From contig JAFRYE010000024.1 of assembly GCA_017441265.1 (NCBI GenBank), positions 1 through 61,573 on the forward strand: a stretch of 61,573 bases of DNA, read 5' to 3'. The stretch is from Lachnospiraceae bacterium (GTDB taxonomy: Bacteria; Bacillota; Clostridia; Lachnospirales; Lachnospiraceae). A model generated the notes under the pieces. It made no database searches. It was given only the letters and a program-made list of their open reading frames with translations, and was not told the DNA's origin. Positions 1-61,573 of this stretch are shown in pieces. The first letter of the stretch is position 1; each line of letters begins with the position of its first letter. The translations under genes and the position numbers were made by a program.

Positions 1-188
1 GTATCCGGTAGGTACAAACCAGAGATTGGCCGCCTGCCGGCGGCAGGCTTCTTGCTCTCGCGCACCTACCGGGTATGCGTTTTCCTGTATCCGGTAGGTA
101 CAAACCTGGAAAAGGCCGCCTGACAGCGGCAGGCTTCTTGCTCTCGCGTACCTACCGGATACGCGTTTTCCTGTATCCGGTAGGTACA
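1..188. repeat. 86-bp tandem palindromic repeat, two full copies and one partial
   Basis: Units start at 1, 87 and 173, an exact 86-bp period. Each begins with GTATCCGGTAGGTAC. In unit 2 this arm (87-101) is matched perfectly by GTACCTACCGGATAC at 148-162; in unit 1 the second arm (62-76) carries two changes. Between the arms lies a second nested palindrome (GCCTGCCGGCGGCAGGC in unit 1). The third unit keeps only the left arm and then diverges. The array touches the window edge, so it may extend further left. No protein is convincingly encoded; the short open frames here are low-complexity products of the repeat. Function unknown: it could be a REP/BIME-like element or a structured RNA array. 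Confidence 0.85.
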
Positions 189-240
189 AGGCCGGGAAAC
201 AGCTGCCTGCCGGCGCCCGGCACCTCCTCCAAGAAGCCTC

Positions 241-290
241 CCAACGGAAAAAGGCCCCATTCAACAAGCCTTCCAACGGAAAAAGGCCCC
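241..290. repeat. 18-bp direct repeat CCAACGGAAAAAGGCCCC, two copies
   Basis: Identical copies lie at 241-258 and 273-290, 14 bp apart. The second copy forms half of the terminator hairpin of the neighbouring esterase gene; the first looks like a partial duplication of that terminator. Confidence 0.8.
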
Positions 291-302
291 CTTTCGGGAG
301 CC
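280..302 (-). terminator. rho-independent terminator of the esterase gene
   Basis: On the minus strand a GGCTCCC-GAAA-GGGGGCC stem is followed by TTTTT. It is embedded in a longer inverted repeat (CAACGGAAAA at 274-283 against TTTTCCGTTG at 304-313). It sits about 50 bp downstream of the stop at 354. Confidence 0.75.
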
Positions 303-353
303 GTTTTCCGTTGAGAGTCCGAAACTCTCAAATTCGGTATTCTATAATAACAC

Positions 354-1952
354 TTATCTCGTAAATTGGGAAAGGAACAGCCAGGCATTCTCGTTGGTGT
401 GGCGACGGCACTCATGAATCTGGTTGTCGATGCTCGCCAGAGCCGTGCGGCAGACACCGTCCTCGCTGTTATAGTAGCGAATAGTCAGAATGCTTCCGCG
501 GGACTCATCCGGGACTCTCTCGACGCGGTCGCCGGCAAGCCCGTAGATCGGATCCTCCCACTTGTCCTTATCGGCATACGAAATATCGAATTTCTTCACA
601 AGCTTGTTGACCTGCGCAAGGTACTGGATGCGGTCGAGGCCTGTTTCCGCCTGGAACGGAAGCTCCGGAAGGTGCGACTTCTCACCGCCCGAGTAAAACA
701 CCGGAACAGCCACGTCCTTGTTCATGCGAGGATCGTCGATGGACATGCCGAACGGATTGTTGCGAACCGGGAACAGGGCGCTTGCGGGTGCGAGTCCTGC
801 GAAGAGCTGCGGATACTCCTGGAACATATCCCAGGTCTTGCCGCTGCCCATGGAGAAGCCGCTGGCATACACGCGATGCTCGTCAATGTTGTATTTCGTC
901 TTAAGGTTCTCCAGCAGCTGAACAACCTCGGTTGCCGTCACATCCTGATGATTCTCAAGGGAGACAAACAGGAAACCGTACTTGTGAGCAACTTCCCACC
1001 ATCCGGCAACGAACGTCAGATACATGGACGTATCCCCGCCGCCGTGGAAACCGATCACCAGCGGAGCCGGTCCGTTGTCGAACGTGTCATTGTTATAGTA
1101 CGCAAAATAACCGACCTTGTGCTCCGGCGCGTCCTTGTAGCGGCCGCGGTTGTCCGGAGACGTCTTTACAAGGGCATAGCCCACATCTTCCTTCATGCCG
1201 AGATCGTCAAAGTTCGGCTCGAATTCCATCTTGCCGCACCACATCTTGAATTTTCGCACGAAGCTTGTAAAGTCCGCTTTGTAATCGGCGCTTGCCTTAA
1301 CCAGAAGATTCTCGCATTCGCCGAACGCCGCGTTGATCTCCGCGGAGTTGCCGACGCTGAGGATCGCGATATCCTTGCGGTCCACCTTCGGGATTACCGA
1401 AATGCCCTGCATCGAGCACATAGCAGGGGTGATCTCGCCGGGGCCCCAGAGGTACTCGCCCTGGAGCGTCTTAAGAAGGTGCGTCGCGACATAGTCCGCC
1501 GATGCGCCGTAGCTGTAAATGTCCGCGCGGAAAATGGCGCCGCGCACATAATATCCCTGGAATTCCTTCGTGAAGAAGTTCTGAATCTCCACGATGCCGT
1601 CCTTATAGAACGGATTCATCTTAACTTCCGCGATCAGCGATGCATACAACTCTTCCGTCGCCGAAGCCCAACCGCCCTCGCAGGTCGGATAGACAAACAG
1701 AACGCTCGAATCCACCGCGGACGCGATATCCGCAAGGCCGCTCTCCTTGGCAAATTCGATCGCTTCCTCCATGCTGCGCTTCGTCTCTTCAAAAACCAGC
1801 AACAGCGGAGCGCGGAACGTGTAATTGTTCACCTCACCGTCGATTATTGTCGCGGGCACGTAAACCTTGAGATCAAACTGCTCATACGTGTGTCCCCAAC
1901 TCTTTCCCCCATCCGGATACGTTGAAACCAACGGTCTCTCCATCATAGCCAT
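354..1952 (-). CDS. alpha/beta hydrolase, PHB-depolymerase-like esterase
   Basis: About 532 residues, no signal peptide. The C-terminal half is a recognisable alpha/beta hydrolase: an oxyanion-loop HGGG motif near residue 303, a nucleophile elbow GFSMGSG with the serine near 367, and a nearby VYASG strand as in the feruloyl-esterase/PHB-depolymerase family. The N-terminal 250 residues are less familiar but contain a strand followed by GGWASATEEL, possibly a degenerate second hydrolase lobe. The start is placed at the ATG after AAGGAGG with an 8-nt spacer, six codons inside the longest frame. It is monocistronic with its own promoter and terminator. Substrate unknown; a cytoplasmic ester or small polymer hydrolase is likely. 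Confidence 0.8.
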   Translation of the reverse strand: MAMMERPLVSTYPDGGKSWGHTYEQFDLKVYVPATIIDGEVNNYTFRAPLLLVFEETKRSMEEAIEFAKESGLADIASAVDSSVLFVYPTCEGGWASATEELYASLIAEVKMNPFYKDGIVEIQNFFTKEFQGYYVRGAIFRADIYSYGASADYVATHLLKTLQGEYLWGPGEITPAMCSMQGISVIPKVDRKDIAILSVGNSAEINAAFGECENLLVKASADYKADFTSFVRKFKMWCGKMEFEPNFDDLGMKEDVGYALVKTSPDNRGRYKDAPEHKVGYFAYYNNDTFDNGPAPLVIGFHGGGDTSMYLTFVAGWWEVAHKYGFLFVSLENHQDVTATEVVQLLENLKTKYNIDEHRVYASGFSMGSGKTWDMFQEYPQLFAGLAPASALFPVRNNPFGMSIDDPRMNKDVAVPVFYSGGEKSHLPELPFQAETGLDRIQYLAQVNKLVKKFDISYADKDKWEDPIYGLAGDRVERVPDESRGSILTIRYYNSEDGVCRTALASIDNQIHECRRHTNENAWLFLSQFTR

Positions 1953-2042
1953 TACTACATCCTCCTTCATTTACGGCTCGGCGTTTCCCGGTGCCGCTTT
2001 CCCAAATATTGATAGATTAATGCGTATTCGTAAAATGAAAAT

Positions 2043-2089
2043 ACACATTATATGAAGTGTACCACGAGGTGCAATTCTATACAATGTGT
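2043..2089 (-). promoter_or_regulatory. promoter of the esterase gene with a flanking dyad
   Basis: On the minus strand TTGCAC (2074-2069), a 16-bp spacer and a perfect TATAAT (2052-2047) form a sigma-A type promoter. The core is bracketed by the inverted heptamer ACACATT (2043-2049) / AATGTGT (2083-2089), which could be a repressor site. Confidence 0.55.
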
Positions 2090-2147
2090 ATTATTCTCCA
2101 TATTCGTAACTCACGGCAAAAATACGGTTTTCTGTGCATGCGCTGGA

Positions 2148-3353
2148 TCAGTCAAACAGGGAGATATCACGTCGGATCAATGACACAAACCGCTCTGCGA
2201 TCTCCGTCTTCTCATCCCAGAACGCCTTTCCCTCCGGCGTCACCATCGGACACTCCTTCTGCATCGGCACCGTGTATCGGCAGTAATGATTGTAGCAGTC
2301 GTAGAACGTCGCATTTTCCTTGCGGCCGCGCACGATCAGCGTGTCCATCACAAGCCCCAGCGCACCCATATCGTCGAGGCAATCGGCCTCCATCAGCATC
2401 AGCAGCGTGCGGTCGATGTTCGGGTCAGCCATACGGAATTTGTCGGAGTGTTCGCCGACCAGAGCACAAATGTACTCCGTGCGCCTTTCCTCAAAACCGC
2501 GGGACCGAAGATAGTCGCGGGTGATCGGGACGCCCGCTTTCGCGTGTCCCATCGGCGAATCCACGCCTCGTCCCACATCGTGGAAAACGGTCGCGATCAT
2601 CAGGTCCGCATATCGGATCCCGGTCTTGTCCGGCGTCGCCTCATAGAGGCGCTTCGCCCAGCCGAGAACACGTTTCGTATGCTCGAACCGACTGTACCCG
2701 AATTCCAATTTGTTTGCACCGCGGCCTCCCTCGGTCTGGTGATCTTCGAGGACGCTTCGCACAAACGCAAGCATTCCGGCATAGTCCTCATCTCCCAAAG
2801 CGGCGATCGCCGCGGCCTCGTCGCGGGCGAAGTCTCTCGCCCGAACGGCTTCGTCAGCAAGGTCGAAAACCCTCATCTCGCGCTCGATCAGCGCAGGGTC
2901 TCCGCCGCTGCGCAAACTGCCGCGATTCGCCCTTGAAAGAGCATACAGATTGTCGACCCACATCGGCACAAAACCTTCCTCGATCTCGTAGTCCTCCTGC
3001 GTGATCTGCACACGGCTGCCACCGATTTCCGCATAGTAATAATAATTCTCCTGCTCGAAGATCGCGTCCGAATCATGCGCATCGCGGTTTCGGCGAAGGA
3101 CGCTTCCGAACTCCTCAATCGTCCCGGGGATCACCTCGTAACCGCTCTCCTCCCGCACTTCGCGAACGAGCGCCTCCTGAGGGGTCTCTCCGGCCTCAAT
3201 TCCTCCGCCCGGAAACTTGTAATACCGGTATTTTTGCGAATACATCACCAAAAATCTGCCGTCTTTTTCAATGATCGCGCGCGCCGACGGGCGGCGATGG
3301 ACACGTCCTTCGGGATTATAATCCTTCGTGTCGATCGTAAACAATTCCTTCAT
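2148..3353 (-). CDS. Nudix hydrolase fused to an HD-domain phosphohydrolase
   Basis: About 401 residues in two enzymatic halves. The N-terminal 140 residues hold a complete Nudix box (GGIEAGETPQEALVREVREE, then SGY), the Mg2+-binding signature of nucleoside-diphosphate-X pyrophosphatases. Residues from about 215 on form an HD domain with FHDVGRG and a later GEHSDKF helix, typical of metal-dependent phosphohydrolases acting on nucleotides. The order suggests consecutive removal of phosphates from a (modified) nucleotide, which is inference. The start is the second ATG, 9 nt from GAGGAGG; the upstream ATG directly abuts the RBS. The next minus-strand gene upstream (yfcE, stop 3399) is 45 bp away, so co-transcription is possible. 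Confidence 0.8.
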   Translation of the reverse strand: MKELFTIDTKDYNPEGRVHRRPSARAIIEKDGRFLVMYSQKYRYYKFPGGGIEAGETPQEALVREVREESGYEVIPGTIEEFGSVLRRNRDAHDSDAIFEQENYYYYAEIGGSRVQITQEDYEIEEGFVPMWVDNLYALSRANRGSLRSGGDPALIEREMRVFDLADEAVRARDFARDEAAAIAALGDEDYAGMLAFVRSVLEDHQTEGGRGANKLEFGYSRFEHTKRVLGWAKRLYEATPDKTGIRYADLMIATVFHDVGRGVDSPMGHAKAGVPITRDYLRSRGFEERRTEYICALVGEHSDKFRMADPNIDRTLLMLMEADCLDDMGALGLVMDTLIVRGRKENATFYDCYNHYCRYTVPMQKECPMVTPEGKAFWDEKTEIAERFVSLIRRDISLFD

Positions 3354-3398
3354 CGAAAACATCCTCCTCGCTCAATGATCCTCCGGTTATTTTCCGGT

Positions 3399-3950
3399 TC
3401 AAAGGCTGTCTGCATCAAATCTCCCATATTCTTCCCCGTCGAGTGTTTTCCAGATGAACTGCATTCCGTCCAGCAACATATATCCGCGCGGGCTATCGGC
3501 CTTCGGAAGGGAGATCGATCCCGGATTCATATACACATATTCCCCGAATCTCTCACACGCGGAGACGTGAGTATGCCCGCAAAGCAGAATGTCGCCCGGT
3601 TTCATCGGCGGCAGCTTTTCCCAGTTATACACATGTCCGTGGGTCGCATAGACCATCCGGTCTCCCACCGGAACAAGCGCATAATCCGCGAGAATCGGAA
3701 AATCCAGCACCAGCTGGTCAACTTCCGCATCACAATTACCGCGCACGGAATAGATCTGCTCTTTCTTCTCATTCAGCATCGCGATCACCTGCTTCGGATC
3801 ATACTCCTCAGGCAGATCATTGCGCGGTCCGTGGTACAGGATATCCCCGAGAAGAAACAGCCGGCCCGCTTTTTCGTTTTCGTAAGCCTCCAACAGCATC
3901 CTGCAATATTTTGCAGAACCGTGAATGTCCGAAGCAATCATCATTTTCAT
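3399..3950 (-). CDS. yfcE: YfcE-type metallophosphodiesterase
   Basis: 183 residues, the usual size of the family. Calcineurin-like metal ligands are visible in order: SDIHG near residue 7, LGDILYHGPRND, GNCD, THGH and CGHTHV, followed by NPGSISLPK, which is characteristic of YfcE/MJ0936 phosphodiesterases acting on simple phosphodiesters. The start is the ATG 7 nt after GGGAGG; a longer frame upstream lacks an RBS. It probably acts in the cytoplasm. The physiological substrate is unknown. Confidence 0.88.
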   Translation of the reverse strand: MKMMIASDIHGSAKYCRMLLEAYENEKAGRLFLLGDILYHGPRNDLPEEYDPKQVIAMLNEKKEQIYSVRGNCDAEVDQLVLDFPILADYALVPVGDRMVYATHGHVYNWEKLPPMKPGDILLCGHTHVSACERFGEYVYMNPGSISLPKADSPRGYMLLDGMQFIWKTLDGEEYGRFDADSL

Positions 3951-4033
3951 ACTTGTGCCTCCCACATCATCGTTTTGATTTGGTATATCAAGCTTCTCTC
4001 GGATAAGGCACAAACCCGACAATCCGAAATATA

Positions 4034-4561
4034 TCAAATCAACGTTTGTTCCAATGGTATACGGATGATATATTTCAGATTCTTGAAATCCCCAATGATC
4101 TGACCGCCGTTTTTCAGCATGATTTTTACGGTAGGCTCATTGCTTTTCATCGGAAACAGCTTGATTTCTTTATAACCAATCTCTTTGCACTTTTTCAATA
4201 ATTCTTTGAACAAAGCACTTCCGTATCCTTTCCCTCTGTATTCTTTTGCGATACCGTACCCCAGATTTCCTGCACCGACAACCGTTTCCAGATACTCGGA
4301 TGACGAATGTCTGACTCTGCCGTAACCGACAGGAACATCGTCGACATATAGAACATAAGTAGTATACGGAATCCAGCCTTCCGGCAGATCTTTGCCTATG
4401 GAATTGTTGTCCGTTATTCGCAGCCACTCTTTATACTCGTCATAAGACAGGTTGTATGCCGGGTTCGTAAAACCGTTTTCCACAGCAGAAATTCCCTGGA
4501 GCATATCATATTCCGGTTTTCCCATAGCCACCGATAATTGTTTTAACACTATCTTTTGCAT
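4034..4561 (-). CDS. GNAT family N-acetyltransferase
   Basis: 175 residues. The acetyl-CoA binding motif A is seen as GYGIAKEYRGKGYGSALFKELL, with the R/Q-x-x-G-x-G/A loop. A preceding beta strand (VLYVDDVPVGYGRVRH) and a C-terminal FPMKSNEPTVKIMLKNGG match the YkwB/RimJ-like subgroup often annotated as predicted acetyltransferases. A ribosome site (AAAGGAC) lies about 10 nt upstream. The acceptor substrate cannot be inferred. Confidence 0.82.
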   Translation of the reverse strand: MQKIVLKQLSVAMGKPEYDMLQGISAVENGFTNPAYNLSYDEYKEWLRITDNNSIGKDLPEGWIPYTTYVLYVDDVPVGYGRVRHSSSEYLETVVGAGNLGYGIAKEYRGKGYGSALFKELLKKCKEIGYKEIKLFPMKSNEPTVKIMLKNGGQIIGDFKNLKYIIRIPLEQTLI

Positions 4562-4606
4562 AATCGCCTGTCCTTTCCTGTTATTTGTATATATGCTGCA
4601 TTTCTA

Positions 4607-4857
4607 TCATCTGCCTTTTCTGATTTTGCTCAGAATCTCTTCGAAGCTTGCTTCTCGATCAAATGACGTATCATAAATATCAAAGCCGAAACGTTCCAAC
4701 TGCTCATACATCGAACTGCTATATAATACAGCCTCTTCGGATACATTCATAAGCTCTTTGTCTGTCAAATGAAACGTCCAATCCTTGTCTGTATCGAATT
4801 TGCGGAAATCTCTGAAGAAATCCTCCGCTGCTTTTACATCGAATATCCCGAATTGAT
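4607..4857 (-). pseudogene. orphan reading frame, probable 3' gene remnant
   Basis: An uninterrupted frame of about 80 codons that looks protein-coding (balanced composition, helix-like pattern ending EEILSKIRKGR) runs from a TGA at about 4858 to a TGA at 4607-4609. It has no plausible start codon and overlaps the end of the ABM-like gene by about 20 bp in another frame. It may be the tail of a larger gene whose 5' part was lost. I do not recognise the family. Confidence 0.35.
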
Positions 4858-5178
4858 ATCAAAAGGTGCTATCAGCAGCCTTTGCAGCTCTTTGTTGTAT
4901 TTTTCGAAAAATGATTTTATGGCTCTGCCGTAGTTTTCTTTCGTGTCAAACTCCCACCAGAAATAATACTTTACGCATTTTACGATTTTCGTTAATTCCC
5001 GCGGCGGCTCCCCGAGTTCGACTCCGTCGATGGTATAAAACCGCTTGAAATACTTAATCGAGACGCAACCGTCGCACTTCATCTGATCCGCCGATATCTG
5101 CGCTATCATGGCTTCAAACTGCTCGAGTTTGTCGGGTTTTACCTGAAAGAGTTTCAACTCAACAAATGTCTTTTCCAT
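4834..5178 (-). CDS. small conserved protein, ABM-like fold
   Basis: 114 residues. The opening FVELKLFQVKPDKLEQFEAMIAQI is typical of dimeric alpha+beta barrel (antibiotic biosynthesis monooxygenase-like) proteins, and the RFYTIDGVELGEPPRELTKIVKCVKYYFWWEFDTKENYGRA core recalls a small family common in Clostridia. Members are usually single-gene and uncharacterised. AGAGGA lies 8 nt upstream of the ATG. No catalytic function is claimed. Confidence 0.7.
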   Translation of the reverse strand: MEKTFVELKLFQVKPDKLEQFEAMIAQISADQMKCDGCVSIKYFKRFYTIDGVELGEPPRELTKIVKCVKYYFWWEFDTKENYGRAIKSFFEKYNKELQRLLIAPFDINSGYSM

Positions 5179-5284
5179 AAGCTATCCTCTTACACTGTTT
5201 TTGTCCGTTCTTCCTATAAACCAAACTCGGGCAGTCCGAAACAGGAACCGCCCGATACCAATGGAAACCATCCGATCAAAGAAG

Positions 5285-5917
5285 TCAGCCTTTTTTCACC
5301 GGTTTCCCCTTTCGTTTGCTTAGCCGGATTCCCTTCAGATTCTGCTTGTAGTTAAAGATGTACCGAATAATAAGCAGACCCTGGGCAGGAAGGCCGATGA
5401 AAAAGATGTACCAGGGATGGGAATCGATCAGGTGCAGGTAGATGCACGCAGTGAAGGACCACACAAATATCGAGGAGTAGATGAACAGCAAAATATTCAT
5501 GGGCTCCTTGCGGTTAAAAAACCAAAGCACAAGCATGCACGCCGGCACACTCCACACAAACAGCTGCCATACATTGGCCTGGCGGGATAATTTCAAGTAA
5601 ATATACAACGCTGTCAGTATGAACCAGATTTCACAGCACAGGAAAATCTGCGACAGAACTTTCTGACCGATGCCGGAAGTTCGATTCTCCTCGGCGCCAT
5701 CCTCCCCATGCGCTTCCGTAATTTGAGAAACCGGCACATCAAAGACCTCGCTGAGCGCGTAGATCGTTTCAAGGTCCGGAACGACCTCTCCTGCCTCCCA
5801 ACGCGAGATTGCTTTGTCGGAATAATTGATCCGTCTGGCAAGTTCCGCCTGTGTCAGATTGTTTTCTTTCCGCAGTTTTAACAGATTTTGTGAAACAATA
5901 GCTTTAACATTTTCCAT
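5285..5917 (-). CDS. XRE-family regulator with C-terminal membrane domain
   Basis: 210 residues. Residues 7-62 form a lambda-repressor-like helix-turn-helix (LRKENNLTQAELARRINYSDKAISRWEAG). From about residue 88, four hydrophobic segments (IFLCCEIWFILTALYIYL, LFVWSVPACMLVLWFF, ILLFIYSSIFVWSFTACIYL, WYIFFIGLPAQGLLII) predict a four-helix membrane domain, ending in a basic tail. This architecture is common in Clostridia and suggests a membrane-tethered DNA-binding protein that could sense an envelope signal; that is inference. A GGGGAGGA sequence lies 16 nt upstream, rather far for an RBS. Confidence 0.82.
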   Translation of the reverse strand: MENVKAIVSQNLLKLRKENNLTQAELARRINYSDKAISRWEAGEVVPDLETIYALSEVFDVPVSQITEAHGEDGAEENRTSGIGQKVLSQIFLCCEIWFILTALYIYLKLSRQANVWQLFVWSVPACMLVLWFFNRKEPMNILLFIYSSIFVWSFTACIYLHLIDSHPWYIFFIGLPAQGLLIIRYIFNYKQNLKGIRLSKRKGKPVKKG

Positions 5918-6104
5918 ACCGCTATCATAGCAGTCCTCCCCTCGGAAATCAAGTGTTTATCGCATATTCCCGCTGTGGTGGAGTCCTCTCTCGCTGTGGT
6001 TCGGAGCCGTTTTTCAACCTGAGAGTCCTCTCTTCATCATTATCTTTACATAATGATGCGGTTTACGGAAAATGGTACTGACAAATCTCAAGGGGGAGAA
6101 CGCT

Positions 6105-7046
6105 ATGAAGAAACCCATTCCGATTTTTTTTGCCTGCAACGACCAATACGTTCCGTATCTGGATGTTGCGATCATCTCTCTGATATCTCACGCTTCACCG
6201 GATCGCGAGTATCGGATTGTCGTGTTGAAGACCGACATAACCGCGCAGAATCAGGAAGTCATCTTAAAACATGCGACCTCCAATGTATCCATCGAATTTT
6301 ACGATGTGCAGAAAATGTTGGATCCGGTAAAAGACAAACTACCCGAAGTGTTTTATTACAGCCTCGCCGCGTACTACCGCTTCTTCATCGAAACCGCTTT
6401 TCCGCAGTACGACAAGGCAATCTATCTCGACTGTGACGTCGTTTTACTGAATGACATCGCCAAGCTGTATGATACGGATGTCAGCGGCTGTCTCGTCGGC
6501 GCCGTATACGAACAAAACACGGACCGCAGCCCGGAGTTCACGAACTATGTCGAAGAGATCATCGGAATCCCTCACAACACCTATTTCAACTCCGGCGTAA
6601 TGGTGATGAATCTCGCGGAGTTCCGGAAGGATAACGTCCAGGAAAAATTTCTCTGGATGCTCAGCGAATACCATTTCGACTCGCTGGCTCCCGATCAGGA
6701 ATATCTCAATGTTATCTGCCACGGAAAGGTCAAATATCTGCCGACCGGATGGAACAAGCACAGTTTCCCCGAGCCGCCGGAGGGCGAGCTCAATCTGTGT
6801 CATTTTGCTCTGTCCAACAAGCCCTGGCACTATGCGGACACCATCAACGGCGAGTACTTCTGGGAGTACGCCAAGGACAGCGAATTCTACCCTCTGCTGG
6901 TAGATTCGCTCAACAACTATTCCGACCTTGACCGCCTGCGCGACCGCGAGTCCTTCCTGGCTCTGATGGGCGCGATCGATGGTATCAAACGCAGCGACCG
7001 GACATTCCGGAAGCTGTGGTTTAGAAAAGAGGTGTGCCATGGCTAG
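6105..7046 (+). CDS. family 8 glycosyltransferase
   Basis: 313 residues. The N-terminus IPIFFACNDQYVPYLDVAIISLI and the metal-binding YLDCDVVLL (DxD) are the hallmarks of GT8 retaining glycosyltransferases (LgtC/GspA-like), and FNSGVMVMNL is another conserved block. LgtC-like enzymes transfer hexose from UDP-sugar to lipid or protein acceptors. The start is the ATG after AAGGGGGAG; an upstream in-frame ATG lacks an RBS. Its stop overlaps the next gene (acyltransferase) by 8 bp, so the two are translationally coupled and may modify the same glycolipid or surface glycan. Confidence 0.88.
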   Translation: MKKPIPIFFACNDQYVPYLDVAIISLISHASPDREYRIVVLKTDITAQNQEVILKHATSNVSIEFYDVQKMLDPVKDKLPEVFYYSLAAYYRFFIETAFPQYDKAIYLDCDVVLLNDIAKLYDTDVSGCLVGAVYEQNTDRSPEFTNYVEEIIGIPHNTYFNSGVMVMNLAEFRKDNVQEKFLWMLSEYHFDSLAPDQEYLNVICHGKVKYLPTGWNKHSFPEPPEGELNLCHFALSNKPWHYADTINGEYFWEYAKDSEFYPLLVDSLNNYSDLDRLRDRESFLALMGAIDGIKRSDRTFRKLWFRKEVCHG

Positions 7047-7857
7047 AGAAGACAGGCTCCGGGTTCTTGCCCGCATCCGGGAATACGAGGCCCAGGGACG
7101 TTTCAACGAAGATGTCGAGGAGGACGCACCTGCGGCTCCCATCCAACCCGGCGAGGTGGACTACACCATAAAAAAGCTGTCCAGCAAGGCAAAGACGAAA
7201 GTCGCCAACTTCCTCGGGAAAGCATTTTTCGAGAATATGATCCGCAAGAACAAACTGATCATCAAAGAGGTTCGCGGTCTGGAAAATGCTACCGCTGTCA
7301 CAGGCGGAGCAATTGTTACGTGCAATCATTTTCATCTGAGCGACAACTATGCCGTGTACCGGACCATCAAGCCCGCGCTTAAGAAACGGCACTACCTGTA
7401 CAAGGTGATCAAAGAGAGCAACTACACCAATTTCAAAGGCCCTGTGCGTATTATGATGCGGCATGCCAACACGCTGCCTCTGAGCTCCAACTACGCGACA
7501 ATGCGGGAGTTTTTTGCGGGTATGAAGGTGCTACTTGACCGCGGCGAAAAGATTCTGATCTACCCCGAGCAGGCGATGTGGTTTAACTACAGAAAGCCCC
7601 GACCGCTCAAGGCCGGAGCTTTCAAATTTGCCGCCAAATTCAATGTTCCCGTGATCCCGGTCTTCATCTGCATGAAGGACTCCGATGTGCTCGACGATGA
7701 CGGTTTCCCCGTTCAGGAACTGTATGTTCACTACCTGCCCGCAATCTGTCCGGACAACACTCTCACCGTAAACGAGAACGCGCAGAGGATGATGGACCAA
7801 AACAGCAAAGCGTGGACGGAAGTCTACGAGGAATTCTATCAGGAAAAGCTTGTTTGA
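7039..7857 (+). CDS. PlsC-like lysophospholipid/glycerol-phosphate acyltransferase
   Basis: 272 residues. It has the acyltransferase motif I NHFHLSD (NHx4D), a motif-III-like YPEQAMW block and the following hydrophobic strand VPVIPVFICMKD. An N-terminal 70-residue charged extension precedes the domain. The ATG is 5 nt from AGAGG inside the end of the glycosyltransferase gene. Substrate could be 1-acylglycerol-3-phosphate, but the pairing with a GT8 enzyme suggests a glycolipid acceptor (inference). Confidence 0.82.
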   Translation: MAREDRLRVLARIREYEAQGRFNEDVEEDAPAAPIQPGEVDYTIKKLSSKAKTKVANFLGKAFFENMIRKNKLIIKEVRGLENATAVTGGAIVTCNHFHLSDNYAVYRTIKPALKKRHYLYKVIKESNYTNFKGPVRIMMRHANTLPLSSNYATMREFFAGMKVLLDRGEKILIYPEQAMWFNYRKPRPLKAGAFKFAAKFNVPVIPVFICMKDSDVLDDDGFPVQELYVHYLPAICPDNTLTVNENAQRMMDQNSKAWTEVYEEFYQEKLV

Positions 7858-7943
7858 AACTGATCAAACTTTCGGCTCCCGAATCAGGTTGAATAATCGT
7901 AAAAAGCCTGTTGCTTATCAATAATTCTCATACCCTATTACTC

Positions 7944-9050
7944 CTATGGAAGATCCATCGGGTTAATCTGATAGACGATCTTGCGTCCTCTGCAGTCCTC
8001 CAAAGTATAATCCGGTGAGTATCGAATCCCGGTTACAACAAGTTCCCCGTTCTCATTGATCTCACCATATCCAAATTCCAGAATCCCGTCCGACAAATAG
8101 TGAACGGTATTGTAACGAAGAGCCGTTTTACTCACCCACAGGGAATCCTCGGTTGGCGTCCCGTTACGGTAAAACATATCGAAGTAATACTGTATGACAG
8201 GATCGATTCTCAAAACATCATCAAGCGTACACCCTTCCGTGATTTCCGAAAAATCTTCATGCTTTTTCAGTTGGCCGGGACAGATCAAAACCGGATACCC
8301 GACCAAAGCAAACAGATTGTTTTCCTCCGATGTAAACCAGAAAACACGCTCCCCATTTTCCGATGCGAAAGCCGTATAATACATTCCGTCAGGCATCTTT
8401 CGCGGTTGGATTTCCGGGAACGAATACAAAAGCGAACGCACAAGAGTCGTACCGTTTCCGTAGTTTTCATACACGCTGAAATCCTTTCCTATACCGACCA
8501 TTCTTTTCTGTCCGAGTATTTTTTCAAGCCATACCGCCGAATCGTATGTCTTAACGTCCAGTTTTACAAGGTCATTACATAAAGCAGCTTTACGTATGTA
8601 TTCCGCAACTTCAATGGTTGACATTGCAAGTATTTCTTCCCGCGACAACTGCGCCGGCTTTAACCATTCCGTCGGCGTGATCGTGGGTGATGGTTCAACG
8701 ACAATATTCTCACCCCGGATCTCAGCTGTGATCAATGCACCTTCCGTTGGCGTTGTGAATGACCGTTTTTCATCGTTTTGTTTTGTCTGTGAAAACGCTT
8801 TCCTTCGTAATTCATCAATGTGCTTAAAATTCTCGGGGAACCAATACACCGATTTCTTTATTGTTTCTGTCTCGTATACTCCTGTCTGTTCTGACTTTTG
8901 AAAGCCTACCCATTTTACATACTTGTACAAAACAGCGGAATACACCTTAGAACCGCCGTCTTCCAAGATGTCGACCTTAAACGGAATAAGCAGAACTGCC
9001 AACAGGATCAGCACCACTGACAGGATGATCAGCTTCGTTTTCTTTTTCAT
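7944..9050 (-). CDS. hypothetical membrane-anchored protein
   Basis: About 368 residues. One N-terminal transmembrane segment (LIILSVVLILLAVLLIPF, residues 6-23) is followed directly by DILEDGGSKVYSAVLYKYVKW, a pattern I recognise from a widespread clostridial family of uncharacterised surface proteins in which the same ...DGG-T-x-Y-x-A-LxYKxVKW stretch follows the anchor. The rest is extracellular, with no known catalytic motif. The ATG at 9050 is preferred; a GTG two codons upstream is possible. It is convergent with the acyltransferase gene and follows the cupin gene by 12 bp, so they may be co-transcribed. Confidence 0.65.
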   Translation of the reverse strand: MKKKTKLIILSVVLILLAVLLIPFKVDILEDGGSKVYSAVLYKYVKWVGFQKSEQTGVYETETIKKSVYWFPENFKHIDELRRKAFSQTKQNDEKRSFTTPTEGALITAEIRGENIVVEPSPTITPTEWLKPAQLSREEILAMSTIEVAEYIRKAALCNDLVKLDVKTYDSAVWLEKILGQKRMVGIGKDFSVYENYGNGTTLVRSLLYSFPEIQPRKMPDGMYYTAFASENGERVFWFTSEENNLFALVGYPVLICPGQLKKHEDFSEITEGCTLDDVLRIDPVIQYYFDMFYRNGTPTEDSLWVSKTALRYNTVHYLSDGILEFGYGEINENGELVVTGIRYSPDYTLEDCRGRKIVYQINPMDLP

Positions 9051-9062
9051 ATTCACCTTTTC

Positions 9063-9563
9063 CTACTCACCATCAAGATAGTTCACTTCCGATTCCAGCT
9101 TAAACGATTTCTGCATCTCTCCGGCAAGAACCCGTACATTGCCGGACTCGGGATATACAACGACATCCGAAGCGGAAAATGTGTCGATATCCAGATAGAC
9201 TACCGGTGCATCCGAGGCGTTGGTCAGCATATGCCCTCCGTTTTCGTTCGGAGGGATTACAATGACATCTCCTTCTTTCACCTTGACGTCACCTTTCGGC
9301 GTCTTCAGGACTGCTTCCCCGGATATGATATAAAAGGCTTCCTCTTTGCCGAAATGCCGATGATACGGGTAATTGCTTTTCCCCGGCATCAGCGTGTAAA
9401 AATTCACGGCGAGCTGGCCCTCTCCGCTTCTGTACGGGGAGAACACTTCATTTTTCGAAAACTCGTACGACCGCTTGTGTTCCCCGGTCGGATCGTAAAA
9501 CTGATTCAGGTTTTTCCTTTCAAAGCCCGCGTCCTTCACGTTTTTAATGATTATGTCCCGCAT
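9063..9563 (-). CDS. cupin domain protein
   Basis: 166 residues with both cupin motifs: PYHRHFGKEEAFYIISGE (metal-binding H-x-H-x4-E) and GDVIVIPPNENGGHML (second G-D...H). Single-domain cupins bind a divalent metal and act as isomerases, dioxygenases or sensors; nothing here decides which. The ATG is 7 nt after GGGGAGG. It is upstream of the membrane-anchored gene at 7944. Confidence 0.8.
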   Translation of the reverse strand: MRDIIIKNVKDAGFERKNLNQFYDPTGEHKRSYEFSKNEVFSPYRSGEGQLAVNFYTLMPGKSNYPYHRHFGKEEAFYIISGEAVLKTPKGDVKVKEGDVIVIPPNENGGHMLTNASDAPVVYLDIDTFSASDVVVYPESGNVRVLAGEMQKSFKLESEVNYLDGE

Positions 9564-9593
9564 ACAACGCCTCCCCTTTGTCCCGATATCGTT

Positions 9594-10952
9594 TCACCCG
9601 GTTGATTCTTCCGTAAGATTCTTAAGCCAGATATACTTGTTGTATCTCCATTTGATGAACGGCACCTTCACGATCTCATCCAGGCACATGATCACATAGA
9701 CCACCATGACCGGAAGATGCAATACAAAGCAGGCCACGAAAGCCAGTGGGATCGCAAAGCACCAGGTCGCGATCAGTACACTTATCCCGTCGTATACGGA
9801 ATCTCCGCCTGCCGGGAAGACTCCGCAGGTAATAATGGTATTGTACGCGAAGGCCACCATATAAAAGGCAAGGAAAATAAGCATCTGCAAAAGGTATTTC
9901 TTAGCCAAAGGCTTAAGCACATAGAATACGTAAACGAGCGGACCTGCGATACAAAGCAACAGTACATTGATCAAACCCGAGAGCAATGCCACCTTCCAGC
10001 TGCGCGCACCGTATTCTTTTGCCTTATCGAGTTCATTTCGTCCGAGAAGCTGTCCGATCATAATACCGATACCGGTCGAGAGCCCATGGGTAAGTCCCTG
10101 GATGAGTGACTGGGCGACCGTAGCTACAGATGCTGCAGCCGTGGCATCCGTCCCGAGATGCCCCAGGAAGAAGGAGTGCATCGGGATGCTGAGTCCCCAC
10201 GCCAGTGAGGATGTTATCATACCGGGGATAATTTTCCAAAGGTCCCGTTCATATGCCCCGGAGAAATAAAGCAAGGAGTCTTTCCCGAGACGTATGTCAG
10301 CATTCCTTTGCGCCCATATAACGCACCAGGTCAGTGCAATGACTTCCACCACTACGGTTGAATACGCGGAACCGTTTGCACCGAGAGCAGGAATCTTTCC
10401 GAAGCCGTAGATCAGGAAGTAATCGGCCACCATGTCCACGGTTACGGTGACAACGGAGATCAATACGCTCATCTTCGCATGGCCCGATACCTTCATGATC
10501 ATGAGGAAGCACCGCAAAACAGCGGTGAACACATAAGAAAAGCATACTATCCTCAGGTACCCCGCTCCGATCCGGATCAGTTCCTGTTCCGGCGTCAGCA
10601 GTCCTATCAGTTGCTCCGCGAAAAAATAAGCTCCTAACGTGAAGACGATCCCTATGACCAGAGCATATCGGATTGCCATTCCCAGAAATCTTCTTACATT
10701 CAGATAGTCTTTTTTGCCCCAATACTGTGCTATCAGAACACTTGCCGACACAATCGCCACGCCGTAAAACAGAGACATTACGAAAGCAATCTGATTGGCA
10801 AGTGAAACTGCGGCTATCGCCTCCTGCGTCAGTCGCCCGAGCATAAGTGCATCGGATGCTCCGACAAGAGAAGTAAGAAAATTCTGCAATGCCAACGGCA
10901 CTGCAAGGCTCATAAGTTGCTTATTAAACTTTTTTCTTTCCTCAGGATTCAT
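9594..10952 (-). CDS. MATE family efflux transporter
   Basis: 452 residues, the normal MATE length, with twelve predicted helices in two similar halves. The N-terminal LMSLAVPLALQNFLTSLVGASDALMLGRLTQEAIAAVSLANQI is the diagnostic MATE signature. These are Na+ or H+ antiporters exporting cationic drugs and metabolites. The start is chosen after GGGGGTG. Its ATG shares one base with the stop of the preceding HAD gene (TGATG), so the two are translationally coupled. Confidence 0.9.
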   Translation of the reverse strand: MNPEERKKFNKQLMSLAVPLALQNFLTSLVGASDALMLGRLTQEAIAAVSLANQIAFVMSLFYGVAIVSASVLIAQYWGKKDYLNVRRFLGMAIRYALVIGIVFTLGAYFFAEQLIGLLTPEQELIRIGAGYLRIVCFSYVFTAVLRCFLMIMKVSGHAKMSVLISVVTVTVDMVADYFLIYGFGKIPALGANGSAYSTVVVEVIALTWCVIWAQRNADIRLGKDSLLYFSGAYERDLWKIIPGMITSSLAWGLSIPMHSFFLGHLGTDATAAASVATVAQSLIQGLTHGLSTGIGIMIGQLLGRNELDKAKEYGARSWKVALLSGLINVLLLCIAGPLVYVFYVLKPLAKKYLLQMLIFLAFYMVAFAYNTIITCGVFPAGGDSVYDGISVLIATWCFAIPLAFVACFVLHLPVMVVYVIMCLDEIVKVPFIKWRYNKYIWLKNLTEESTG

Positions 10953-11686
10953 CAAAACACCCCCATCTTGCTGTCGCAGGCCCACTTTATGAGGACTTCG
11001 AACAGTTCATCAAAAGAGGCGGCGGTATACTTGATATCGTATTCGATCAACGCTCTTTTTATATCTCCGGACGGCATGAACCACACCGAATCCAGCGAAG
11101 CATTTTTCGCTCCCAGCATATCCGAAGACAGCGAGTCACCTATCATGATGCATGACGATCGGGGTTCTGCGATCCTATCAAGACAAGCATCGAAAAATGC
11201 AGCATCCGGCTTTGTCACGCCCATCTCCTCACTGATGAACAGATAATCTATGTACTTGTCAAGTCCGGTGGAAGCCATCCTGCCTTTCGCGTTTATCGTC
11301 GCACCGTTGGAGGCGATGTAGATCCTGGCGTCCGGTATACTTTCTTTCAGCTTTCTGACGAATTCCAAAGCGCCGTCCATCAAAACACCGTTTACGGACA
11401 TTGTCCGGATAAAATCATCATTGATCTTCAGCGGATCAAGAGCCGTCGCATCACCTTCACACAAAGAAAAAACGTAACGGAATCTCTTTACAAAAAGCTC
11501 CTGTCTCGTGATACTTCCTTTTTCCAGCGCCTGCCAAAGCGATTTGTTGTATTCCTTAAATGCCGAATATATCTCATCGGAAAATGAAAGCCCGTTTGCC
11601 CGCAGTACGATCCCGAGTGCTTTATACTCGGAAGCATGGAAATCCAGCAGTGTCTGATCAAGATCAAAGAGAAAGTTGTGATGCAT
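10952..11686 (-). CDS. yjjG: YjjG-like HAD-superfamily noncanonical nucleotidase
   Basis: 244 residues. HAD motif I is FDLDQTLLDF (nucleophile Asp), motif II is ASNG, and motifs III/IV are KPDAAFF and MIGDSLSSDMLGAKN. The LLDFHASEYKAL cap region and overall length match YjjG pyrimidine nucleotidases, which hydrolyse noncanonical pyrimidine monophosphates and so clean nucleotide pools. It is coupled to the downstream MATE gene by a 1-bp stop/start overlap. Confidence 0.82.
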   Translation of the reverse strand: MHHNFLFDLDQTLLDFHASEYKALGIVLRANGLSFSDEIYSAFKEYNKSLWQALEKGSITRQELFVKRFRYVFSLCEGDATALDPLKINDDFIRTMSVNGVLMDGALEFVRKLKESIPDARIYIASNGATINAKGRMASTGLDKYIDYLFISEEMGVTKPDAAFFDACLDRIAEPRSSCIMIGDSLSSDMLGAKNASLDSVWFMPSGDIKRALIEYDIKYTAASFDELFEVLIKWACDSKMGVF

Positions 11687-11742
11687 CCGTCTCCTCCTGT
11701 ATGTTCCTCATCGTCCCGAATTGCAGCAGTTCGTTTGCTTTG

Positions 11743-12612
11743 CTATATTTCCGTGCTGTCGGCCGGCAGATTTCTGATCTTCCGAAGATACAAGAGGCAT
11801 CCGGCCTCCTCCTGCTCGTTGTACGTGTAGTTGCTCTTCTCCGCGACGAACCGGACGGTTCTTGCGAACAGTCCGCACATCGTCTCAACGGACTCCCACA
11901 TCGCAGCGATGTCGGTTCCGGAGAAGGTATCAAGATATGCCTTCCACTCCTCTGCGGAGAGCCACTTCGGAAGGTATTTGCCGGATTTTCCGACGCTCAC
12001 GGAGTAATCCGTCAGGATTCCGACCTTAAAGGAAAGCATGGCGAGCAGCTGGTCTCGCACCACCTTGTTTATCATATCCTGAGCATAGGTCGGCTCGTTT
12101 CGCCAAAGCCCCTTCGCCACGTTGTTTAAGCACCACCAGAACTCGTTGCAGATCGCGGCGAACTGCGCTTCCGTCGGCTTCTTCACGCGGTGCGTTGCAT
12201 CCGAAGATTCGGGGATCGCAGGAAGAATCCCGTCCTTGTCGAGAAGGATTATGCAGAGAGTGTCCTCGAGCACATTTTGCTTCGCGCGCGCGATCGTCAT
12301 AACCGTAAGATCCAGCCGGTTTCCGTCGGTGAAGATCATAAGCCAGCCGTAGGAATTCTCCTTGTCACTCGGATAATCCGGATGCTCGTCGGGATACTGC
12401 ATAAACAGGATGTCCCCGAACCGTTCCGGCCACGTCCGGTCCGCGATAAAGGAAGCCGTTTCCTCTACCACATAGACGATGTCATAATCCTGAAGCAGGT
12501 CTGCCGGTGCATTCGGATTGGTTCTGGAACCGTTCATGTACACGGCGCGCACACGATCATCGTTCTTCGCGATGCCCATGATCAGGTCCATCATCTGCTC
12601 TTTTGTTCGCAT
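11743..12612 (-). CDS. aminoglycoside 6-adenylyltransferase-like (ANT(6)) protein
   Basis: 289 residues, the length of ANT(6)/AadK-AadE enzymes. The nucleotidyltransferase core is visible as MNGSRTNPNAPADLLQDYDIVYVV (GSR...D-x-D), followed by LMIFTDGNRLDLTVMTI with the third acidic residue, and NEFWWCLNNVAKGLWRNEPTYAQDM in the C-terminal domain. ANT(6) adenylates streptomycin. Chromosomal homologues in Clostridia are often intrinsic and of unproved activity, so resistance should not be assumed. Confidence 0.85.
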   Translation of the reverse strand: MRTKEQMMDLIMGIAKNDDRVRAVYMNGSRTNPNAPADLLQDYDIVYVVEETASFIADRTWPERFGDILFMQYPDEHPDYPSDKENSYGWLMIFTDGNRLDLTVMTIARAKQNVLEDTLCIILLDKDGILPAIPESSDATHRVKKPTEAQFAAICNEFWWCLNNVAKGLWRNEPTYAQDMINKVVRDQLLAMLSFKVGILTDYSVSVGKSGKYLPKWLSAEEWKAYLDTFSGTDIAAMWESVETMCGLFARTVRFVAEKSNYTYNEQEEAGCLLYLRKIRNLPADSTEI

Positions 12613-12682
12613 ATTGTATGCTTCCTCCCCGTAATTCGATCAAATTCATTGCAGAACAAGTCTCCCGGATTCTCTGTGCCGG

Positions 12683-13768
12683 TCATACCACTCCCGATTC
12701 GAGTATTTCAATTCTCGGAGCATCACAGTCGATCTCCGTCAACGCCCCGGTGGGAAGTACGGTCATCGGCGTTCTGTGAACGAAATCCGCATTTTCCAGT
12801 ATTACGATATCCGGTCTGTTTATTTCCTTGCACATAACCTTCAGGATCGTTTCTTCACTGTCGTCATCCAAAGGGCCTGTGATCACGGCTTTCGCCTTAT
12901 CAAACACCCCGGCCGCGGCAAATGCACGAAGCTCATGTAATCCGGCTAACTTACTGCCGTAAATACTGCAGTGTTCCATCGCGATGACGGTATCTTCCCA
13001 AATGTCGGGCCCCGGAAAATACTTCGTCCCCATGATCTGCCAAAGAGGGCCTCCGCAAACCGCGATAACCTGCCCTCTGACTTTTCCGGATCCCTGCAAT
13101 ACTTTGTAGCCGGTTCCGGGTGTCCAGGGAATCGGGTCATTCGGATCCTCAATCCGATCATCATCAGGGAAGCGCTCGTATTGCACTTCTTTCATTCCTT
13201 CCCGGATCGTGTATGTAGTGTTCCAATCGATCGGTGTATGCTTTTCCGCCGGTTTGATCTCGCCGATCACTTCATCGGAAAATAAAGCCCGCCGGATCGC
13301 ATTTTCCGTATACTCATCAAGCTTCCCGGGCTGCGCGATCGGGGTTAGGACCGTGGGCCCGTAATACGCACGGACGCCTGCGTATGCAAAAACAGCCATC
13401 CAGGTTGCGATGTCGGAAAAGCCCATAAAAACCTTCGGATGATCATGGATGACCTGCGGATCGATATACGGAAGCACGCGATAAGAGTCATCTCCGCCTT
13501 GATTGCAGATGATCCCTTTGACGGAATCATTTTCCAAAGCCCACATCAGATCCTCGGCTCTTTTCTCGGGATGCTCATAGAGGTACTCGCTCCCGCAGAG
13601 CGCATTGGGCGTTTCGATCACGTTTACATGAAAGATCTTTTCGAATCTCCTTTTACCTAGCCGGTATCTTGGAAGCATATCTGCATCCCCGGCGCGGCCG
13701 CCCGAGATCGAAATAAAAGCTACGGTGTCGCCCTCGTTCAGTTTTGACGGAATGATCAACTTTTTCAT
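12683..13768 (-). CDS. S66 family peptidase, MccF-like LD-carboxypeptidase
   Basis: 361 residues. The family-typical opening (LNEGDTVAFISISGG), the catalytic serine elbow GFSDIATW and a later AMEHCS glutamate strand identify the serine peptidase family S66. Length and the VNVIETPNAL segment favour the MccF (microcin C self-immunity) branch over murein LD-carboxypeptidase LdcA; MccF cleaves the amide of processed aminoacyl-nucleotide antibiotics. The start is the ATG 7 nt after GGAGAG; 13 upstream codons lack an RBS. Confidence 0.85.
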   Translation of the reverse strand: MKKLIIPSKLNEGDTVAFISISGGRAGDADMLPRYRLGKRRFEKIFHVNVIETPNALCGSEYLYEHPEKRAEDLMWALENDSVKGIICNQGGDDSYRVLPYIDPQVIHDHPKVFMGFSDIATWMAVFAYAGVRAYYGPTVLTPIAQPGKLDEYTENAIRRALFSDEVIGEIKPAEKHTPIDWNTTYTIREGMKEVQYERFPDDDRIEDPNDPIPWTPGTGYKVLQGSGKVRGQVIAVCGGPLWQIMGTKYFPGPDIWEDTVIAMEHCSIYGSKLAGLHELRAFAAAGVFDKAKAVITGPLDDDSEETILKVMCKEINRPDIVILENADFVHRTPMTVLPTGALTEIDCDAPRIEILESGVV

Positions 13769-13833
13769 TGTTTGCTCTCCTGTCTTTTCTCCCGGACCCT
13801 GCCGCATGTTCCGTCACACTTTCATCCCATGGC

Positions 13834-14340
13834 TCAAAGCAATTCCTTCACCAGGCAGAGCGTTAATTCATCATCATTTCTGAGGACTTCGTCCTTCGCC
13901 GGAACCCGCTCCTCATAATAGACCCCCGCACCGTCGGGAACATATCCCCGCAGCGCATAGAACCGCTGTGCCGGGCCGTACTCCGCGCTCAGACAGACAT
14001 CCAGATATATTTTCGTGTTCACTGCGCGCGCAAGTTCTTCGGCGCAGTCCATCAGTTTTGTGGCGATCCCCTTCCGGCGAAATGGTTCAAACACCATCAG
14101 ATCACAAACCCCGGGCAAGCCCCGGTTTTTCAGGGCTCCCCACCTGCACTGATAAAACAGGAACACATAACCCGCGACCCGGTTGTCGCAAAGCGCCAGC
14201 AGGGCGGCGCACTCATTGTTTTCCTGAAAATCGAGCTGTCTGTTCAGATAATTGACGAAGGATTCGCTTTCATCATGATCCGCCCTGCAGATGGCGGGAA
14301 TGTCCTCGCGAGTCATACGTCGTACTTCGATATTCTGCAT
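13834..14340 (-). CDS. GNAT family N-acetyltransferase
   Basis: 168 residues. Motif A reads DLMVFEPFRRKGIATKLMDCAEELA, with the R-R-K-G-I-A pyrophosphate loop; motif B is IYLDVCLSAEYGPAQRFYALRGYVPDGAG, typical of RimI-like amine acetyltransferases. The ATG follows GTGGAG by 5 nt. It sits in the run of detoxification-like genes, but the substrate is unknown. Confidence 0.82.
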   Translation of the reverse strand: MQNIEVRRMTREDIPAICRADHDESESFVNYLNRQLDFQENNECAALLALCDNRVAGYVFLFYQCRWGALKNRGLPGVCDLMVFEPFRRKGIATKLMDCAEELARAVNTKIYLDVCLSAEYGPAQRFYALRGYVPDGAGVYYEERVPAKDEVLRNDDELTLCLVKELL

Positions 14341-14388
14341 ATTCGCTCCACTGCACATTAAACTTCCACTATACTTTACTATCTCTTG

Positions 14389-14832
14389 CTACACGTGGAA
14401 GCGCCTGCGAAGTTCAGCCGCAACGGCTCTCCCGCGGAAAATGACAGCTCCCGCGAAGAGAACAACGCTGACCATCAGACAGACTGCCCACGCAAGAGGC
14501 ATTTTACTCCTCACAAAACAACAGATGACACTCGGCACGACCCCAAGGAAAAGACCCGAGAGGAGATAGGCCATCGTATTACCGTTTTGGTCGATCAACG
14601 CAAGTACGAAATTCGCCGTGATCATGGCGGCCAGCGCACTCGGGATTACCAGATCGACAGTAATCTTCATGAACCCGAAGAAGTAGGCGGTGACACACCA
14701 GCCCGCGATTGTGAGCAGCACCAGCATGGTTACCTTGCCTGCCGACCCGGTCCCTGTCAGCTTGCTCTGGCACAGCGGGCATTTTACGAGATCACCCGCG
14801 ATCCCGACCTTGCAATAAGGACATCGTCTCAT
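14389..14832 (-). CDS. DUF6320-type zinc-ribbon membrane protein
   Basis: 147 residues. An N-terminal zinc ribbon CPYCKVGIAGDLVKCPLC is followed by four hydrophobic helices. Proteins of this shape (DUF6320) typically lie beside an alcohol-acetyltransferase-like gene and an alpha/beta hydrolase, as is the case here. GGAGG lies 7 nt before the ATG. It overlaps the stop region of the upstream broken acetyltransferase by 4 bp, indicating the original operon organisation. Confidence 0.72.
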   Translation of the reverse strand: MRRCPYCKVGIAGDLVKCPLCQSKLTGTGSAGKVTMLVLLTIAGWCVTAYFFGFMKITVDLVIPSALAAMITANFVLALIDQNGNTMAYLLSGLFLGVVPSVICCFVRSKMPLAWAVCLMVSVVLFAGAVIFRGRAVAAELRRRFHV

Positions 14833-16192
14833 TTGATCACCTCCGTCGCACATACGGTGATATCCACTCCGGACGAGGAGAGGAACCGCACAAAATTCTT
14901 CACGACACCGGTGTTCATATACGCCGAAGAAACCCCGAGGGTCAATCGATCCTCATAGCCGAACATAGTGGAGAAGATGGTGTTGGTACTGCAGAAGCCG
15001 CTGTAATTCTCAATCCGCTCCCCAAGCGACTTCGGAGGTTTCTGAACCCCCATATTGGAAAATGTCATCGTCACCTTTTGGTTCGCTTTCTTCGTAAAAT
15101 GCCGCACCACCCATTGCTTGATAAACAGCGGTACCACCCGGACCGGAGCCACGTACTCCATGGTCTCAAAGGTGTCCATCTGTTTTTTCACATTTTCCTC
15201 GGTCAATTGACTCTTGAGGGACGCGTCAAATTCCGCAGCCAGCTCTTCCAACGTGATCTCACTGTCAAAGACATGTGTCACGTTCACGCTGTTGAAGAAG
15301 TTCCGCGTTGTCTTCGACGGAAAATAATTCCGCAGATTTACCGGCAGTGATATCGTCACCGGGAGCTGACGCTTCCGGGGCGGCATCTCATCGCGGATCG
15401 CAAGCATCCACAGTGCACCCAGATAACTTGTCAGAGAAACATTCAGCGTCTTTGCTCTCGGAAGGATCTGCGAGGTCGGCATATGGATCTCGAAAAACTG
15501 CAGCTGATGGTAGGGAAGCTTCAGTCCGCCCGGGTGATACGCCTTCGTGCGTGCTGACACGTGCGGGAGATTTTTGCCGCCGAAGAACTGTCGGAAACTG
15601 TCCTGTCTGAGGTCTCCCTCGGATGCTCCGGAGTGGACAGTCACGTCCGCAAATTCGCCCGGGTATTTTCTCCTGAGATATCCAGCACAATGATATTCAG
15701 AAATTCCATTGCGCCTGTCCCGTCTGCAAGAACATGCGAGATGTCCAGATTGATCCGCTTTCCGAAGTAGGTCACCTGGTAGTGAAGCATGGTCTTCGAG
15801 GGAGCATAAAGAAGCGGGCAGATACGATCGTCCTCCGCCGCCGGATACGGATGCTCCGGTGCCAACCGATACGCAAATGTATAGACCGTGAACCCGGTAG
15901 CCATGGCAAGTTTTACCGCGAGATTTCCCGCGTAACCAAGCCCGCCGCTGACGTATCCGCCGCCGTGGCAATAGAGGATCACATAATCCGGATTGTGTGC
16001 AAAAAAGGGCCTGACCTCCTCACAACGGATCTTGCCGAGACGGAATCTCCGCCTCTGCACATCGCCTTTTGACGTCGCAAGTCGTCCCGCCCACTCGGCA
16101 AGTTTTCGGTGGCGCTTAATCTCCGCCGCAGTACTCGCCTTTCCGGCCATAAAATTCGCGATCTTCAAAGTTTTGACCAATGGATTTTTCAT
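14829..16192 (-). pseudogene. fused and frameshifted alpha/beta hydrolase - alcohol acetyltransferase
   Basis: The minus strand from 16192 opens as an alpha/beta hydrolase (YCHGGGYVSGG oxyanion loop, then AYRLAPEHPYPAAEDD), but after about 125 residues, near 15830, the sequence continues as the middle of an alcohol-acetyltransferase-like protein (ICPLLYAPSKTMLHYQVTYFGKR, then the HxxxDG acyltransferase motif SHVLADGTGAMEF). The hydrolase serine elbow and the acetyltransferase N-terminus are missing. The frame then stops at 15641, while the acetyltransferase continues in the neighbouring frame (from about 15665 to the stop at 14829), implying a 1-base frameshift near GGAGAAAATACCC. A deletion joining two neighbouring genes plus a frameshift explains this best. 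Confidence 0.75.
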
Positions 16193-16241
16193 CGCAGTTT
16201 TCTTTTCCTCTCTCCCCGGTTGTTCAGGATCATCCCGCTGC

Positions 16242-17252
16242 CTACCGGGTAATGCCGTTCTTTCTCATGGCGCTTGCGAAATCGATCTCCCGCACTTGCG
16301 CATATTCCATCTCATCAAGCTGCTTCTGAATTGCAGTCATATCGGAACCGAGATTCTTCAGATCGTCAACGGGGCAAAACCACAACGGTTTTACACACCG
16401 GTAGATGAGCGGAGCCGCTACGATCTCTTCGTCGGAAAATGCGTAATACCCGGACACGATCCTCAGCGCCCGCAGGATCTCCGCAAGCTCTTCCTCCATC
16501 GTTCTTCCGAGGATTTCCCGGAATAGGTAGTTGAGAAATTCATCCCGTCCGGCGAGGTTGAAATCATAGATCCCGACGAATTTTCCGTCCGAGTCGATCA
16601 GGACGTTGGTCTTGTTGAAATCTGCCTGAAACACGGAAAACGGGAGTTTGAAATACATCTCCCGAAGTTTCCTGCGATTCTCTTCCCACCTTTGAAACAT
16701 CCGATCCGTCTGCTCCCTGAAGCACTCCGGAAGCGTCTCGCAATACTCCCGGAAATCCTGTGCATTCATCGTCACTTCATCCATCTCATCCCCGGGACAC
16801 AGGTCAAACATGGTATATCCCGAAGGAATATCGGTGTAATCAAATTTCTCAGCGGCAACCCTCGCGGTCATGATATACAGATCATCGGAAAGATATCTCG
16901 CATCCTTCACATTTTCCGCGGATTCGTATTTCGAGAATTCCTCCGCGTAAGCGACGCATCTGTGTCCTTTGTAATCCACGAGCGGAAAATCCCCCTCGAC
17001 GGACGCAAAGATCTCAGGGCAGTAATAGCCCAGTTTTCGGTATTCCTCCGCGCACCGCTGCCACATTTTAACGCTTTCAGGAGTCGTGAATGCGTTGCCG
17101 GCGACCTTAATGACCAACCGGCCGTTATCTTCCGTCTCGACAAAAACCGCCTCCCGGAAATCATCCTCTCCGTGGCTGGTTTCGACTGTTCGAAACGTCT
17201 TCACCTTGTCCGCCACAAACAACCCGATGATTGTTTGCTCATCATAGTTCAT
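16242..17252 (-). CDS. APH-like kinase / phosphotransferase
   Basis: 336 residues. The phosphotransferase core is seen as FQADFNKTNVLIDSDGKFVGIYDFNLAG: a Brenner-like motif in which the usual H-x-D is Q-A-D, then N, then the DFN metal-binding strand. N-terminal strands VFVETEDNGRLVIKVAG carry the ATP-binding lysine. This places it in the aminoglycoside phosphotransferase / choline kinase-like superfamily, but the substrate is not predictable. The start is the ATG after GAGGGGG. It lies 35 bp downstream of a second APH-like gene. Confidence 0.72.
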   Translation of the reverse strand: MNYDEQTIIGLFVADKVKTFRTVETSHGEDDFREAVFVETEDNGRLVIKVAGNAFTTPESVKMWQRCAEEYRKLGYYCPEIFASVEGDFPLVDYKGHRCVAYAEEFSKYESAENVKDARYLSDDLYIMTARVAAEKFDYTDIPSGYTMFDLCPGDEMDEVTMNAQDFREYCETLPECFREQTDRMFQRWEENRRKLREMYFKLPFSVFQADFNKTNVLIDSDGKFVGIYDFNLAGRDEFLNYLFREILGRTMEEELAEILRALRIVSGYYAFSDEEIVAAPLIYRCVKPLWFCPVDDLKNLGSDMTAIQKQLDEMEYAQVREIDFASAMRKNGITR

Positions 17253-17287
17253 CCTGTCCCCCTCGACTTTCTCTTTCGTTGTCATAG

Positions 17288-18196
17288 CTATTCAATGACT
17301 CCCGGTCCTTTGTACCAGCCCGGAATGACACGACGAAAATCATCATAATCGACCAATGCTCTCTCCGCCCGCTTCACCATCCCGTCGATGTCACGCTGTC
17401 CGAACGGTTCCGCCCATTTTATGGAGAACAGTGATGCCTGGGCAACATAGACGGCATTTGCCATCCAGAAATCCATCGGAACGGAATCGTCAAAATACGC
17501 ATCGATCTGGCCGACGCAATACGGAATGCTGATTTCCGTTCCGAAGCTTTCCAACTTGTAAAACTCTTCGTACGGGTCTCCCGCTTCCCATCGATTGAAA
17601 TCGATAACTCCGATGGAAGAATCTTTCGTATAGATCAGATTTCCCGGGTGAAAATCGCCATGCATATATACCGGTGTTTTTTTCCAGATCTGATCAATGT
17701 TCTCTTTCACGTAGCGGATTGCCGTTTCGTCATTCGGGATCCGGAGGCTGGATTCCTCGTATCTGGCCAACTGCGCCAGTTTCTTCTCTTTTTTCGTTGT
17801 GCTCGGGACATCCTCCTGTTCCAACGGAATTCCGTGGATCTTTCGCAAAATGATGCCGGCCTCGCGGCCCAGCTTATACTGCTCCTCTTTCGAAAGCGTC
17901 GGGAGCACCGTCTCCAGATCGCATCCGTCAATCCACCGCAGAAGCATGTAGACATTTTTTTGATCGTTGCACACTCCGAACTCGATCGGCGATGACATCG
18001 GAAATCCAAGCGTCGCATACTTTTCGATGATTTCGTACTCCTTCTTCTTCGCATCGAACTGTCCGATGTCTGCGATTCGAAGGAGCAAATGATCTCCGGA
18101 AAATGTCTTCACAAAGTATTTTTTGTCCGACGACCATCCCTTGTTTACCGGCTCCACGGACTCCCAACTCTCACCGGATTGAATATCCAAAAACAT
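17288..18196 (-). CDS. aminoglycoside phosphotransferase family protein
   Basis: 302 residues. The catalytic loop YMHGDFHPGNLIYTKDSSIGVIDFNRW (H-G-D-x-H-x-x-N and DFN) is canonical for APH family kinases; KYFVKTF is the ATP-lysine strand and LLRWIDG the hinge. The start follows GAGGGGGA. It forms an apparent operon with the divergent paralogue downstream. It could phosphorylate an antibiotic, a sugar or a metabolite. Confidence 0.82.
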   Translation of the reverse strand: MFLDIQSGESWESVEPVNKGWSSDKKYFVKTFSGDHLLLRIADIGQFDAKKKEYEIIEKYATLGFPMSSPIEFGVCNDQKNVYMLLRWIDGCDLETVLPTLSKEEQYKLGREAGIILRKIHGIPLEQEDVPSTTKKEKKLAQLARYEESSLRIPNDETAIRYVKENIDQIWKKTPVYMHGDFHPGNLIYTKDSSIGVIDFNRWEAGDPYEEFYKLESFGTEISIPYCVGQIDAYFDDSVPMDFWMANAVYVAQASLFSIKWAEPFGQRDIDGMVKRAERALVDYDDFRRVIPGWYKGPGVIE

Positions 18197-18276
18197 CTTT
18201 CTTCCCCCTCGGCTCATCCGAATTCAATTACTCTTTGAAGTATTGTACGGTATAAATCTCCACCACTGCAGAGCTC

Positions 18277-18621
18277 TTATTGTTTTTTCTTCCGACTGCG
18301 GATTCTTCCCCTTATCCCGTCAATAAAACAGATTCCCGGATCCGAGGGCAGGTATCTTACTTCCACATTGACATCCTTGATCCGGTCATTCGGACTCATG
18401 ATTTCAACTTCTACCTTATAGACCGCTTTCCCGACGCAATACTCATACACCGGATTCCAACAGGGTTCCACATATCGGCCGATGACACGCAGTCTCTTCT
18501 CCGGATACAGATAGCGCCCGGTGACGGATTCTTTACATCTCATCTGCAGGAATCTTGTATACGCAGCCTTTCCGGAAGTGAACAATATGACAGCGGAACA
18601 TACATACAAAAGAATAAACAT
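18277..18621 (-). CDS. small single-pass membrane protein, DUF3592-like
   Basis: 114 residues. An N-terminal helix MFILLYVCSAVILFTSG is followed by a small beta-rich domain (VTGRYLYPEKRL...NPVYEYCVGKAVYKVEVEI...VEVRYLPSDPGICFID), the pattern of DUF3592-like proteins (transmembrane helix plus a domain ending in a V-x-Y-x-P-x-x-P motif). Function unknown. Confidence 0.55.
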   Translation of the reverse strand: MFILLYVCSAVILFTSGKAAYTRFLQMRCKESVTGRYLYPEKRLRVIGRYVEPCWNPVYEYCVGKAVYKVEVEIMSPNDRIKDVNVEVRYLPSDPGICFIDGIRGRIRSRKKKQ

Positions 18622-18650
18622 GTTGCACCTCCCGAGTACTGCTTTTACTA

Positions 18651-18887
18651 TTATTCGAAAAATGATCTCCCCGTTTCATATGCCTTTCGGATGTTCGTAT
18701 CCCGGAGGCGTTCCACGGGATTTCCGGTCGAGCATAAGATCACCGCCAGACCGTACCCTAACGCAAAGACGGAAACGACGATTCCGCCGAGAATTCCCGG
18801 CTTCCCGCCAAGCCAGTCTACGCCGTCAAAAAATGCCGGTGCAGCTCCGAAACTGCGCAAAGCCTTTTGATCAATAATACCATACAT
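18651..18887 (-). CDS. possible small membrane protein
   Basis: 78 residues with one hydrophobic segment (ILGGIVVSVFALGYGLAVILC). The upstream ribosome site (AAGAAG) is weak and there is no recognisable family. It precedes the 114-residue membrane protein on the same strand, which mildly supports it. It may be spurious. Confidence 0.35.
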   Translation of the reverse strand: MYGIIDQKALRSFGAAPAFFDGVDWLGGKPGILGGIVVSVFALGYGLAVILCSTGNPVERLRDTNIRKAYETGRSFFE

Positions 18888-19070
18888 GAGAACTTCTTGC
18901 CACTCATAATTCAGCCGAGGAGAACGTTATGCCCCAAAAAGACGCGGAAAATCCACACAAATTCCACATGGTTTCCATACGCTCTCCCACTTGACGCGCT
19001 ATACTCAAGGCAACAAAACAAAAACACCGTCCCCCAACGGATGATCATTTTCCGAGATCGGAGGTTACCG

Positions 19071-20468
19071 ATGAAAACAACACCTTACAATAAACTCTTG
19101 ATGCTCCTGCTTACCGTCCTCATGGTTTTCGTGCCGGTCGCCTGCAACGATAATGCGGCGACCGAGACCGAGGCGGGCACCGGCAGCGACAAAACGAACG
19201 AGACAGTTACGGAACAGGTTTCCGAGACCGACCGGAAGGATTCTTCCGGGCATGCCGGCAAGATCTTTGACGAAATACTCGGAGAACGCGATACCGACAT
19301 TCCGGACACGGCCGCTACTATTTCGAACGGTTCGACGGACACACCGGTCGCCTCCGACCTTGATATTGAAAACATCTTCAGCGAGCGCGATCTGCGGCAG
19401 TCTCCGGATCTTTCGGAGGCCGAACTGATCATTGTCAGTGACAACGAGACGCTCACCATTAGCGAGGAAGGCATTTACCAGATTACCGGCACGGCAACGA
19501 ACGCCACGATCCTCGTTGAGGCGGACAAAAAAGCGAAGGTTCAGTTGATCCTCGATAATGTGAATATCACGAACGATGATTTTCCGGCAATCTACATTGT
19601 TTCCGCCGACAAATGCTTCGTCACCCTGATGGGCAACAGCACCCTCTCCGTCACCGGAACATTCCGCGCGGACGGCGACACCAATACGGACGCCGTGATC
19701 TTCTCGAAGGAGGACCTGACGTTGAACGGCACCGGATCCCTCACGATCAATTCGGCGCAGGGCAACGGCGTTTCCTGCAAAGACGATCTCGTGATCACCG
19801 GCGGCACCTATGCCGTGACCACCGCCCTCGACAGTTTTGAGGCCAACGATTCCATCGCCATAGCCGACGGCACGTTTACGATCGCCACCCAAAAAGACGG
19901 TTTTCATTCGGAAAATGATTCCGACAACACGCTCGGGTTCATCTTCATTCAGGGTGGCACTTTCACCGTCAATGCCAAGAGCGACGGCATTCAGGGAACG
20001 ACTTTCGTCCGCATCGACGGAGGAACGTTCAAGATTACCGGCTCTGAGGGCATTGAAGCGACATACATTCTGATCAACGACGGCGAACTCGACGTCTACG
20101 GCAGCGACGACGGTCTGAACGCGTCCCGCAAGAGCAAGGCGATCGCAACACCTACGATCACCGTCAACGGCGGGCACCTCAAAGTCGAAGTCGGCCCGGG
20201 AGACACCGACGCCATCGATGCGAACGGAGACATTTACGTAAACGGCGGCACCATCGAAGTGACGTCCGGAATGTCCTCCTTTGACTATGATAGCAAAGCT
20301 GTGTACAACGGCGGTACCATCATCATCAACGGTGAGCAGGTCGATTCCATTCCCGAATCGATGATGCCGGGGTTCGGCGGCTTCGGAGGCCGGCCGGATG
20401 GCGGTAACGGCGGTCGACCGAACGGTGATACCGGAAACGGTGGCCGCGGCCGTGGACGCAACAACTGA
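19071..20468 (+). CDS. beta-helix carbohydrate-binding lipoprotein (Cthe_2159/DUF4353-like)
   Basis: 465 residues. A lipoprotein signal peptide (LLMLLLTVLMVFVPVAC, lipobox cysteine near residue 25) is followed by a Thr/Glu-rich linker and, from about 130 to 430, repeating short turns (NDGELDVYGSDDGLNA, NGGHLKVE, GDTDAIDANGDIYVNGGTIEVTS) of a right-handed parallel beta-helix, as in the Cthe_2159 carbohydrate-binding family. The C-terminus is Gly/Arg/Asn-rich. The start is fixed by GGAGG 7 nt upstream; the 68-codon longer frame has no RBS. It probably binds acidic or cellulosic polysaccharide at the cell surface. A two-component system follows on the same strand. Confidence 0.85.
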   Translation: MKTTPYNKLLMLLLTVLMVFVPVACNDNAATETEAGTGSDKTNETVTEQVSETDRKDSSGHAGKIFDEILGERDTDIPDTAATISNGSTDTPVASDLDIENIFSERDLRQSPDLSEAELIIVSDNETLTISEEGIYQITGTATNATILVEADKKAKVQLILDNVNITNDDFPAIYIVSADKCFVTLMGNSTLSVTGTFRADGDTNTDAVIFSKEDLTLNGTGSLTINSAQGNGVSCKDDLVITGGTYAVTTALDSFEANDSIAIADGTFTIATQKDGFHSENDSDNTLGFIFIQGGTFTVNAKSDGIQGTTFVRIDGGTFKITGSEGIEATYILINDGELDVYGSDDGLNASRKSKAIATPTITVNGGHLKVEVGPGDTDAIDANGDIYVNGGTIEVTSGMSSFDYDSKAVYNGGTIIINGEQVDSIPESMMPGFGGFGGRPDGGNGGRPNGDTGNGGRGRGRNN

Positions 20469-20484
20469 TTCAGCCTGTTTTCCG

Positions 20485-20517
20485 CCGTGTCTCGCCCCTT
20501 CCACATGCGAGGCACGG
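20485..20517 (+). terminator. hairpin downstream of the beta-helix lipoprotein
   Basis: Stem CCGTGTCTCGC / GCGAGGCACGG with one mismatch, followed by CTTTCCCCC. The U-tract is poor, so it may be an attenuator rather than a strong terminator before the response-regulator gene. Confidence 0.5.
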
Positions 20518-20640
20518 CTTTCCCCCAAACTATAACGCTTCCCATTTTACGAAGAATCCCCTTCTCGATTTCGCTGTCATTTTGACAAAAGCTCGTGTAT
20601 AATCGAATTGGGCATAACGAATTGAAACGGAGGTTCCCAC

Positions 20641-21318
20641 ATGGCGAAGATTTTGATTGCCGACGACGAGCCGGATATCGTGCGACTGATCGCGCGATAT
20701 GCCGAGCGTGAAGGCTATGACGTGACCGGCGTTGAGAACGGCGCGGAGGCGATAGAAGCCTGCAAACGCGAGGATTTCGATGTTATCGTAATGGATGTCA
20801 TGATGCCGGACACGGACGGTTTTACCGCCTGCAAAAAGATCCGCGAGGAGAAGGACATACCCGTGCTGATGCTTTCCGCACGCGGCACCGAGTATGACAA
20901 GCTCTTCGGCTTCGAAGTCGGCGTTGACGATTATATGACCAAGCCCTTCTCTCCGAAGGAGCTGATCGCGCGGATCCGCGTGATCCTGCGCCGCCATACC
21001 GGCGCTGCGAAACCCGAAGACGCCCGTGAACTCTTAAGCTGCGGAGGGATCGAGGTTGACACCCTCGGCCGTACGGTGCGCGTGGACGGCGAAAAGGTGG
21101 ATCTGACCGCAAAAGAATATGCCCTGCTTGTTTGTTTGATGACCAACAAAGGAATCGTGCTCTCCCGGGACAGGATCATGAATGAAGTCTGGGGTTACGA
21201 TTACTTCGGCGACGACCGTACCGTGGACTGGCAGATCAAGCTGCTCCGCGGAAAGCTCGGCCAGCGCCGCGACTGCATACACACGATACGAGGGACGGGC
21301 TACAAATTTGAAGACTAA
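20641..21318 (+). CDS. OmpR-family response regulator
   Basis: 225 residues. Receiver domain: acidic pocket DDE (8-10), phospho-acceptor D52 in VIVMDVMMPD, conserved SA (79-80) and K101 in TKPF. C-terminal winged helix: LTAKEYALLVCLMTNKGIVLSRDRIMNEVWGYDY...RTVDWQIKLLRGKLG...IRGTGYKFE. It resembles VanR-like regulators of cell-wall functions. GGAGG is 7 nt from the ATG. The kinase gene starts inside its 3' end (11-bp overlap), so the pair is translationally coupled. Confidence 0.93.
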   Translation: MAKILIADDEPDIVRLIARYAEREGYDVTGVENGAEAIEACKREDFDVIVMDVMMPDTDGFTACKKIREEKDIPVLMLSARGTEYDKLFGFEVGVDDYMTKPFSPKELIARIRVILRRHTGAAKPEDARELLSCGGIEVDTLGRTVRVDGEKVDLTAKEYALLVCLMTNKGIVLSRDRIMNEVWGYDYFGDDRTVDWQIKLLRGKLGQRRDCIHTIRGTGYKFED

Positions 21319-22885
21319 GAAAAAACGATCGTTTCGATTCAAATTGTGGACATCGTTCGCGGTGTTCACGGCGTTTGTCTTTTTGATGCTTTGGCTGTTG
21401 CAGACCGTGTTTTTACAGGGATTGTATGACCGGATGATCATCCGCAACACCAAAAAGGCCGCCGCAGCGGCGGCTGAAGAGATCGCACAATGCGCCGACA
21501 AGGACGCGGTTCAGAGCGTCACCGACAACTATGCGGCGAACAACTCGCTGCTCATCTATGTTGTCGACGGCAGTGATCTGTCGATCTACGCGATCTCCGA
21601 TGAGTTTACCAAAGATCAGCGAAAGCTGAACAACCGCGAAGATTGGGACCCTCTCGCACCGGGGCAGATGTGGAATGACGACCGCTCTCTCCCGCCGAAA
21701 GCCTCCGGCGATCCGGCCATGCAAAGTCAGAATCGCCCCGATATGCCAAACGGCCGCGGCGAGTGGGGCTGGAAACGCGGTGAGCGAAGCGAGCTTCCCG
21801 TCGGCGGACCGTATCAGGACAGTCTTCGGAAAATGACGACCCGCACGGACAATTCCCCCGTTGAAAGCCGCGAGGAGGAAATCTACGTCTATGCCTGCGA
21901 TGTCAACTACTGCGGCACCGGCACAGCCGCCTACCTGCTGGTCGGTACAAAACTCAACACCGTGGGCGCGTCCGTCCGCGTAATACGCGTACAATTGATC
22001 TGGGCGACGGTAATCTCCCTTCTGTTCGGATTTGCCATCTCCTGGTTCCTCTCCCGGAAGTTCTCCGGTCCGGTCGGCCGGCTCTCCGAGAAGGCTCGCA
22101 AGCTCGGCGACCGCGAATACTCCGCGGATTACCCTCAGGGCTTCTGCTCGGAGCTTGACGAACTGAGCGATACCCTCGACCGCACGAACGACAAATTGAT
22201 CATTTCCCGCAACTTCCAAACGGAATTGATGGCCAATGTCTCTCACGACCTGCGGACGCCTTTAACGATGATCAAGGGCTATGCGGAGATGATCACCGAT
22301 ATTTCGATCGACGATCCCGACCAGTGCAAAAAGGACATGCAGGTCATCGTCAAGGAAGCCGATCGCCTGACTGCTCTTGTGAACGAGATCCTGGCGTACT
22401 CCGAGCTTCAAGCCTCGGACAAGCTCGAATATTCTACGCAAGTAGACCTTAGTAAATTAACGGCTTCCGCTATCGAAAGTTTCAACACTCTCGGAAAGCC
22501 CGAAGGCATCACCGTGGAGTCCGAGATCGCCGACGATATCATCGTCGACGGCAGCCGAAGCCACCTTGAGCGGGTTCTTTATAACCTCATGGAAAATGCG
22601 GTCCGCCATACCGGCGAGCGCAAAACCATCCTTGTGACACTCCGCAGCGAGGGTGATCTCGCCAAACTCTCCGTCACCGATTACGGCGACGGAATCCCTG
22701 CCGAGGAGCTCGAGCACATCTGGGACCGCTATTACACTGCAAGACAGCGCGGCGGTCAGGGCGTATCCGGTCTCGGACTCGCCATCGTAAAACAGATTGT
22801 ATCACTGCACGGAGGGCGCTGCGACGTCACTTCCGAGCCCGGCAAAGGAAGCACATTTACCGTGTCGCTTCGAACTGTAACTTAG
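21308..22885 (+). CDS. membrane sensor histidine kinase
   Basis: About 525 residues. TM1 (LWTSFAVFTAFVFLMLWLL), a roughly 190-residue extracellular domain, TM2 (LIWATVISLLFGFAISWFL) and a HAMP linker lead to the HisKA motif NVSHDLRTPLTMIKG and the HATPase boxes NLMENAVRH (N), DYGDGIP (G1) and GVSGLGLAIVKQ (G2). The start is uncertain: the best candidate is the TTG at 21308, overlapping the regulator gene. A longer ATG frame would run deep into the regulator. It partners the regulator just upstream. Confidence 0.9.
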   Translation: MKTKKKRSFRFKLWTSFAVFTAFVFLMLWLLQTVFLQGLYDRMIIRNTKKAAAAAAEEIAQCADKDAVQSVTDNYAANNSLLIYVVDGSDLSIYAISDEFTKDQRKLNNREDWDPLAPGQMWNDDRSLPPKASGDPAMQSQNRPDMPNGRGEWGWKRGERSELPVGGPYQDSLRKMTTRTDNSPVESREEEIYVYACDVNYCGTGTAAYLLVGTKLNTVGASVRVIRVQLIWATVISLLFGFAISWFLSRKFSGPVGRLSEKARKLGDREYSADYPQGFCSELDELSDTLDRTNDKLIISRNFQTELMANVSHDLRTPLTMIKGYAEMITDISIDDPDQCKKDMQVIVKEADRLTALVNEILAYSELQASDKLEYSTQVDLSKLTASAIESFNTLGKPEGITVESEIADDIIVDGSRSHLERVLYNLMENAVRHTGERKTILVTLRSEGDLAKLSVTDYGDGIPAEELEHIWDRYYTARQRGGQGVSGLGLAIVKQIVSLHGGRCDVTSEPGKGSTFTVSLRTVT

Positions 22886-22917
22886 CTAACTACCTTTTTC
22901 CAATTGGCATAACAAAT

Positions 22918-22950
22918 GAGGCAGACTGTCGGGATCCGATAGTCTGCCTC
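22918..22950. terminator. bidirectional terminator hairpin
   Basis: GAGGCAGACT...AGTCTGCCTC stem between the convergent kinase (+) and esterase (-) genes. T-rich bases follow on the plus strand. Confidence 0.7.
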
Positions 22951-22972
22951 ATCCTGTTTCACAAAAGATCGA

Positions 22973-24088
22973 TTACTCCTGCCCGGCGAACACCGTGGTC
23001 TTCAACGCATTCACATCAACGCCGGTGTCACGGCCGTAGTACATCCTGTCAAAGAAATCCATGAACAGTTCGGCATCCTCCGCCAAAACCGCATGGCCTT
23101 CCCGGTGGAAATGCATCGCAAAATGATCCCCGAGCCCGGCGGCCTCATATTCCTTCATCGCCTTTTTGCAGCACTCCCACATGGACGGCGCGTTGACCCA
23201 GTCCTCGCTCATGCATGCGGCGATCACAAAATAGTACCGGTCCGGCGACATCGCAAGGATCGGAAGCCACTCCTGATCATACGGAAAATCCTTCGGCTCC
23301 CTGTACGAGAGGAACCGATCGTTGAACCAGCCGCGTTCGGCGTCGGACTGCAGACAGCTGAGAGGCTCATTTTGCGAATACGTATACTCGGAAGGTCCGC
23401 CCACGGCCGTGAGGTCGTATGTCTTTCCCTCGGAAAATACATTGTATAAAGCCAGCCCGCCGGCGCCGGAACAAGCCGGGATCGTCATGCGGAAACGCTT
23501 CTCAAAAGCACCGCAGACGGCGGCGGATTTGCCGCAGCGGGACACGCCGGTCACCATGGAGGCGTCGGCGTCCAGATGAAACTCTCCCGCCAGCCCGCCG
23601 TACACGGCATCCAGAATCTTCGAGGCGCCCCAGGCCCAGCCCATGAGGACACCCGTCTGCTCCTTGGGATCATCCCCGTACGGATACACATCATAGAAGT
23701 TGCCCTTGCGCTCGGTGTTGTCCGAAGCCATGGCAAAACAGTTGAACACCAGCACCGCAACCCCGCGGGCGAGAAGCTCCTGCTGCGGCATCAGCGGATG
23801 CAGCGCCACAATATAAGGCGAACCGCCCGGGTAGTTTTTCTGTTGTGCCTCCGCGGTCGGAAGATAGGCATGAATGACAAATTCGGTCGAACGGCCGTCC
23901 TTCTCCACGCGGATCTTAACAAGCTCCCCGCCGATGATCATAAACGGATTTCGAGGCTTATCGCCCCCTTCGGTCTCCTGCGGATCCCGCCCGAGGCGCT
24001 CATACGTCACGGTCTCGCCGGCGCGCCAGCACCCGTACATCTCCGTCTCATAGTAACTTCTGACTTCGTCAAGTTTGGTCATATCCAT
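22973..24088 (-). CDS. CE15-like glucuronoyl/acyl esterase
   Basis: 371 residues, no signal peptide. GVSRCGKSAAVCGAFEKRF matches the CE15 nucleophile motif (G-C-S-R-x-G-K) and IPACSGAGG the conserved following strand; MHFHREGHAVLAEDAE supplies the likely catalytic histidine. CE15 enzymes cleave ester links between glucuronoxylan and lignin. Being cytoplasmic, this one may act on imported oligosaccharides or a different ester. GGGGTG lies 7 nt before the ATG. Confidence 0.78.
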   Translation of the reverse strand: MDMTKLDEVRSYYETEMYGCWRAGETVTYERLGRDPQETEGGDKPRNPFMIIGGELVKIRVEKDGRSTEFVIHAYLPTAEAQQKNYPGGSPYIVALHPLMPQQELLARGVAVLVFNCFAMASDNTERKGNFYDVYPYGDDPKEQTGVLMGWAWGASKILDAVYGGLAGEFHLDADASMVTGVSRCGKSAAVCGAFEKRFRMTIPACSGAGGLALYNVFSEGKTYDLTAVGGPSEYTYSQNEPLSCLQSDAERGWFNDRFLSYREPKDFPYDQEWLPILAMSPDRYYFVIAACMSEDWVNAPSMWECCKKAMKEYEAAGLGDHFAMHFHREGHAVLAEDAELFMDFFDRMYYGRDTGVDVNALKTTVFAGQE

Positions 24089-24115
24089 AGTGTTTCACCC
24101 CATTGTCCGATTTTT

Positions 24116-24148
24116 CAAAAAAGCCGGTGAGCCGAAGCCCACCGGCTG
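24116..24148 (-). terminator. terminator of the nfnAB operon
   Basis: Minus-strand stem AGCCGGTGGGC / GCTCACCGGCT, followed by TTTTTTG. Confidence 0.85.
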
Positions 24149-24172
24149 ATCTTACGCTAAATCTCCTCGCAC

Positions 24173-25591
24173 TCACTTGCCGCAGATCGCACGGTCAATG
24201 GCCGCTGCCGCCGTCTTGCCGGCGCCCATGGCGCTGATGACCGTCGCCGCACCGGTGACCGCGTCGCCGCCTGCATACACGCCCTCGCGTGAGGTCAGAC
24301 CGTCTTCGTTCACGATGATACCGCCCTTGCGGTTCACCTCAAGTCCTTCCGTCGTGGATTTGATCAGCGGATTCGGGCTCGTGCCGATGGCCATCACGAC
24401 CGTGTCGACATGGAGTTCGAACTCGCTTCCCGGAATCTCCACCGGACGTCTTCTGCCGCCGGCATCGGGCTCGCCGAGTTCCATGCGGATGCAGCGGATT
24501 CCGGTGACGAAGCCGTTTCGGGGATCACGGGGATCCTCCGGATTGTTGAAGCCGAGGATTTCCACGGGATTGCACAGCAGATGGAATTCAATTCCTTCCT
24601 CCTCCGCATGCTCGACCTCCTCGCGTCTTGCGGGAAGCTCTTCCATCGAACGGCGGTACACGATATAGACGCCCTCCGCCCCCAGACGAAGCGCCGTTCG
24701 CGCCGCATCCATGGCAACGTTACCGCCGCCCACGACCGCCACGTAGCCGCCCTTCATGATCGGGGTGTCCGCATCGTCGCGGTAAGCCTTCATCAGGTTG
24801 CTTCTCGTGAGGAATTCATTGGCCGAATACACACCCTTGAAGGACTCTCCGGGGATGTTCATGAAATTCGGAAGCCCCGCTCCCGATCCGATAAACACGG
24901 CCTCAAATCCCATCTCGAACAGCTCGTCGACGGTCAGCGTCTTGCCGATGATGACATTGGTTTCAAAGACAACGCCGAGATCTTTCAGCGCTTTCACTTC
25001 CCTCGCCACGATCGACTTCGGAAGACGGAACTCCGGGATACCGTAGACAAGCACACCGCCCGGGGTATGCAAAGCCTCGTACACGGTTACGGCATACCCC
25101 TTCTTTGCAAGGTCGCCCGCGCAGGTCAGTCCGGACGGACCGGAACCGACGATCGCAACACGATGACCGTTGCACGTGCGAATTCTCGGAGTCTCGATCA
25201 CATTCTCGCTGTGGTAATCCGCAACGAAGCGCTCCAGACGACCGATGCCGACAGGCTCAAACTTGATGCCGAGCGTACACTTGCTCTCGCACTGGGTCTC
25301 CTGCGGACATACGCGTCCGCAGACTGCCGGAAGTGACGACGTCTGCTGGATGATCTGATACGCTGCCTCAAAATCCCTCTTCGTGATCATTGCGATGAAA
25401 TCGGGAATATTGACATTCACCGGGCAGCCGCTCACACAGGGACGGTTCTTACAGTTTAAGCAACGGGAAGCCTCCGCCATGGCAAGCTCCACCGTGTAGC
25501 CGAGCGCCACCTCTTTGAAATTGCGCGCGCGCACCTCGGGTGCTTGAGTCGGCATCTCATGTTTCTTCGGATCAATGGGCATTTTCCGCAC
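24173..25591 (-). CDS. nfnB: NADPH-dependent glutamate-synthase-small-subunit-like NfnB
   Basis: 472 residues. N-terminal cysteine-rich domain (CLNCKNRPCVSGCPVNVNIPDFI, CGRVCPQETQCESKCTLG) for two [4Fe-4S] clusters, then the FAD-binding VAIVGSGPSGLTCAGDL and NADP-binding VAVVGGGNVAMDAARTAL Rossmann folds, ending GDAVTGAATVISAMGAGKTAA. Alone it could be GltD/GltA, but the overlapping upstream FAD/NAD subunit makes it NfnB of the electron-bifurcating ferredoxin:NADP+ transhydrogenase. The two genes overlap by 20 bp. Confidence 0.88.
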   Translation of the reverse strand: MRKMPIDPKKHEMPTQAPEVRARNFKEVALGYTVELAMAEASRCLNCKNRPCVSGCPVNVNIPDFIAMITKRDFEAAYQIIQQTSSLPAVCGRVCPQETQCESKCTLGIKFEPVGIGRLERFVADYHSENVIETPRIRTCNGHRVAIVGSGPSGLTCAGDLAKKGYAVTVYEALHTPGGVLVYGIPEFRLPKSIVAREVKALKDLGVVFETNVIIGKTLTVDELFEMGFEAVFIGSGAGLPNFMNIPGESFKGVYSANEFLTRSNLMKAYRDDADTPIMKGGYVAVVGGGNVAMDAARTALRLGAEGVYIVYRRSMEELPARREEVEHAEEEGIEFHLLCNPVEILGFNNPEDPRDPRNGFVTGIRCIRMELGEPDAGGRRRPVEIPGSEFELHVDTVVMAIGTSPNPLIKSTTEGLEVNRKGGIIVNEDGLTSREGVYAGGDAVTGAATVISAMGAGKTAAAAIDRAICGK

Positions 25592-26447
25592 CTCCCTCTA
25601 CCTTGCGAAAGAGGTTGCAAGCCTCCTCATAAGCGCGACGTTCAAACCACACATACGTTCTGCCGCGGGACATCGCCTCGTCAAAATCAATCTCATAGCC
25701 GTTGAAGTCCGGCCCGTCGACGCAGGCAAAGCGCGTCTCCTTCGTGCCGTCCTCCTTCACGAGCGTGATCCGGCAGCCGCCGCACATGCCCGTGCCGTCG
25801 ATCATGATCGGATTCATCGAAACCGTCACCGGCACGCCGTAGGGTTTCGCCGTGAGCGTGACAAACTTCATCTTGATGAGCGGACCGATGGTGATGACCA
25901 TATCAAACCGCTCACCGGCATCCAGCATTTCCTTAAGCGGCACGGTCACGTTGCCGTGGCGCGCGTAGGAACCGTCGTCGGTCATCACGATAAGCCGATC
26001 GGAGCAGGCGGAAAATTCCTCCTCCAGAATGAGCAGATCCTTATTGCGGAATCCGATGATGCTCGTCACCTCCGCTCCGAGCCGGTGAAACTCCTGCGCT
26101 ACCGGCATCGCGATCGCGCAGCCTACGCCGCCGCCCACGATGCACACCTTGCGGATTCCCTCCGTCTCCGTTGCCTTTCCGAGAGGCCCGGCGAAATCCT
26201 GAATGAATCCGCCCTCCTCCTTATGGTTCAATTTCTCCGTCGTGGCACCCACAATCTGGAAAATGATTTTCACGGTGCCTTCCTCGGGATTCACCCCGGC
26301 AACCGTCAGCGGAATGCGCTCCCCTTCCTCGTCGACGCGAAGGATGATAAACTGCCCCGGTTTTGCCTTGCGGGCAACCAGAGGCGCCTCGATCTCCATC
26401 TGCGTGACCGTCGGATTCAGGCTTTTCTTACGAACAATTCTGTACAT
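25572..26447 (-). CDS. nfnA: NfnA, ferredoxin-NADP+ transhydrogenase FAD/[2Fe-2S] subunit
   Basis: 291 residues. Ferredoxin-reductase fold: FAD part (PGQFIILRVDEEGERIPLTVAG), NAD-binding CIVGGGVGCAIAMPVAQEF and a C-terminal [2Fe-2S] site MCGGCRITL...FACVDGPDFNG. This is the SudB/NfnA family. With NfnB it couples NADH and reduced ferredoxin oxidation to NADP+ reduction by flavin-based bifurcation, supplying NADPH in fermenting anaerobes. First gene of the operon. Confidence 0.88.
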   Translation of the reverse strand: MYRIVRKKSLNPTVTQMEIEAPLVARKAKPGQFIILRVDEEGERIPLTVAGVNPEEGTVKIIFQIVGATTEKLNHKEEGGFIQDFAGPLGKATETEGIRKVCIVGGGVGCAIAMPVAQEFHRLGAEVTSIIGFRNKDLLILEEEFSACSDRLIVMTDDGSYARHGNVTVPLKEMLDAGERFDMVITIGPLIKMKFVTLTAKPYGVPVTVSMNPIMIDGTGMCGGCRITLVKEDGTKETRFACVDGPDFNGYEIDFDEAMSRGRTYVWFERRAYEEACNLFRKVEGGAENAH

Positions 26448-26493
26448 TACAGCACCTCATTTTACGATGTAATCCGGCGCATAAGCGCCGTTG

Positions 26494-26937
26494 TCACAGG
26501 CAAAAAACCAGAAACAGAGCAACTGTTGTAAACAGGATGAGAAAGTAGATCAGGATTGCCACTTCGGTCCTGTCGTCGGGGATGTTCATCTGCAGGATCT
26601 CGCGGTCGAAATCGCCCAGGTACGTGATGGCTCCGATCTTTTCGAGCTCCCGTTTCTTGCGGATCCAATCCATGTTCGCATCGTACAGTTCGCTCTTCCC
26701 CTTCGAGATCATCCTTCGAAGATAAATGTCCAGGACAACCAGCGCGATGTTTGTGACAAGGCAAATGATCCAGATCACGAGCTTGGCTCGCCGGGTTCCC
26801 CCGAAGAACAGCGTCAGGACCAACCCCGCCAGGATCACTCCTGCCGCAATCCATCGAATTCGCTCGGATTCGTCCTTCCATTGGTTCAGTGTGGCTTCCA
26901 TCCCGGAGATTCGCATCTCCTCGTTAGCATTACCCAT
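26494..26937 (-). CDS. hypothetical membrane protein
   Basis: 147 residues with three hydrophobic helices (IRWIAAGVILAGLVLTLFF, LVIWIICLVTNIALVVLDIYL, EVAILIYFLILFTTVALFLVF) and a charged cytoplasmic segment between the last two. The start is the ATG 6 nt after GGGGGT. It lies 46 bp upstream of nfnA on the same strand and may lead its operon. No family recognised. Confidence 0.6.
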   Translation of the reverse strand: MGNANEEMRISGMEATLNQWKDESERIRWIAAGVILAGLVLTLFFGGTRRAKLVIWIICLVTNIALVVLDIYLRRMISKGKSELYDANMDWIRKKRELEKIGAITYLGDFDREILQMNIPDDRTEVAILIYFLILFTTVALFLVFCL

Positions 26938-27053
26938 ACTTACCCCCAAAAATACGACTGCGATGCGGTTACCGGCCGCCCGCAGCCCCCCATACCGATT
27001 TTTTGCGTGATAAGTTATTGTACCGCGAACGATACCTGTTTGCAACTAAAAAA

Positions 27054-27085
27054 ACAAAAAGCCCAATCAACGATTAGGCTTTTTG
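27054..27085. terminator. bidirectional terminator
   Basis: AAAAAGCCCAATC - AAC - GATTAGGCTTTTT: a stem with A-tract on one side and T-tract on the other, usable from both strands. It lies downstream of the patatin gene (minus). Confidence 0.8.
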
Positions 27086-27232
27086 TTATGCTGATACTCT
27101 TTATCTAAGGAGGGGGATTTCCAATTCATTTTGTATAAACTTATTGTATATTCAATACTCATCGATGTCAATCGATGATTTTGTGATGAATACGTCAAGA
27201 AACTGTGAACAAACCCCATGACGGGATATCGG

Positions 27233-28096
27233 TCACGCATTCTCATTTTCCGACAAAAACGCCCGAACGGCGGCCAAAGTGCGCTCTCCGATCTCGCGTC
27301 CGTGGTTGTAAACGCGCATCAATTCCGCCTCGCTCTTCTCGAGATGCGAGATCGCAAGCGGCGCGTCGGGACGGATCACAAAGGCCGCGCCCTCCGCCTC
27401 TCTCTGCGCAACGTACGCCGTCTCCCGGTTGTACATCTCGTGACGGTTGGCCATGGTCTCCACCGCCTTCGGATACTTGTGAAGCGACACCCGGATGAGC
27501 GGCAGCATCGAGTTCGGCTCCTTCACATAGCCCTGCGGCTGCGTGAGGATCACAATATTGCGGTCATACCCGCGGCGCTCCATGAACGCAAGCGGAATTG
27601 AGTCCGCCATGCCGCCGTCGAGCAGTTTCCGCCGTCCGATGCAGACCGGTCGCGACACGACCGGCATGGACGCAGACGCGCGGATCCACTGCATGTCCGC
27701 AGCTCCGCCGTCGCGAAGTCGCTTGTACACCGCCGTGCCCTTTTCAAGATCCGTGGCAACCGCGTAAAATTCCATGGGATTCTCGGCAAATGTCTTCGCA
27801 TCAAACACATCCAGCTCGTTCGGCAGCGTGTCATAGCAAAACTCTGCGCCGAAGATATCTCCCGTCAGCAACAGCGAACGAAACCCCTTGTAGCGCCAGT
27901 TGTCCGCATACTTCACATTGTAGCGGATGCCGCGACCGATCTGGCGCGATTTGAAATTGCAGCCGAACGCCGCTCCGGCCGAAACGCCGACTGCGCCGTC
28001 CACCGCGATATCCCCCTGCTCCATCCAGACGTCAAGAATGCCCATCGAAAACAGGCCGCGCATTCCGCCGCCCTCCAAAACAAGACCGTACTTCAT
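27233..28096 (-). CDS. patatin-like phospholipase
   Basis: 287 residues. It has the oxyanion box GGGMRG near residue 10, the nucleophile elbow GVSAGA, and the catalytic DGG (LLDGGMADSIP) of the Ser-Asp dyad. It is the RssA/YjjU-type bacterial patatin often found as a lone cytosolic lipid acyl hydrolase. The start is the ATG 6 nt from GAGGGAG. It is the last gene of the minus-strand run from the LRR operon, though probably a separate unit. Confidence 0.87.
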   Translation of the reverse strand: MKYGLVLEGGGMRGLFSMGILDVWMEQGDIAVDGAVGVSAGAAFGCNFKSRQIGRGIRYNVKYADNWRYKGFRSLLLTGDIFGAEFCYDTLPNELDVFDAKTFAENPMEFYAVATDLEKGTAVYKRLRDGGAADMQWIRASASMPVVSRPVCIGRRKLLDGGMADSIPLAFMERRGYDRNIVILTQPQGYVKEPNSMLPLIRVSLHKYPKAVETMANRHEMYNRETAYVAQREAEGAAFVIRPDAPLAISHLEKSEAELMRVYNHGREIGERTLAAVRAFLSENENA

Positions 28097-28126
28097 CGAA
28101 TTCTCCCTCATTTTCCGAACGAACTG

Positions 28127-28393
28127 TCACAGTTTCTCGGAATAGCTGTTCACCTTCTGCGAATTGTGCGAAAAATTCTGCAGCTTGATCCCGTACTCCG
28201 CGATCATCTTCCGGTAATAGTCCGTCTGCTTTTGGTTCAGCTTTCCGGCGTTCTTCAGCTCCTCGTAGCGCTGCGTGAGCTCCGCGAGGTCATCTTTCGT
28301 CGCATCGCGATAGTTGTTGGACGCGTTCAGACGAAGCCGCTCCAAAATCCGTTCCAAATCTCCGTGCGTTGCTTTTTGCAAAAACGAAAACAT
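28127..28393 (-). CDS. hypothetical small helical protein
   Basis: 88 residues, highly charged and predicted mostly alpha-helical (DLERILERLRL...DLAELTQRYEELKNAGKLNQKQTDYYRKMIAEY). A strong RBS (GGGAGGTG) supports translation. No known family. It lies between the kinase of the LRR operon and the patatin gene. Confidence 0.65.
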   Translation of the reverse strand: MFSFLQKATHGDLERILERLRLNASNNYRDATKDDLAELTQRYEELKNAGKLNQKQTDYYRKMIAEYGIKLQNFSHNSQKVNSYSEKL

Positions 28394-28489
28394 CGAAACT
28401 CACCTCCCGTGGCATTGCGAACACACTGCTGTTCCGCCTTGTATTATACCATGAAAGCGCAGATTTCGAAAGTCTTTTCGGAAAATGAA

Positions 28490-28532
28490 AAGCGGCGCAC
28501 AGACATCCCCCTCATACCTGCGCACCGCCGCA
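28490..28532 (-). terminator. hairpin at the end of the LRR/two-component operon
   Basis: Minus-strand GC-rich imperfect stem (GCGGTGCGCA against TGTGCGCCGC) followed by TTTTC, 17 bp after the kinase stop. One copy of the GGAAAATG word lies just beyond it. Confidence 0.45.
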
Positions 28533-28548
28533 TAACGCTATGTGTCTG

Positions 28549-29424
28549 TCAAAGCCGTACCGTGATCGTCAGCCGTCCGTCCGCGAACGCCGCCTCGATG
28601 CTTCCGCCCATTCTTTCCACGAGCGCTTTCGCGATGGAGAGACCGAGTCCCGTGGACTCCCTGGAGGCTTTCATCGTGTAGAACCGGTCAAACAAATGCT
28701 GCGCGGCGTCTGCCGTCATCGCGCTCGCTTTGTTCGAAAAGCGAACGCTGCCGTCCTCCGAAAGCGAGATGCTCAAATCGCCCTCGCTGTATTTGGCGGC
28801 GTTGTTGAGGAGATTGTTGAAGATTCTCGCGACCGCTGCCCTGTTGGTCTTTCGCTCGACGCGCGAAGCCGTGATGTCCACCTCCGGCTCGATCCCGCGC
28901 TCCGACAGTGCCGGAAACGCGCCCGCAATGCTCTCCTCGAGCACCTGGTTGAGCAGCACGTCATCGTCCATCGGCATCGACTCGTTCGAGAGGATGATCG
29001 AGTACCGGAACAATTCTTCCGTGAGCTGCCGCAGGATCTCCGCGCGCTCCTCGATGATGGCCAGATACTCCTCCTGCTTCTGCGGATCCTTCGTGCGGTG
29101 AAGCAGGTCCAGATACCCGCAGATTGCCGTCAACGGTGTGCGAAGATCATGCGAAATGTTGGTGACTGCCTCCTTCACCTCCAGATCCCCGGTGCGATAC
29201 CGAAGATACGCCTCGCGCAGGTTCCGCAGTTCGCGGTTGATGCATTCTGCAAGCTCTCCCATGACACGGTCGCCGCTGTCCAGCACAATGATGGTGTTGG
29301 TGTCCGAGTTCAGTTTTTCTTTCATTTGCCGGGCAATGTCGCGCGCCGCCCTGCGCATCACAAAGATCTTGCACAGACACAGCACAAGCGCGATGCTCAC
29401 CGCCGCCGAAATCCAGTAAATCAT
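28549..29424 (-). CDS. sensor histidine kinase of the LRR operon
   Basis: 291 residues. One N-terminal membrane helix (IYWISAAVSIALVLCLCKIFV), a short linker without an extracellular sensor, then TNISHDLRTPLTAICGYLDLL (HisKA), NNLLNNAAKYS (N box) and STGLGLSIAKALVERMGG (G2). The lack of an extracellular domain is typical of intramembrane-sensing kinases paired with peptide-antibiotic ABC modules. ATG after GAGGTGG, 7 bp after the second LRR gene. Its regulator is the first gene of the same operon (33910-34575). Confidence 0.85.
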   Translation of the reverse strand: MIYWISAAVSIALVLCLCKIFVMRRAARDIARQMKEKLNSDTNTIIVLDSGDRVMGELAECINRELRNLREAYLRYRTGDLEVKEAVTNISHDLRTPLTAICGYLDLLHRTKDPQKQEEYLAIIEERAEILRQLTEELFRYSIILSNESMPMDDDVLLNQVLEESIAGAFPALSERGIEPEVDITASRVERKTNRAAVARIFNNLLNNAAKYSEGDLSISLSEDGSVRFSNKASAMTADAAQHLFDRFYTMKASRESTGLGLSIAKALVERMGGSIEAAFADGRLTITVRL

Positions 29425-29431
29425 AGCCACC

Positions 29432-30661
29432 TCAATCGTTGAAATACATTTCCAGTTCCGTACACTTGTTGCGATCCACATCCTTAATCCGATTTTCTGA
29501 AACATTCAGTTCTTTAAGGAAAGGATTGTTGCTCACATCCAGCGAACTCAGTCGGTTTTTTTGACATGAGAGTTTCCTAAGCCACCTCAGACCGCTGACA
29601 TCCAGTGTCTCCAGTTCATTACAATCGCAAAACAACTCTGACAGATGTGACGGAGAACTCAGATCCAACGCAGTCAGTTTGTTCTCCCAACAGTCAAGTT
29701 TTTCCAGTTTGCTGACGCTGCTCAGATCAAGTTCGCTGAGTTCGTTTTCCGAGCATCTCAGAAGCAGCAACTCCGGCATCCCTCTCAGATCCAGAGTTTC
29801 CAGATTGTTATGATCGCAACACAGCGCCTGTATAGCCGGACAATTCTCAATCCGCAGTTTTTTTATAACATTTGAGCTGCAGCACAGGTACGTTAGCTCC
29901 GGCAAATCCACAAGGCTCAGGCTCTCGATATGACCGTTATCGCAGTAAATCTGTGCAATCTCCCGATTTTCGGAGACGTCCAGGCTCTCCAACGGGTTGA
30001 TCTGACACCGCAGGTAGGACAGCTCCGGCATACTGCTGAGATCAAGTTTTCTCAAATGATTACTTGAGACATCCAGAAAAAACAGCTCCGAATACGTTTC
30101 GCTCGCCGACAAAATCAGTTGCTCAATTTGATTATCATCGCATATTAGCATTGCCAACTTCAGGTTTGCACTCAGGTCAAGCGTCTTCAGTTCATTGCCG
30201 CTGCAAATCACAGCTTCCAGATTCGGATTTTTGCTCAGATCCAGTTCTTCGATCCCGCAACCGACAAGATACAGTTCTCTGAGATTCGGAAAATAAGACA
30301 GCCACTCGGGATCCCACTGGAATTTTCCTTCCTTGAACGTTATGGTTCCTTCCGGATCCGGGATTCGCGTCTTATCCTCCGGAGTCACTAAAAACGGCCC
30401 GTTACCGATATAGTCGGATGCGAAACGAATCTCCGTAACGCTCTCGTATTCCTCCTGCGTGATCTCGCCGTCCTTGTTCTTATCGACCGTGTCTCTCACG
30501 AAATCTTGAAACGGTCCACGGAATACATTGTTGTTTTGCTTCGGACCGTTCCAGAAGTAACCGCTGCCGAACAGCACCCAGCACACCAGTAAAACGGTGA
30601 TCACTGCAACGGCCACGTAGATAAAAAGCTTCCTGCGGCTCATTTTCCGCTTATTCTCCAT
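29432..30661 (-). CDS. membrane-anchored EF-hand/leucine-rich-repeat protein 2
   Basis: 409 residues. TM helix 12-30, then an EF-hand loop at 60-71 (DKNKDGEITQEE, with D, N, D, G, I and E at canonical positions), then about 13 leucine-rich repeats of roughly 21 residues from about 120 (LxxLxCxxNxLxxLDLSxxxxL, with a cysteine at the ladder position in most repeats), to the C-terminus. The N-in, C-out topology places the LRR outside the cell. LRRs bind proteins or peptides and the EF-hand suggests Ca2+. It is co-transcribed with a paralogue, an ABC transporter and a two-component system. Role in sensing or immunity is inferred. Confidence 0.85.
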   Translation of the reverse strand: MENKRKMSRRKLFIYVAVAVITVLLVCWVLFGSGYFWNGPKQNNNVFRGPFQDFVRDTVDKNKDGEITQEEYESVTEIRFASDYIGNGPFLVTPEDKTRIPDPEGTITFKEGKFQWDPEWLSYFPNLRELYLVGCGIEELDLSKNPNLEAVICSGNELKTLDLSANLKLAMLICDDNQIEQLILSASETYSELFFLDVSSNHLRKLDLSSMPELSYLRCQINPLESLDVSENREIAQIYCDNGHIESLSLVDLPELTYLCCSSNVIKKLRIENCPAIQALCCDHNNLETLDLRGMPELLLLRCSENELSELDLSSVSKLEKLDCWENKLTALDLSSPSHLSELFCDCNELETLDVSGLRWLRKLSCQKNRLSSLDVSNNPFLKELNVSENRIKDVDRNKCTELEMYFND

Positions 30662-30695
30662 AACTCTTCCTTTCTCCCGACAGTTTTCGGTCCTC

Positions 30696-32177
30696 TCACG
30701 GCATTATGATCTCCGTGGTTTTGCTGCAGTCAATAACCTGCAGTTGGACTCCGAGTCGAACGTACGAAAGCGTTGTGGATCTGCAGGACAGTTCGCTCAG
30801 TTCCATGTTTTTTCGCAGGTCAAGTTCGGTCAGGTTGTTATTGGAGCAATCCAGTTTCTTCAGCTCGGTATTGGTCATAAGGTTCAACTCCGTCAACTCG
30901 TTGCTGGAACAATCCAGTTTCCTCAGTTTCGGGTTCTCCGTGAGTGTCAGCTTTTTCAGATTGTTTCCTCCACAGTCCAGATTCTCCAGATTGGGGTTCT
31001 CACCCAGCGACAATTCGGTCAGTTTGTTCAATGCGCAATTCAGCGTAAACAACATAGGATTCATCTCAAGATGAAGCTCCGTCAGGTTGTTGCTTTCGCA
31101 TGACAAATGCCGCAGTTCCCAGCAGGCGGACACATCAAGTTCATTCAACCCGATTCGGTTTACATCGAGAGAATTCAGCCTCGGATTCATTCTGACATCC
31201 AAACTTTCCAGCGGATTTCCGTCACAGTTAAAGTCACTCAGCTTCTGGTTGTGCGAAACATCCACCTTCTTCAGCAGATTGTAATCGCATCTCAGGGAAT
31301 ACAGTTCTTCACACCTGCTGAGATCAAGTTCCGTCAGTGCATTATAACCGCAATCCAGAATGGTCAGGGTACGGATCGTACTGAGATCAAGTTCCGTCAG
31401 CGCGTTATCACTACAAAACAGCATCGTGTCCGGACTTACGCTTGTGTCTTTCCCCGCATCCGACCAGAGGTAGAGTTCCCCGAGCTCACAGCTCATACAG
31501 AACAGATAGTAAAACTCCGGCTTCACAACTCTGAGATCAAGTTTTCTTATCGAATTAAAACCACAGGACAGGCTGAGCAGTTCCGGATAGTGCGTCAGAT
31601 CCAGTTCCTTCAGCTCGTTCATATCACAGCTCAGCGTGCGCAGCTTCGGAACCTTCACATCCAGTGAGGTCAGGTGATTGAATGAGCAATTCAACTCAAC
31701 GAGATTTGCGAGTTTGCTCAGATCCAGACTCGTCAGCTCATTGTGGGCGCAATCGAGGAGTTCCAGCGATTTGCAATTGCTCACATCCAGCTCAGTGATC
31801 CTATTCTCAGCACATCTGACTTCGATCAGTTCCGTATTTCCGCTCAGATTCAGTTCTGTCAGGTCGCTGTTGTTACATTCCAGATATTTCAGTTTGCGGA
31901 ATATCTCAATTCCCTTCAGGCTGTTCCCGTCCTCAAAGTTTTTCAGAAGCCAGATATCAATCTTCGTGACATTGTCCGCTTCCTTCCGACTCAGTTTGCC
32001 GTCATGGTCCGTGTCAAAGTTTTTCGCCACATATTCCCGAAATTCCCGGTTTGGGAACGTCTTCTCAATATCGTACTCCATGTATCTGTGTTTTATCAGC
32101 AAAACCGCCAGGATCACTGTTGCCGTACCGAGAATTACGGCAGCGATCCAACGGATCCTTCTGTTTGATTTTTTCAT
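30696..32177 (-). CDS. membrane-anchored EF-hand/leucine-rich-repeat protein 1
   Basis: 493 residues with the same plan as its downstream paralogue. TM helix about 10-28; a perfect EF-hand loop at 55-66 (DTDHDGKLSRKE, with D-D-D-G-L-S-E); then about 19 repeats of LxxLDCSxNxLTELDLSxNxxL, most carrying a cysteine on the concave ladder. RBS GGGGGA, ATG 5 nt later. Its start lies 10 bp after the permease stop and the next LRR gene follows 34 bp after its own stop. Confidence 0.87.
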   Translation of the reverse strand: MKKSNRRIRWIAAVILGTATVILAVLLIKHRYMEYDIEKTFPNREFREYVAKNFDTDHDGKLSRKEADNVTKIDIWLLKNFEDGNSLKGIEIFRKLKYLECNNSDLTELNLSGNTELIEVRCAENRITELDVSNCKSLELLDCAHNELTSLDLSKLANLVELNCSFNHLTSLDVKVPKLRTLSCDMNELKELDLTHYPELLSLSCGFNSIRKLDLRVVKPEFYYLFCMSCELGELYLWSDAGKDTSVSPDTMLFCSDNALTELDLSTIRTLTILDCGYNALTELDLSRCEELYSLRCDYNLLKKVDVSHNQKLSDFNCDGNPLESLDVRMNPRLNSLDVNRIGLNELDVSACWELRHLSCESNNLTELHLEMNPMLFTLNCALNKLTELSLGENPNLENLDCGGNNLKKLTLTENPKLRKLDCSSNELTELNLMTNTELKKLDCSNNNLTELDLRKNMELSELSCRSTTLSYVRLGVQLQVIDCSKTTEIIMP

Positions 32178-32187
32178 GGTATCCCCC

Positions 32188-32904
32188 TTACTCAAGGTTC
32201 TTCCGGCGGAACAGCGCCACCGCTGCAGCCGTCAGGAGAACGATTACAATACCGCCTCCGATCAGTGTCGTCGCCAGTGTATTCTGGACTTCCATCACCG
32301 AATCGCCGAGGTGAGCCGCCGGGATGATCGCAACGATCTTCTTCGCAAGAATACCGTTTTGCCACACATTTTCCGAAAGCATCGTCACCGCTGCCAACAG
32401 GAAGTACACAAAAAGCGCCGTCACGATACTCCGGTATCCCTCGCTCAGTATGACAACCACGAGGGCCAGAACGACGAAAGCAAGCATCATCACTACCATC
32501 ATGGCGTTGTTTGTCAAGAATTCCTTGGTTTTCAGGGACGTGCCGACCGGATTTCCCTGCACCTCAATCACGATGCGTACCGTCAGGTTGTAGATCACCG
32601 CCAGGACGAGACTCATCGTCACTAAAACCGTCAGCCAGGACGCAAGGATCCGGGAACGGCGATAGCCCGCAACAACCTTGTTTCGCACGATGCCGTACTC
32701 AAACTCCGGCACCAGATAGACAATCGTCGCGACGACCGCGACCGGGATCAAAAACAGGTTGGCCTGGGAATAGGCCATTACCGCCTGATACCCCGGGCAC
32801 AGCATAACGCCGAGATACCCGACACCTGCCGCCGCAAGGCATACAACGTAAAATGAAATCTCCCGCAACAAGCGCGTATAATCGTTTCGCAGTAATCGAA
32901 TCAT
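32188..32904 (-). CDS. ABC transporter permease, lantibiotic-immunity-like
   Basis: 238 residues, six predicted helices, opening MIRLLRNDYTRLLREISFYV, as in ABC-2 type permeases of the NisG/SpaE or bacitracin-export class. The FEYGIVRNKVVAGYRR motif after helix 2 is characteristic of that class. The start overlaps the ATPase stop by 4 bp (ATGA). It works with the ATPase encoded just upstream. Confidence 0.8.
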   Translation of the reverse strand: MIRLLRNDYTRLLREISFYVVCLAAAGVGYLGVMLCPGYQAVMAYSQANLFLIPVAVVATIVYLVPEFEYGIVRNKVVAGYRRSRILASWLTVLVTMSLVLAVIYNLTVRIVIEVQGNPVGTSLKTKEFLTNNAMMVVMMLAFVVLALVVVILSEGYRSIVTALFVYFLLAAVTMLSENVWQNGILAKKIVAIIPAAHLGDSVMEVQNTLATTLIGGGIVIVLLTAAAVALFRRKNLE

Positions 32905-33812
32905 CTCTCACCTCCGCTGATCGCCTGAAGGAGACTCTCCGTCTGCACACTTCTCTCCTCGATCGACAGTACCTCGCAGCCTTCCTTCGCCAGTTCCGTG
33001 ACCAGCTCGGTGATGTGAGGTCTGTCATAAATCTCCACCGTGTCCTCGCTCAGGATGCGGTGACGCAGCGACTTTGCCACCATCACCCGCGCAAGCGCAT
33101 TCGCGTCCGAGACGCGAACTCGCAGCGCCGTCTCCCGCAGCGCCTTGATTTCCTCAGAAGAGAGCTCCCGTTTCAGTTCCCCGTGCTCCAGGATGCCGTA
33201 CTGATCCGCCACATTTTCCAAAGACTCCGGATCCTGAGCGGTCACCAGGATTGTCATTCCGAGATCCTGCTTGAATCGCTTCAGAAGCTCCTCCGTCTCT
33301 GTCTTCTGCTGAAGACTCATTCCCGACAGGCCGTCGTCGATCAGCAGCAGATCCGGCGAGCCGCAGAGCGCCATCGCAATCGCCGCGATCACCTGTTTCT
33401 CCGCCGGCAGCTTCTCCGCCTTCACATCCGCAAAATCCTGCAGTCCCGTCATCCGCAGCACTTCTCCCACTCGCTCCGTGCCGGGCACACCGAGCAACGC
33501 ACACTGCCTTTTCACATTGCTTCTGAGAGTCAACCCCGGAAGCATCGACCATCCCCCTGCCACGTAACCGGCTCTCCGTCTGATTCCGCGGATCTCCTCG
33601 CCGGCGCTGTCCTTTCCGAACAGTTCATAGCCGCCTTCCGAAGGGCTCTGCAAGCCGCTGACCACGCGAAGCAGTGTGGATTTGCCGGCGCCGCTCTTGC
33701 CGACAAGGCCGTAGATCGTCCCCCTGGTCAGGTGGAGATCAACGTTCTCCAGTGCCGTGACATGCCCGAACCGCTTGGTCAGTTTTTTTGTTTCCATTGC
33801 GTATTCCGTCAT
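32901..33812 (-). CDS. degenerate ABC transporter ATP-binding protein
   Basis: 303 residues. Walker A GKSGAGKST is intact. Other motifs are abnormal: the Q-loop region reads YVAGGWSMLPGLT with no glutamine in the usual place; the signature is KLPAEKQV instead of LSGGQ; Walker B ends LLLIDDGLSG, with Asp replacing the catalytic Glu; and the switch histidine is Gln (ILVTAQDPE). About 80 extra C-terminal residues follow, as in lantibiotic-immunity ATPases. It pairs with the downstream permease. Hydrolysis is probably slow or absent. Confidence 0.85.
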   Translation of the reverse strand: MTEYAMETKKLTKRFGHVTALENVDLHLTRGTIYGLVGKSGAGKSTLLRVVSGLQSPSEGGYELFGKDSAGEEIRGIRRRAGYVAGGWSMLPGLTLRSNVKRQCALLGVPGTERVGEVLRMTGLQDFADVKAEKLPAEKQVIAAIAMALCGSPDLLLIDDGLSGMSLQQKTETEELLKRFKQDLGMTILVTAQDPESLENVADQYGILEHGELKRELSSEEIKALRETALRVRVSDANALARVMVAKSLRHRILSEDTVEIYDRPHITELVTELAKEGCEVLSIEERSVQTESLLQAISGGER

Positions 33813-33909
33813 GGTGACTTCCCCCTTTCGATCACAGTTATATCACGGCAGTGTTAAGAAACCGATAAAGACAACCGTTAAGATATCGTAAAGATTTCTT
33901 CGAAAAATG

Positions 33910-34575
33910 TTAACCCGCAGTGAAACGGAAACCGATCCCCCAGACGGCCGAAATGCAGTCGCGTCCGGAGATATCCTTAAGTTTCTTCCGCAGGTTGTGC
34001 ACATGCACCTTCAGCGAGTCCTCCGTGCAGTCCGGCGTGTCCTGCGCGATCAGCTCCAGAAGCGTCAGTTTCGCCACCACGCGGTCGCGGTTGTTCATTA
34101 AGATCTTCGCGATCGCGCATTCCGTGCGCGTAAGTTTGACCTCTTTTCCCCCGCTGTAAGCAGTCTGAAGATTACAATCGATCGCGATGTCACCGCAGTT
34201 GATCCTCGATTCGTCCTGCGGCGCTCTGCGGTCGCGAAGTACGACGCGAACACGGGCGACCAGCTCCTCGATGCGGAAGGGCTTCGTGATGTAGTCCGCT
34301 GCCCCGCCCAGAAGAAGATCCACTTTCTCCATCGTGTCGGTTCTCGCGCTCACGACGATCACCGGAATTCCCTTGAGACTCGGGAGAACCTCCTCCCCGG
34401 AGAGCCCGGGCAGCATACGGTCGAGCAGGATCAGGTCCGGCCGCTCGGCTGCGACCGCCATCAACGCCTCCGTGCCGGAATATGCCTTCCGCACGGCAAA
34501 GCCCTCGCCCGTCAAAGTCTCCTCCAGCAGTTTGCTGATGGCCACATCATCGTCGACAATCAAAATCGTATCCAC
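33910..34575 (-). CDS. OmpR-family response regulator, first gene of the LRR operon
   Basis: 221 residues. Receiver: DDD (8-10), phospho-acceptor D52 (LILLDRMLPG), SA (77-78) and K98 (TKPF). Winged helix: LTRTECAIAKILMNNRDRVVAKLTLLELI...VHVHNLRKKLKDI...VWGIGFRF. The start is GTG, 8 nt after GGAGGG. It lies upstream of the ABC genes, with its kinase five genes later, an unusual separation. Confidence 0.9.
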   Translation of the reverse strand: MDTILIVDDDVAISKLLEETLTGEGFAVRKAYSGTEALMAVAAERPDLILLDRMLPGLSGEEVLPSLKGIPVIVVSARTDTMEKVDLLLGGAADYITKPFRIEELVARVRVVLRDRRAPQDESRINCGDIAIDCNLQTAYSGGKEVKLTRTECAIAKILMNNRDRVVAKLTLLELIAQDTPDCTEDSLKVHVHNLRKKLKDISGRDCISAVWGIGFRFTAG

Positions 34576-34624
34576 TCATTTGCCCTCCTCGCGGAAAATG
34601 ACGCCGCCTCCGTCCTATTGCGGC

Positions 34625-34662
34625 CTTTCTGTCATTCTATCACAGAAAGCGAAGGTTGATAA
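34625..34662 (-). promoter_or_regulatory. promoter of the LRR operon with a dyad over the -10
   Basis: Minus strand: TTATCA (34662-34657), 17 bp, TAGAAT (34639-34634). The -10 sits at the centre of an inverted repeat CTTTCTGT - 9 bp - ACAGAAAG (34625-34632 / 34642-34649), a likely operator. Confidence 0.5.
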
Positions 34663-34694
34663 GTCATAATCCGCTCCGAGCTTCCCGGAACACG

Positions 34695-34740
34695 AAAAGC
34701 CCACCGGGCCGCGGAGTCCGCAGCGGCGGTGGGTTTTCAC
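34695..34740 (-). terminator. terminator of the FtsX-type ABC operon
   Basis: Minus-strand stem CCCACCG / CGGTGGG enclosing a GC-rich second hairpin and followed by CTTTTCG, about 130 bp after the ATPase stop. The bases between (34741-34868) hold no gene that I can see. Confidence 0.6.
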
Positions 34741-34868
34741 AATAAAGGTTGCATATCGGTAATGATTCTACATTAGTAGAACCCTTTGCCTTCTTACTTC
34801 TCAGAAGCTTTCTCCCCCCATGCGGAGGGCTTTGGTTCGCTCACCGAAGCCCCCGCTATCCGATAGCA

Positions 34869-35639
34869 TCAGCCGGCGTGACGGCTGCCTGCCTTGCGAC
34901 CGTAAGCATCCGCGGCAATGCCCCCGACGGTGCAGCTCACGGTGTTTCCGTCCTCATCAAGCTCCTCGATCGACTCCAGCAGACCGTCGCGTACGCGAAC
35001 CAGCTTCGTGCCGTAGCGCGCAGCCTCCTCAGAGTGGGTAACCTGCACGATGGTCTTGCCGTATTTGCGGTTGATGTCACGGAAGAGCTCCATGATCCGC
35101 ATGCCGGTCTTCGAGTCGAGGTTACCGATGGGCTCGTCCAGGAAAATGATCTCCGGATCAAAGACGAGGGCGCGTGCGATCGCCACTCTCTGCTGCTGGC
35201 CGCCGGACAACTCGCGGGGCGTGAGCTTTCTCTTGTCCTTCATCCCGATGATCTCAAGAACCTCGTCGATCTTCTGCGCGTAGGAAGAACGGTTCTTTCC
35301 GGCGATCATCAAAGGCAGCGCGATGTTGTCCTCAACGCTTAAGTTCGGAACCAGGTTGTAGAACTGGAACACGAAGCCGATCTTGTTGTTTCGCATCTCG
35401 CAGAGCTTCTTTTCACTCAGTTTGGAGAGGTCCGTACCGTTGATGCACACCGTGCCCGAGGTGGGCTGGTCAAGCCCGCCGAGCAGATAAAGAAGCGTGG
35501 ATTTTCCACAGCCGGACGGTCCCATGATCGAGACGAACTCGCCCTGCGCAACATCCAGATTGATATCTTTCAAAACCTTCGAGATTTCTCTTCCGTTTAC
35601 AAACGATTTATTAAGGCCGTTAATGCTGATAGCGTTCAT
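34869..35639 (-). CDS. MacB/LolD-type ABC ATPase
   Basis: 256 residues. All motifs are canonical: Walker A GPSGCGKST, Q-loop FQFYNLVPNLSV, signature LSGGQQQR, Walker B IIFLDEPIGNLDS and switch histidine QVTHSEEAA. The FQ-FYNLVP and GNLDS features are diagnostic of the MacB/BceA/LolD group, which partners FtsX-domain permeases. The permease gene is immediately upstream (47 bp). The last 20 residues extend past the usual end. Confidence 0.9.
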   Translation of the reverse strand: MNAISINGLNKSFVNGREISKVLKDINLDVAQGEFVSIMGPSGCGKSTLLYLLGGLDQPTSGTVCINGTDLSKLSEKKLCEMRNNKIGFVFQFYNLVPNLSVEDNIALPLMIAGKNRSSYAQKIDEVLEIIGMKDKRKLTPRELSGGQQQRVAIARALVFDPEIIFLDEPIGNLDSKTGMRIMELFRDINRKYGKTIVQVTHSEEAARYGTKLVRVRDGLLESIEELDEDGNTVSCTVGGIAADAYGRKAGSRHAG

Positions 35640-35686
35640 AGTATTTTTCTCCGTTTCTGTTTTGGGTTTTATTTTCCGTAAAATGA

Positions 35687-38173
35687 TCACTCGTATTTCA
35701 GTTCAGCCACAACGCTCAACTTGCGGCTCTTGCGCATCGTCGAGAGCGATGCGATCAGGACGATCACCGCGATGGCGATCGCATACATGGGAACCTCGCC
35801 CCAGCTGAACACGACGTCAAATTCCATTCCGACATAGTACATCAGGGTTGAGAACACACCGACCATCAGCATGCTGTACGGCAGCGTGATGAGCAGGGAA
35901 ATGATTACGCACAGAAGACTTTCAACAAGGATCAGACGCTTTCTCGCGCTGCCGGTCATACCGACCGATGCGAGCACCGCGAACTCCCGGCTTCTCTGGC
36001 GGAAGCAGATCACGATGTTGTTGAAGATACCGATGGAAGCGATGATCATCGTGAGGTATGCAAACACCTGGATGAGTTTTACGATCATGTCGTTCTGCTC
36101 GATGTTCTGGTCGCACATCGTGTCGCGATCCACATAGGTGGCGCCGAAGTTCGTGACCATCGCCTTGAACTGCTTCTCCGCCTCCTTCATGTCGCCCTTG
36201 ACTTTGAAGTAGACCTGATCCACACCGCTCGTGTGGTACAGTTCTCTGATCTTACTGTTACTGATCAGGATGAACTCACCGGAGTTATAGAGCTTTCCGT
36301 TGACGACCGCACACACGTGCAGCTCCTGCTCAATGTTGTTGATCTTGACCTTCACCGTGTCGCCGACTTTCAGATCAAAGTTGCGGGCAACCACTTTGGT
36401 GATGACAACCTCATTTTCCGAGGAATTGACGAAGGTGTCGTAATCTTTGTATGTATCAAGTTCGATATAATCGTTGTAATCGCGGTACGGTCCCGGATCG
36501 ACACCCATGGCGATCACATTCTTACCGTCGATCTCGGCCGCTCCTAACTGCTCCGACGAGACCGTCGCAGTGTCCACGCAGTCGAGCTCTTTAATATTGC
36601 GCAGGATCGTGTCGCCGATCGGTTCCTCACCGCCGCCTTGGAAATTCACATTGACACAATAGTCGAAGTCAAATTCGGTGTAGGCTTCGCGGCAGGCATC
36701 CACCATCGTGCTGCCGAACATCGCTACCGTGAGAACGGAGCTCACAGCCATCACCAGCAGCACTACGTTGTTGATCAGAAGTCTCGAGGTACGGATGTTA
36801 TTGAGTGCCAAGAACATCGTCGTGTTCTTTCGGAAAAGTTTTGCCAAAAGACCTGCGATCACTCTCACAAGCGTAGGCGTTACCAAAAGGATACCGACCA
36901 TGGAAAGCGCGAGGTACAAAAGGCTCTGCGCGGATACGGTTCCCATGATCTGCGCATTTCCGATCGCCGCTGCCGTAAGCATAGCCGCACCGAGAAAGAA
37001 CTTGAAGCGCTTGCGTTTTCCCGTGCTCTCCACACGGTTCAGGATCACGTCCTTCGTCTGCAGCTTCTTGATCTTGCGAACCGCCAGCCAGGACGAGATC
37101 GCCGACATCACGATCGCAAATGCGATACCGATTGTCACATTCAGCCATTCAATCTTGAACGGAAGATAAATGCCGTAATCCGCGAGCGGGGAAATGAGGC
37201 GTCCCACAAGATAGAGGATTCCTTCTCCGAGGGCCGCTCCGACGATGCCGCCGAACAGTCCGTAAAGCACGCTCTCCAGAATGAGGATCCGGCTCACTTT
37301 GCCCTTCGAAGCTCCCTGGCTCATGAAGGTTCCCAACACCGGCAAACGCTCGCTGATGATCATTCGGAACACTCCGCTGATGATCAATCCGCTTACCACA
37401 ACCACGATGATGAACATGCAGCCGATCCCCAGGATCAGCGAATCGAAGTTTCCGAGCACGGTCACCGTGTCGATCGCGGTTGCCTTGACCGTTTCGTTGG
37501 CCTCGTTGAATTTCTTAACCGCCGCGTCGATCTCGTCGCCGGTAAGCTTGTTCTTCTCCCCCGTGATCTTTGCGTACATCGCATTGTACCGGCCGTCCGC
37601 ACCGAGCTGCTCATTTAAGTAAGTGTACGAGATGACCATGTAGAACTGTTCTTTCGTGTCGGCGTAGAACATTCCGTCGTTCACCGCGACCGCCTTGATG
37701 TTCACCGTCAGCGGCTCGCCGTTATACATGATCTCGAACCGGTCTCCCGCTTTCAAGTTCCATTCTTTCGCAATCCGCTCGGAGATCACACAGTCCGGTT
37801 CGGCGCTGTCTTTCCATTCCCCGCCGACCAGCGCTCCGTCGTATTTTTCGCGGCCTCGGAGGATCACATAACTGAGTTTGTCATTTTCCACTTTGACACC
37901 GACTGTCTGAAGTTCCCCGGTGATCTCCGTGAGACCGTCATGTGAAAAATCATCTTTCGTAAAATAAGGATTGTCCGAGACGCTGTGCATCTCGATGTTC
38001 TTGCCCTCGCTCATCTTCCGGGCGGGCTCCGTAATACTGTCCTTGATCGTATTGATCATACCCAGGCAGGCTACCAGCAGCCCCGTGCTGAGCGCGATGG
38101 AGAGAATCATGAGCACCAACCGCCCCTTTCTCTCCATCATGTTTCTTCGAATGTACCGTAATAAGATAGACAA
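35687..38173 (-). CDS. FtsX-domain ABC permease
   Basis: 828 residues. N-terminal helix (LVLMILSIALSTGLLVACLGM), a large extracellular MacB-like domain to about 250, three helices forming the first FtsX unit (to about 365), three to four more central helices, a second extracellular domain (about 510-690) and a final three-helix FtsX unit. Such permeases act as mechanotransmission or lipoprotein/peptide exporters rather than classical pumps. Start codon TTG, 8 nt after AAGGAGG. First gene of the operon; preceded by the 19-bp element shared with pspC. Confidence 0.88.
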   Translation of the reverse strand: MSILLRYIRRNMMERKGRLVLMILSIALSTGLLVACLGMINTIKDSITEPARKMSEGKNIEMHSVSDNPYFTKDDFSHDGLTEITGELQTVGVKVENDKLSYVILRGREKYDGALVGGEWKDSAEPDCVISERIAKEWNLKAGDRFEIMYNGEPLTVNIKAVAVNDGMFYADTKEQFYMVISYTYLNEQLGADGRYNAMYAKITGEKNKLTGDEIDAAVKKFNEANETVKATAIDTVTVLGNFDSLILGIGCMFIIVVVVSGLIISGVFRMIISERLPVLGTFMSQGASKGKVSRILILESVLYGLFGGIVGAALGEGILYLVGRLISPLADYGIYLPFKIEWLNVTIGIAFAIVMSAISSWLAVRKIKKLQTKDVILNRVESTGKRKRFKFFLGAAMLTAAAIGNAQIMGTVSAQSLLYLALSMVGILLVTPTLVRVIAGLLAKLFRKNTTMFLALNNIRTSRLLINNVVLLVMAVSSVLTVAMFGSTMVDACREAYTEFDFDYCVNVNFQGGGEEPIGDTILRNIKELDCVDTATVSSEQLGAAEIDGKNVIAMGVDPGPYRDYNDYIELDTYKDYDTFVNSSENEVVITKVVARNFDLKVGDTVKVKINNIEQELHVCAVVNGKLYNSGEFILISNSKIRELYHTSGVDQVYFKVKGDMKEAEKQFKAMVTNFGATYVDRDTMCDQNIEQNDMIVKLIQVFAYLTMIIASIGIFNNIVICFRQRSREFAVLASVGMTGSARKRLILVESLLCVIISLLITLPYSMLMVGVFSTLMYYVGMEFDVVFSWGEVPMYAIAIAVIVLIASLSTMRKSRKLSVVAELKYE

Positions 38174-38205
38174 CTTTGCAACCTCCTTGTTCGTTCGCTT
38201 TGTTT

Positions 38206-38280
38206 TTTAAGACAACGCAAGTATACCGCCGCTTTCTTAAACGGTACTTTATCAAAGATTAGAGTTAGATTAAGAAGTCA
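38206..38280 (-). promoter_or_regulatory. control region of the FtsX operon with an 11-bp-period direct repeat
   Basis: Minus strand: TTAATCTAACTCTAATCTT (38274-38256), containing TTAATC and CTAATC 11 bp apart, followed after 29 bp by TATACT (candidate -10, about 38226-38221). No good -35 hexamer is present, as expected for a promoter activated by an OmpR-family regulator. The same element, with one mismatch and the same spacing, precedes pspC at 55069. Confidence 0.6.
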
Positions 38281-38327
38281 TTTAGAGTTTTATTAATTTT
38301 GAGGCCAGATGCCCTGCAGGCGCAAAA

Positions 38328-38356
38328 AAAGAGCCGGATTCGCGATCCGGCTCTCG
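38328..38356 (-). terminator. terminator of the MMPL gene
   Basis: Minus-strand stem AGAGCCGGAT - CGCGA - ATCCGGCTCT followed by TTTTTTG. Confidence 0.9.
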
Positions 38357-38366
38357 GAAATCATAT

Positions 38367-40832
38367 TCATTTGTTTGTCCTTAGGCTGCCGCGGCCGGCC
38401 GTGAACCGATCCAGACATGCGAGCACGCCGGGCAGGATAAATAAGATCAGAAGGATCGCGCTGGCCGCGCCCATGGAAATCGTCCGGCAGATCTGCTCCA
38501 CCGTCGGCTCACCGAAGCACTGGCCGAAGACTGCCGTCACGATGACGATGATGAGACCTGAAGTAAGGATCGTGTGGATGGAACCCTCGTAGGCCTTCTT
38601 CAGGGCTTCGGGCACACTCTCACTCCTGCGCGCATCGCGGTAGTAATTGCTGAAGAGAATACCGTAGTCGATCATGGATCCCATGAGGATGCATTGCACG
38701 ATCAGCAATGCCAGGTAGTTGATGCTGTAGCCCTGGAAGCCGATCACGGTGATAGTGATGTAGACGCCGCACTGCACCAAAAGCACCAGGACCAGCGGAA
38801 CGAGCGGCGAGCGGAACGTGATCAGCACGACGAGGAAAATGGCAACCGCCGTGAGCACGGTGATCAGCGTCAGCTCATCGTGAAAGGTTTGGCTCATCTC
38901 ATAGTTCATGGCCGATGAGCCGATGAAGAAGTATCGGCCGACGTTGTCCTCGCACCGGTCGTTGAGGGCGCGATAGAAACCGTCCGTCTCCGACCCCTCC
39001 TCGGAGATCGTCACGCTGAGGATCAATCGGGAGTAATTCGGTCCCTTCAGCTGCCGGATACCGTCGTTAAGATCGTTCGCCCACTGCCTGATATCGGAAA
39101 CCATTTCCTCATCGAGGAACATGGCAAAGGTCGGATCCTGAACCACCGCGTCGTTGAGGAAATTCATCAACTGCTCGATAGACATGGTCCCGTTGCCTGC
39201 CGACGGAAGGTTGGCATCGTGATAGAGATACATCATTTTCACGGTGTTCGCGTCAAATCCCGCCGACATATTTCCAAGAAGCGCCGCCATCTCCTCCGTC
39301 GACATCGGGGTCGTGAGAAGGTCTCCGGACGGCTGTGCCGTCAGCGGTGCAAACGCCTGCGCATCAACGCCGGCCAGATACGGGGCAAATGCCGGGTCCG
39401 TCATCACATCCTGCGAGAGGAACTGCAGGAACTCACCGAGCGTCATGGTTCCCGGAGTGTTGCCGCGATACAGAAAATACAGCATGTTGAACATGCTCTC
39501 GGTCGCTGCGATCTCACGACTGTTGTCATTGCCCATGCTCTCGGAAAGATCGTCGATCGCATCTAAGATTTCTGCGGAAGTGTATTGTCTGCCCAGGGTG
39601 TTGGAGTAGTTCGACGCGCTCTTTACGCCGTCCCACTGCTCCATCTCCGAAGCCAGCGCGGTCATGCGCGCGTCGTCTCGGTTGTCGTAGAGGACCACAA
39701 CCGTCTTATCCTTCGGAAAGACGTCCGCCACCGCATCGTTGCTGATCGCTGCATAGCTGACGGTCGTGCGGCTTTGCAGATACAGCACCCCGGCAAAAAG
39801 AAGCAGAAACGCCGAAGCCAGCGCGATCCGGTATTTATAACAAAAGCGCGCAAGGCCGCCGGTCGGGATCTTCGGAGACGATTTCTTCGTCTTCTCCATC
39901 AATCCGGAGCACATGATCAAAAGCCCCGGCAGGATCAGGAACACGCACACTACGCTTAAGAACACTCCTTTGGCGAGCACGACCCCCATGTTCGGCCCGA
40001 TCTTGAACTTCATAAACACGAGCGCCAGAAGACCCACAACCGTGGTGAACGAACTGCTGAAAATAGAGGAAAATGCCCCCGCAACCGCTGCCTTCATCGC
40101 CGCCTTCCGATCGTCGGTGTTCGTCAGCTCCTGGCGGTACCGGTTCGAGAGGATGATCGAGTAATCCATGGACAGCACCAGCTGCAACATGGCGGTCACG
40201 GAAAATGTCGTCTCCGCGATCGAGCCCAGCATGATGTTCGTCCCGAAGTTGAGCACCACGGCAATCCCGATGGTGAATAAAAACAGAAACGGCTCGATCC
40301 AGGAACTGCACATGATGATCAGGATCACCAGCAGGATCGCCACGAGGCCCACCATGACATAGGTCGGGATGTTCGGGTGGTCGCCGCTGTCGTTCGCGAA
40401 CTGCATGTCATTTTCCGAAAAATCCGATCGCAGCGAAGCCTCGACGGACTTCTCCTCACTGCTCTCGTAATCATAGTCCGTATGGAGGACATACTTGACA
40501 TGATCCCCGCTGTTAAAGCCGGCATCGCCGGGCTTGTAGTCGACTTTCGTGACGTACCGGATGCCCGCAAGCCTCTGCCGCATGGAGAGTTTCTCCTCCT
40601 CGGTCAGCCCCCGGAACATTACCCGGATGGTGTAATCCTCCTGCGCATCCGGGAACTCCTCGTCCATGATATCCATTCCGATCTTCATCGAGGAGTCGTC
40701 CGCCAGATACTCGGTCATGTCGGTTATGACCTTCACCTTCGGGATCATCATGCCGAACACTCCTGTCAGGATCAACACTACCGCCAAAATCCAGAATCTT
40801 CGTTCTACAATGAAATCTGCTGTTTTCTTCAA
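38367..40832 (-). CDS. MMPL/RND-family transporter
   Basis: 821 residues, twelve predicted helices in two RND-like halves, each with an N-terminal helix and a large extracellular loop followed by five helices. Conserved blocks include LQLVLSMDYSIILSNRYRQE and GSMIDYGILFSNYYRDARR (the D-Y pairs of MMPL/SecDF-like proteins that relay protons). Likely exports lipids or drugs. Start TTG, 7 nt after GAGGTG. Divergent from a TetR gene that probably controls it. Confidence 0.87.
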   Translation of the reverse strand: MKKTADFIVERRFWILAVVLILTGVFGMMIPKVKVITDMTEYLADDSSMKIGMDIMDEEFPDAQEDYTIRVMFRGLTEEEKLSMRQRLAGIRYVTKVDYKPGDAGFNSGDHVKYVLHTDYDYESSEEKSVEASLRSDFSENDMQFANDSGDHPNIPTYVMVGLVAILLVILIIMCSSWIEPFLFLFTIGIAVVLNFGTNIMLGSIAETTFSVTAMLQLVLSMDYSIILSNRYRQELTNTDDRKAAMKAAVAGAFSSIFSSSFTTVVGLLALVFMKFKIGPNMGVVLAKGVFLSVVCVFLILPGLLIMCSGLMEKTKKSSPKIPTGGLARFCYKYRIALASAFLLLFAGVLYLQSRTTVSYAAISNDAVADVFPKDKTVVVLYDNRDDARMTALASEMEQWDGVKSASNYSNTLGRQYTSAEILDAIDDLSESMGNDNSREIAATESMFNMLYFLYRGNTPGTMTLGEFLQFLSQDVMTDPAFAPYLAGVDAQAFAPLTAQPSGDLLTTPMSTEEMAALLGNMSAGFDANTVKMMYLYHDANLPSAGNGTMSIEQLMNFLNDAVVQDPTFAMFLDEEMVSDIRQWANDLNDGIRQLKGPNYSRLILSVTISEEGSETDGFYRALNDRCEDNVGRYFFIGSSAMNYEMSQTFHDELTLITVLTAVAIFLVVLITFRSPLVPLVLVLLVQCGVYITITVIGFQGYSINYLALLIVQCILMGSMIDYGILFSNYYRDARRSESVPEALKKAYEGSIHTILTSGLIIVIVTAVFGQCFGEPTVEQICRTISMGAASAILLILFILPGVLACLDRFTAGRGSLRTNK

Positions 40833-40994
40833 ATCAAATCACCTCTTGACAATTACTTGCCTACGAAATAGTATGATAACAATTCAACGCAAGAAATCAA
40901 CAGACTGTTTATTTCGTTTTGTTTACTTGTTCGCAAAACACAATGTATATGTCGCAAAGTCAACAGTTCTTATGAATTTGTCGAGGTGAGTATC
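40833..40994. promoter_or_regulatory. divergent MMPL/tetR control region
   Basis: This AT-rich 160-bp gap separates two divergent genes. A partial dyad GTTTTG (about 40917-40922) / CAAAAC is visible, but no confident promoter hexamers. It is the natural place for the TetR operator. Confidence 0.35.
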
Positions 40995-41519
40995 ATGGAG
41001 AACCAGCGTATCCGCGTTACCAAGAGAATGCTGAAGGAAGCCCTTGTGCGGCTTTTGGAGGACAAACCGCTCGAGACGGTCACGGTCTATGAAGTGTGCC
41101 AGAGCGCCGAGATCAACCGAACCACATTTTACAAATACTACGGAAGTCCGTACGATCTGATGCAGGATATCGAGGCAGATTTCCTGCACGAGCTGGAAGT
41201 CAATCTGCAGGACAAGGAAAACCTCTACAGTCTGCAGAACATCTTAACGTACATCGACACGCACCGCGATGCCTGCCGCATTCTGCTGAAATCGGCTTCC
41301 GCCAACGGCTTTTTAGAGAAAGTCTTCTCGCAGTCGCTGATCACGCAGCATCTTGAGGAAAACATCTCTTTGGAACAGTCCGAAGTATTCCGCAAATACT
41401 CGAAGGAATTCGTGATCTTCGGCTCCTACTCGATCATCCGCAAATGGCTCCTGTCTGACCAGCCGGAGTCTCCGGAGGAGATCGCGCGGATCATCAACGA
41501 ACTGGTCGCTCTGTTTTAA
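40995..41519 (+). CDS. TetR/AcrR-family regulator
   Basis: 174 residues. N-terminal helix-turn-helix: VTKRMLKEALVRLLEDKPLETVTVYEVCQSAEINRTTFYKYYGSPYDLMQDIE, typical TetR with the T-F-Y-x-Y-Y recognition helix. The C-terminal domain resembles the TetR_C_8/Dha-like group (ILLKSASANGFLEKVF...GSYSIIRKWL). ATG after GAGGTG. Likely repressor of the divergent MMPL gene. Confidence 0.87.
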   Translation: MENQRIRVTKRMLKEALVRLLEDKPLETVTVYEVCQSAEINRTTFYKYYGSPYDLMQDIEADFLHELEVNLQDKENLYSLQNILTYIDTHRDACRILLKSASANGFLEKVFSQSLITQHLEENISLEQSEVFRKYSKEFVIFGSYSIIRKWLLSDQPESPEEIARIINELVALF

Positions 41520-41525
41520 AAACGA

Positions 41526-41562
41526 AGGCTCCGTGCCGCGGTTACCCGGGCATGGAGCCGTT
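41526..41562 (+). terminator. terminator of the tetR gene
   Basis: GGCTCCGTGCC - 11-nt loop region - GGCATGGAGCC followed by GTTTTTAT. Confidence 0.85.
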
Positions 41563-41655
41563 TTTATCCTGTTTCGTTTTTGAAAATGAGGGCTTTCATC
41601 GACGGCTTTCGCCGGCACCGCCGCCCTATTCCACCACAGTATAGATCATCCCGTT

Positions 41656-41952
41656 TCAGTCGTCTCCGAACCAATCGCCGTTCAACATCTCGTTGTATCT
41701 GGCGTTGCTCTCCTCACATTCCTTTTTCCTGCGCCACGCATCGATATCGCTGCATATGGCGAGCATCTCGTCGACAATCTCCTCCGCGCTTCGCGGCTTC
41801 GTCTGCCCAAGATACGAAGTCATCCGCCGGATCGCCTTGGGTCCGCCGAGCTGCTTCGCGATCTGCTCCCCCAGTTCCGGCGGAAAACCGAGAGATTTCA
41901 CTGCGCGCACCAGTCTGTCGCGCTCGATCATCCATTCCGTCCTGTCAGCCAT
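41656..41952 (-). CDS. conserved hypothetical protein
   Basis: 98 residues, predicted alpha-helical, with LGGPKAIRRMTSYLGQTKPRSAEEIVDEMLAICSDIDAWRRKKECEESNARYN, a pattern I have seen in small uncharacterised proteins of gut Clostridia. AAAGGG lies 5-6 nt upstream. No function can be assigned. Ends in an acidic tail. Confidence 0.65.
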   Translation of the reverse strand: MADRTEWMIERDRLVRAVKSLGFPPELGEQIAKQLGGPKAIRRMTSYLGQTKPRSAEEIVDEMLAICSDIDAWRRKKECEESNARYNEMLNGDWFGDD

Positions 41953-41973
41953 ATATGCCCTTTCCGTGCCCGA

Positions 41974-42276
41974 TCAAACTTCGTAGTCCATGCATGTTCT
42001 GCTTGCCGTGAAGGGGCGGACTTTCGTCGTCGCCACCTCAACATGCGCCGGATGCACCGTGTACCCCGAAAGCGACGCCTCATCCGCGAAGCTTGAATCA
42101 AGCATCACATCACAGTTGGACGAAGCGAGCGGCTCCGTGTACACTTTGATATCCAAAAGCCCGGGAATCTGCCCCTTAAGGCCCTCAAGTCCTTCCTTGA
42201 TCCCGGCCTTCACCGCTGCCGCAGCTTCACCGGAGTACTCCTCTTTCAATTTCCAAAGAATCACGTGTTTAACCAT
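41974..42276 (-). CDS. Dabb-family stress-responsive A/B barrel protein
   Basis: 100 residues. MVKHVILWKLKEE opening, AGIKEGLEGLKGQIPGLLDIKVYTE, then SNCDVMLDSSFADEASLSGYTVHPAHVEV: the classical Dabb (PF07876) sequence pattern of a dimeric alpha+beta barrel. The biological role in bacteria is obscure. AAGGAG before ATG. It overlaps the upstream membrane-protein gene by 8 bp. Confidence 0.85.
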   Translation of the reverse strand: MVKHVILWKLKEEYSGEAAAAVKAGIKEGLEGLKGQIPGLLDIKVYTEPLASSNCDVMLDSSFADEASLSGYTVHPAHVEVATTKVRPFTASRTCMDYEV

Positions 42277-42844
42277 TGGTTGTCTCCTTCTTTCTCTCTT
42301 TTGCGATCGCCCGCGTGTGACGCGCGACCATCGCAATGAACAAGGCTGCCGCCGCGAAAACGACGATCGCGATCGGAAGCTTCTTATCCGCCAGCTTGTA
42401 CATGTACAACCCGAACATCCATCCGAAAGGATTGGCCGTAAAACCGTATACGAAACCCTTGAACCGGTATTTTCCGCCGTTCACATCCCGAAGCGTATAC
42501 ATGAAGATCCCGGCCTTGATAATGCCCGTGATCAGGAACTCGAAACCGATCAGGGACAGCACGGCTTTCTTCGACATATGAGCCGGTACGAAAAATGCAA
42601 CCGGGATATACAGGATCACGTTGACGATCACGAAGTAAAGCAGGTTTCGGTTGACAAGCGGGATCTGAAAAAGTGCCAGCAGAAACAGTTCCATGAACAC
42701 CACGATCGCAAACAGAATATACAGATGATACTCCGCATCCTGTGCCGCCTCTTCAGCCTGCGCAAAACCGCCGCACAAGCCGACTGCAAACAGGATCAGG
42801 CACACCGCGATCAACCAATTTCCCCACTGATTCCGACGAATCAT
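42269..42844 (-). CDS. hypothetical membrane protein
   Basis: About 191 residues with an N-terminal signal-like helix (WLIAVCLILFAVGLCGGFAQA) and about four to five further hydrophobic helices; a KYRFKGFVYGFTANPFGWMFGLYMYKLADKK segment lies between the last two. The start after AAAGGAG is ambiguous between two ATG codons; the second gives better spacing. Coupled to the Dabb gene. Unknown function. Confidence 0.62.
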   Translation of the reverse strand: MIRRNQWGNWLIAVCLILFAVGLCGGFAQAEEAAQDAEYHLYILFAIVVFMELFLLALFQIPLVNRNLLYFVIVNVILYIPVAFFVPAHMSKKAVLSLIGFEFLITGIIKAGIFMYTLRDVNGGKYRFKGFVYGFTANPFGWMFGLYMYKLADKKLPIAIVVFAAAALFIAMVARHTRAIAKERKKETTNG

Positions 42845-42869
42845 TGTTCCGATCATCTCCTTTTGAACT

Positions 42870-43298
42870 TCACTTTTCTGCGCTGCGAATGAACTTCATC
42901 TGCGGGCTCTCCGGGTCAAGCTGCATCAGCTCGATCTTGATGCCGTCCGGATCGTGGGTCCAGCACTGCCAGTTGCGATCGGCGCCCTGCTTGGGCGCGT
43001 CATCCTGCGGTGCTCCCGTCTCCAGGATTCTCTTCCACGCCTCGTGAATGTCATCCACCGCTACGCACATATGAAAGAATCCGATGTTCTCATCCCGATA
43101 CGGATTCTCCTTCGTCGCGCCGTAAAACAGTTCAATGAACTGTCCTCCGCCGCCGTACATGTACACGATCCACGGCTCCCCGTTCTCCGGCCGCGGAATA
43201 TCGAAAGCTCTCTTGAATCCGAGTGTCTTTTCGTAAAATGCGATCGTCGTTTCCATGTCCTTCACATTGAACGCCGCATGTCCGATTCCCAATACCAT
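42870..43298 (-). CDS. VOC/glyoxalase-fold protein
   Basis: 142 residues. The pattern LGIGHAAFNVKDMETTIAFYEKTLGFKRAF, then GGGGQFIELFYG, HMCVAVDDIHEAWKRI, and WTHDPDGIKIELMQL shows the two beta-alpha-beta3 modules and metal ligands (H, E, H, E) of the vicinal-oxygen-chelate superfamily. Could be a lactoylglutathione-lyase-like isomerase or a dioxygenase. GGAGGG upstream of ATG. Confidence 0.82.
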   Translation of the reverse strand: MVLGIGHAAFNVKDMETTIAFYEKTLGFKRAFDIPRPENGEPWIVYMYGGGGQFIELFYGATKENPYRDENIGFFHMCVAVDDIHEAWKRILETGAPQDDAPKQGADRNWQCWTHDPDGIKIELMQLDPESPQMKFIRSAEK

Positions 43299-43390
43299 AT
43301 CGTTGCCCTCCCGGTGTTTTTTCACATTATACCACCGACCGGAGGCATTAAAAAAGAGACAATCCCGCGTTCTGTTTGTAGAAACCGATC

Positions 43391-44179
43391 TTATTCTGCC
43401 GGTTTTACCTCGGCGGCAGGAGCGGCAAAGCGCTCATAGCGGCATTGTTCGACGACGCTCTTTCCGAGGAGCGTGATCGCCTGCTTTGGGCAGAGGCTGA
43501 TGCAGCTGTAGCACATCGTGCAACGCTCCCCTGCGACGGCCTTACCGTCCCTGACGGAAAGATTTCCCGTAGGGCACCGTCCGGCGCAGAGGCCGCAGCC
43601 GACGCAGGCATCTCCGATCTTCAGTTTTTTGCTGTAATTTCGCGTCTTTCCGAAGAACCACAGCCGCTGTCCGAAGAGTCCGGCAAGATGTGCCGGGAAA
43701 CTGAGTCCTTCCCTCGGATACCGCCCGGCGGCAATCTCGCCGATCGACTTCTCAATCTTCCGATCCGCCTCCGCGATGATCTCACGGTTTTTCTCCGGCG
43801 ATTTCTTCAGCATCTTGCTGTCGCATACGCTGTCCGGCATGACAATCTGCAGTCCGCCCGTAATCTCCGCGCCGTATTTGCGCAGAAGCCGTGCCGCGCA
43901 ACCGGTGCCGTCTCCGGAGAACAGTCCCATGGTCGTAAGGCAGAATACCTTCTTACCCTTCCAAAGCGTTCCGTGGCTATCGATAAAGTCGCGTACCATG
44001 TACGGAATGTTGGAAAACTGCGTGGGATACGCGAGGAAGATCTCCTCATTTTCCGCAACTGCCGAAGCCGTGCCGGCGCTCCCCAGCGAAATCGCCTCCG
44101 CCTGCGGATCCAGTCCTTCCAGAAGTTTCTTGAGGCAGTGCTCGGTGTTGCCGGTACCGCTCAGATAAATGCCTACCAT
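43391..44179 (-). CDS. EFR1-family flavodoxin-ferredoxin fusion
   Basis: About 262 residues. N-terminal flavodoxin-like domain (GIYLSGTGNTEHCLKKLL FMN loop, YPTQFSNIPYMVRDFI), C-terminal two [4Fe-4S] motifs (CVGCGLCAGRCP and CTMCYSCISLCP). This is the EFR1 architecture, a soluble electron carrier of anaerobes. The RBS GGGGG is 9 nt from the second ATG; the first ATG is only 3 nt away. Lies 15 bp after a TetR gene and is probably its co-transcribed target. Confidence 0.86.
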   Translation of the reverse strand: MVGIYLSGTGNTEHCLKKLLEGLDPQAEAISLGSAGTASAVAENEEIFLAYPTQFSNIPYMVRDFIDSHGTLWKGKKVFCLTTMGLFSGDGTGCAARLLRKYGAEITGGLQIVMPDSVCDSKMLKKSPEKNREIIAEADRKIEKSIGEIAAGRYPREGLSFPAHLAGLFGQRLWFFGKTRNYSKKLKIGDACVGCGLCAGRCPTGNLSVRDGKAVAGERCTMCYSCISLCPKQAITLLGKSVVEQCRYERFAAPAAEVKPAE

Positions 44180-44194
44180 ATTCATTTTCCCCCT

Positions 44195-44761
44195 TTATAC
44201 TTCGACCGCACATAAAATTGAATTGATTTCCTGCTCCAGATTGTTCTTATCGAGCACGCCGCCGATCAGCGCGAACTGCGCAAGGCCGTGCACCAGCGCC
44301 CACATGGCGGTTGTCTTGCATCGGAGGCTCTCCCCGGAAAGCTGCTTGCCGTGAAGCCCCTTGAGAAATTCCTCCGCAACCGGACGAAACAGCAAAAACG
44401 GCTCATACGAAATAAAATCGATGTCCTTCCGAGTAAACAGAAATTGAAAATACAGCGGATTCTCATAGAAAAACAGGACGTAGCGCCGGCCGAGCATCAG
44501 CATGACTTTCGTCGGATCCTGACAAGCCTCCAGCTCGCTTCGCAACGCATCGCTCAGGCTGTCCGTGATGTACTCCCGGATCGCCGAGAGAAACGCATCC
44601 TTGTTCGCAAAATGAGCGTACGGCGCCGCGCTGCTGACCCCGATGGACTCCGCGAGTTTGCGCATCGAAAGGCTCTCCACTCCGTACCGGTCGATGTACT
44701 TCAGGCCTTTTTCGATGAACTCCCGCTTCAAATTTCCGTGATGATACGGTTTTCCTGACAT
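44195..44761 (-). CDS. TetR/AcrR-family regulator
   Basis: 188 residues. Helix-turn-helix: HHGNLKREFIEKGLKYIDRYGVESLSMRKLAESIGVSSAAPYAHFANKDAFLSAI, with a C-terminal WHG-type ligand domain (TTAMWALVHGLAQFALIG). ATG 7 nt after GGAGG. It is first in an operon with EFR1, behind a promoter carrying two palindromic operators, so autoregulation is very likely. Confidence 0.9.
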   Translation of the reverse strand: MSGKPYHHGNLKREFIEKGLKYIDRYGVESLSMRKLAESIGVSSAAPYAHFANKDAFLSAIREYITDSLSDALRSELEACQDPTKVMLMLGRRYVLFFYENPLYFQFLFTRKDIDFISYEPFLLFRPVAEEFLKGLHGKQLSGESLRCKTTAMWALVHGLAQFALIGGVLDKNNLEQEINSILCAVEV

Positions 44762-44776
44762 AAGCAACCTCCGAAT

Positions 44777-44829
44777 CAATCTTAGCAGTGATTAGATTGT
44801 AGCACGCAATCTTATCACTGTCAAGATTG
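44777..44829 (-). promoter_or_regulatory. tetR-EFR1 promoter with two 23-bp palindromic operators
   Basis: Minus strand: perfect -35 TTGACA (44824-44819), 17-bp spacer, -10 TACAAT (44801-44796). Two 23-bp palindromes with CAATCT arms (44777-44799 and 44807-44829), centres 30 bp apart, cover the -10 and the -35 respectively. This is a textbook repressor layout. Confidence 0.85.
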
Positions 44830-44843
44830 AAAATCAAAAAAGT

Positions 44844-44877
44844 CCGTCATTTTCCGTTTGCGTCGGAAAATGACGGT
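44844..44877. terminator. terminator built from an inverted pair of the GGAAAATG word
   Basis: Perfect 13-bp stem CCGTCATTTTCCG / CGGAAAATGACGG with a 7-nt loop. It is followed by TTTTC on plus and by ACTTTTTT on minus. It ends the minus-strand gene at 44887 and insulates the tetR promoter. Confidence 0.88.
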
Positions 44878-44886
44878 TTTCTCCGG

Positions 44887-46077
44887 TCAGATCGTATCCT
44901 CCCGTTCCCTGTTCCGATCAAAATAATGCTCCAGACACTCTTTGAGCTCACCCTCCTGAAGCTCCGCCGCGATCCGGTTGAGGGCGTCGGCGTCCAGCCG
45001 CTCCACCCTGCGGACCGGGTAATTTTCCACCCAGGACTTCTTCACGGTGTTCATGGCCATCTCGATACGCCCGTGTCCCTGCTCGATCGCACCGTCCGGA
45101 AAATACTCGTCCTCGATAAAAGTGGTGATCGAATCCTTTTCCGCTACGACCATGTAAAACGGCCGCTCAAGGTGCCCGATCCCCAAACAATCCGTGATCG
45201 CGAAACACTCTCCGACGCCGAGGATCGCATAGATATCCCCGTTCACATCGAGGATCTTGCACTCGATATAAAAATCTTTGAACAACGGAAAGAAATTGCC
45301 GTTAAGACTGCCTTTCTTATCGTAGCGCCCAAGGGGCATGTACTCCAGTTTGCCGCTCTCTTCATTGAGCGCTATGACCGCGTTGTAAATGTACGCGGGC
45401 TTCGGCTCGGAAGAATCGGGATTGATGATCCGTTCCTCAACGTAATCATCGTAAAAGGTTTTCCCGTCAAGAGGCATCATCGACGCCGGTGTGTAATAAT
45501 AACCGTTTTTGAGGCAATATCCGGAAAATTCCCTGTTCGACCGGTATTTGCGAAGCATCCGGTCATATACCGGACGATCTCTCTCCTCCTCGAAATACAG
45601 TCTGCGGCGAACCAGCTCGTCCCGGAACTCCGCAGGCGTTTTGTACTGTTCCGGCGCAACCCGGTACCGCCCTTTCGCGCGCTCGTATTTCATGCGGAAA
45701 AGGAAGTTGGAAAGCGCCGTCGGGAAGATAAAGAGCAGGACTCCGGGCACCGGCAGAAGCACTAAAACGATCCAGCCGATCCGCTGCCAAAGAGGCGCGA
45801 TTCCTGCGAGCAGCGCCCGATATTTGATCAGGATCCGAATCGGGTTGACCACAAGCACCAAAGTCGCGATGATCGCATTGAGGATCGGGATCATCACCGC
45901 AAACAGCATCCCGATGCCGAACTGGTTTTTGTTTTCGCGCTTTCGGTCGAAATGTTCCGCAAGCGTTATGAGCAAGAGCGGCAGAACGACCCACATGACC
46001 ACGAGGGACAGCGCGATGAGCACATATTCCCGGAGGACTATGAATCCGATTGCCGCAAACAGCACACTTCCGTTCAT
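44887..46077 (-). CDS. hypothetical membrane protein
   Basis: 396 residues. Three to four N-terminal hydrophobic helices (to about 125: VLIALSLVVMWVVLPLLLITL, IGMLFAVMIPILNAIIATLVLVV, IGWIVLVLLPVPGVLLFIFP) are followed by a 270-residue soluble domain, probably cytoplasmic, rich in aromatic and acidic residues, with no known motif. RBS GAGGAGG. The next gene upstream (MBL) is 14 bp away, implying an operon. Family not recognised. Confidence 0.6.
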   Translation of the reverse strand: MNGSVLFAAIGFIVLREYVLIALSLVVMWVVLPLLLITLAEHFDRKRENKNQFGIGMLFAVMIPILNAIIATLVLVVNPIRILIKYRALLAGIAPLWQRIGWIVLVLLPVPGVLLFIFPTALSNFLFRMKYERAKGRYRVAPEQYKTPAEFRDELVRRRLYFEEERDRPVYDRMLRKYRSNREFSGYCLKNGYYYTPASMMPLDGKTFYDDYVEERIINPDSSEPKPAYIYNAVIALNEESGKLEYMPLGRYDKKGSLNGNFFPLFKDFYIECKILDVNGDIYAILGVGECFAITDCLGIGHLERPFYMVVAEKDSITTFIEDEYFPDGAIEQGHGRIEMAMNTVKKSWVENYPVRRVERLDADALNRIAAELQEGELKECLEHYFDRNREREDTI

Positions 46078-46091
46078 ACACCTGCCTCCTC

Positions 46092-46913
46092 TTACTTGTT
46101 CTTGATCTCGATCCGGTCGAGGATCCCCTGAATGCCGATGTTTCGATGCGTCAGGTACATCCTCATGACATCTTCGATCAGCCCCGCATCCGCACCGGTT
46201 TTCCGTTGTATTCTTCCGGCATCCCAGCCTTTGTCGATATATCTGACAACGGTCGCCACCAGTACCGCCGGATCCTCGTGGCTCTGCTTCGCAGCAGCCT
46301 TGCCGCTGTCGTCTCGCGCCGGATTGCTGCCCAAGACCGCCGTCTTTGCATGGCCGTAGTATACGGTGCGCGGCTTGCGCGAGAGAAGTTTCTCCCAGCT
46401 CTCGCCGATCTGCGTCCCCCGGTGCATCTCCAACTCATACAACGGGTTCAGATCCCCGACGAACAGACTGCCGTCATCGAGGGCCAGCGTGACGCTGTCG
46501 TCGCTGTGCCCGGGCGTGTGAAGGATCTCTCCTTCGATGCCGAACTCTTCCAGAAACCGCCGGCTGTCCGAAAGTGTAACAACACGCACCTTCGCGTCGT
46601 CGATCGGCCGGAACGCATGCCGGTTCTCTTTTCGGAAAATGTCGTCCGCCGCATGCACGTACTCCTTTTGCACATCGGCGACCGCGATGACCGCGCCGTG
46701 GTCGGCAATCTCCTGCGCAATCCCGCAATGGTCGGGATGAAAATGCGAGATCAAAACGGCATCGATCTTCTGCACCGGTATCCGCAGCTCGCCCATCGCC
46801 CTGCAGAACATATCAAACGTCCCTGCCCAGCCGGTGTCGAACAGAACGATCCCGCGCTCTCCCTCGATCAGATAGGTATTGGTATTGCCGTACCGAAGTT
46901 CATGGATTGTCAT
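46092..46913 (-). CDS. metallo-beta-lactamase-fold hydrolase
   Basis: 273 residues. Zinc motif SHFHPDHCG (HxHxDH), later TPGHSDDSVTLALDDGSLFVGDL and YYGHAKT give the remaining ligands. About 70 C-terminal residues (ATVVRYIDKGWDAGRIQRKTGADAGLIEDVMRMYLTHRN) look like a small winged-helix or accessory tail. Likely thioesterase, lactonase or nuclease-type MBL. RBS GAGGGGG; a GGAAAATG copy overlaps the RBS-start spacer. Confidence 0.83.
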   Translation of the reverse strand: MTIHELRYGNTNTYLIEGERGIVLFDTGWAGTFDMFCRAMGELRIPVQKIDAVLISHFHPDHCGIAQEIADHGAVIAVADVQKEYVHAADDIFRKENRHAFRPIDDAKVRVVTLSDSRRFLEEFGIEGEILHTPGHSDDSVTLALDDGSLFVGDLNPLYELEMHRGTQIGESWEKLLSRKPRTVYYGHAKTAVLGSNPARDDSGKAAAKQSHEDPAVLVATVVRYIDKGWDAGRIQRKTGADAGLIEDVMRMYLTHRNIGIQGILDRIEIKNK

Positions 46914-46992
46914 CTCATTTTCCCCCTCTAAGATACCATCATCTTACCACACCGGGGGGCTGTTGACCAGTGAGATCGCGCGGAAAAGGGAA

Positions 46993-47026
46993 CCGCAAAA
47001 AATCCCCCGGCGAGATCGCCGGGGGA
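46993..47026 (-). terminator. terminator of the vWA gene
   Basis: Minus-strand stem TCCCCCGGCGA / TCGCCGGGGGA followed by TTTTTTG. Confidence 0.9.
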
Positions 47027-47046
47027 ATGTCGGTATTCTTCGGTTA

Positions 47047-47715
47047 TCATTTGCCGCGCTTGCGATAATCCTCGCGGATCTCCTCAAGGGCATCCTCGCA
47101 CTCGAACGCCGCGCTCATCTCTTTCGCGCTGCCGCAGGCGCGCGCCTTGCTCACAAGCTTCGACATTGCGGAGAAGTTCAGCTGCGTGCCGACGCTGTCG
47201 CACTCATAGCGGACCGCACGGCTCGCCGGTACTCCGAAGCGTCCGGCCACTTCGACAGCGTCGATGTTTGCGCCTAGGAAGATAAACTCCCAGCCAGCCT
47301 CCTTCTGCTGCTCGACCATCTTCTTTACCTTCGCGTAGTCGTATTCCTTGCTGGCATTTTCCATGCCGTCGGTGGTGATGATGAACAGCGTCTTTTCCGG
47401 CACATCCTCGTCGCGGATGTACTTGTGCACGTTGCGGATGTGGTGGATCGCGCCGCCGACTGCGTCGAGCAGAGCCGTGCAGCCGCGAACGTAGTAATCC
47501 TTGTCCGTGATGGGCTCGATCTCACCGATCGGTTTGCGGTCGTGCAGCACCTCGATCTTGTCATCGAAGAGCACCGTCGAGAAGAGCGCCTCGCCCTCTT
47601 CCTTCTTTTGCTTTGCGAGCATCGAATTGTAACCGCCGATTGTGTCGGCCTCCAGTCCTCCCATCGAACCGCTTCTGTCAAGAATGTAAATGATCTCAGT
47701 CAAACCCTTCTTCAT
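47047..47715 (-). CDS. von Willebrand factor A domain protein, TerY-like
   Basis: 222 residues. It has the MIDAS motif DRSGSMGG near residue 13, a threonine in GCTALLDAVG and TTDGMENASKEY as the third ligand. Small cytosolic vWA proteins of this type resemble TerY of tellurite/stress operons; they act as metal-dependent adaptors. The nearby HTH protein (49106) carries a domain that in Clostridia often accompanies such stress genes. Confidence 0.8.
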   Translation of the reverse strand: MKKGLTEIIYILDRSGSMGGLEADTIGGYNSMLAKQKKEEGEALFSTVLFDDKIEVLHDRKPIGEIEPITDKDYYVRGCTALLDAVGGAIHHIRNVHKYIRDEDVPEKTLFIITTDGMENASKEYDYAKVKKMVEQQKEAGWEFIFLGANIDAVEVAGRFGVPASRAVRYECDSVGTQLNFSAMSKLVSKARACGSAKEMSAAFECEDALEEIREDYRKRGK

Positions 47716-47788
47716 ATTGTTGCCTCTCTTTCCGCCGCGCTGCGGCTTGTTTTTTCTTTCTGAGGCAACTATATCATGCTTGCGGGTC

Positions 47789-47806
47789 GATGTGGTCGCC
47801 TCTCAG
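47789..47806. other. short hairpin downstream of the flavin reductase gene
   Basis: GTCGCCT - CTC - AGGCGAC stem 13 bp after the minus-strand stop at 47820; no U-tract follows, so termination by it is uncertain. Confidence 0.4.
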
Positions 47807-47819
47807 GCGACATTGAAAA

Positions 47820-48449
47820 TCATCTCGTGAAATTCGTCCAGACGCGCTGTTCCGTCTCAGGTAACCCGATTTGCTCCCTGCCAAGAGCAATGCTCTTCAT
47901 CAAAAATACCATATTGCGCGCAAGCACACGCATGACCTGACAGCCCTCGTCGTCAACGCGTCCCTCGCCGGGCTCCCAGCCGTAGATATTGTTCCAGTAC
48001 TGGCTTGTCGCCACCGGCATGTTCGACAGCGTAAAGAACTTGTTGAGCTCGTCAAATGTCGCGGTAGCGCCGGAGCGGCGCGCACTCACGACACTGGCAC
48101 CGACCTTCAGGCTCTTGTCAAAATGCGAACTGTAAAAGATGCGCTGAAGCGCAGCAAGCAACGTTCCGTTGGCCGAGCCGTAGTATACCGGGGAACCGAT
48201 CACAAGGCCGTCCGCAGCCTCGAATTTGGCGGCGAGTTCGTTGACTTTATCGTCGAAGACACAACGCCCCGTTTTGCGGCAGGACTCGCAGGCGATGCAG
48301 CCGCGGATCGCGCTGCCGCCGATCTGAACGTTCACATACTCGACGCCGTTCTCCTCGAACACTTTCTCCATCTCGGAAAATGCCAGCGCAATGTTACCGT
48401 TTTTGCGCGGGCTTCCGTTGATCATCAAAACTTTAAACTTCTTCTCCAT
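47820..48449 (-). CDS. NADPH-dependent FMN reductase / flavodoxin family protein
   Basis: 209 residues. FMN phosphate loop NGSPRKNGN near residue 11, IRGCIACESCRKTGRC cysteine motif (iron-sulfur flavoprotein-like) and SPVYYGSANGTLLAALQR. Such proteins reduce quinones, chromate or other acceptors; the C-x2-C-x4-C set suggests an [Fe-S] cluster as in Isf proteins. Located 15 bp after the cyclase gene. Confidence 0.85.
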   Translation of the reverse strand: MEKKFKVLMINGSPRKNGNIALAFSEMEKVFEENGVEYVNVQIGGSAIRGCIACESCRKTGRCVFDDKVNELAAKFEAADGLVIGSPVYYGSANGTLLAALQRIFYSSHFDKSLKVGASVVSARRSGATATFDELNKFFTLSNMPVATSQYWNNIYGWEPGEGRVDDEGCQVMRVLARNMVFLMKSIALGREQIGLPETEQRVWTNFTR

Positions 48450-48464
48450 CGGTGTGTTTCCTTT

Positions 48465-49079
48465 TCACAGTTTCAGTAATGTCGCGCGGCAGGGAGCTCC
48501 GTCCGAACCTCCCAGGTTGATCGGTGCCGCATGCAGCAGATACACGCCCCGGTCAACCGCCCCGAGGCGGATGCCCTCGAGGGGAATGATCCCCCGGTCA
48601 AGAAAAGCGAGATGAACCACGAGCGGCGCATCCTCCGGACCTACGGTCTGCGACTCATTGCCGTACAAAAAGATTCCGGCTTCACAGAAGATACAGGCCG
48701 CCTTGTCCGTGAGCGTCGCCTTTCCCTTCACGAGAATGCGCTTAGCCGCGTCACAGCCGGGAATTCCCGACTCCTGCTCCGCCTGCTTTGCCTCCGCTAA
48801 TATCCGCTTCGCGTCATCTACCGTCACCGGTCCGTCGTGCTCCGCGACGTAGGCGTAGCCGATCATTTTCCGAAGATCGATCTGATCGATCGTCTGCGCA
48901 TGATCCAGAAAATGATGCGGCGCATCCACGTGCGTACCGTTGTGCGCGCACATCTTAAAAGCCGTCAGATTGCAGACTGCGCCGTCGCTTTTGTTGAGTA
49001 TTTCGAAGCGCTCCGGAGCGGGGTCGCCCGGATATACGGCGCAGGAGAATACTTCCTGAGAGATATCATAGATTTCCAT
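48465..49079 (-). CDS. cyclase family protein (kynurenine formamidase-like)
   Basis: 204 residues. The metal-binding signature HNGTHVDAPHHF identifies the cyclase family PF04199, whose members hydrolyse N-formylkynurenine or cyclic amides. YPGDPAPE near the N-terminus is also conserved. The start is the ATG after GAGGAAAATGC, so a copy of the dispersed word forms the RBS region. Upstream HTH gene ends 26 bp away. Confidence 0.85.
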   Translation of the reverse strand: MEIYDISQEVFSCAVYPGDPAPERFEILNKSDGAVCNLTAFKMCAHNGTHVDAPHHFLDHAQTIDQIDLRKMIGYAYVAEHDGPVTVDDAKRILAEAKQAEQESGIPGCDAAKRILVKGKATLTDKAACIFCEAGIFLYGNESQTVGPEDAPLVVHLAFLDRGIIPLEGIRLGAVDRGVYLLHAAPINLGGSDGAPCRATLLKL

Positions 49080-49105
49080 GCATTTTCCTCTTAACCGACG
49101 CCGGA

Positions 49106-50332
49106 TCACGCTCCGAGAAGCGATTCGCCGTGGTCGTACAATGCCTCGTTGATAGTGTCGATGTCAAAGACCTCGTTGTCGATAAAATACTCGACGATCA
49201 GGTCAAACCGGCTGCTCGGCGACAGCGCATATCCTGCGCGGGCGAGCATGTCCTTCGTCTCGTCGAGGGACAGCCGCAGCGCTAATGCGAACGCGACCGC
49301 CGTCTGCTTCTTCGGGCGGTAATCCTCGTTGCTGCGGATCTTCGAGAAGAGCTTTCGGTCCGCTCCGGCGCGCTTGTACACCTCCGTATCCGTGAAGCCG
49401 CGCTCGTCGATCATGCGAAGCAGACTCTGTTGCCACGTATCCGCAAGCTGATCCACAGCCTCCTGCAGGGTGCGCTTTCGCTTTTGCGCATCGACCGAAA
49501 AAGACGCCGCATCCGCAGAGAGTTCCTCCTCCGCCTCGGCCAAAGGCTCCTCCATCGGAGCGGCCTCATCGCAAAGGACCTCAACGGACTCCTTACACTT
49601 CCCGGCTGCCTTCTTCGCGCTCTTTTTCTCCGCCCGAAGCATTGCCTTCCGGTCAAAGGGCTTTTCAGGCTCCGCCAAGCATGCCTCGGCGAACATGGCA
49701 GGCCTTGCCGATCCCGCCGCCGACGCACCGAGCAAAGCATCCCTATTCGACGTTCCGACCGGTGTTGCGCTCATTGCCTGCATGGCTCCGCACGGATTCG
49801 GCGGTTCCGGCACAAAATTCTTCTTTAAAAACTCGGCCAAGCCGTCCCACAGACGCTTGTGCTCGGCCTCCGAAATGTGCTCCCGCGCGCCCGTCGCCGT
49901 ATCCGCGGCTCGCAATGCCACACAGCGTTCTTCGAATGCATTTTCCGTATTCCGATCGGCGAATGAAAACTCCCGGTATTTTCCCCTGTCGCGCTTCCAA
50001 TACAGGTACAGCCACGGTCCGCTGCTTCCGCTCTCCGCCGAATCCTCGCGTTCCCTGACGGTTCCACCGATCAGAAGGCCTGTGAACTCCTTCCACTGCT
50101 CCTCCGACAGCAACACCGTGCCGGAGACCGTGATGTCGTCCTCGGTCAGCGGCCAGTGGTCGCCCTCGCGGGTCTCATGGTAAAAGAAGTGCTGCCCGCT
50201 TTCGACAAACAGGCGATATCTTTGAAATTCCGGCGGATTGGTTGAGGACGAGTACGTAAAATAAAAATCCGTGATCTCCTCCGCGGTCACATCCTTGCCG
50301 ACAATCCGCTTTTTTCTTCCGAACAGCCCCAA
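49106..50332 (-). CDS. protein with C-terminal XRE-like helix-turn-helix domain
   Basis: 408 residues. Residues 1-150 form an uncharacterised alpha+beta domain, 180-280 a low-complexity Ala/Glu/Lys linker, and 290-408 a conserved domain ([81 protein letters not shown]) that in Clostridia is attached to macro-domain and stress proteins. It is XRE-like but may bind partners rather than DNA. Start codon TTG, 6 nt after GGGGAGGAG. Confidence 0.75.
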
Positions 50333-50375
50333 ATGAAACTCCTCCCCTCATATTACAGGTAACCCGCGCAAGAAA

Positions 50376-51005
50376 TCAGTATCCGAGATCATCGTTGACC
50401 AGGATCACGTGGATCCGGCCTTCGTGGCGCGAAAGACGCGTGATCAGGATCTGGCAGCAGATGGAATCCGGCGATTTGCAATTCATGCAGGATCCCGTGC
50501 GCGTGCAGGGCGTTGACAGCCCGAACCGCTGCGCGTTGATCGGTGCAGCCACGTTGCGGGCGCGCTTCATCGCACTGTCCACATCCGGCGCAATCTTGTT
50601 CATGCCGACGATGAACACGACATACTTCGGTCCCTGCGCGATCGCAGAAACACGGTTTGCGTTTCCGTCGATGTTGATCAGCACGCCGTCCTCGGTCATC
50701 GCGTTGACGCTGGACACGAAACAATCCGCATCATAGGTCGCAAGCATCGCCTCGCGCTTGTTCGGCGTTGCGTCGCGGTCGATAAAGTCATAGCTACCGC
50801 TCCGAAGAGCCGCCGTGAGCCCGATCTCGGCCGCGCTCATACAGCCGCCCATGCCTACCGTAGCTCCCTCGGGGATCAGTTCCAGCGCCATCTGGAGCGC
50901 CTCCTCGCGGGTCTCCGCATAGTATCCGGTCATGTTCCGGGACTCCAGACCCTTGATCACCTTCTGCGCCAGCAGACGGTTTCGTTGCTTCGTCATCTCA
51001 TTCAT
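50376..51005 (-). CDS. LUD-domain lactate-utilisation-like protein
   Basis: 209 residues. KQRNRLLAQKVIKGLESRNMTGYYAETREEALQMALELIPEGATVGMGGCMSAAEIGL is the opening of the LutC/LUD (DUF162) family, with ARNVAAPINAQRF and CMNCKSPDSICC motifs. Related to the LutBC lactate oxidation proteins, but single LUD proteins are of unknown activity. ATG 7 nt after GGAGG. Confidence 0.87.
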   Translation of the reverse strand: MNEMTKQRNRLLAQKVIKGLESRNMTGYYAETREEALQMALELIPEGATVGMGGCMSAAEIGLTAALRSGSYDFIDRDATPNKREAMLATYDADCFVSSVNAMTEDGVLINIDGNANRVSAIAQGPKYVVFIVGMNKIAPDVDSAMKRARNVAAPINAQRFGLSTPCTRTGSCMNCKSPDSICCQILITRLSRHEGRIHVILVNDDLGY

Positions 51006-51023
51006 AGCCACACCTCCGTAAAA

Positions 51024-51833
51024 TCAGTTCAGCCACAATGCGTACGGCCCTTCCATCTCCGCGATCAACGGGCCGGCAGACTTCGCGTCGCTCTCGCAGA
51101 CAGCCAGCAGATAAACCGGTCCGGAAAATGATCTGTCCTCATACAGCAAAATGATGCTCTTGCTGTCTGCCTCGTAGACAATACTGCACGCGGATGCACC
51201 GCTCACGGCGGTCGCACCGGTCAGATCCGGAGTCACGCCGCTGCAGAGAATGATACCGGACTGCTCGAATCGCGCCGTCTCGTGCTCCTCGCCGAGGATT
51301 TCCTCCAAACGGCCGTCAAAAACCGGCTCAACGTTGAATTGAAGCGTGTAACCGCTGCGCAGATGCAGCGTCGCGGTCTGCGGCTCTACGGTGGTGACGC
51401 CCTCGACGGTCTTGTCCAAAGGCAGCAGATTCATGTAGTCGTAGATCTCGCGGAAGCCGGTCGACATAGTCCTGTCCAGCTTCTGCAGCTGGTAGACGCG
51501 GAAATCCCCTTTCGTATAGTAAAAACGGATCGTCGTCGTGTCCCCGTCGAGGATCTGCATATCGCTCATGCGCCGCTTGCTCGCGGCATACATATGATAC
51601 TTGTTCGCCATCTCCGCCAGCGTGGTAAACACTTCGGCCGGAACCGGATACTCGGTCGTCACCTGACGGTCGGCATGGGTCTCGCGCTTTTCGATCGTGA
51701 GTCTGCCGTCGTCGGAGTCACCGCGACGGGCTTCCGTCACCCAGTGCCCGCCGAGACTTCCGCCGCCCGTCGAGACACGGCAGCCAATCAGACGATCATG
51801 TTTGAATTTGTTAAACAGATTCCATACACACAT
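51024..51833 (-). CDS. hypothetical protein
   Basis: 269 residues, predicted soluble alpha+beta. Begins with a short hydrophobic segment, then RVSTGGGSLGGHWVTEARRG. No catalytic motif seen and no family recognised. ATG 8 nt after AAGGGAGAG. It precedes the LUD gene by 18 bp and likely shares its transcript. Confidence 0.55.
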   Translation of the reverse strand: MCVWNLFNKFKHDRLIGCRVSTGGGSLGGHWVTEARRGDSDDGRLTIEKRETHADRQVTTEYPVPAEVFTTLAEMANKYHMYAASKRRMSDMQILDGDTTTIRFYYTKGDFRVYQLQKLDRTMSTGFREIYDYMNLLPLDKTVEGVTTVEPQTATLHLRSGYTLQFNVEPVFDGRLEEILGEEHETARFEQSGIILCSGVTPDLTGATAVSGASACSIVYEADSKSIILLYEDRSFSGPVYLLAVCESDAKSAGPLIAEMEGPYALWLN

Positions 51834-51857
51834 AAGTAACACTCTCCCTTCAAAAAT

Positions 51858-52487
51858 CTATTTGCGATCAATGCGCGCCCGCGCGGCGCGAAGCGCACAT
51901 GCGATCCCCCAGGTCGCCAACAGGATGCCGGCAAAAATCCCCAATCCGGCCGGCAGTCCCCAATTCAAAAAGCCGTAGAAATCATTGGTGTCGGGCCATA
52001 CGCCGACGCCGTTGATCAGGATATTGAGAAGATACAAAGCACCGTACACCGCGACCGGGATCATCGTGAAGAACGTCCACCGCATGGGCACTTCCTCATC
52101 GGACGGGCAGACAACAAACTCCGCCATCGCCGTCACGGGCACCATCAGGTGGAAGAAGAAATTCGAGCCCCGGTACATCCGAAGCATTCCGTACATCGGC
52201 CCGAGGAATGCCGCGATCACGAGGAAGGTCAAGCCGACCGCTGCCGCAGCCAGAAGCTTCGCGAACATCGGCTGCGCTTTACCGCGAAGCCGTTGTATGA
52301 GGCTGAAAACAGCAATGATGCCGCAGCACACATTCGAGAGCACCGTAAAAAACTTGAAATTATCGATGCCGCTTGAGGCGAACGTCAGGTCATTGATGCG
52401 GAAGAACAAAACCAGGATCGTGCCGGTCACCGCGAAGACGATGATCAGAATGTTCAGCACGAGAGCTATCATCTTACGACGATTCAT
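51858..52487 (-). CDS. Pr6Pr-family membrane protein
   Basis: 209 residues, six predicted helices, with FFTVLSNVCCGIIAVFSLI and FFFHLMVPVTAMAEFVV plus YGALYLLNILINGVGVWPDTNDFYGFLNWG, the conserved blocks of the Pr6Pr/FAR-17a-like membrane family. Function unknown, possibly lipid-related. The RBS is weak. Confidence 0.75.
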   Translation of the reverse strand: MNRRKMIALVLNILIIVFAVTGTILVLFFRINDLTFASSGIDNFKFFTVLSNVCCGIIAVFSLIQRLRGKAQPMFAKLLAAAAVGLTFLVIAAFLGPMYGMLRMYRGSNFFFHLMVPVTAMAEFVVCPSDEEVPMRWTFFTMIPVAVYGALYLLNILINGVGVWPDTNDFYGFLNWGLPAGLGIFAGILLATWGIACALRAARARIDRK

Positions 52488-52491
52488 AAAT

Positions 52492-53517
52492 TCACACTTT
52501 CACGCGTCCCGCGAGGATGTCGTTGTAATCCGCGAGGTTTTTGCGAAGAAGATTCGGAATATCCAGCTCGTACGGGCAGCGCGTCTTGCAAAGGCCGCAG
52601 TCGACGCACTCATCAATCCGCGCCATCTCCGTCTTCCAGTGGTCCGAGAGCCAGGCCTGCGACGGCGCGCGGCGGATCATTTGCGACATGCGCGCGCACT
52701 GGTTGATGACGATGCCCACGGTGCACGGCGAGCAGTAGCCGCAGCCGCGGCAGAAATCACCGAGCAGCTCCTGGCGGTCCTTCTAAATGAACTCGCGCAG
52801 CTCGTCCGTCATCGAAGCGTCTTTTTCGAAAAATGAGAGCCACTCCGCAAGCTCCGTCTCCCGCTGGACGCCCCAGATCGGCAGCGCCGGATACTGCAGC
52901 ATGAATGCCATACACGCCGTGGAATTCGTGAGCAGTCCGCCGGAGAGCCCCTTCATGGCGATAAACCCCATGCCCGCCTCCGCGGTGGCCTTCACAAGCG
53001 CGATGTCACGCTCCGACGCGAGATAGGAAAACGGAAACTGCAACGTCTCATACAGCCCGCTCGCCACGATCTCCTCGGCAACTCCGATCTTGTGTGCGGT
53101 GATACCGATATGGCGGACAAGGCCCTTTTCCTTCGCCTCACAGAGCGCCTCGTAAAGCCCCGTGCCGTCCCCCGGCCGGAAGCACTGCGGCGCGCAGTGA
53201 AGCTGATAAATATCGATATAATCGGTGCGGAGCGCCTCCAGACTTGCCTGAAGCTCCTCGCGGAGTGCGTCTCCGGACTTCGCCTGCGTCTTGGTTGCGA
53301 TGACAACATTTTCGCGCATGCCTTCAAATGCCTCACCGAGTTTTCGCTCGCTGTCCGTGTAGGCGTGCGCCGTGTCAAAAAAGCGGATCCCTCCGTCGTA
53401 CGCACGGCGAAGAAGACGCACTGCGGTGTCGGTGTCAACGCGCTGGATCGGCAGTGCGCCGAAGCCATTTTGCGGAACCGTGATGCCGGTCCGCCCGAGG
53501 GTGATCGAAGGAATCAT
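52492..53517 (-). pseudogene. ferredoxin-tailed aldo/keto reductase interrupted by an in-frame amber codon
   Basis: Reading from 53517, a full AKR domain ([20 protein letters not shown], with the tyrosine; [29 protein letters not shown]) ends with ELREFI and TAG at 52785-52783. The same frame then continues without any shift for 96 more codons: KDRQELLGDFCRGCGYCSPC and CVDCGLCKTRCPY, the [4Fe-4S] tail normal for this family. The total of 341 codons equals the family length. A single GAG to TAG change explains it. TAG is used as a true stop elsewhere in the window (glycosyltransferase, 7044-7046). Confidence 0.85.
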
Positions 53518-53532
53518 CGCAGCCTCCTAAAG

Positions 53533-54048
53533 TCAGTCAATCTCAATCTGGCACATCTTCATGGTCGTAAGCGCCGCCTCGTGGCTTGAAGGCGTAACGC
53601 CCGCGCAGCACGAAGGATCAACGCTCACGGTGATCTCCGGGTACAGAGCCTTCAAAATCAGCGCGTTCGAAACGACGCAGATGTCCGTGCAAAGGCCGAT
53701 CAGCTCAATCTCCTCAAGCTCGCCGGGCATGTCGTCAAACACGTCCGCCCAGCCCGTAAAACCGAAGGTCGGCTTGTTCACCACAAGCGCGTCCGACGTG
53801 TCGAGCCCCTCGCGGATCTCCCAGCCGTTCGTCCCCTCGATGCAGTGCGACACAGGCAGGTGCCAACCCTCGTTGGTCTCGAGGTAGTTCGCCTGGTGCG
53901 TGTCGCGGGTGAAGATGATCTGCCACCCCTCCGCCTTGCGAGCCTGAATCTTCTGTGCTACCGTGTCCACGATCGCCAGCGCCTCGGGAGTCCCGAGGTT
54001 GCCGTCAATGAAGTCATTTTGCATGTCAACAACGATCAACGCTTTCAT
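53533..54048 (-). CDS. cysteine hydrolase, nicotinamidase/isochorismatase-like
   Basis: 171 residues. Catalytic triad positions: D8 in VVDMQNDFIDG, K in VVNKPTFGFTG and the cysteine in LCTDICVVSNAL with a cis-peptide before it. The QNDF and FTRDTHQANYLETNEGWHLPVSHCIEGT blocks match the PncA-like group, though the zinc-ligand pattern D-x-H is D-T-H. Probably hydrolyses an amide such as nicotinamide. RBS GGAGGG. Confidence 0.85.
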   Translation of the reverse strand: MKALIVVDMQNDFIDGNLGTPEALAIVDTVAQKIQARKAEGWQIIFTRDTHQANYLETNEGWHLPVSHCIEGTNGWEIREGLDTSDALVVNKPTFGFTGWADVFDDMPGELEEIELIGLCTDICVVSNALILKALYPEITVSVDPSCCAGVTPSSHEAALTTMKMCQIEID

Positions 54049-54071
54049 AATTCTTCCCTCCCGTATTCACC

Positions 54072-55046
54072 TTAGTATCCGATCTCCCGCAGAACGCGGT
54101 CGATCACCTCTGCATTTTTTACGGAAAATAATTCCGAAATGTGCGGTTTTTCCCCGCACAGAATGCACTTGTTCAGCTGCTCGATCTCGAGCGAATAGTT
54201 TTGCGGAGCGAACACTTCCCTCTCGATACGCCCCTGCGCGTTGCGGATCTCGTAGCGAAGATTGCCCTCCTGGTTGTACTCCACGTCCGAGCGGATCGAG
54301 CCCTTCGAGCCGTGGATATAGAGCCGGTCAAACCGCGAATTCGTGCCGACGCCCAGATTCATTCCGACCGTGAACGAAGCCCGCGCCCCGTTCGCGAACG
54401 ACATGACCGCGGTCGTGAGCATGTCCACGCCCAGGTCGGTAAACTCCGCCGAAGCCTTCACCGACGAGACGTCACTGTCGATCAGCGAGAGGATCATTGT
54501 CGTGCAGTAGCAGCCGAGGTCGTACATCGCCCCGCCGCCGAACTCCTTGTGCAGGCGGAAGTCCTCCGTGTAGCCCTGCGTGACAAAGGCGGTATCGATA
54601 AAGTCGACGTCCCCGATGACGCCGCTTGCAACATCATTTTTCAAAGACTCCACATACGGGCTGTGAAGATACGCATACGCCTCCATCAGGATGACGCCGC
54701 ACTCCCGCGCCGCAGCGTACATCTCGCGCGCCTCGTCCGCATTGAGCGCCAGCGGCTTTTCGCACAGCACGTGTTTGCCGGCCCGCAGAGCCTTGATCAC
54801 CCACGGCTTGTGCAGGTCGTTGGGAAGCGGAATGTACACCGCCTCAACGTTCGGATCCGCAAGGAGTTCATCGTAGCTTCCGTACGCCTTCTCAAATCCG
54901 AATTCCTCGGCAAATGCCTTCGCCTTCTCCAATTTTCTTCCCGCTACCGCATACAGACGGCAATGCTCCGCCTTCTTCATGCCCGGGATCGTGCAGCCGC
55001 GCGCGATGCCGGCAGTGCCCAGAACGCCCCAACGAACCATTTCCAT
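54072..55046 (-). CDS. Gfo/Idh/MocA-family oxidoreductase
   Basis: 324 residues. N-terminal NAD(P)-binding GVLGTAGIA, the family motif GKHVLCEKPLALNADEA (catalytic EKP lysine), then GGGAMYDLGCYCTTMI in the C-terminal domain. Sugar or inositol dehydrogenase of unknown specificity. RBS GAGGAAAA. The hydrolase gene follows 23 bp downstream. Confidence 0.88.
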   Translation of the reverse strand: MEMVRWGVLGTAGIARGCTIPGMKKAEHCRLYAVAGRKLEKAKAFAEEFGFEKAYGSYDELLADPNVEAVYIPLPNDLHKPWVIKALRAGKHVLCEKPLALNADEAREMYAAARECGVILMEAYAYLHSPYVESLKNDVASGVIGDVDFIDTAFVTQGYTEDFRLHKEFGGGAMYDLGCYCTTMILSLIDSDVSSVKASAEFTDLGVDMLTTAVMSFANGARASFTVGMNLGVGTNSRFDRLYIHGSKGSIRSDVEYNQEGNLRYEIRNAQGRIEREVFAPQNYSLEIEQLNKCILCGEKPHISELFSVKNAEVIDRVLREIGY

Positions 55047-55068
55047 AGAATTTTCCTCTCTTAAAAAT

Positions 55069-55142
55069 TTTAATCAAACTCTAATCTTCCTTCAAAGATG
55101 CTTTCATATTTCTTTGTTATGCTGATATCGTCCCAAGGGACG
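55069..55142 (+). promoter_or_regulatory. pspC control region
   Basis: TTAATCAAACTCTAATCTT (55070-55088), 29 bp, then TATGCT (55118-55123) as candidate -10. The same 19-mer (18/19) with the same 29-bp spacing lies upstream of the FtsX operon. An additional stem CGTCCC-AA-GGGACG at 55129-55142 lies in the leader. Confidence 0.6.
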
Positions 55143-55192
55143 AAACGGTTGCACAAATTAAATTACAAAACAACTCAAAGGAGATTGCTACT

Positions 55193-55465
55193 ATGAAAAA
55201 ACTTTACAAATCCGGCACTGACAAAAAAATCTGCGGCGTATGCGGCGGTCTCGCCGAATACTTCAACATCGATTCCTCGACAGTTCGTCTGATCACCGTG
55301 CTCCTCGTGCTCTTCGCGGGAATGAGCATCTGGGTTTACATCATCGCGGCGCTCCTCATGAGCCCCGCGCCGAAGACCTACTTCGATGGCTACACCGGCT
55401 ACAAGAGCCCGGTTGGCAACTACGACAGCACGTACTACTACAACGGCAATTACAACAACTTCTGA
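55193..55465 (+). CDS. pspC: PspC-domain protein
   Basis: 90 residues. It has the LYKSGTDKKICGVCGGLAEYFNIDSSTVRLITVLLVLFAGMSIWVYIIAALLMSP core of PspC, one transmembrane segment and a Tyr/Asn-rich tail. PspC proteins protect the membrane under envelope stress and can anchor PspA. GGAGA 9 nt before ATG. Apparently monocistronic, with an unusually long 190-bp upstream region containing the shared regulatory element. Confidence 0.9.
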   Translation: MKKLYKSGTDKKICGVCGGLAEYFNIDSSTVRLITVLLVLFAGMSIWVYIIAALLMSPAPKTYFDGYTGYKSPVGNYDSTYYYNGNYNNF

Positions 55466-55593
55466 CAAGGTTTGTCACGCTTGGATTGCCTGTATTCTAC
55501 AGCGGTAGTATTGCAAAATGCAATGGTTTTTTAACTCCATTTTCAGACAATCTTCGCTACTCTTGAGCGGCTCGCCTGCTTACGCGAAACCGC

Positions 55594-55875
55594 TCAGGGA
55601 TTCGGCTCTCTGAGCCGCCCGCGAATCTCTTCAAGTTCCTTTTCCAGGGCGAGCGCCTTCTTCGTCTCCTTCGACAGAGACTCGATGGCCTCGTCCTGCT
55701 TTTTGTCTATTGCCCTCTGGGAATCTTTCCTATTACCCCGTGATCCCGCGATGATCTTGTAGAACAAAAGCGCGATCAGGTAAAGCACCGCCAGCATCCC
55801 GATCACCCAGAACACCGCGAAAAATGTAAAGAACCCCGGGTAGTTTTCAAACAGATCCATAAAGAATTTGTACAT
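55594..55875 (-). CDS. small membrane protein with coiled-coil tail
   Basis: 93 residues. One helix (FFTFFAVFWVIGMLAVLYLIALLFY) followed by a charged predicted coiled coil (KKQDEAIESLSKETKKALALEKELEEIRGRL). RBS GAGGAGG about 10 nt upstream. Convergent with pspC; unknown function. Confidence 0.65.
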   Translation of the reverse strand: MYKFFMDLFENYPGFFTFFAVFWVIGMLAVLYLIALLFYKIIAGSRGNRKDSQRAIDKKQDEAIESLSKETKKALALEKELEEIRGRLREPNP

Positions 55876-55922
55876 CGGTTCGTATCCTCCTCATCTTCTG
55901 CAAACATATTATAACACATTTT

Positions 55923-56420
55923 TCACGAAATCTCAGTATAGATCATCCCGTTCTTCCCCCGGTCCGATCGCATCAGCGACACGTGCGTCGCCAGCATGCG
56001 CCCAATGGGCGCCTCCGACACCGGCACCGCCCCGCCGCCCGGCACGGACACCCTGCGGATCAGCGTGATATGCGGCGAAAAATGCTTTCTGTCAAAGGGA
56101 ATCCCCGCCTCCGCAAGCTCCCTGCGCAGCCGCTTCACATACGCCTGAAGCGCTTTATTGTCCGCCAGACCGACCCAGAACAGGTCCCCAAAGCAGCCGA
56201 CGCCAGCTAACGCAAGCTCCGTCGGCCGGAAATCCGCGCGCTCAATCGCCTCAAGCACCGCCTCGGGATCGTCGTAATCGCCGACAAATGCAAGCGTCAG
56301 GTGAAGATTTTCCGCCGGCGTGTAATTCCCGGTGACGCGCTGTGCGCGCAGCGACTGCTGCAGCCCCGTCAGCGCCTTCCGCATCACGTCGTCAAATTGA
56401 ATCGCAATAAACAGTCTCAT
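55923..56420 (-). CDS. thpR: RNA 2',3'-cyclic phosphodiesterase
   Basis: 165 residues. The two 2H-phosphoesterase motifs HLTLAF and HITLIRR are about 85 residues apart. The LFIAIQFDDVMRKAL opening and the FWVGL strand match ThpR (LigT-like). It hydrolyses 2',3'-cyclic ends of RNA. The RBS is poor; the gene is preceded by a decayed isomerase. Confidence 0.88.
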   Translation of the reverse strand: MRLFIAIQFDDVMRKALTGLQQSLRAQRVTGNYTPAENLHLTLAFVGDYDDPEAVLEAIERADFRPTELALAGVGCFGDLFWVGLADNKALQAYVKRLRRELAEAGIPFDRKHFSPHITLIRRVSVPGGGAVPVSEAPIGRMLATHVSLMRSDRGKNGMIYTEIS

Positions 56421-56465
56421 ACTAATCCCAATCGCCGTAATCAAAATCCCATTCGACGACCGCTC

Positions 56466-57066
56466 CTACGCCATATACTCCGTGTTCGTCTTAAGCCACG
56501 CCACCGACTTCCGCAGCGCCTCCACGGTCTTCGTCTCCAGCACACATCGCGCATTGTGCGCCTTCGCTGTCGCAAGCCGCTCCGCCAGATCCAGCTCCCC
56601 GTCGCCGAGCGCCAAATGATTCCTTCCCTGCTCGGTCGCATCGTGCACATGCATATGCAGCAGCCGGTCCTCGTGCTCGCGGATGAACGGCACATCAATC
56701 TCCTTAATCCCCTTCGAGTGCCCGATATCCCACGTCAGCCCGAACTTCGGACTCATCAGCGCAATCTCGATCGCGCGCTTCTCATAATCCCGGAAACCAT
56801 CGGTATTCTCGATCACAATGCGAATGTCACTGTCCCCGATCCACTCCCCGCACCGCTCGCGGAAGAACTCCCACATCCCGATGTACGTCGCAAAATCCCG
56901 CCTTCTCGGCAAACTCCTTCAGCGCGTCCGTATACTCCAGGTCCTGCACCTGGTACTCCGGAAAATTCATATTCAGTTCCACAAACGAAAGCCCCAGCTC
57001 CCGGCACAACACAAGGTTGTCCTCCAGGGTGCGGTTTTCAATTAAGGTCGGCATTCCGAATTGCAT
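56466..57066 (-). pseudogene. sugar phosphate isomerase/epimerase with internal deletion
   Basis: The 5' part reads MQFGMPTLIENRTLEDNLVLC...LKEFAEKAG, the first two strands of an AP-endonuclease-2-like TIM barrel. The next stretch, in another frame, starts at YIGMWEFF and runs RIVIENTDGF, FGLTWDIGHSKGI, HMHVHDA to a normal end. About 60-80 residues of the middle of the barrel are missing and the frame changes at the joint near 56900. The 5' start follows GGAGG. It was probably inactivated by one deletion. Confidence 0.7.
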
Positions 57067-57098
57067 AAAAAGCCTCCACTTCTTCACATAATTTGATG

Positions 57099-59204
57099 TT
57101 ACCAAAACGACACCAACTCATCAAATCCATCCATAATCAACTTTTGAATTTTCTTTCTCTTACTTGATTGAATCGGGCCTGTATAAGTATGTGTCGCAGA
57201 TATTTCTGAATGAGACAAATGCGTTGACAATCGTAATTCATGTATCTCCAAACACATATTAAAGAAATTAGGCAAGTAGCTGGGAAACATCCTACTTCTT
57301 CGATTGATGCTTGATCCTATCTTTCCAAGCTGGTATCCGCCAAGTTCAGGATGTGCTACCGTGAGGATACTACAAATGCGATCATCCAAAGTGTCCCAGA
57401 GATTTACAAAGGCCGTTAAATCGGTTTTCCAGTATCCGAGTGCAGAGAATAACGTGCGTTCAACCTGATCATGCTCCTTTCCCAAACTCTTTTTCCAGGA
57501 AAACTTATACTGCGTTCGGGTTAGTTCAAAGAGATATTTGTTAATTTGACTATTTGAATAGCGGCTTCGTAAAATCAGGCCAGATTCTTTTAACACATTT
57601 TGAGCAATTGGTGCGACTTCAGATAACACGGGAAGATCGCCTACATTTCCTGAGAGCAAATAGTGATTGGCCACAGCCAAAGGCATATCAGCGGCATCTG
57701 ATTTCGACGAATCAGCATTCTTTACAAATGTAGCGAAAGCAGTTTCTTTCATTTTCATTCTTTCAATGCAACCATCTTTTTCAGCAGTATAAATGAAATT
57801 GCTTTTTATCCACCAATTGCTTTTTTCGACATATGAAAACAGCCTCTTTCCAAAAGCTGCTGTATCATATTTCAAGACATAAGCTAGCAGCTGCGCCTTA
57901 AATCTACAATCAACAATAAACATGTTTTTTTTGTCGGAATTTAGTAAATCTTTTGCAAGGTCAGAAAATCTGTGAGCATCAGCAGCGTTTAGTTTTCCTC
58001 TGACCGATTCTAAAAGAATTCCAGCAGAAAACTGTTGTGTTTTGTCCATACAGCATTGATAGATGTAATTACTGATGCTTGGTGGAATTATACGCGGATA
58101 ACGCTGAACATAATATGCGAACGAATGAATCAAATTGGGGTATTTCTCAACTGCAGAAATAGCCAGTTTATTGGTTTTTGAACATTGTGAAACGCACTGA
58201 AAATAGCGGCGAATTGTTGTTAAATCAGCTGGGTTGTCCTTCATCAGTTTTTTAATCGCCCCTATAGCAATCTGCGATTTTTCACTGTCATCAACCTCCC
58301 CCTCAAAAAGGGGCTTGCTTATTCGTTCTATTTCCTTGTCGATATCGGTAATTTCATGGGTTGAAATCTTTGAAGACTGCGGGAATAGGCCCAACTCTTT
58401 ACTCTTCTTGTCGAGGAGGAAGAGCACCCATTTAACCGTTTCTTCATCAGGAGAAAGAATTCTAATATCATTGACATACCTATAGTATACGAAATGCATT
58501 GTCTTTTGAAGTGTCTCTATATATGCATCATACTCTTGGAGAACTACCTCGGCAACAATCCCAGACGCCTGAGGACCTTGAGGTATCCCGGTTCCGAGCT
58601 CACGTCCATCAGCCGATTCCCACTGCTCGATAAGATCAGTTAAAGACTTTGCACAGTTTTCGCTGAAAAAAAACTTATCCTTTAGGATGTCTCGCAGAAG
58701 ATTATGGTTTATGCTGTCATAACAAGCAGTCAAGTCAAATGATGCGATGAACCTATATCCTCTCTGAAAAGCTCTTATAATAGCTTTCGTATATGCCTTG
58801 TAGGAATCCTGCCAGTGTTGATAGAAAAACTCACTTTCTTGCGAGTCACAGAGGTTCCCAAAAACGGTCCTCTTATATCGTTTGGTAATCTCCGGTATAG
58901 AAGTTAATGACTTCGACAATATATTAGCATATGCCTGATATACGATTTGGTCTTCAATTGATAAAAGCGTATACATTCTACTGAGACCATTCGCCTTTGG
59001 CATAAAGACACGAATGCTTTGAGTTGGAAGATAACCAGCCTTTATTCGTTTTTTTAGCAAAGCAATATTTTTATCCCTCGCCATGCCATATATTGAATAT
59101 GTGTTACGAAAAAAATTTTTATATGTACTCTCTGGGTTAGTTAATAGGCGCGTGTACGCAAGGGCCAAATTTGATTGTTTGGCAACGTTAGTAATCGTAT
59201 ACAT
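57099..59204 (-). CDS. defence-type reverse transcriptase with degenerate YVND box
   Basis: 701 residues. The RT domain spans about 30-290: RMYTLLSIEDQIVYQAY (motif 2-like), FDLTACYDSINH with the motif A aspartate at D157, TGIPQGPQASGIVAEVVLQEYD, and FVYYRYVNDIRILS where the catalytic YxDD reads Y-V-N-D (N245). Residues 300-701 are an all-helical, repeat-like region with no known nuclease. QGP-x-x-S and the long helical tail recall the Abi/UG (DRT) lineage rather than group II introns or retrons; the exact type cannot be assigned. RBS GAGGAGG. AT-rich compared with its surroundings and free of the GGAAAATG word, consistent with recent transfer. Confidence 0.82.
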   Translation of the reverse strand: MYTITNVAKQSNLALAYTRLLTNPESTYKNFFRNTYSIYGMARDKNIALLKKRIKAGYLPTQSIRVFMPKANGLSRMYTLLSIEDQIVYQAYANILSKSLTSIPEITKRYKRTVFGNLCDSQESEFFYQHWQDSYKAYTKAIIRAFQRGYRFIASFDLTACYDSINHNLLRDILKDKFFFSENCAKSLTDLIEQWESADGRELGTGIPQGPQASGIVAEVVLQEYDAYIETLQKTMHFVYYRYVNDIRILSPDEETVKWVLFLLDKKSKELGLFPQSSKISTHEITDIDKEIERISKPLFEGEVDDSEKSQIAIGAIKKLMKDNPADLTTIRRYFQCVSQCSKTNKLAISAVEKYPNLIHSFAYYVQRYPRIIPPSISNYIYQCCMDKTQQFSAGILLESVRGKLNAADAHRFSDLAKDLLNSDKKNMFIVDCRFKAQLLAYVLKYDTAAFGKRLFSYVEKSNWWIKSNFIYTAEKDGCIERMKMKETAFATFVKNADSSKSDAADMPLAVANHYLLSGNVGDLPVLSEVAPIAQNVLKESGLILRSRYSNSQINKYLFELTRTQYKFSWKKSLGKEHDQVERTLFSALGYWKTDLTAFVNLWDTLDDRICSILTVAHPELGGYQLGKIGSSINRRSRMFPSYLPNFFNMCLEIHELRLSTHLSHSEISATHTYTGPIQSSKRKKIQKLIMDGFDELVSFW

Positions 59205-59216
59205 TTCCAGCCTCCT

Positions 59217-59288
59217 CTAAGGGATAAATACAACCGCTGTGATTATCTTTCCAAGTTTTTCATCTCTTAACAATACAAAGTCAAATTC
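59217..59288 (-). pseudogene. 3' end of a possible RT-operon gene
   Basis: A frame ending ...LRDEKLGKIITAVVFIP stops 12 bp before the RT start, overlapping its RBS, as in a coupled operon. It has no start before an in-frame TAG about 23 codons up. It could be the remains of an accessory gene cut off at the hsdR junction, or chance. Confidence 0.3.
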
Positions 59289-59333
59289 CTAATCCTTAAC
59301 GCGGTACTTCGGATATAACCAACCGTTCTTAAT

Positions 59334-61298
59334 TCACGATTTCGATTTACAGTTTCCACTACTATTTCCGTAAGAACCTTCCTCTTCCGCCGCCTGATAA
59401 GCCGGCGTGTCCGGTAACGTATACACGTTATCCTGCTTCTTCGCGAAACTCGTATCCCCGATTCCGAAGAACCGCTCGAAGAATCCCTTCAGCTTATCGA
59501 TGATGGTCTGTTTCTTCTTTGCGCGTCCGCCTCCAAATCGAGAGATTGGCGGCATCAGCTTGTCGATGTCCGTACCAGACGTCTTAACCTCGCCATTACG
59601 GAACGAGTCCTCTAAGAAGCGGCGTGTTTCATCCTCGTTCAGATTCTCGTTCTCGACGATCTGCATCAGCTGCTTCTCGCGTTCTTCCGCAACGTAGGAG
59701 CGCCACTCCAACATGACATCATCCACATCGTTGATGCCGGCGATAAAGGTCTCAATCAACGCCTTCTTGCTACGCAACTCCGGCGAAGAATCCACAGCCT
59801 TCTGGATTGTGATAAGCACTTCCTTGTCCGTGCAGTGCGTGTCGTGGTACTTCTTCACCAACAGGAGGATATAGTCGATATTGATTTCAATCTGCCGGAT
59901 CAGCTCTACTTCAAAGACGATATCGTCAGTGATATCCTCTTTTTCCCCTGTTTGTCTTCGTCGGATAATCTCGTCCCGGATATCCTGATAACGTCCGAGA
60001 TAATCCTGAAGATCTCGCTCGGTTATCAGTTCCTTGCCGCGGAACTCATCAAAGGATGACAACAGGTTACGCATGCGAAGGATCGCACCGAACAAAGCCA
60101 CGAAGTCTTTGTGATTCTGTTCGCCCGTAATCCTCGGCTCGGAAAGCGGGAACTTTGCTTCCAATTCCTCAATCATGTCGACATAGCCGGGATGCGGCTT
60201 GTTGTTCATATCGATGTAACCATGATAGTAGGAATCGAACTTCTGCAGGAGCACGATTCCGCCCGCATTGGCATCACCAAACAGCGAGATGGCCTCATCC
60301 ACGCGCTTTTGCAGGTTACGGAAGCATACAATATTACCGAAGGTCTTTATGCTGTTTAAGATGCGGTTAGTGCGGCTGAATGCCTGAATCAGTCCGTGCA
60401 TCCGCAGGTTCTTATCTACCCACAACGTATTGAGCGTGGTCGCGTCAAAGCCGGTCAGGAACATATTGACGACGATCAAGAGGTCGAGTTCCTTGTTCTT
60501 CATCCGAAGGGAAACGTCTTTATAATAGTTCTGGAACCGATCCCCATCGGTCGAATAGTTCGTATGGAACATCTCGTTATAGTCGCCGATCGCATCCTCA
60601 AGGAAATCACGGCTGGTCTTGTCGAGTGCGCTCGTATCCTCACTGTTCTCCTCACCGAGCAGCTCCGCGTCCGGCTCTTCCTCATTGGCAGCATAACTGT
60701 AGATGGTCGCGATCCGCAGCGCCTGTGTCGGACGTTCCGCCATCTGCTTCTTGAATTCCTGATAGTACAGCTTCGCCATCTCGACAGAGGACACGCACAG
60801 GATAGAATTGAAACCGCTGATACGCTGCGACCGTTTAATTTCCGTTACAACGCCGCGATCCGAAGACGCGACGTCTTTGATATTCGTCAGCGCATTAAAG
60901 AGATAGGATTTATCGCCGCGGTACGTTTTCTGATCAAAATGGTCGAGGATATAGCTCGTCACCAGCTCAATCCGCTTCGGCGCCATAAACGCACGCTCCC
61001 GGTCGATATCCCATACCGACTTATCATCGATGTCCGGATCGACATCCATGGTCTTGATATAGTCCACGCGGAACGGAAGCACGTTGCGGTCATTGATGGC
61101 ATCCACGATGGTATAGGTATGAAGCTGGTCGCCAAACGTCTGCTCCGTGGTAAAGAACTGCGGATTTTTTACTGATCCCGTGTTCGTTGCAAAGATCGGG
61201 GTTCCGGTGAATCCAAACAGATGATACTTCTTGAAACTCTGTACGATAGCCGTATGCATGTCTCCGAATTGGCTGCGGTGGCACTCGTCAGCGTATTG
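59334..61298 (-). pseudogene. hsdR: type I restriction enzyme HsdR, 5'-truncated
   Basis: The open frame begins abruptly within the DEAD-box motif (ADECHRSQFG) after an in-frame TGA at 61301-61299 and continues through GFTGTPIF (motif III), a long linker, MFLTGFDATTLNTLWVDKNL and QAFSRTNRI (motifs V-VI), to the helical C-terminal domain. The N-terminal nuclease, Walker A and first RecA fold (about 350-400 residues) are missing. 641 residues from the first ATG remain; full-length HsdR is about 1000. Non-functional for restriction. Confidence 0.85.
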
Positions 61299-61347
61299 TC
61301 AATAGGGACAATCAAATTTTTTCAAAAAGTATTCTCAGCACCTCCAA

Positions 61348-61573
61348 TCAGAAGAAATCCCTTATATTCTCAGCAATTTCTCGACAGCAATTCTCCAGCG
61401 CGAAATGCCCGCTGTTAACAGGAACCAGCTTTGCGTCCGGCAAATCCTTCCTGAAAGCTTCAGCCCCTGCCCAGATGAACGAAGGATCATCCTTTCCCCA
61501 AATCGCCAGCAGTTTCGGCTGATACTTTCTCAGGTATTCTTGAAATGCGGGATACATCTTTACATTGTTCTGA
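61348..61573 (-). CDS. alpha/beta hydrolase, C-terminal part (runs off the window)
   Basis: The frame is open to the window edge. LLAIWGKDDPSF carries the family acid residue (D) and VPVNSGHFALENCCREIAENIRDFF the catalytic histidine followed by the closing helix, as in haloalkane-dehalogenase/epoxide-hydrolase-like proteins. The 5' part lies outside the window. Confidence 0.85.
   Translation of the reverse strand, partial: QNNVKMYPAFQEYLRKYQPKLLAIWGKDDPSFIWAGAEAFRKDLPDAKLVPVNSGHFALENCCREIAENIRDFF

What the first reader, a model, noticed from the sequence alone, without database searches (positions are those of the whole stretch)
2312..51130. Dispersed 8-9-mer GGAAAATG / CGGAAAATG at about 48 copies: an uptake-sequence-like or other genome-wide signal
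By eye I count about 48 copies of GGAAAATG on both strands between 2312 and 51130 (about 2 expected in the whole window). About 30 extend to CGGAAAATG (0.5 expected) and about 17 to CGGAAAATGA (0.1 expected). Examples: 6067, 8354(-), 9174, 11579, 14436, 16434, 18098, 21828, 27244(-), 28109(-), 30641(-), 34593, 36412(-), 40409(-), 44848(-), 44865, 48864(-), 51123. Orientation is balanced (about 22 versus 26), so this is not a KOPS- or AIMS-type strand marker. Copies occur in several codon frames (GAA AAT Gxx, CGG AAA ATG, xCA TTT TCC), both sense and antisense, and about a fifth are intergenic or in RBS regions, so codon bias does not explain them. Density and behaviour resemble Neisseria DUS or Haemophilus USS. 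I know of no described repeat of this kind in Clostridia.
Basis: partly seen in the sequence, partly recalled or inferred. Interest (0 to 1): 0.85.

Follow-up and report, generated by a model that had tools for sequence, protein, structure and literature searches.

The report
Uptake-sequence-like word in Clostridia
A nine-letter DNA word is scattered about a thousand times through the genome of a Clostridium and, in related 'dialects', through most of its sister species examined; it most likely works as a password for taking up DNA of the bacterium's own kind, a trait that as far as I found is reported only from two families of Gram-negative bacteria.

Summary
GGAAAATG occurs 49 times in the window (3.8 expected); CGGAAAATG 1042 times in the 2.585 Mb genome against 9 for the reversed word, evenly on both strands. 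It is not codon usage: in 883 kb of the genome, 451 coding copies against 54.5 after synonymous shuffling, all six frames enriched, intergenic density twice coding. Strand polarity is slight (312:266). Over-representation falls with mismatch load (11.7x, 2.2x, 1.0x). Among genomes sampled the signal is confined to the genus. In a ComEC tree of 18 genomes, nine of a clade of ten use mainly GGAAAATG; a clade of five uses GGAAAATG and GGCAAATG; two species lack it. Type IV pilus, ComEA, ComEC and DprA genes are present in the window's genome. Best reading: a DNA uptake sequence, independent of Neisseria DUS and Pasteurellaceae USS. Uptake and receptor are not shown. Unresolved or contrary: no excess of inverted pairs, word-free gaps no commoner than chance, the pilus cluster itself depleted, two species with the machinery but no word, and no DprA match in the genome richest in the word.

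The parts
1529..1536 (+).
2312..2319 (-). GGAAAATG
5908..5915 (-). GGAAAATG
6067..6074 (+). extends to CGGAAAATG
7281..7288 (+). GGAAAATG
8354..8361 (-). extends to CGGAAAATG
9174..9181 (+). extends to CGGAAAATG
11579..11586 (+). extends to TCGGAAAATGA
12790..12797 (-). GGAAAATG
13300..13307 (-). extends to CGGAAAATG
13528..13535 (-). GGAAAATG
14436..14443 (+). extends to CGGAAAATGA
15057..15064 (+). GGAAAATG
15191..15198 (-). GGAAAATG
16434..16441 (+). extends to CGGAAAATG
16910..16917 (-). extends to CGGAAAATG
18098..18105 (+). extends to CGGAAAATG
19046..19053 (-). extends to TCGGAAAATGA
19910..19917 (+). extends to TCGGAAAATGA
21828..21835 (+). extends to TCGGAAAATGA
22591..22598 (+). GGAAAATG
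25580..25587 (-). extends to CGGAAAATG
26258..26265 (+). GGAAAATG
27244..27251 (-). extends to TCGGAAAATGA
28109..28116 (-). extends to TCGGAAAATGA
28480..28487 (+). extends to TCGGAAAATGA
30641..30648 (-). extends to CGGAAAATGA
32367..32374 (-). extends to CGGAAAATG
33212..33219 (-). GGAAAATG
34593..34600 (+). extends to CGGAAAATGA
35141..35148 (+). GGAAAATG
36412..36419 (-). extends to TCGGAAAATGA
37882..37889 (-). GGAAAATG
38834..38841 (+). GGAAAATG
40068..40075 (+). GGAAAATG
40200..40207 (+). extends to CGGAAAATG
40409..40416 (-). extends to TCGGAAAATGA
44047..44054 (-). extends to CGGAAAATGA
44183..44190 (-). GGAAAATG
44848..44855 (-). extends to CGGAAAATGA; left half of an inverted pair with 44865
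44865..44872 (+). extends to TCGGAAAATGA; right half of an inverted pair with 44848, 9 bases apart, not both inside genes as called
46634..46641 (+). extends to CGGAAAATG
46916..46923 (-). GGAAAATG
47355..47362 (-). GGAAAATG
48375..48382 (+). extends to CGGAAAATG
48864..48871 (-). extends to TCGGAAAATGA
49081..49088 (-). GGAAAATG
49939..49946 (-). extends to CGGAAAATG
51123..51130 (+). extends to CGGAAAATGA; last copy in the window
51131..61573 (.). word-free stretch of 10.4 kb to the end of the window, the longest in the genome sample; its right part holds a reverse transcriptase of type UG19 and a type I restriction subunit HsdR
   Evidence: one gap over 10 kb was seen and 0.87 expected among 602 gaps, so it is not more than chance allows

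Best explanation
CGGAAAATG (noncoding copies: T-rich upstream, TCGGAAAATG(A/C)) is the recognition word of a self-DNA uptake system for natural transformation. In the window's dialect the strict part is G.AAAAT (position 2 and positions 4-8 of the nine); both dialects together share AAATG behind GG(A/C). Proposed mechanism: during competence the type IV pilus binds double-stranded DNA, and its tip complex of minor pilins (or another surface DNA receptor) prefers fragments that carry the word. Retraction by the PilT-like motor brings DNA through the wall, ComEA holds it, ComEC passes one strand in, and DprA hands it to recombination. Recombination of fragments that carry the word makes it spread and persist (molecular drive), at changing sites but high density, wherever coding constraint allows. 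A change of receptor preference gives a dialect (GGAAAATG versus GGCAAATG). SHOWN here: the word, its statistics, the dialects, and the genes of the machinery. INFERRED: that the word promotes uptake, that the pilus carries the receptor, and that drive maintains it.
For: Abundance: 1042 CGGAAAATG in 2.585 Mb against 9 for the reversed word. Not codon usage: 451 coding copies against 54.5 (max 66 of 20 synonymous shuffles); reversed control word 8 against 11.5. In relatives GGAAAATG exceeds every one of 20 shuffles in 12 of 14 genomes tested and GGCAAATG in 10 of 14, the reversed controls in 1 and 2 of 14. Little polarity: 312 leading, 266 lagging (54%, p about 0.06 by my arithmetic). Intergenic 1.08 per kb, coding 0.58 per kb. 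Mismatch load 0, 1, 2: 11.7x, 2.19x, 0.98x, outer positions tolerant, most core changes near or below expectation, e.g. CGGAGAATG 0.45x, CGGAAGATG 0.43x; PMC1939737 (passages) reports a decline with mismatch load for H. influenzae and N. gonorrhoeae uptake words. Range: 22 genus genomes have 63 to 1060 copies; the 245 other genomes sampled from the order have at most 184. Dialects largely follow a ComEC tree. Spacing slightly more regular than random, CV 0.918 against 0.991 (sd 0.040), reached by 21 of 1000 simulations. Aligned words in high-count relatives kept in 21 of 56 cases against 256 of 1079 for composition-matched 8-mers, Fisher p = 0.017. Machinery in the own genome: PilB, a PilT-like ATPase, PilC, prepilin peptidase, PilM and five N-methyl pilins on one contig, ComEA and ComEC about 3 kb apart, DprA.
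Against: No uptake or binding experiment exists. G258 and G264 have pilus, ComEC, ComEA-type and DprA genes and no clear enrichment. G256, with the most copies (1060), has no DprA match although 95% complete. Full-length PilB-type matches were found in 17 of 22 genus genomes; the five without (G246, G253, G259 in two pieces, G261, G262; 79-85% complete) include word-rich ones. The pilus cluster is depleted of the word: 4 against 29.2 expected from the pooled density in 7 genomes (26 if each genome's own density is used, my arithmetic), which an uptake model does not predict, though PMC5031613 (passage) says DUS are under-represented in hypervariable surface genes. Close inverted pairs, common in terminators of Neisseria and Pasteurellaceae (PMC13020248, passages), are not in excess: 8 close pairs, 6 inverted, among 324 copies. 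Word-free gaps over 8 kb number 3 against 3.2 expected. Site conservation is modest, aligned sites recur across relatives, and in the lower-count relatives it equals the control (8 of 37 against 207 of 1003).
Confidence: 0.75

Rival explanations
1. A chromosome-organising, repair or methylation site (a HIP1-like iterated word of unknown function): a cytoplasmic DNA-binding protein or methyltransferase reads the word and its density is selected for.
For: Even, strand-balanced, genome-wide distribution in coding and noncoding DNA; the function of HIP1 in cyanobacteria is unsettled (recalled).
Against: The word is not palindromic, unlike HIP1 (recalled). Single-base dialects within one genus and decline with mismatch load fit an exchanged uptake word better. 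Contiguous asymmetric 9-mers are unusual as restriction-modification sites (recalled).
Confidence: 0.12
2. A Chi-type recombination hot spot read by AddAB or RecBCD.
For: Short, non-palindromic, over-represented word; Chi words differ between taxa (recalled).
Against: Chi words are biased to the leading strand (recalled); here 312 leading and 266 lagging, and 23:26 in a window whose GC skew keeps one sign. The twofold intergenic excess and paired dialect words are not expected. AddAB genes were not looked at.
Confidence: 0.06
3. A relic: an ancestor had uptake specificity, which is now lost, and the words are decaying.
For: Counts vary from 63 to 1060 in the genus. G249, with 96 copies, has its ComEC match in two pieces and no DprA match, but is only 80% complete. 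G256 has no DprA match.
Against: In the window's genome the exact word is far more over-represented than its one-mismatch forms (11.7x against 2.19x), and core changes, which decay would also produce, are mostly not enriched. The machinery genes read as open frames in the own genome.
Confidence: 0.05
4. An RNA-level or codon-level artefact: codon-pair bias, ribosome-binding site plus start codon, or terminator stems.
For: Some frames hold most copies (sense frame 2: 163, expected 22.6), and GGA..ATG looks like part of a translation start.
Against: All six frames are enriched 4- to 29-fold over synonymous shuffles, 233 sense and 218 antisense; no excess of inverted pairs.
Confidence: 0.02

Closest known systems
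DNA uptake sequence (DUS) of Neisseriaceae, receptor ComP
   Same: About a thousand or more copies of a short non-palindromic word on both strands, in genes and between them; phylogeny-linked dialects with a conserved core (PMC3630211, passages including the abstract); type IV pilus machinery.
   Different: Unrelated word (DUS GCCGTCTGAA, PMC13020248 passage); Clostridia, with no secretin among the pilus-cluster proteins scanned (the genome was not searched for one); no ComP homologue sought; no excess of inverted pairs; no uptake data.
Uptake signal sequence (USS) of Pasteurellaceae
   Same: Nine-letter word (PMC5031613 passage) of comparable density (recalled); over-representation that falls with mismatch load (PMC1939737, passages); copies frequent in the 5' part of genes, as PMC2346458 (part 1 of 3 read) reports for the reverse-complement USS: here 66 of 212 antisense and 62 of 231 sense copies lie in the first fifth, where my start calls may be too long.
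   Different: Unrelated word (USS AAGTGCGGT); no long flanking motif, only weak T preference upstream; different phylum.
Sequence-independent competence pili of monoderms (e.g. Streptococcus pneumoniae)
   Same: ComEA, ComEC, DprA and a type IV filament; in S. pneumoniae the tip pilins FimT and PilW bind DNA (PMC12040237, discussion section read).
   Different: PMC12040237 states that uptake in almost every competent species apart from Neisseria and Haemophilus is sequence-independent; here the genome carries a strong candidate uptake word. A separate PilT-like retraction ATPase is present.
HIP1, Chi, KOPS and other genome-wide words (recalled)
   Same: Short over-represented words.
   Different: HIP1 is palindromic; Chi and KOPS are strand-biased; neither holds here.

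Membership tests
DNA uptake sequence / uptake signal sequence (functional class) | Hundreds to thousands of copies of a short non-palindromic word, far above expectation, genome-wide | tested here: met
   1042 CGGAAAATG against 9 for the reversed word in 2.585 Mb
DNA uptake sequence / uptake signal sequence (functional class) | Both orientations alike, no strong replication polarity | tested here: met
   531:511 by contig strand; 312 leading, 266 lagging in 883 kb, a slight excess, p about 0.06
DNA uptake sequence / uptake signal sequence (functional class) | In genes and between them, not explained by codon usage, denser between genes | tested here: met
   451 coding against 54.5 shuffled; 1.08 per kb intergenic against 0.58 coding
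DNA uptake sequence / uptake signal sequence (functional class) | Over-representation falls with mismatch load; strict core, tolerant periphery | tested here: met
   11.7x, 2.19x, 0.98x for 0, 1, 2 mismatches; position-wise table; largest core excess 2.4x (A to C at position 4)
DNA uptake sequence / uptake signal sequence (functional class) | Dialects that follow phylogeny | tested here: met
   GGAAAATG in nine of a ComEC clade of ten, GGAAAATG plus GGCAAATG in a clade of five, background counts in G258 and G264. Exceptions: G260 mixed within the clade of ten; G248, sister of the two word-poor genomes, has moderate counts of both words. One-gene tree, midpoint root, 18 of 22 genomes.
DNA uptake sequence / uptake signal sequence (functional class) | Competence genes present | tested here: met
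   T4P cluster, ComEA, ComEC, DprA in the own genome. Across 22 genus genomes: ComEC 20 (split in two), short HHH_3 protein of ComEA type 22, DprA 20 (not G249 and not G256), full-length PilB type 17
DNA uptake sequence / uptake signal sequence (functional class) | Scarce in recently acquired DNA | tested here: inconclusive
   Longest word-free gaps include a stretch with defence genes and a low-GC island, but gaps over 8 kb number 3 against 3.2 expected
DNA uptake sequence / uptake signal sequence (functional class) | DNA with the word is taken up or transforms better | not testable with these tools
   needs a cultured member of the genus
Neisserial DUS (by descent) | Word GCCGTCTGAA or a dialect of it | tested here: not met
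   the enriched words are unrelated (top 9-mers)
Neisserial DUS (by descent) | Receptor ComP | not tested
   no search for ComP was made; five N-methyl pilins of unknown role
Pasteurellacean USS (by descent) | Word AAGTGCGGT or its variant | tested here: not met
   the enriched words are unrelated (top 9-mers)
Chi site | Strong leading-strand bias (recalled) | tested here: not met
   312:266
HIP1-type iterated palindrome | Palindromic word (recalled) | tested here: not met
   CGGAAAATG is not palindromic (sequence)
DUS/USS in transcription terminators (common, not defining) | Excess of closely spaced inverted pairs | tested here: not met
   8 pairs with at most 40 bases between, 6 of them inverted, among 324 copies; about 10 expected for random placing (my arithmetic)

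The most novel reading that the evidence does not exclude
A third, independent origin of sequence-specific DNA uptake, and the first in monoderm bacteria: a genus of Clostridia (at least one member from a rumen) whose type IV pilus tip reads GG(A/C)AAATG words, with two dialects that set a partial reproductive barrier between sister clades.
Probability: 0.6. Interest if true: 0.92.

Novelty: new variant of a known kind. Interest (0 to 1): 0.82.

Why it matters
[quoted passage not shown] An uptake-word genome in Clostridia would show that the trait arose a third time, probably without an outer-membrane secretin, and so would separate what is essential (a surface receptor and recombination) from what is accidental. 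A genus with two dialects, an intermediate species and two species without the word is a natural experiment on how such words arise and change. In practice it suggests that Clostridia without genetic tools may be transformable if the donor DNA carries the right word.

Tried and rejected
Codon bias, RNA signal and polarity hypotheses were tested and rejected. Excess of inverted pairs: looked for, not found. Exclusion from mobile DNA: looked for by gap statistics; inconclusive. A tyrosine-recombinase search of the own genome gave one hit and was not pursued. Rfam search of the window: 0 matches at gathering threshold. Presence or absence of pilins as an explanation of word-less genomes: all 9 genomes searched list five N-methyl matches, so no lead. 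Orthologous-site conservation over all relatives is 30 of 107 against 487 of 2402 for permuted words, and clearer only in high-count relatives. Literature: (listings, capped at 12-30 papers; one search had 924 papers and 147) and an exact-word search (0 papers) showed no report of uptake words in Firmicutes; preprints and most subscription papers are not covered.

Rows dropped before counts: two short unreadable stretches of one relative (G255); in the position table genomes with under 75 kb in hand, in the shuffle test those under 55 kb; the ComEC tree uses 18 of 22 genomes (two without a match and two with split matches left out). L001-L008 (own genome, small) were not used in the statistics. 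In the gene-position test genes under 450 bases were left out. One search was given 20 of the 80 loci. In one search the group of eight high-count relatives holds L009 and G254, very likely the same genome, so seven genomes.

Mended on review: the clade description (G260 mixed, G248 moderate, root not established), the missing DprA match of G256, the PilB count, the control words, and the sampling of the order.

Full report
Observation. GGAAAATG occurs 49 times in the window, 23 on the + strand and 26 on the - strand, against 3.8 expected from 100 dinucleotide shuffles; 31 extend to CGGAAAATG (1.96 expected under an order-3 Markov model) and 17 to CGGAAAATGA (0.64). It is the top-scoring 8-mer and 9-mer pair of the window. 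In the whole genome (G000: 2,585,061 bases, 79 contigs, 97.4% complete, 4.35% contamination), CGGAAAATG occurs 531 + 511 times against 4 + 5 for the reversed word.

Organism. The 80 closest places encoding the window's glutamate synthase small subunit are mostly in Clostridia MAGs, many from ruminants. The genome in which L009 lies (Lachnospiraceae bacterium RGIG8148, water buffalo rumen) has the same counts, 492/513 and 5/2, as genus member G254, so the two are very likely the same genome. A sporulation/germination (Germane) domain protein lies beside comEC. The monoderm state is inferred from Clostridia and was not tested.

Taxonomic range. In 22 genus genomes CGGAAAATG ranges from 63 (G264) and 73 (G258) to 1060 (G256). 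Of 246 genomes drawn from the order (G000 included, no other genus member among them), none but G000 exceeds 184, in a 3.5 Mb genome with 62 reversed-control copies. Of 20 genomes reached through named loci (20 of the 80 loci), RGIG8148 has 1005 and the other 19 have 0 to 181.

Not codon usage, not RNA, little polarity. In 883,404 bases of the own genome (24 pieces, window included; simple codon-score gene caller, 667 genes, 87% coding) there are 578 GGAAAATG. Coding copies number 451 in six frames (21, 49, 163 sense; 23, 105, 90 antisense), against 54.5 on average and 66 at most in 20 synonymous-codon shuffles. The reversed control word gives 8 against 11.5. Intergenic density is 1.08 per kb against 0.58 coding. 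Leading:lagging by local GC skew is 312:266 (an earlier 483 kb sample agrees: 174:150). Spacing is slightly more regular than random: CV 0.918 against 0.991 (sd 0.040), reached by 21 of 1000 simulations.

Shape of the word. Of 71 noncoding copies, 82% have C at -1 and 52% T at -2, with a weak T preference further upstream and A or C after the word. Over-representation of CGGAAAATG and its neighbours is 11.7x for 0, 2.19x for 1, 0.98x for 2, 0.94x for 3 and 0.99x for 4 mismatches. Tolerated positions are 1 (4.5-8.8x), 3 (3.4-9.5x) and 9 (1.7-4.9x); changes at position 2 and at positions 4-8 are near or below expectation apart from mild excesses (at most 2.4x, A to C at position 4); CGGAGAATG is 0.45x and CGGAAGATG 0.43x. 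PMC1939737 (passages) reports over-representation falling with mismatch load for H. influenzae and N. gonorrhoeae uptake words.

Dialects. CGGCAAATG is scarcer than CGGAAAATG in G000 (155 against 1042) but about equal or commoner in some others, e.g. G246 445 against 324, G260 431 against 453, G257 221 against 212. In 14 genus genomes with at least 55 kb in hand, GGAAAATG in genes exceeds all 20 synonymous shuffles in 12 (not G249, G258) and GGCAAATG in 10 (not G254, G256, G258, G266), e.g. G246 37 against 3.5, G260 27 against 2.9, G265 25 against 3.5. The reversed control words exceed their shuffles in 1 and 2 of 14: in G264 10 against 5.2, in G258 13 against 4.2, in G265 12 against 5.5. G264's weak excess (20 against 11.9, and 14 against 7.5) is therefore no more than its control shows, and G258 has none (10 against 7.3, 3 against 2.8). 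A maximum-likelihood ComEC tree of 18 genomes (midpoint root) gives a clade of ten, nine of them dominated by GGAAAATG (G253 and G259 with more GGCAAATG than the rest) and G260 mixed; a clade of five with both words; and a group of G248 (115 and 75 copies per Mb of the two 9-mers) with G258 and G264 (28/16 and 33/22 per Mb). Direction of change is not established.

Site turnover. At BLAST-aligned sites between the first 483 kb of the own sample and eight sets from seven high-count relatives (mean DNA identity 75-82% in aligned parts), the word is kept in 21 of 56 cases against 256 of 1079 for 8-mers of the same composition (Fisher p = 0.017); in the other genomes 8 of 37 against 207 of 1003, and in G258/G264 1 of 14 against 24 of 320. 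One own site can recur in several relatives, so cases are not independent. Density is kept with modest site conservation.

Machinery. In the own genome one cluster holds PilB with an MshEN domain, a second T2SSE ATPase in the PilT position, PilC, two pilins, prepilin peptidase, PilM, a 248-aa protein and a third pilin, then a 620-aa protein and two further N-methyl pilins; FimT- and PilW-like roles for these are my guess from position and size. ComEA (SLBB plus HHH_3) and ComEC lie about 3 kb apart, and DprA elsewhere. Across 22 genus genomes: ComEC 20 (in two pieces in G249 and G255; none in G261 and G262, 82% and 79% complete); a short HHH_3 protein of ComEA type 22; DprA 20 (none in G249 nor in the word-rich G256); full-length PilB type 17. 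No secretin appeared among the pilus-cluster proteins scanned, but I did not search the genome for one.

What does not fit neatly. (a) The pilus cluster itself is depleted: 4 copies against 29.2 expected from pooled density over seven genomes (26 with each genome's own density, my arithmetic; homologous loci, so not independent). PMC5031613 (passage) says DUS are under-represented in hypervariable surface genes and the accessory genome, which may cover the pilins but hardly PilT or PilC. (b) Close inverted pairs are not in excess, unlike the terminator use of DUS/USS (PMC13020248, passages). (c) Word-free gaps: the longest are the window's right end with a UG19-type reverse transcriptase and HsdR, a low-GC stretch in C21 and the pilus cluster, but their number is what a Poisson process gives. 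(d) G258 and G264 have the machinery without the word; G256 has the word without a DprA match.

Explanation and rivals. A word read on the DNA itself, exchanged between cells and so subject to drive, accounts for strand balance, independence of frame, intergenic excess, mismatch-load decline, high density with changing sites, and dialects by clade. Natural transformation with a sequence-preferring receptor is the known process with these features, and genes for it are there. Chi-type sites fail on polarity; an RNA or codon origin fails on the shuffles; a methylation or nucleoid site remains open (about 12%).

Novelty. [quoted passage not shown] My nine searches of the open PMC library (listings only, capped) showed no uptake word in Firmicutes. 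I therefore file this as working like DUS/USS, not as a member of either by descent, and as new in a new phylum.

Noticed in passing
window 57099-59204 (-): Reverse transcriptase matching PADLOC RT_UG19 over nearly its whole length (E 1.1e-135), a candidate anti-phage DRT system, next to a type I restriction subunit.
   Followed up: partly
window 59334-61259 (-): HsdR-like protein that matches its families only from about position 388 on; the window ends 314 bases upstream, so the N-terminal part is missing or lies elsewhere.
   Followed up: no
L177 10735-18580 and homologous pilus clusters of six relatives: The type IV pilus gene cluster is nearly free of the word (4 against 26-29 expected in seven genomes); unexplained.
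   Followed up: partly
own-genome sample: After masking GGAAAATG the unrelated 8-mer GTAGGCGT/ACGCCTAC still stands out (59 against 11.9 expected).
   Followed up: no
window 29432-30661 (-): Leucine-rich-repeat-type surface protein resembling internalin J in part (NCBIfam 150.6 bits, far below the cut-off of 1700).
   Followed up: no
L106 14965-19416 (-): 1483-aa protein with 13 matched stretches of the Listeria-Bacteroides repeat, inside a low-GC, word-free stretch.
   Followed up: no
G249: Genus member with few copies of the word has its ComEC match in two pieces and no DprA match; may be loss of competence or an incomplete assembly (80%).
   Followed up: no
L240 1931-10300 (contig C21): Low-GC word-free island (gap G+C 0.437, genome sample 0.55); one ABC ATPase, no Pfam match in the other eight of nine proteins scanned.
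   Followed up: partly
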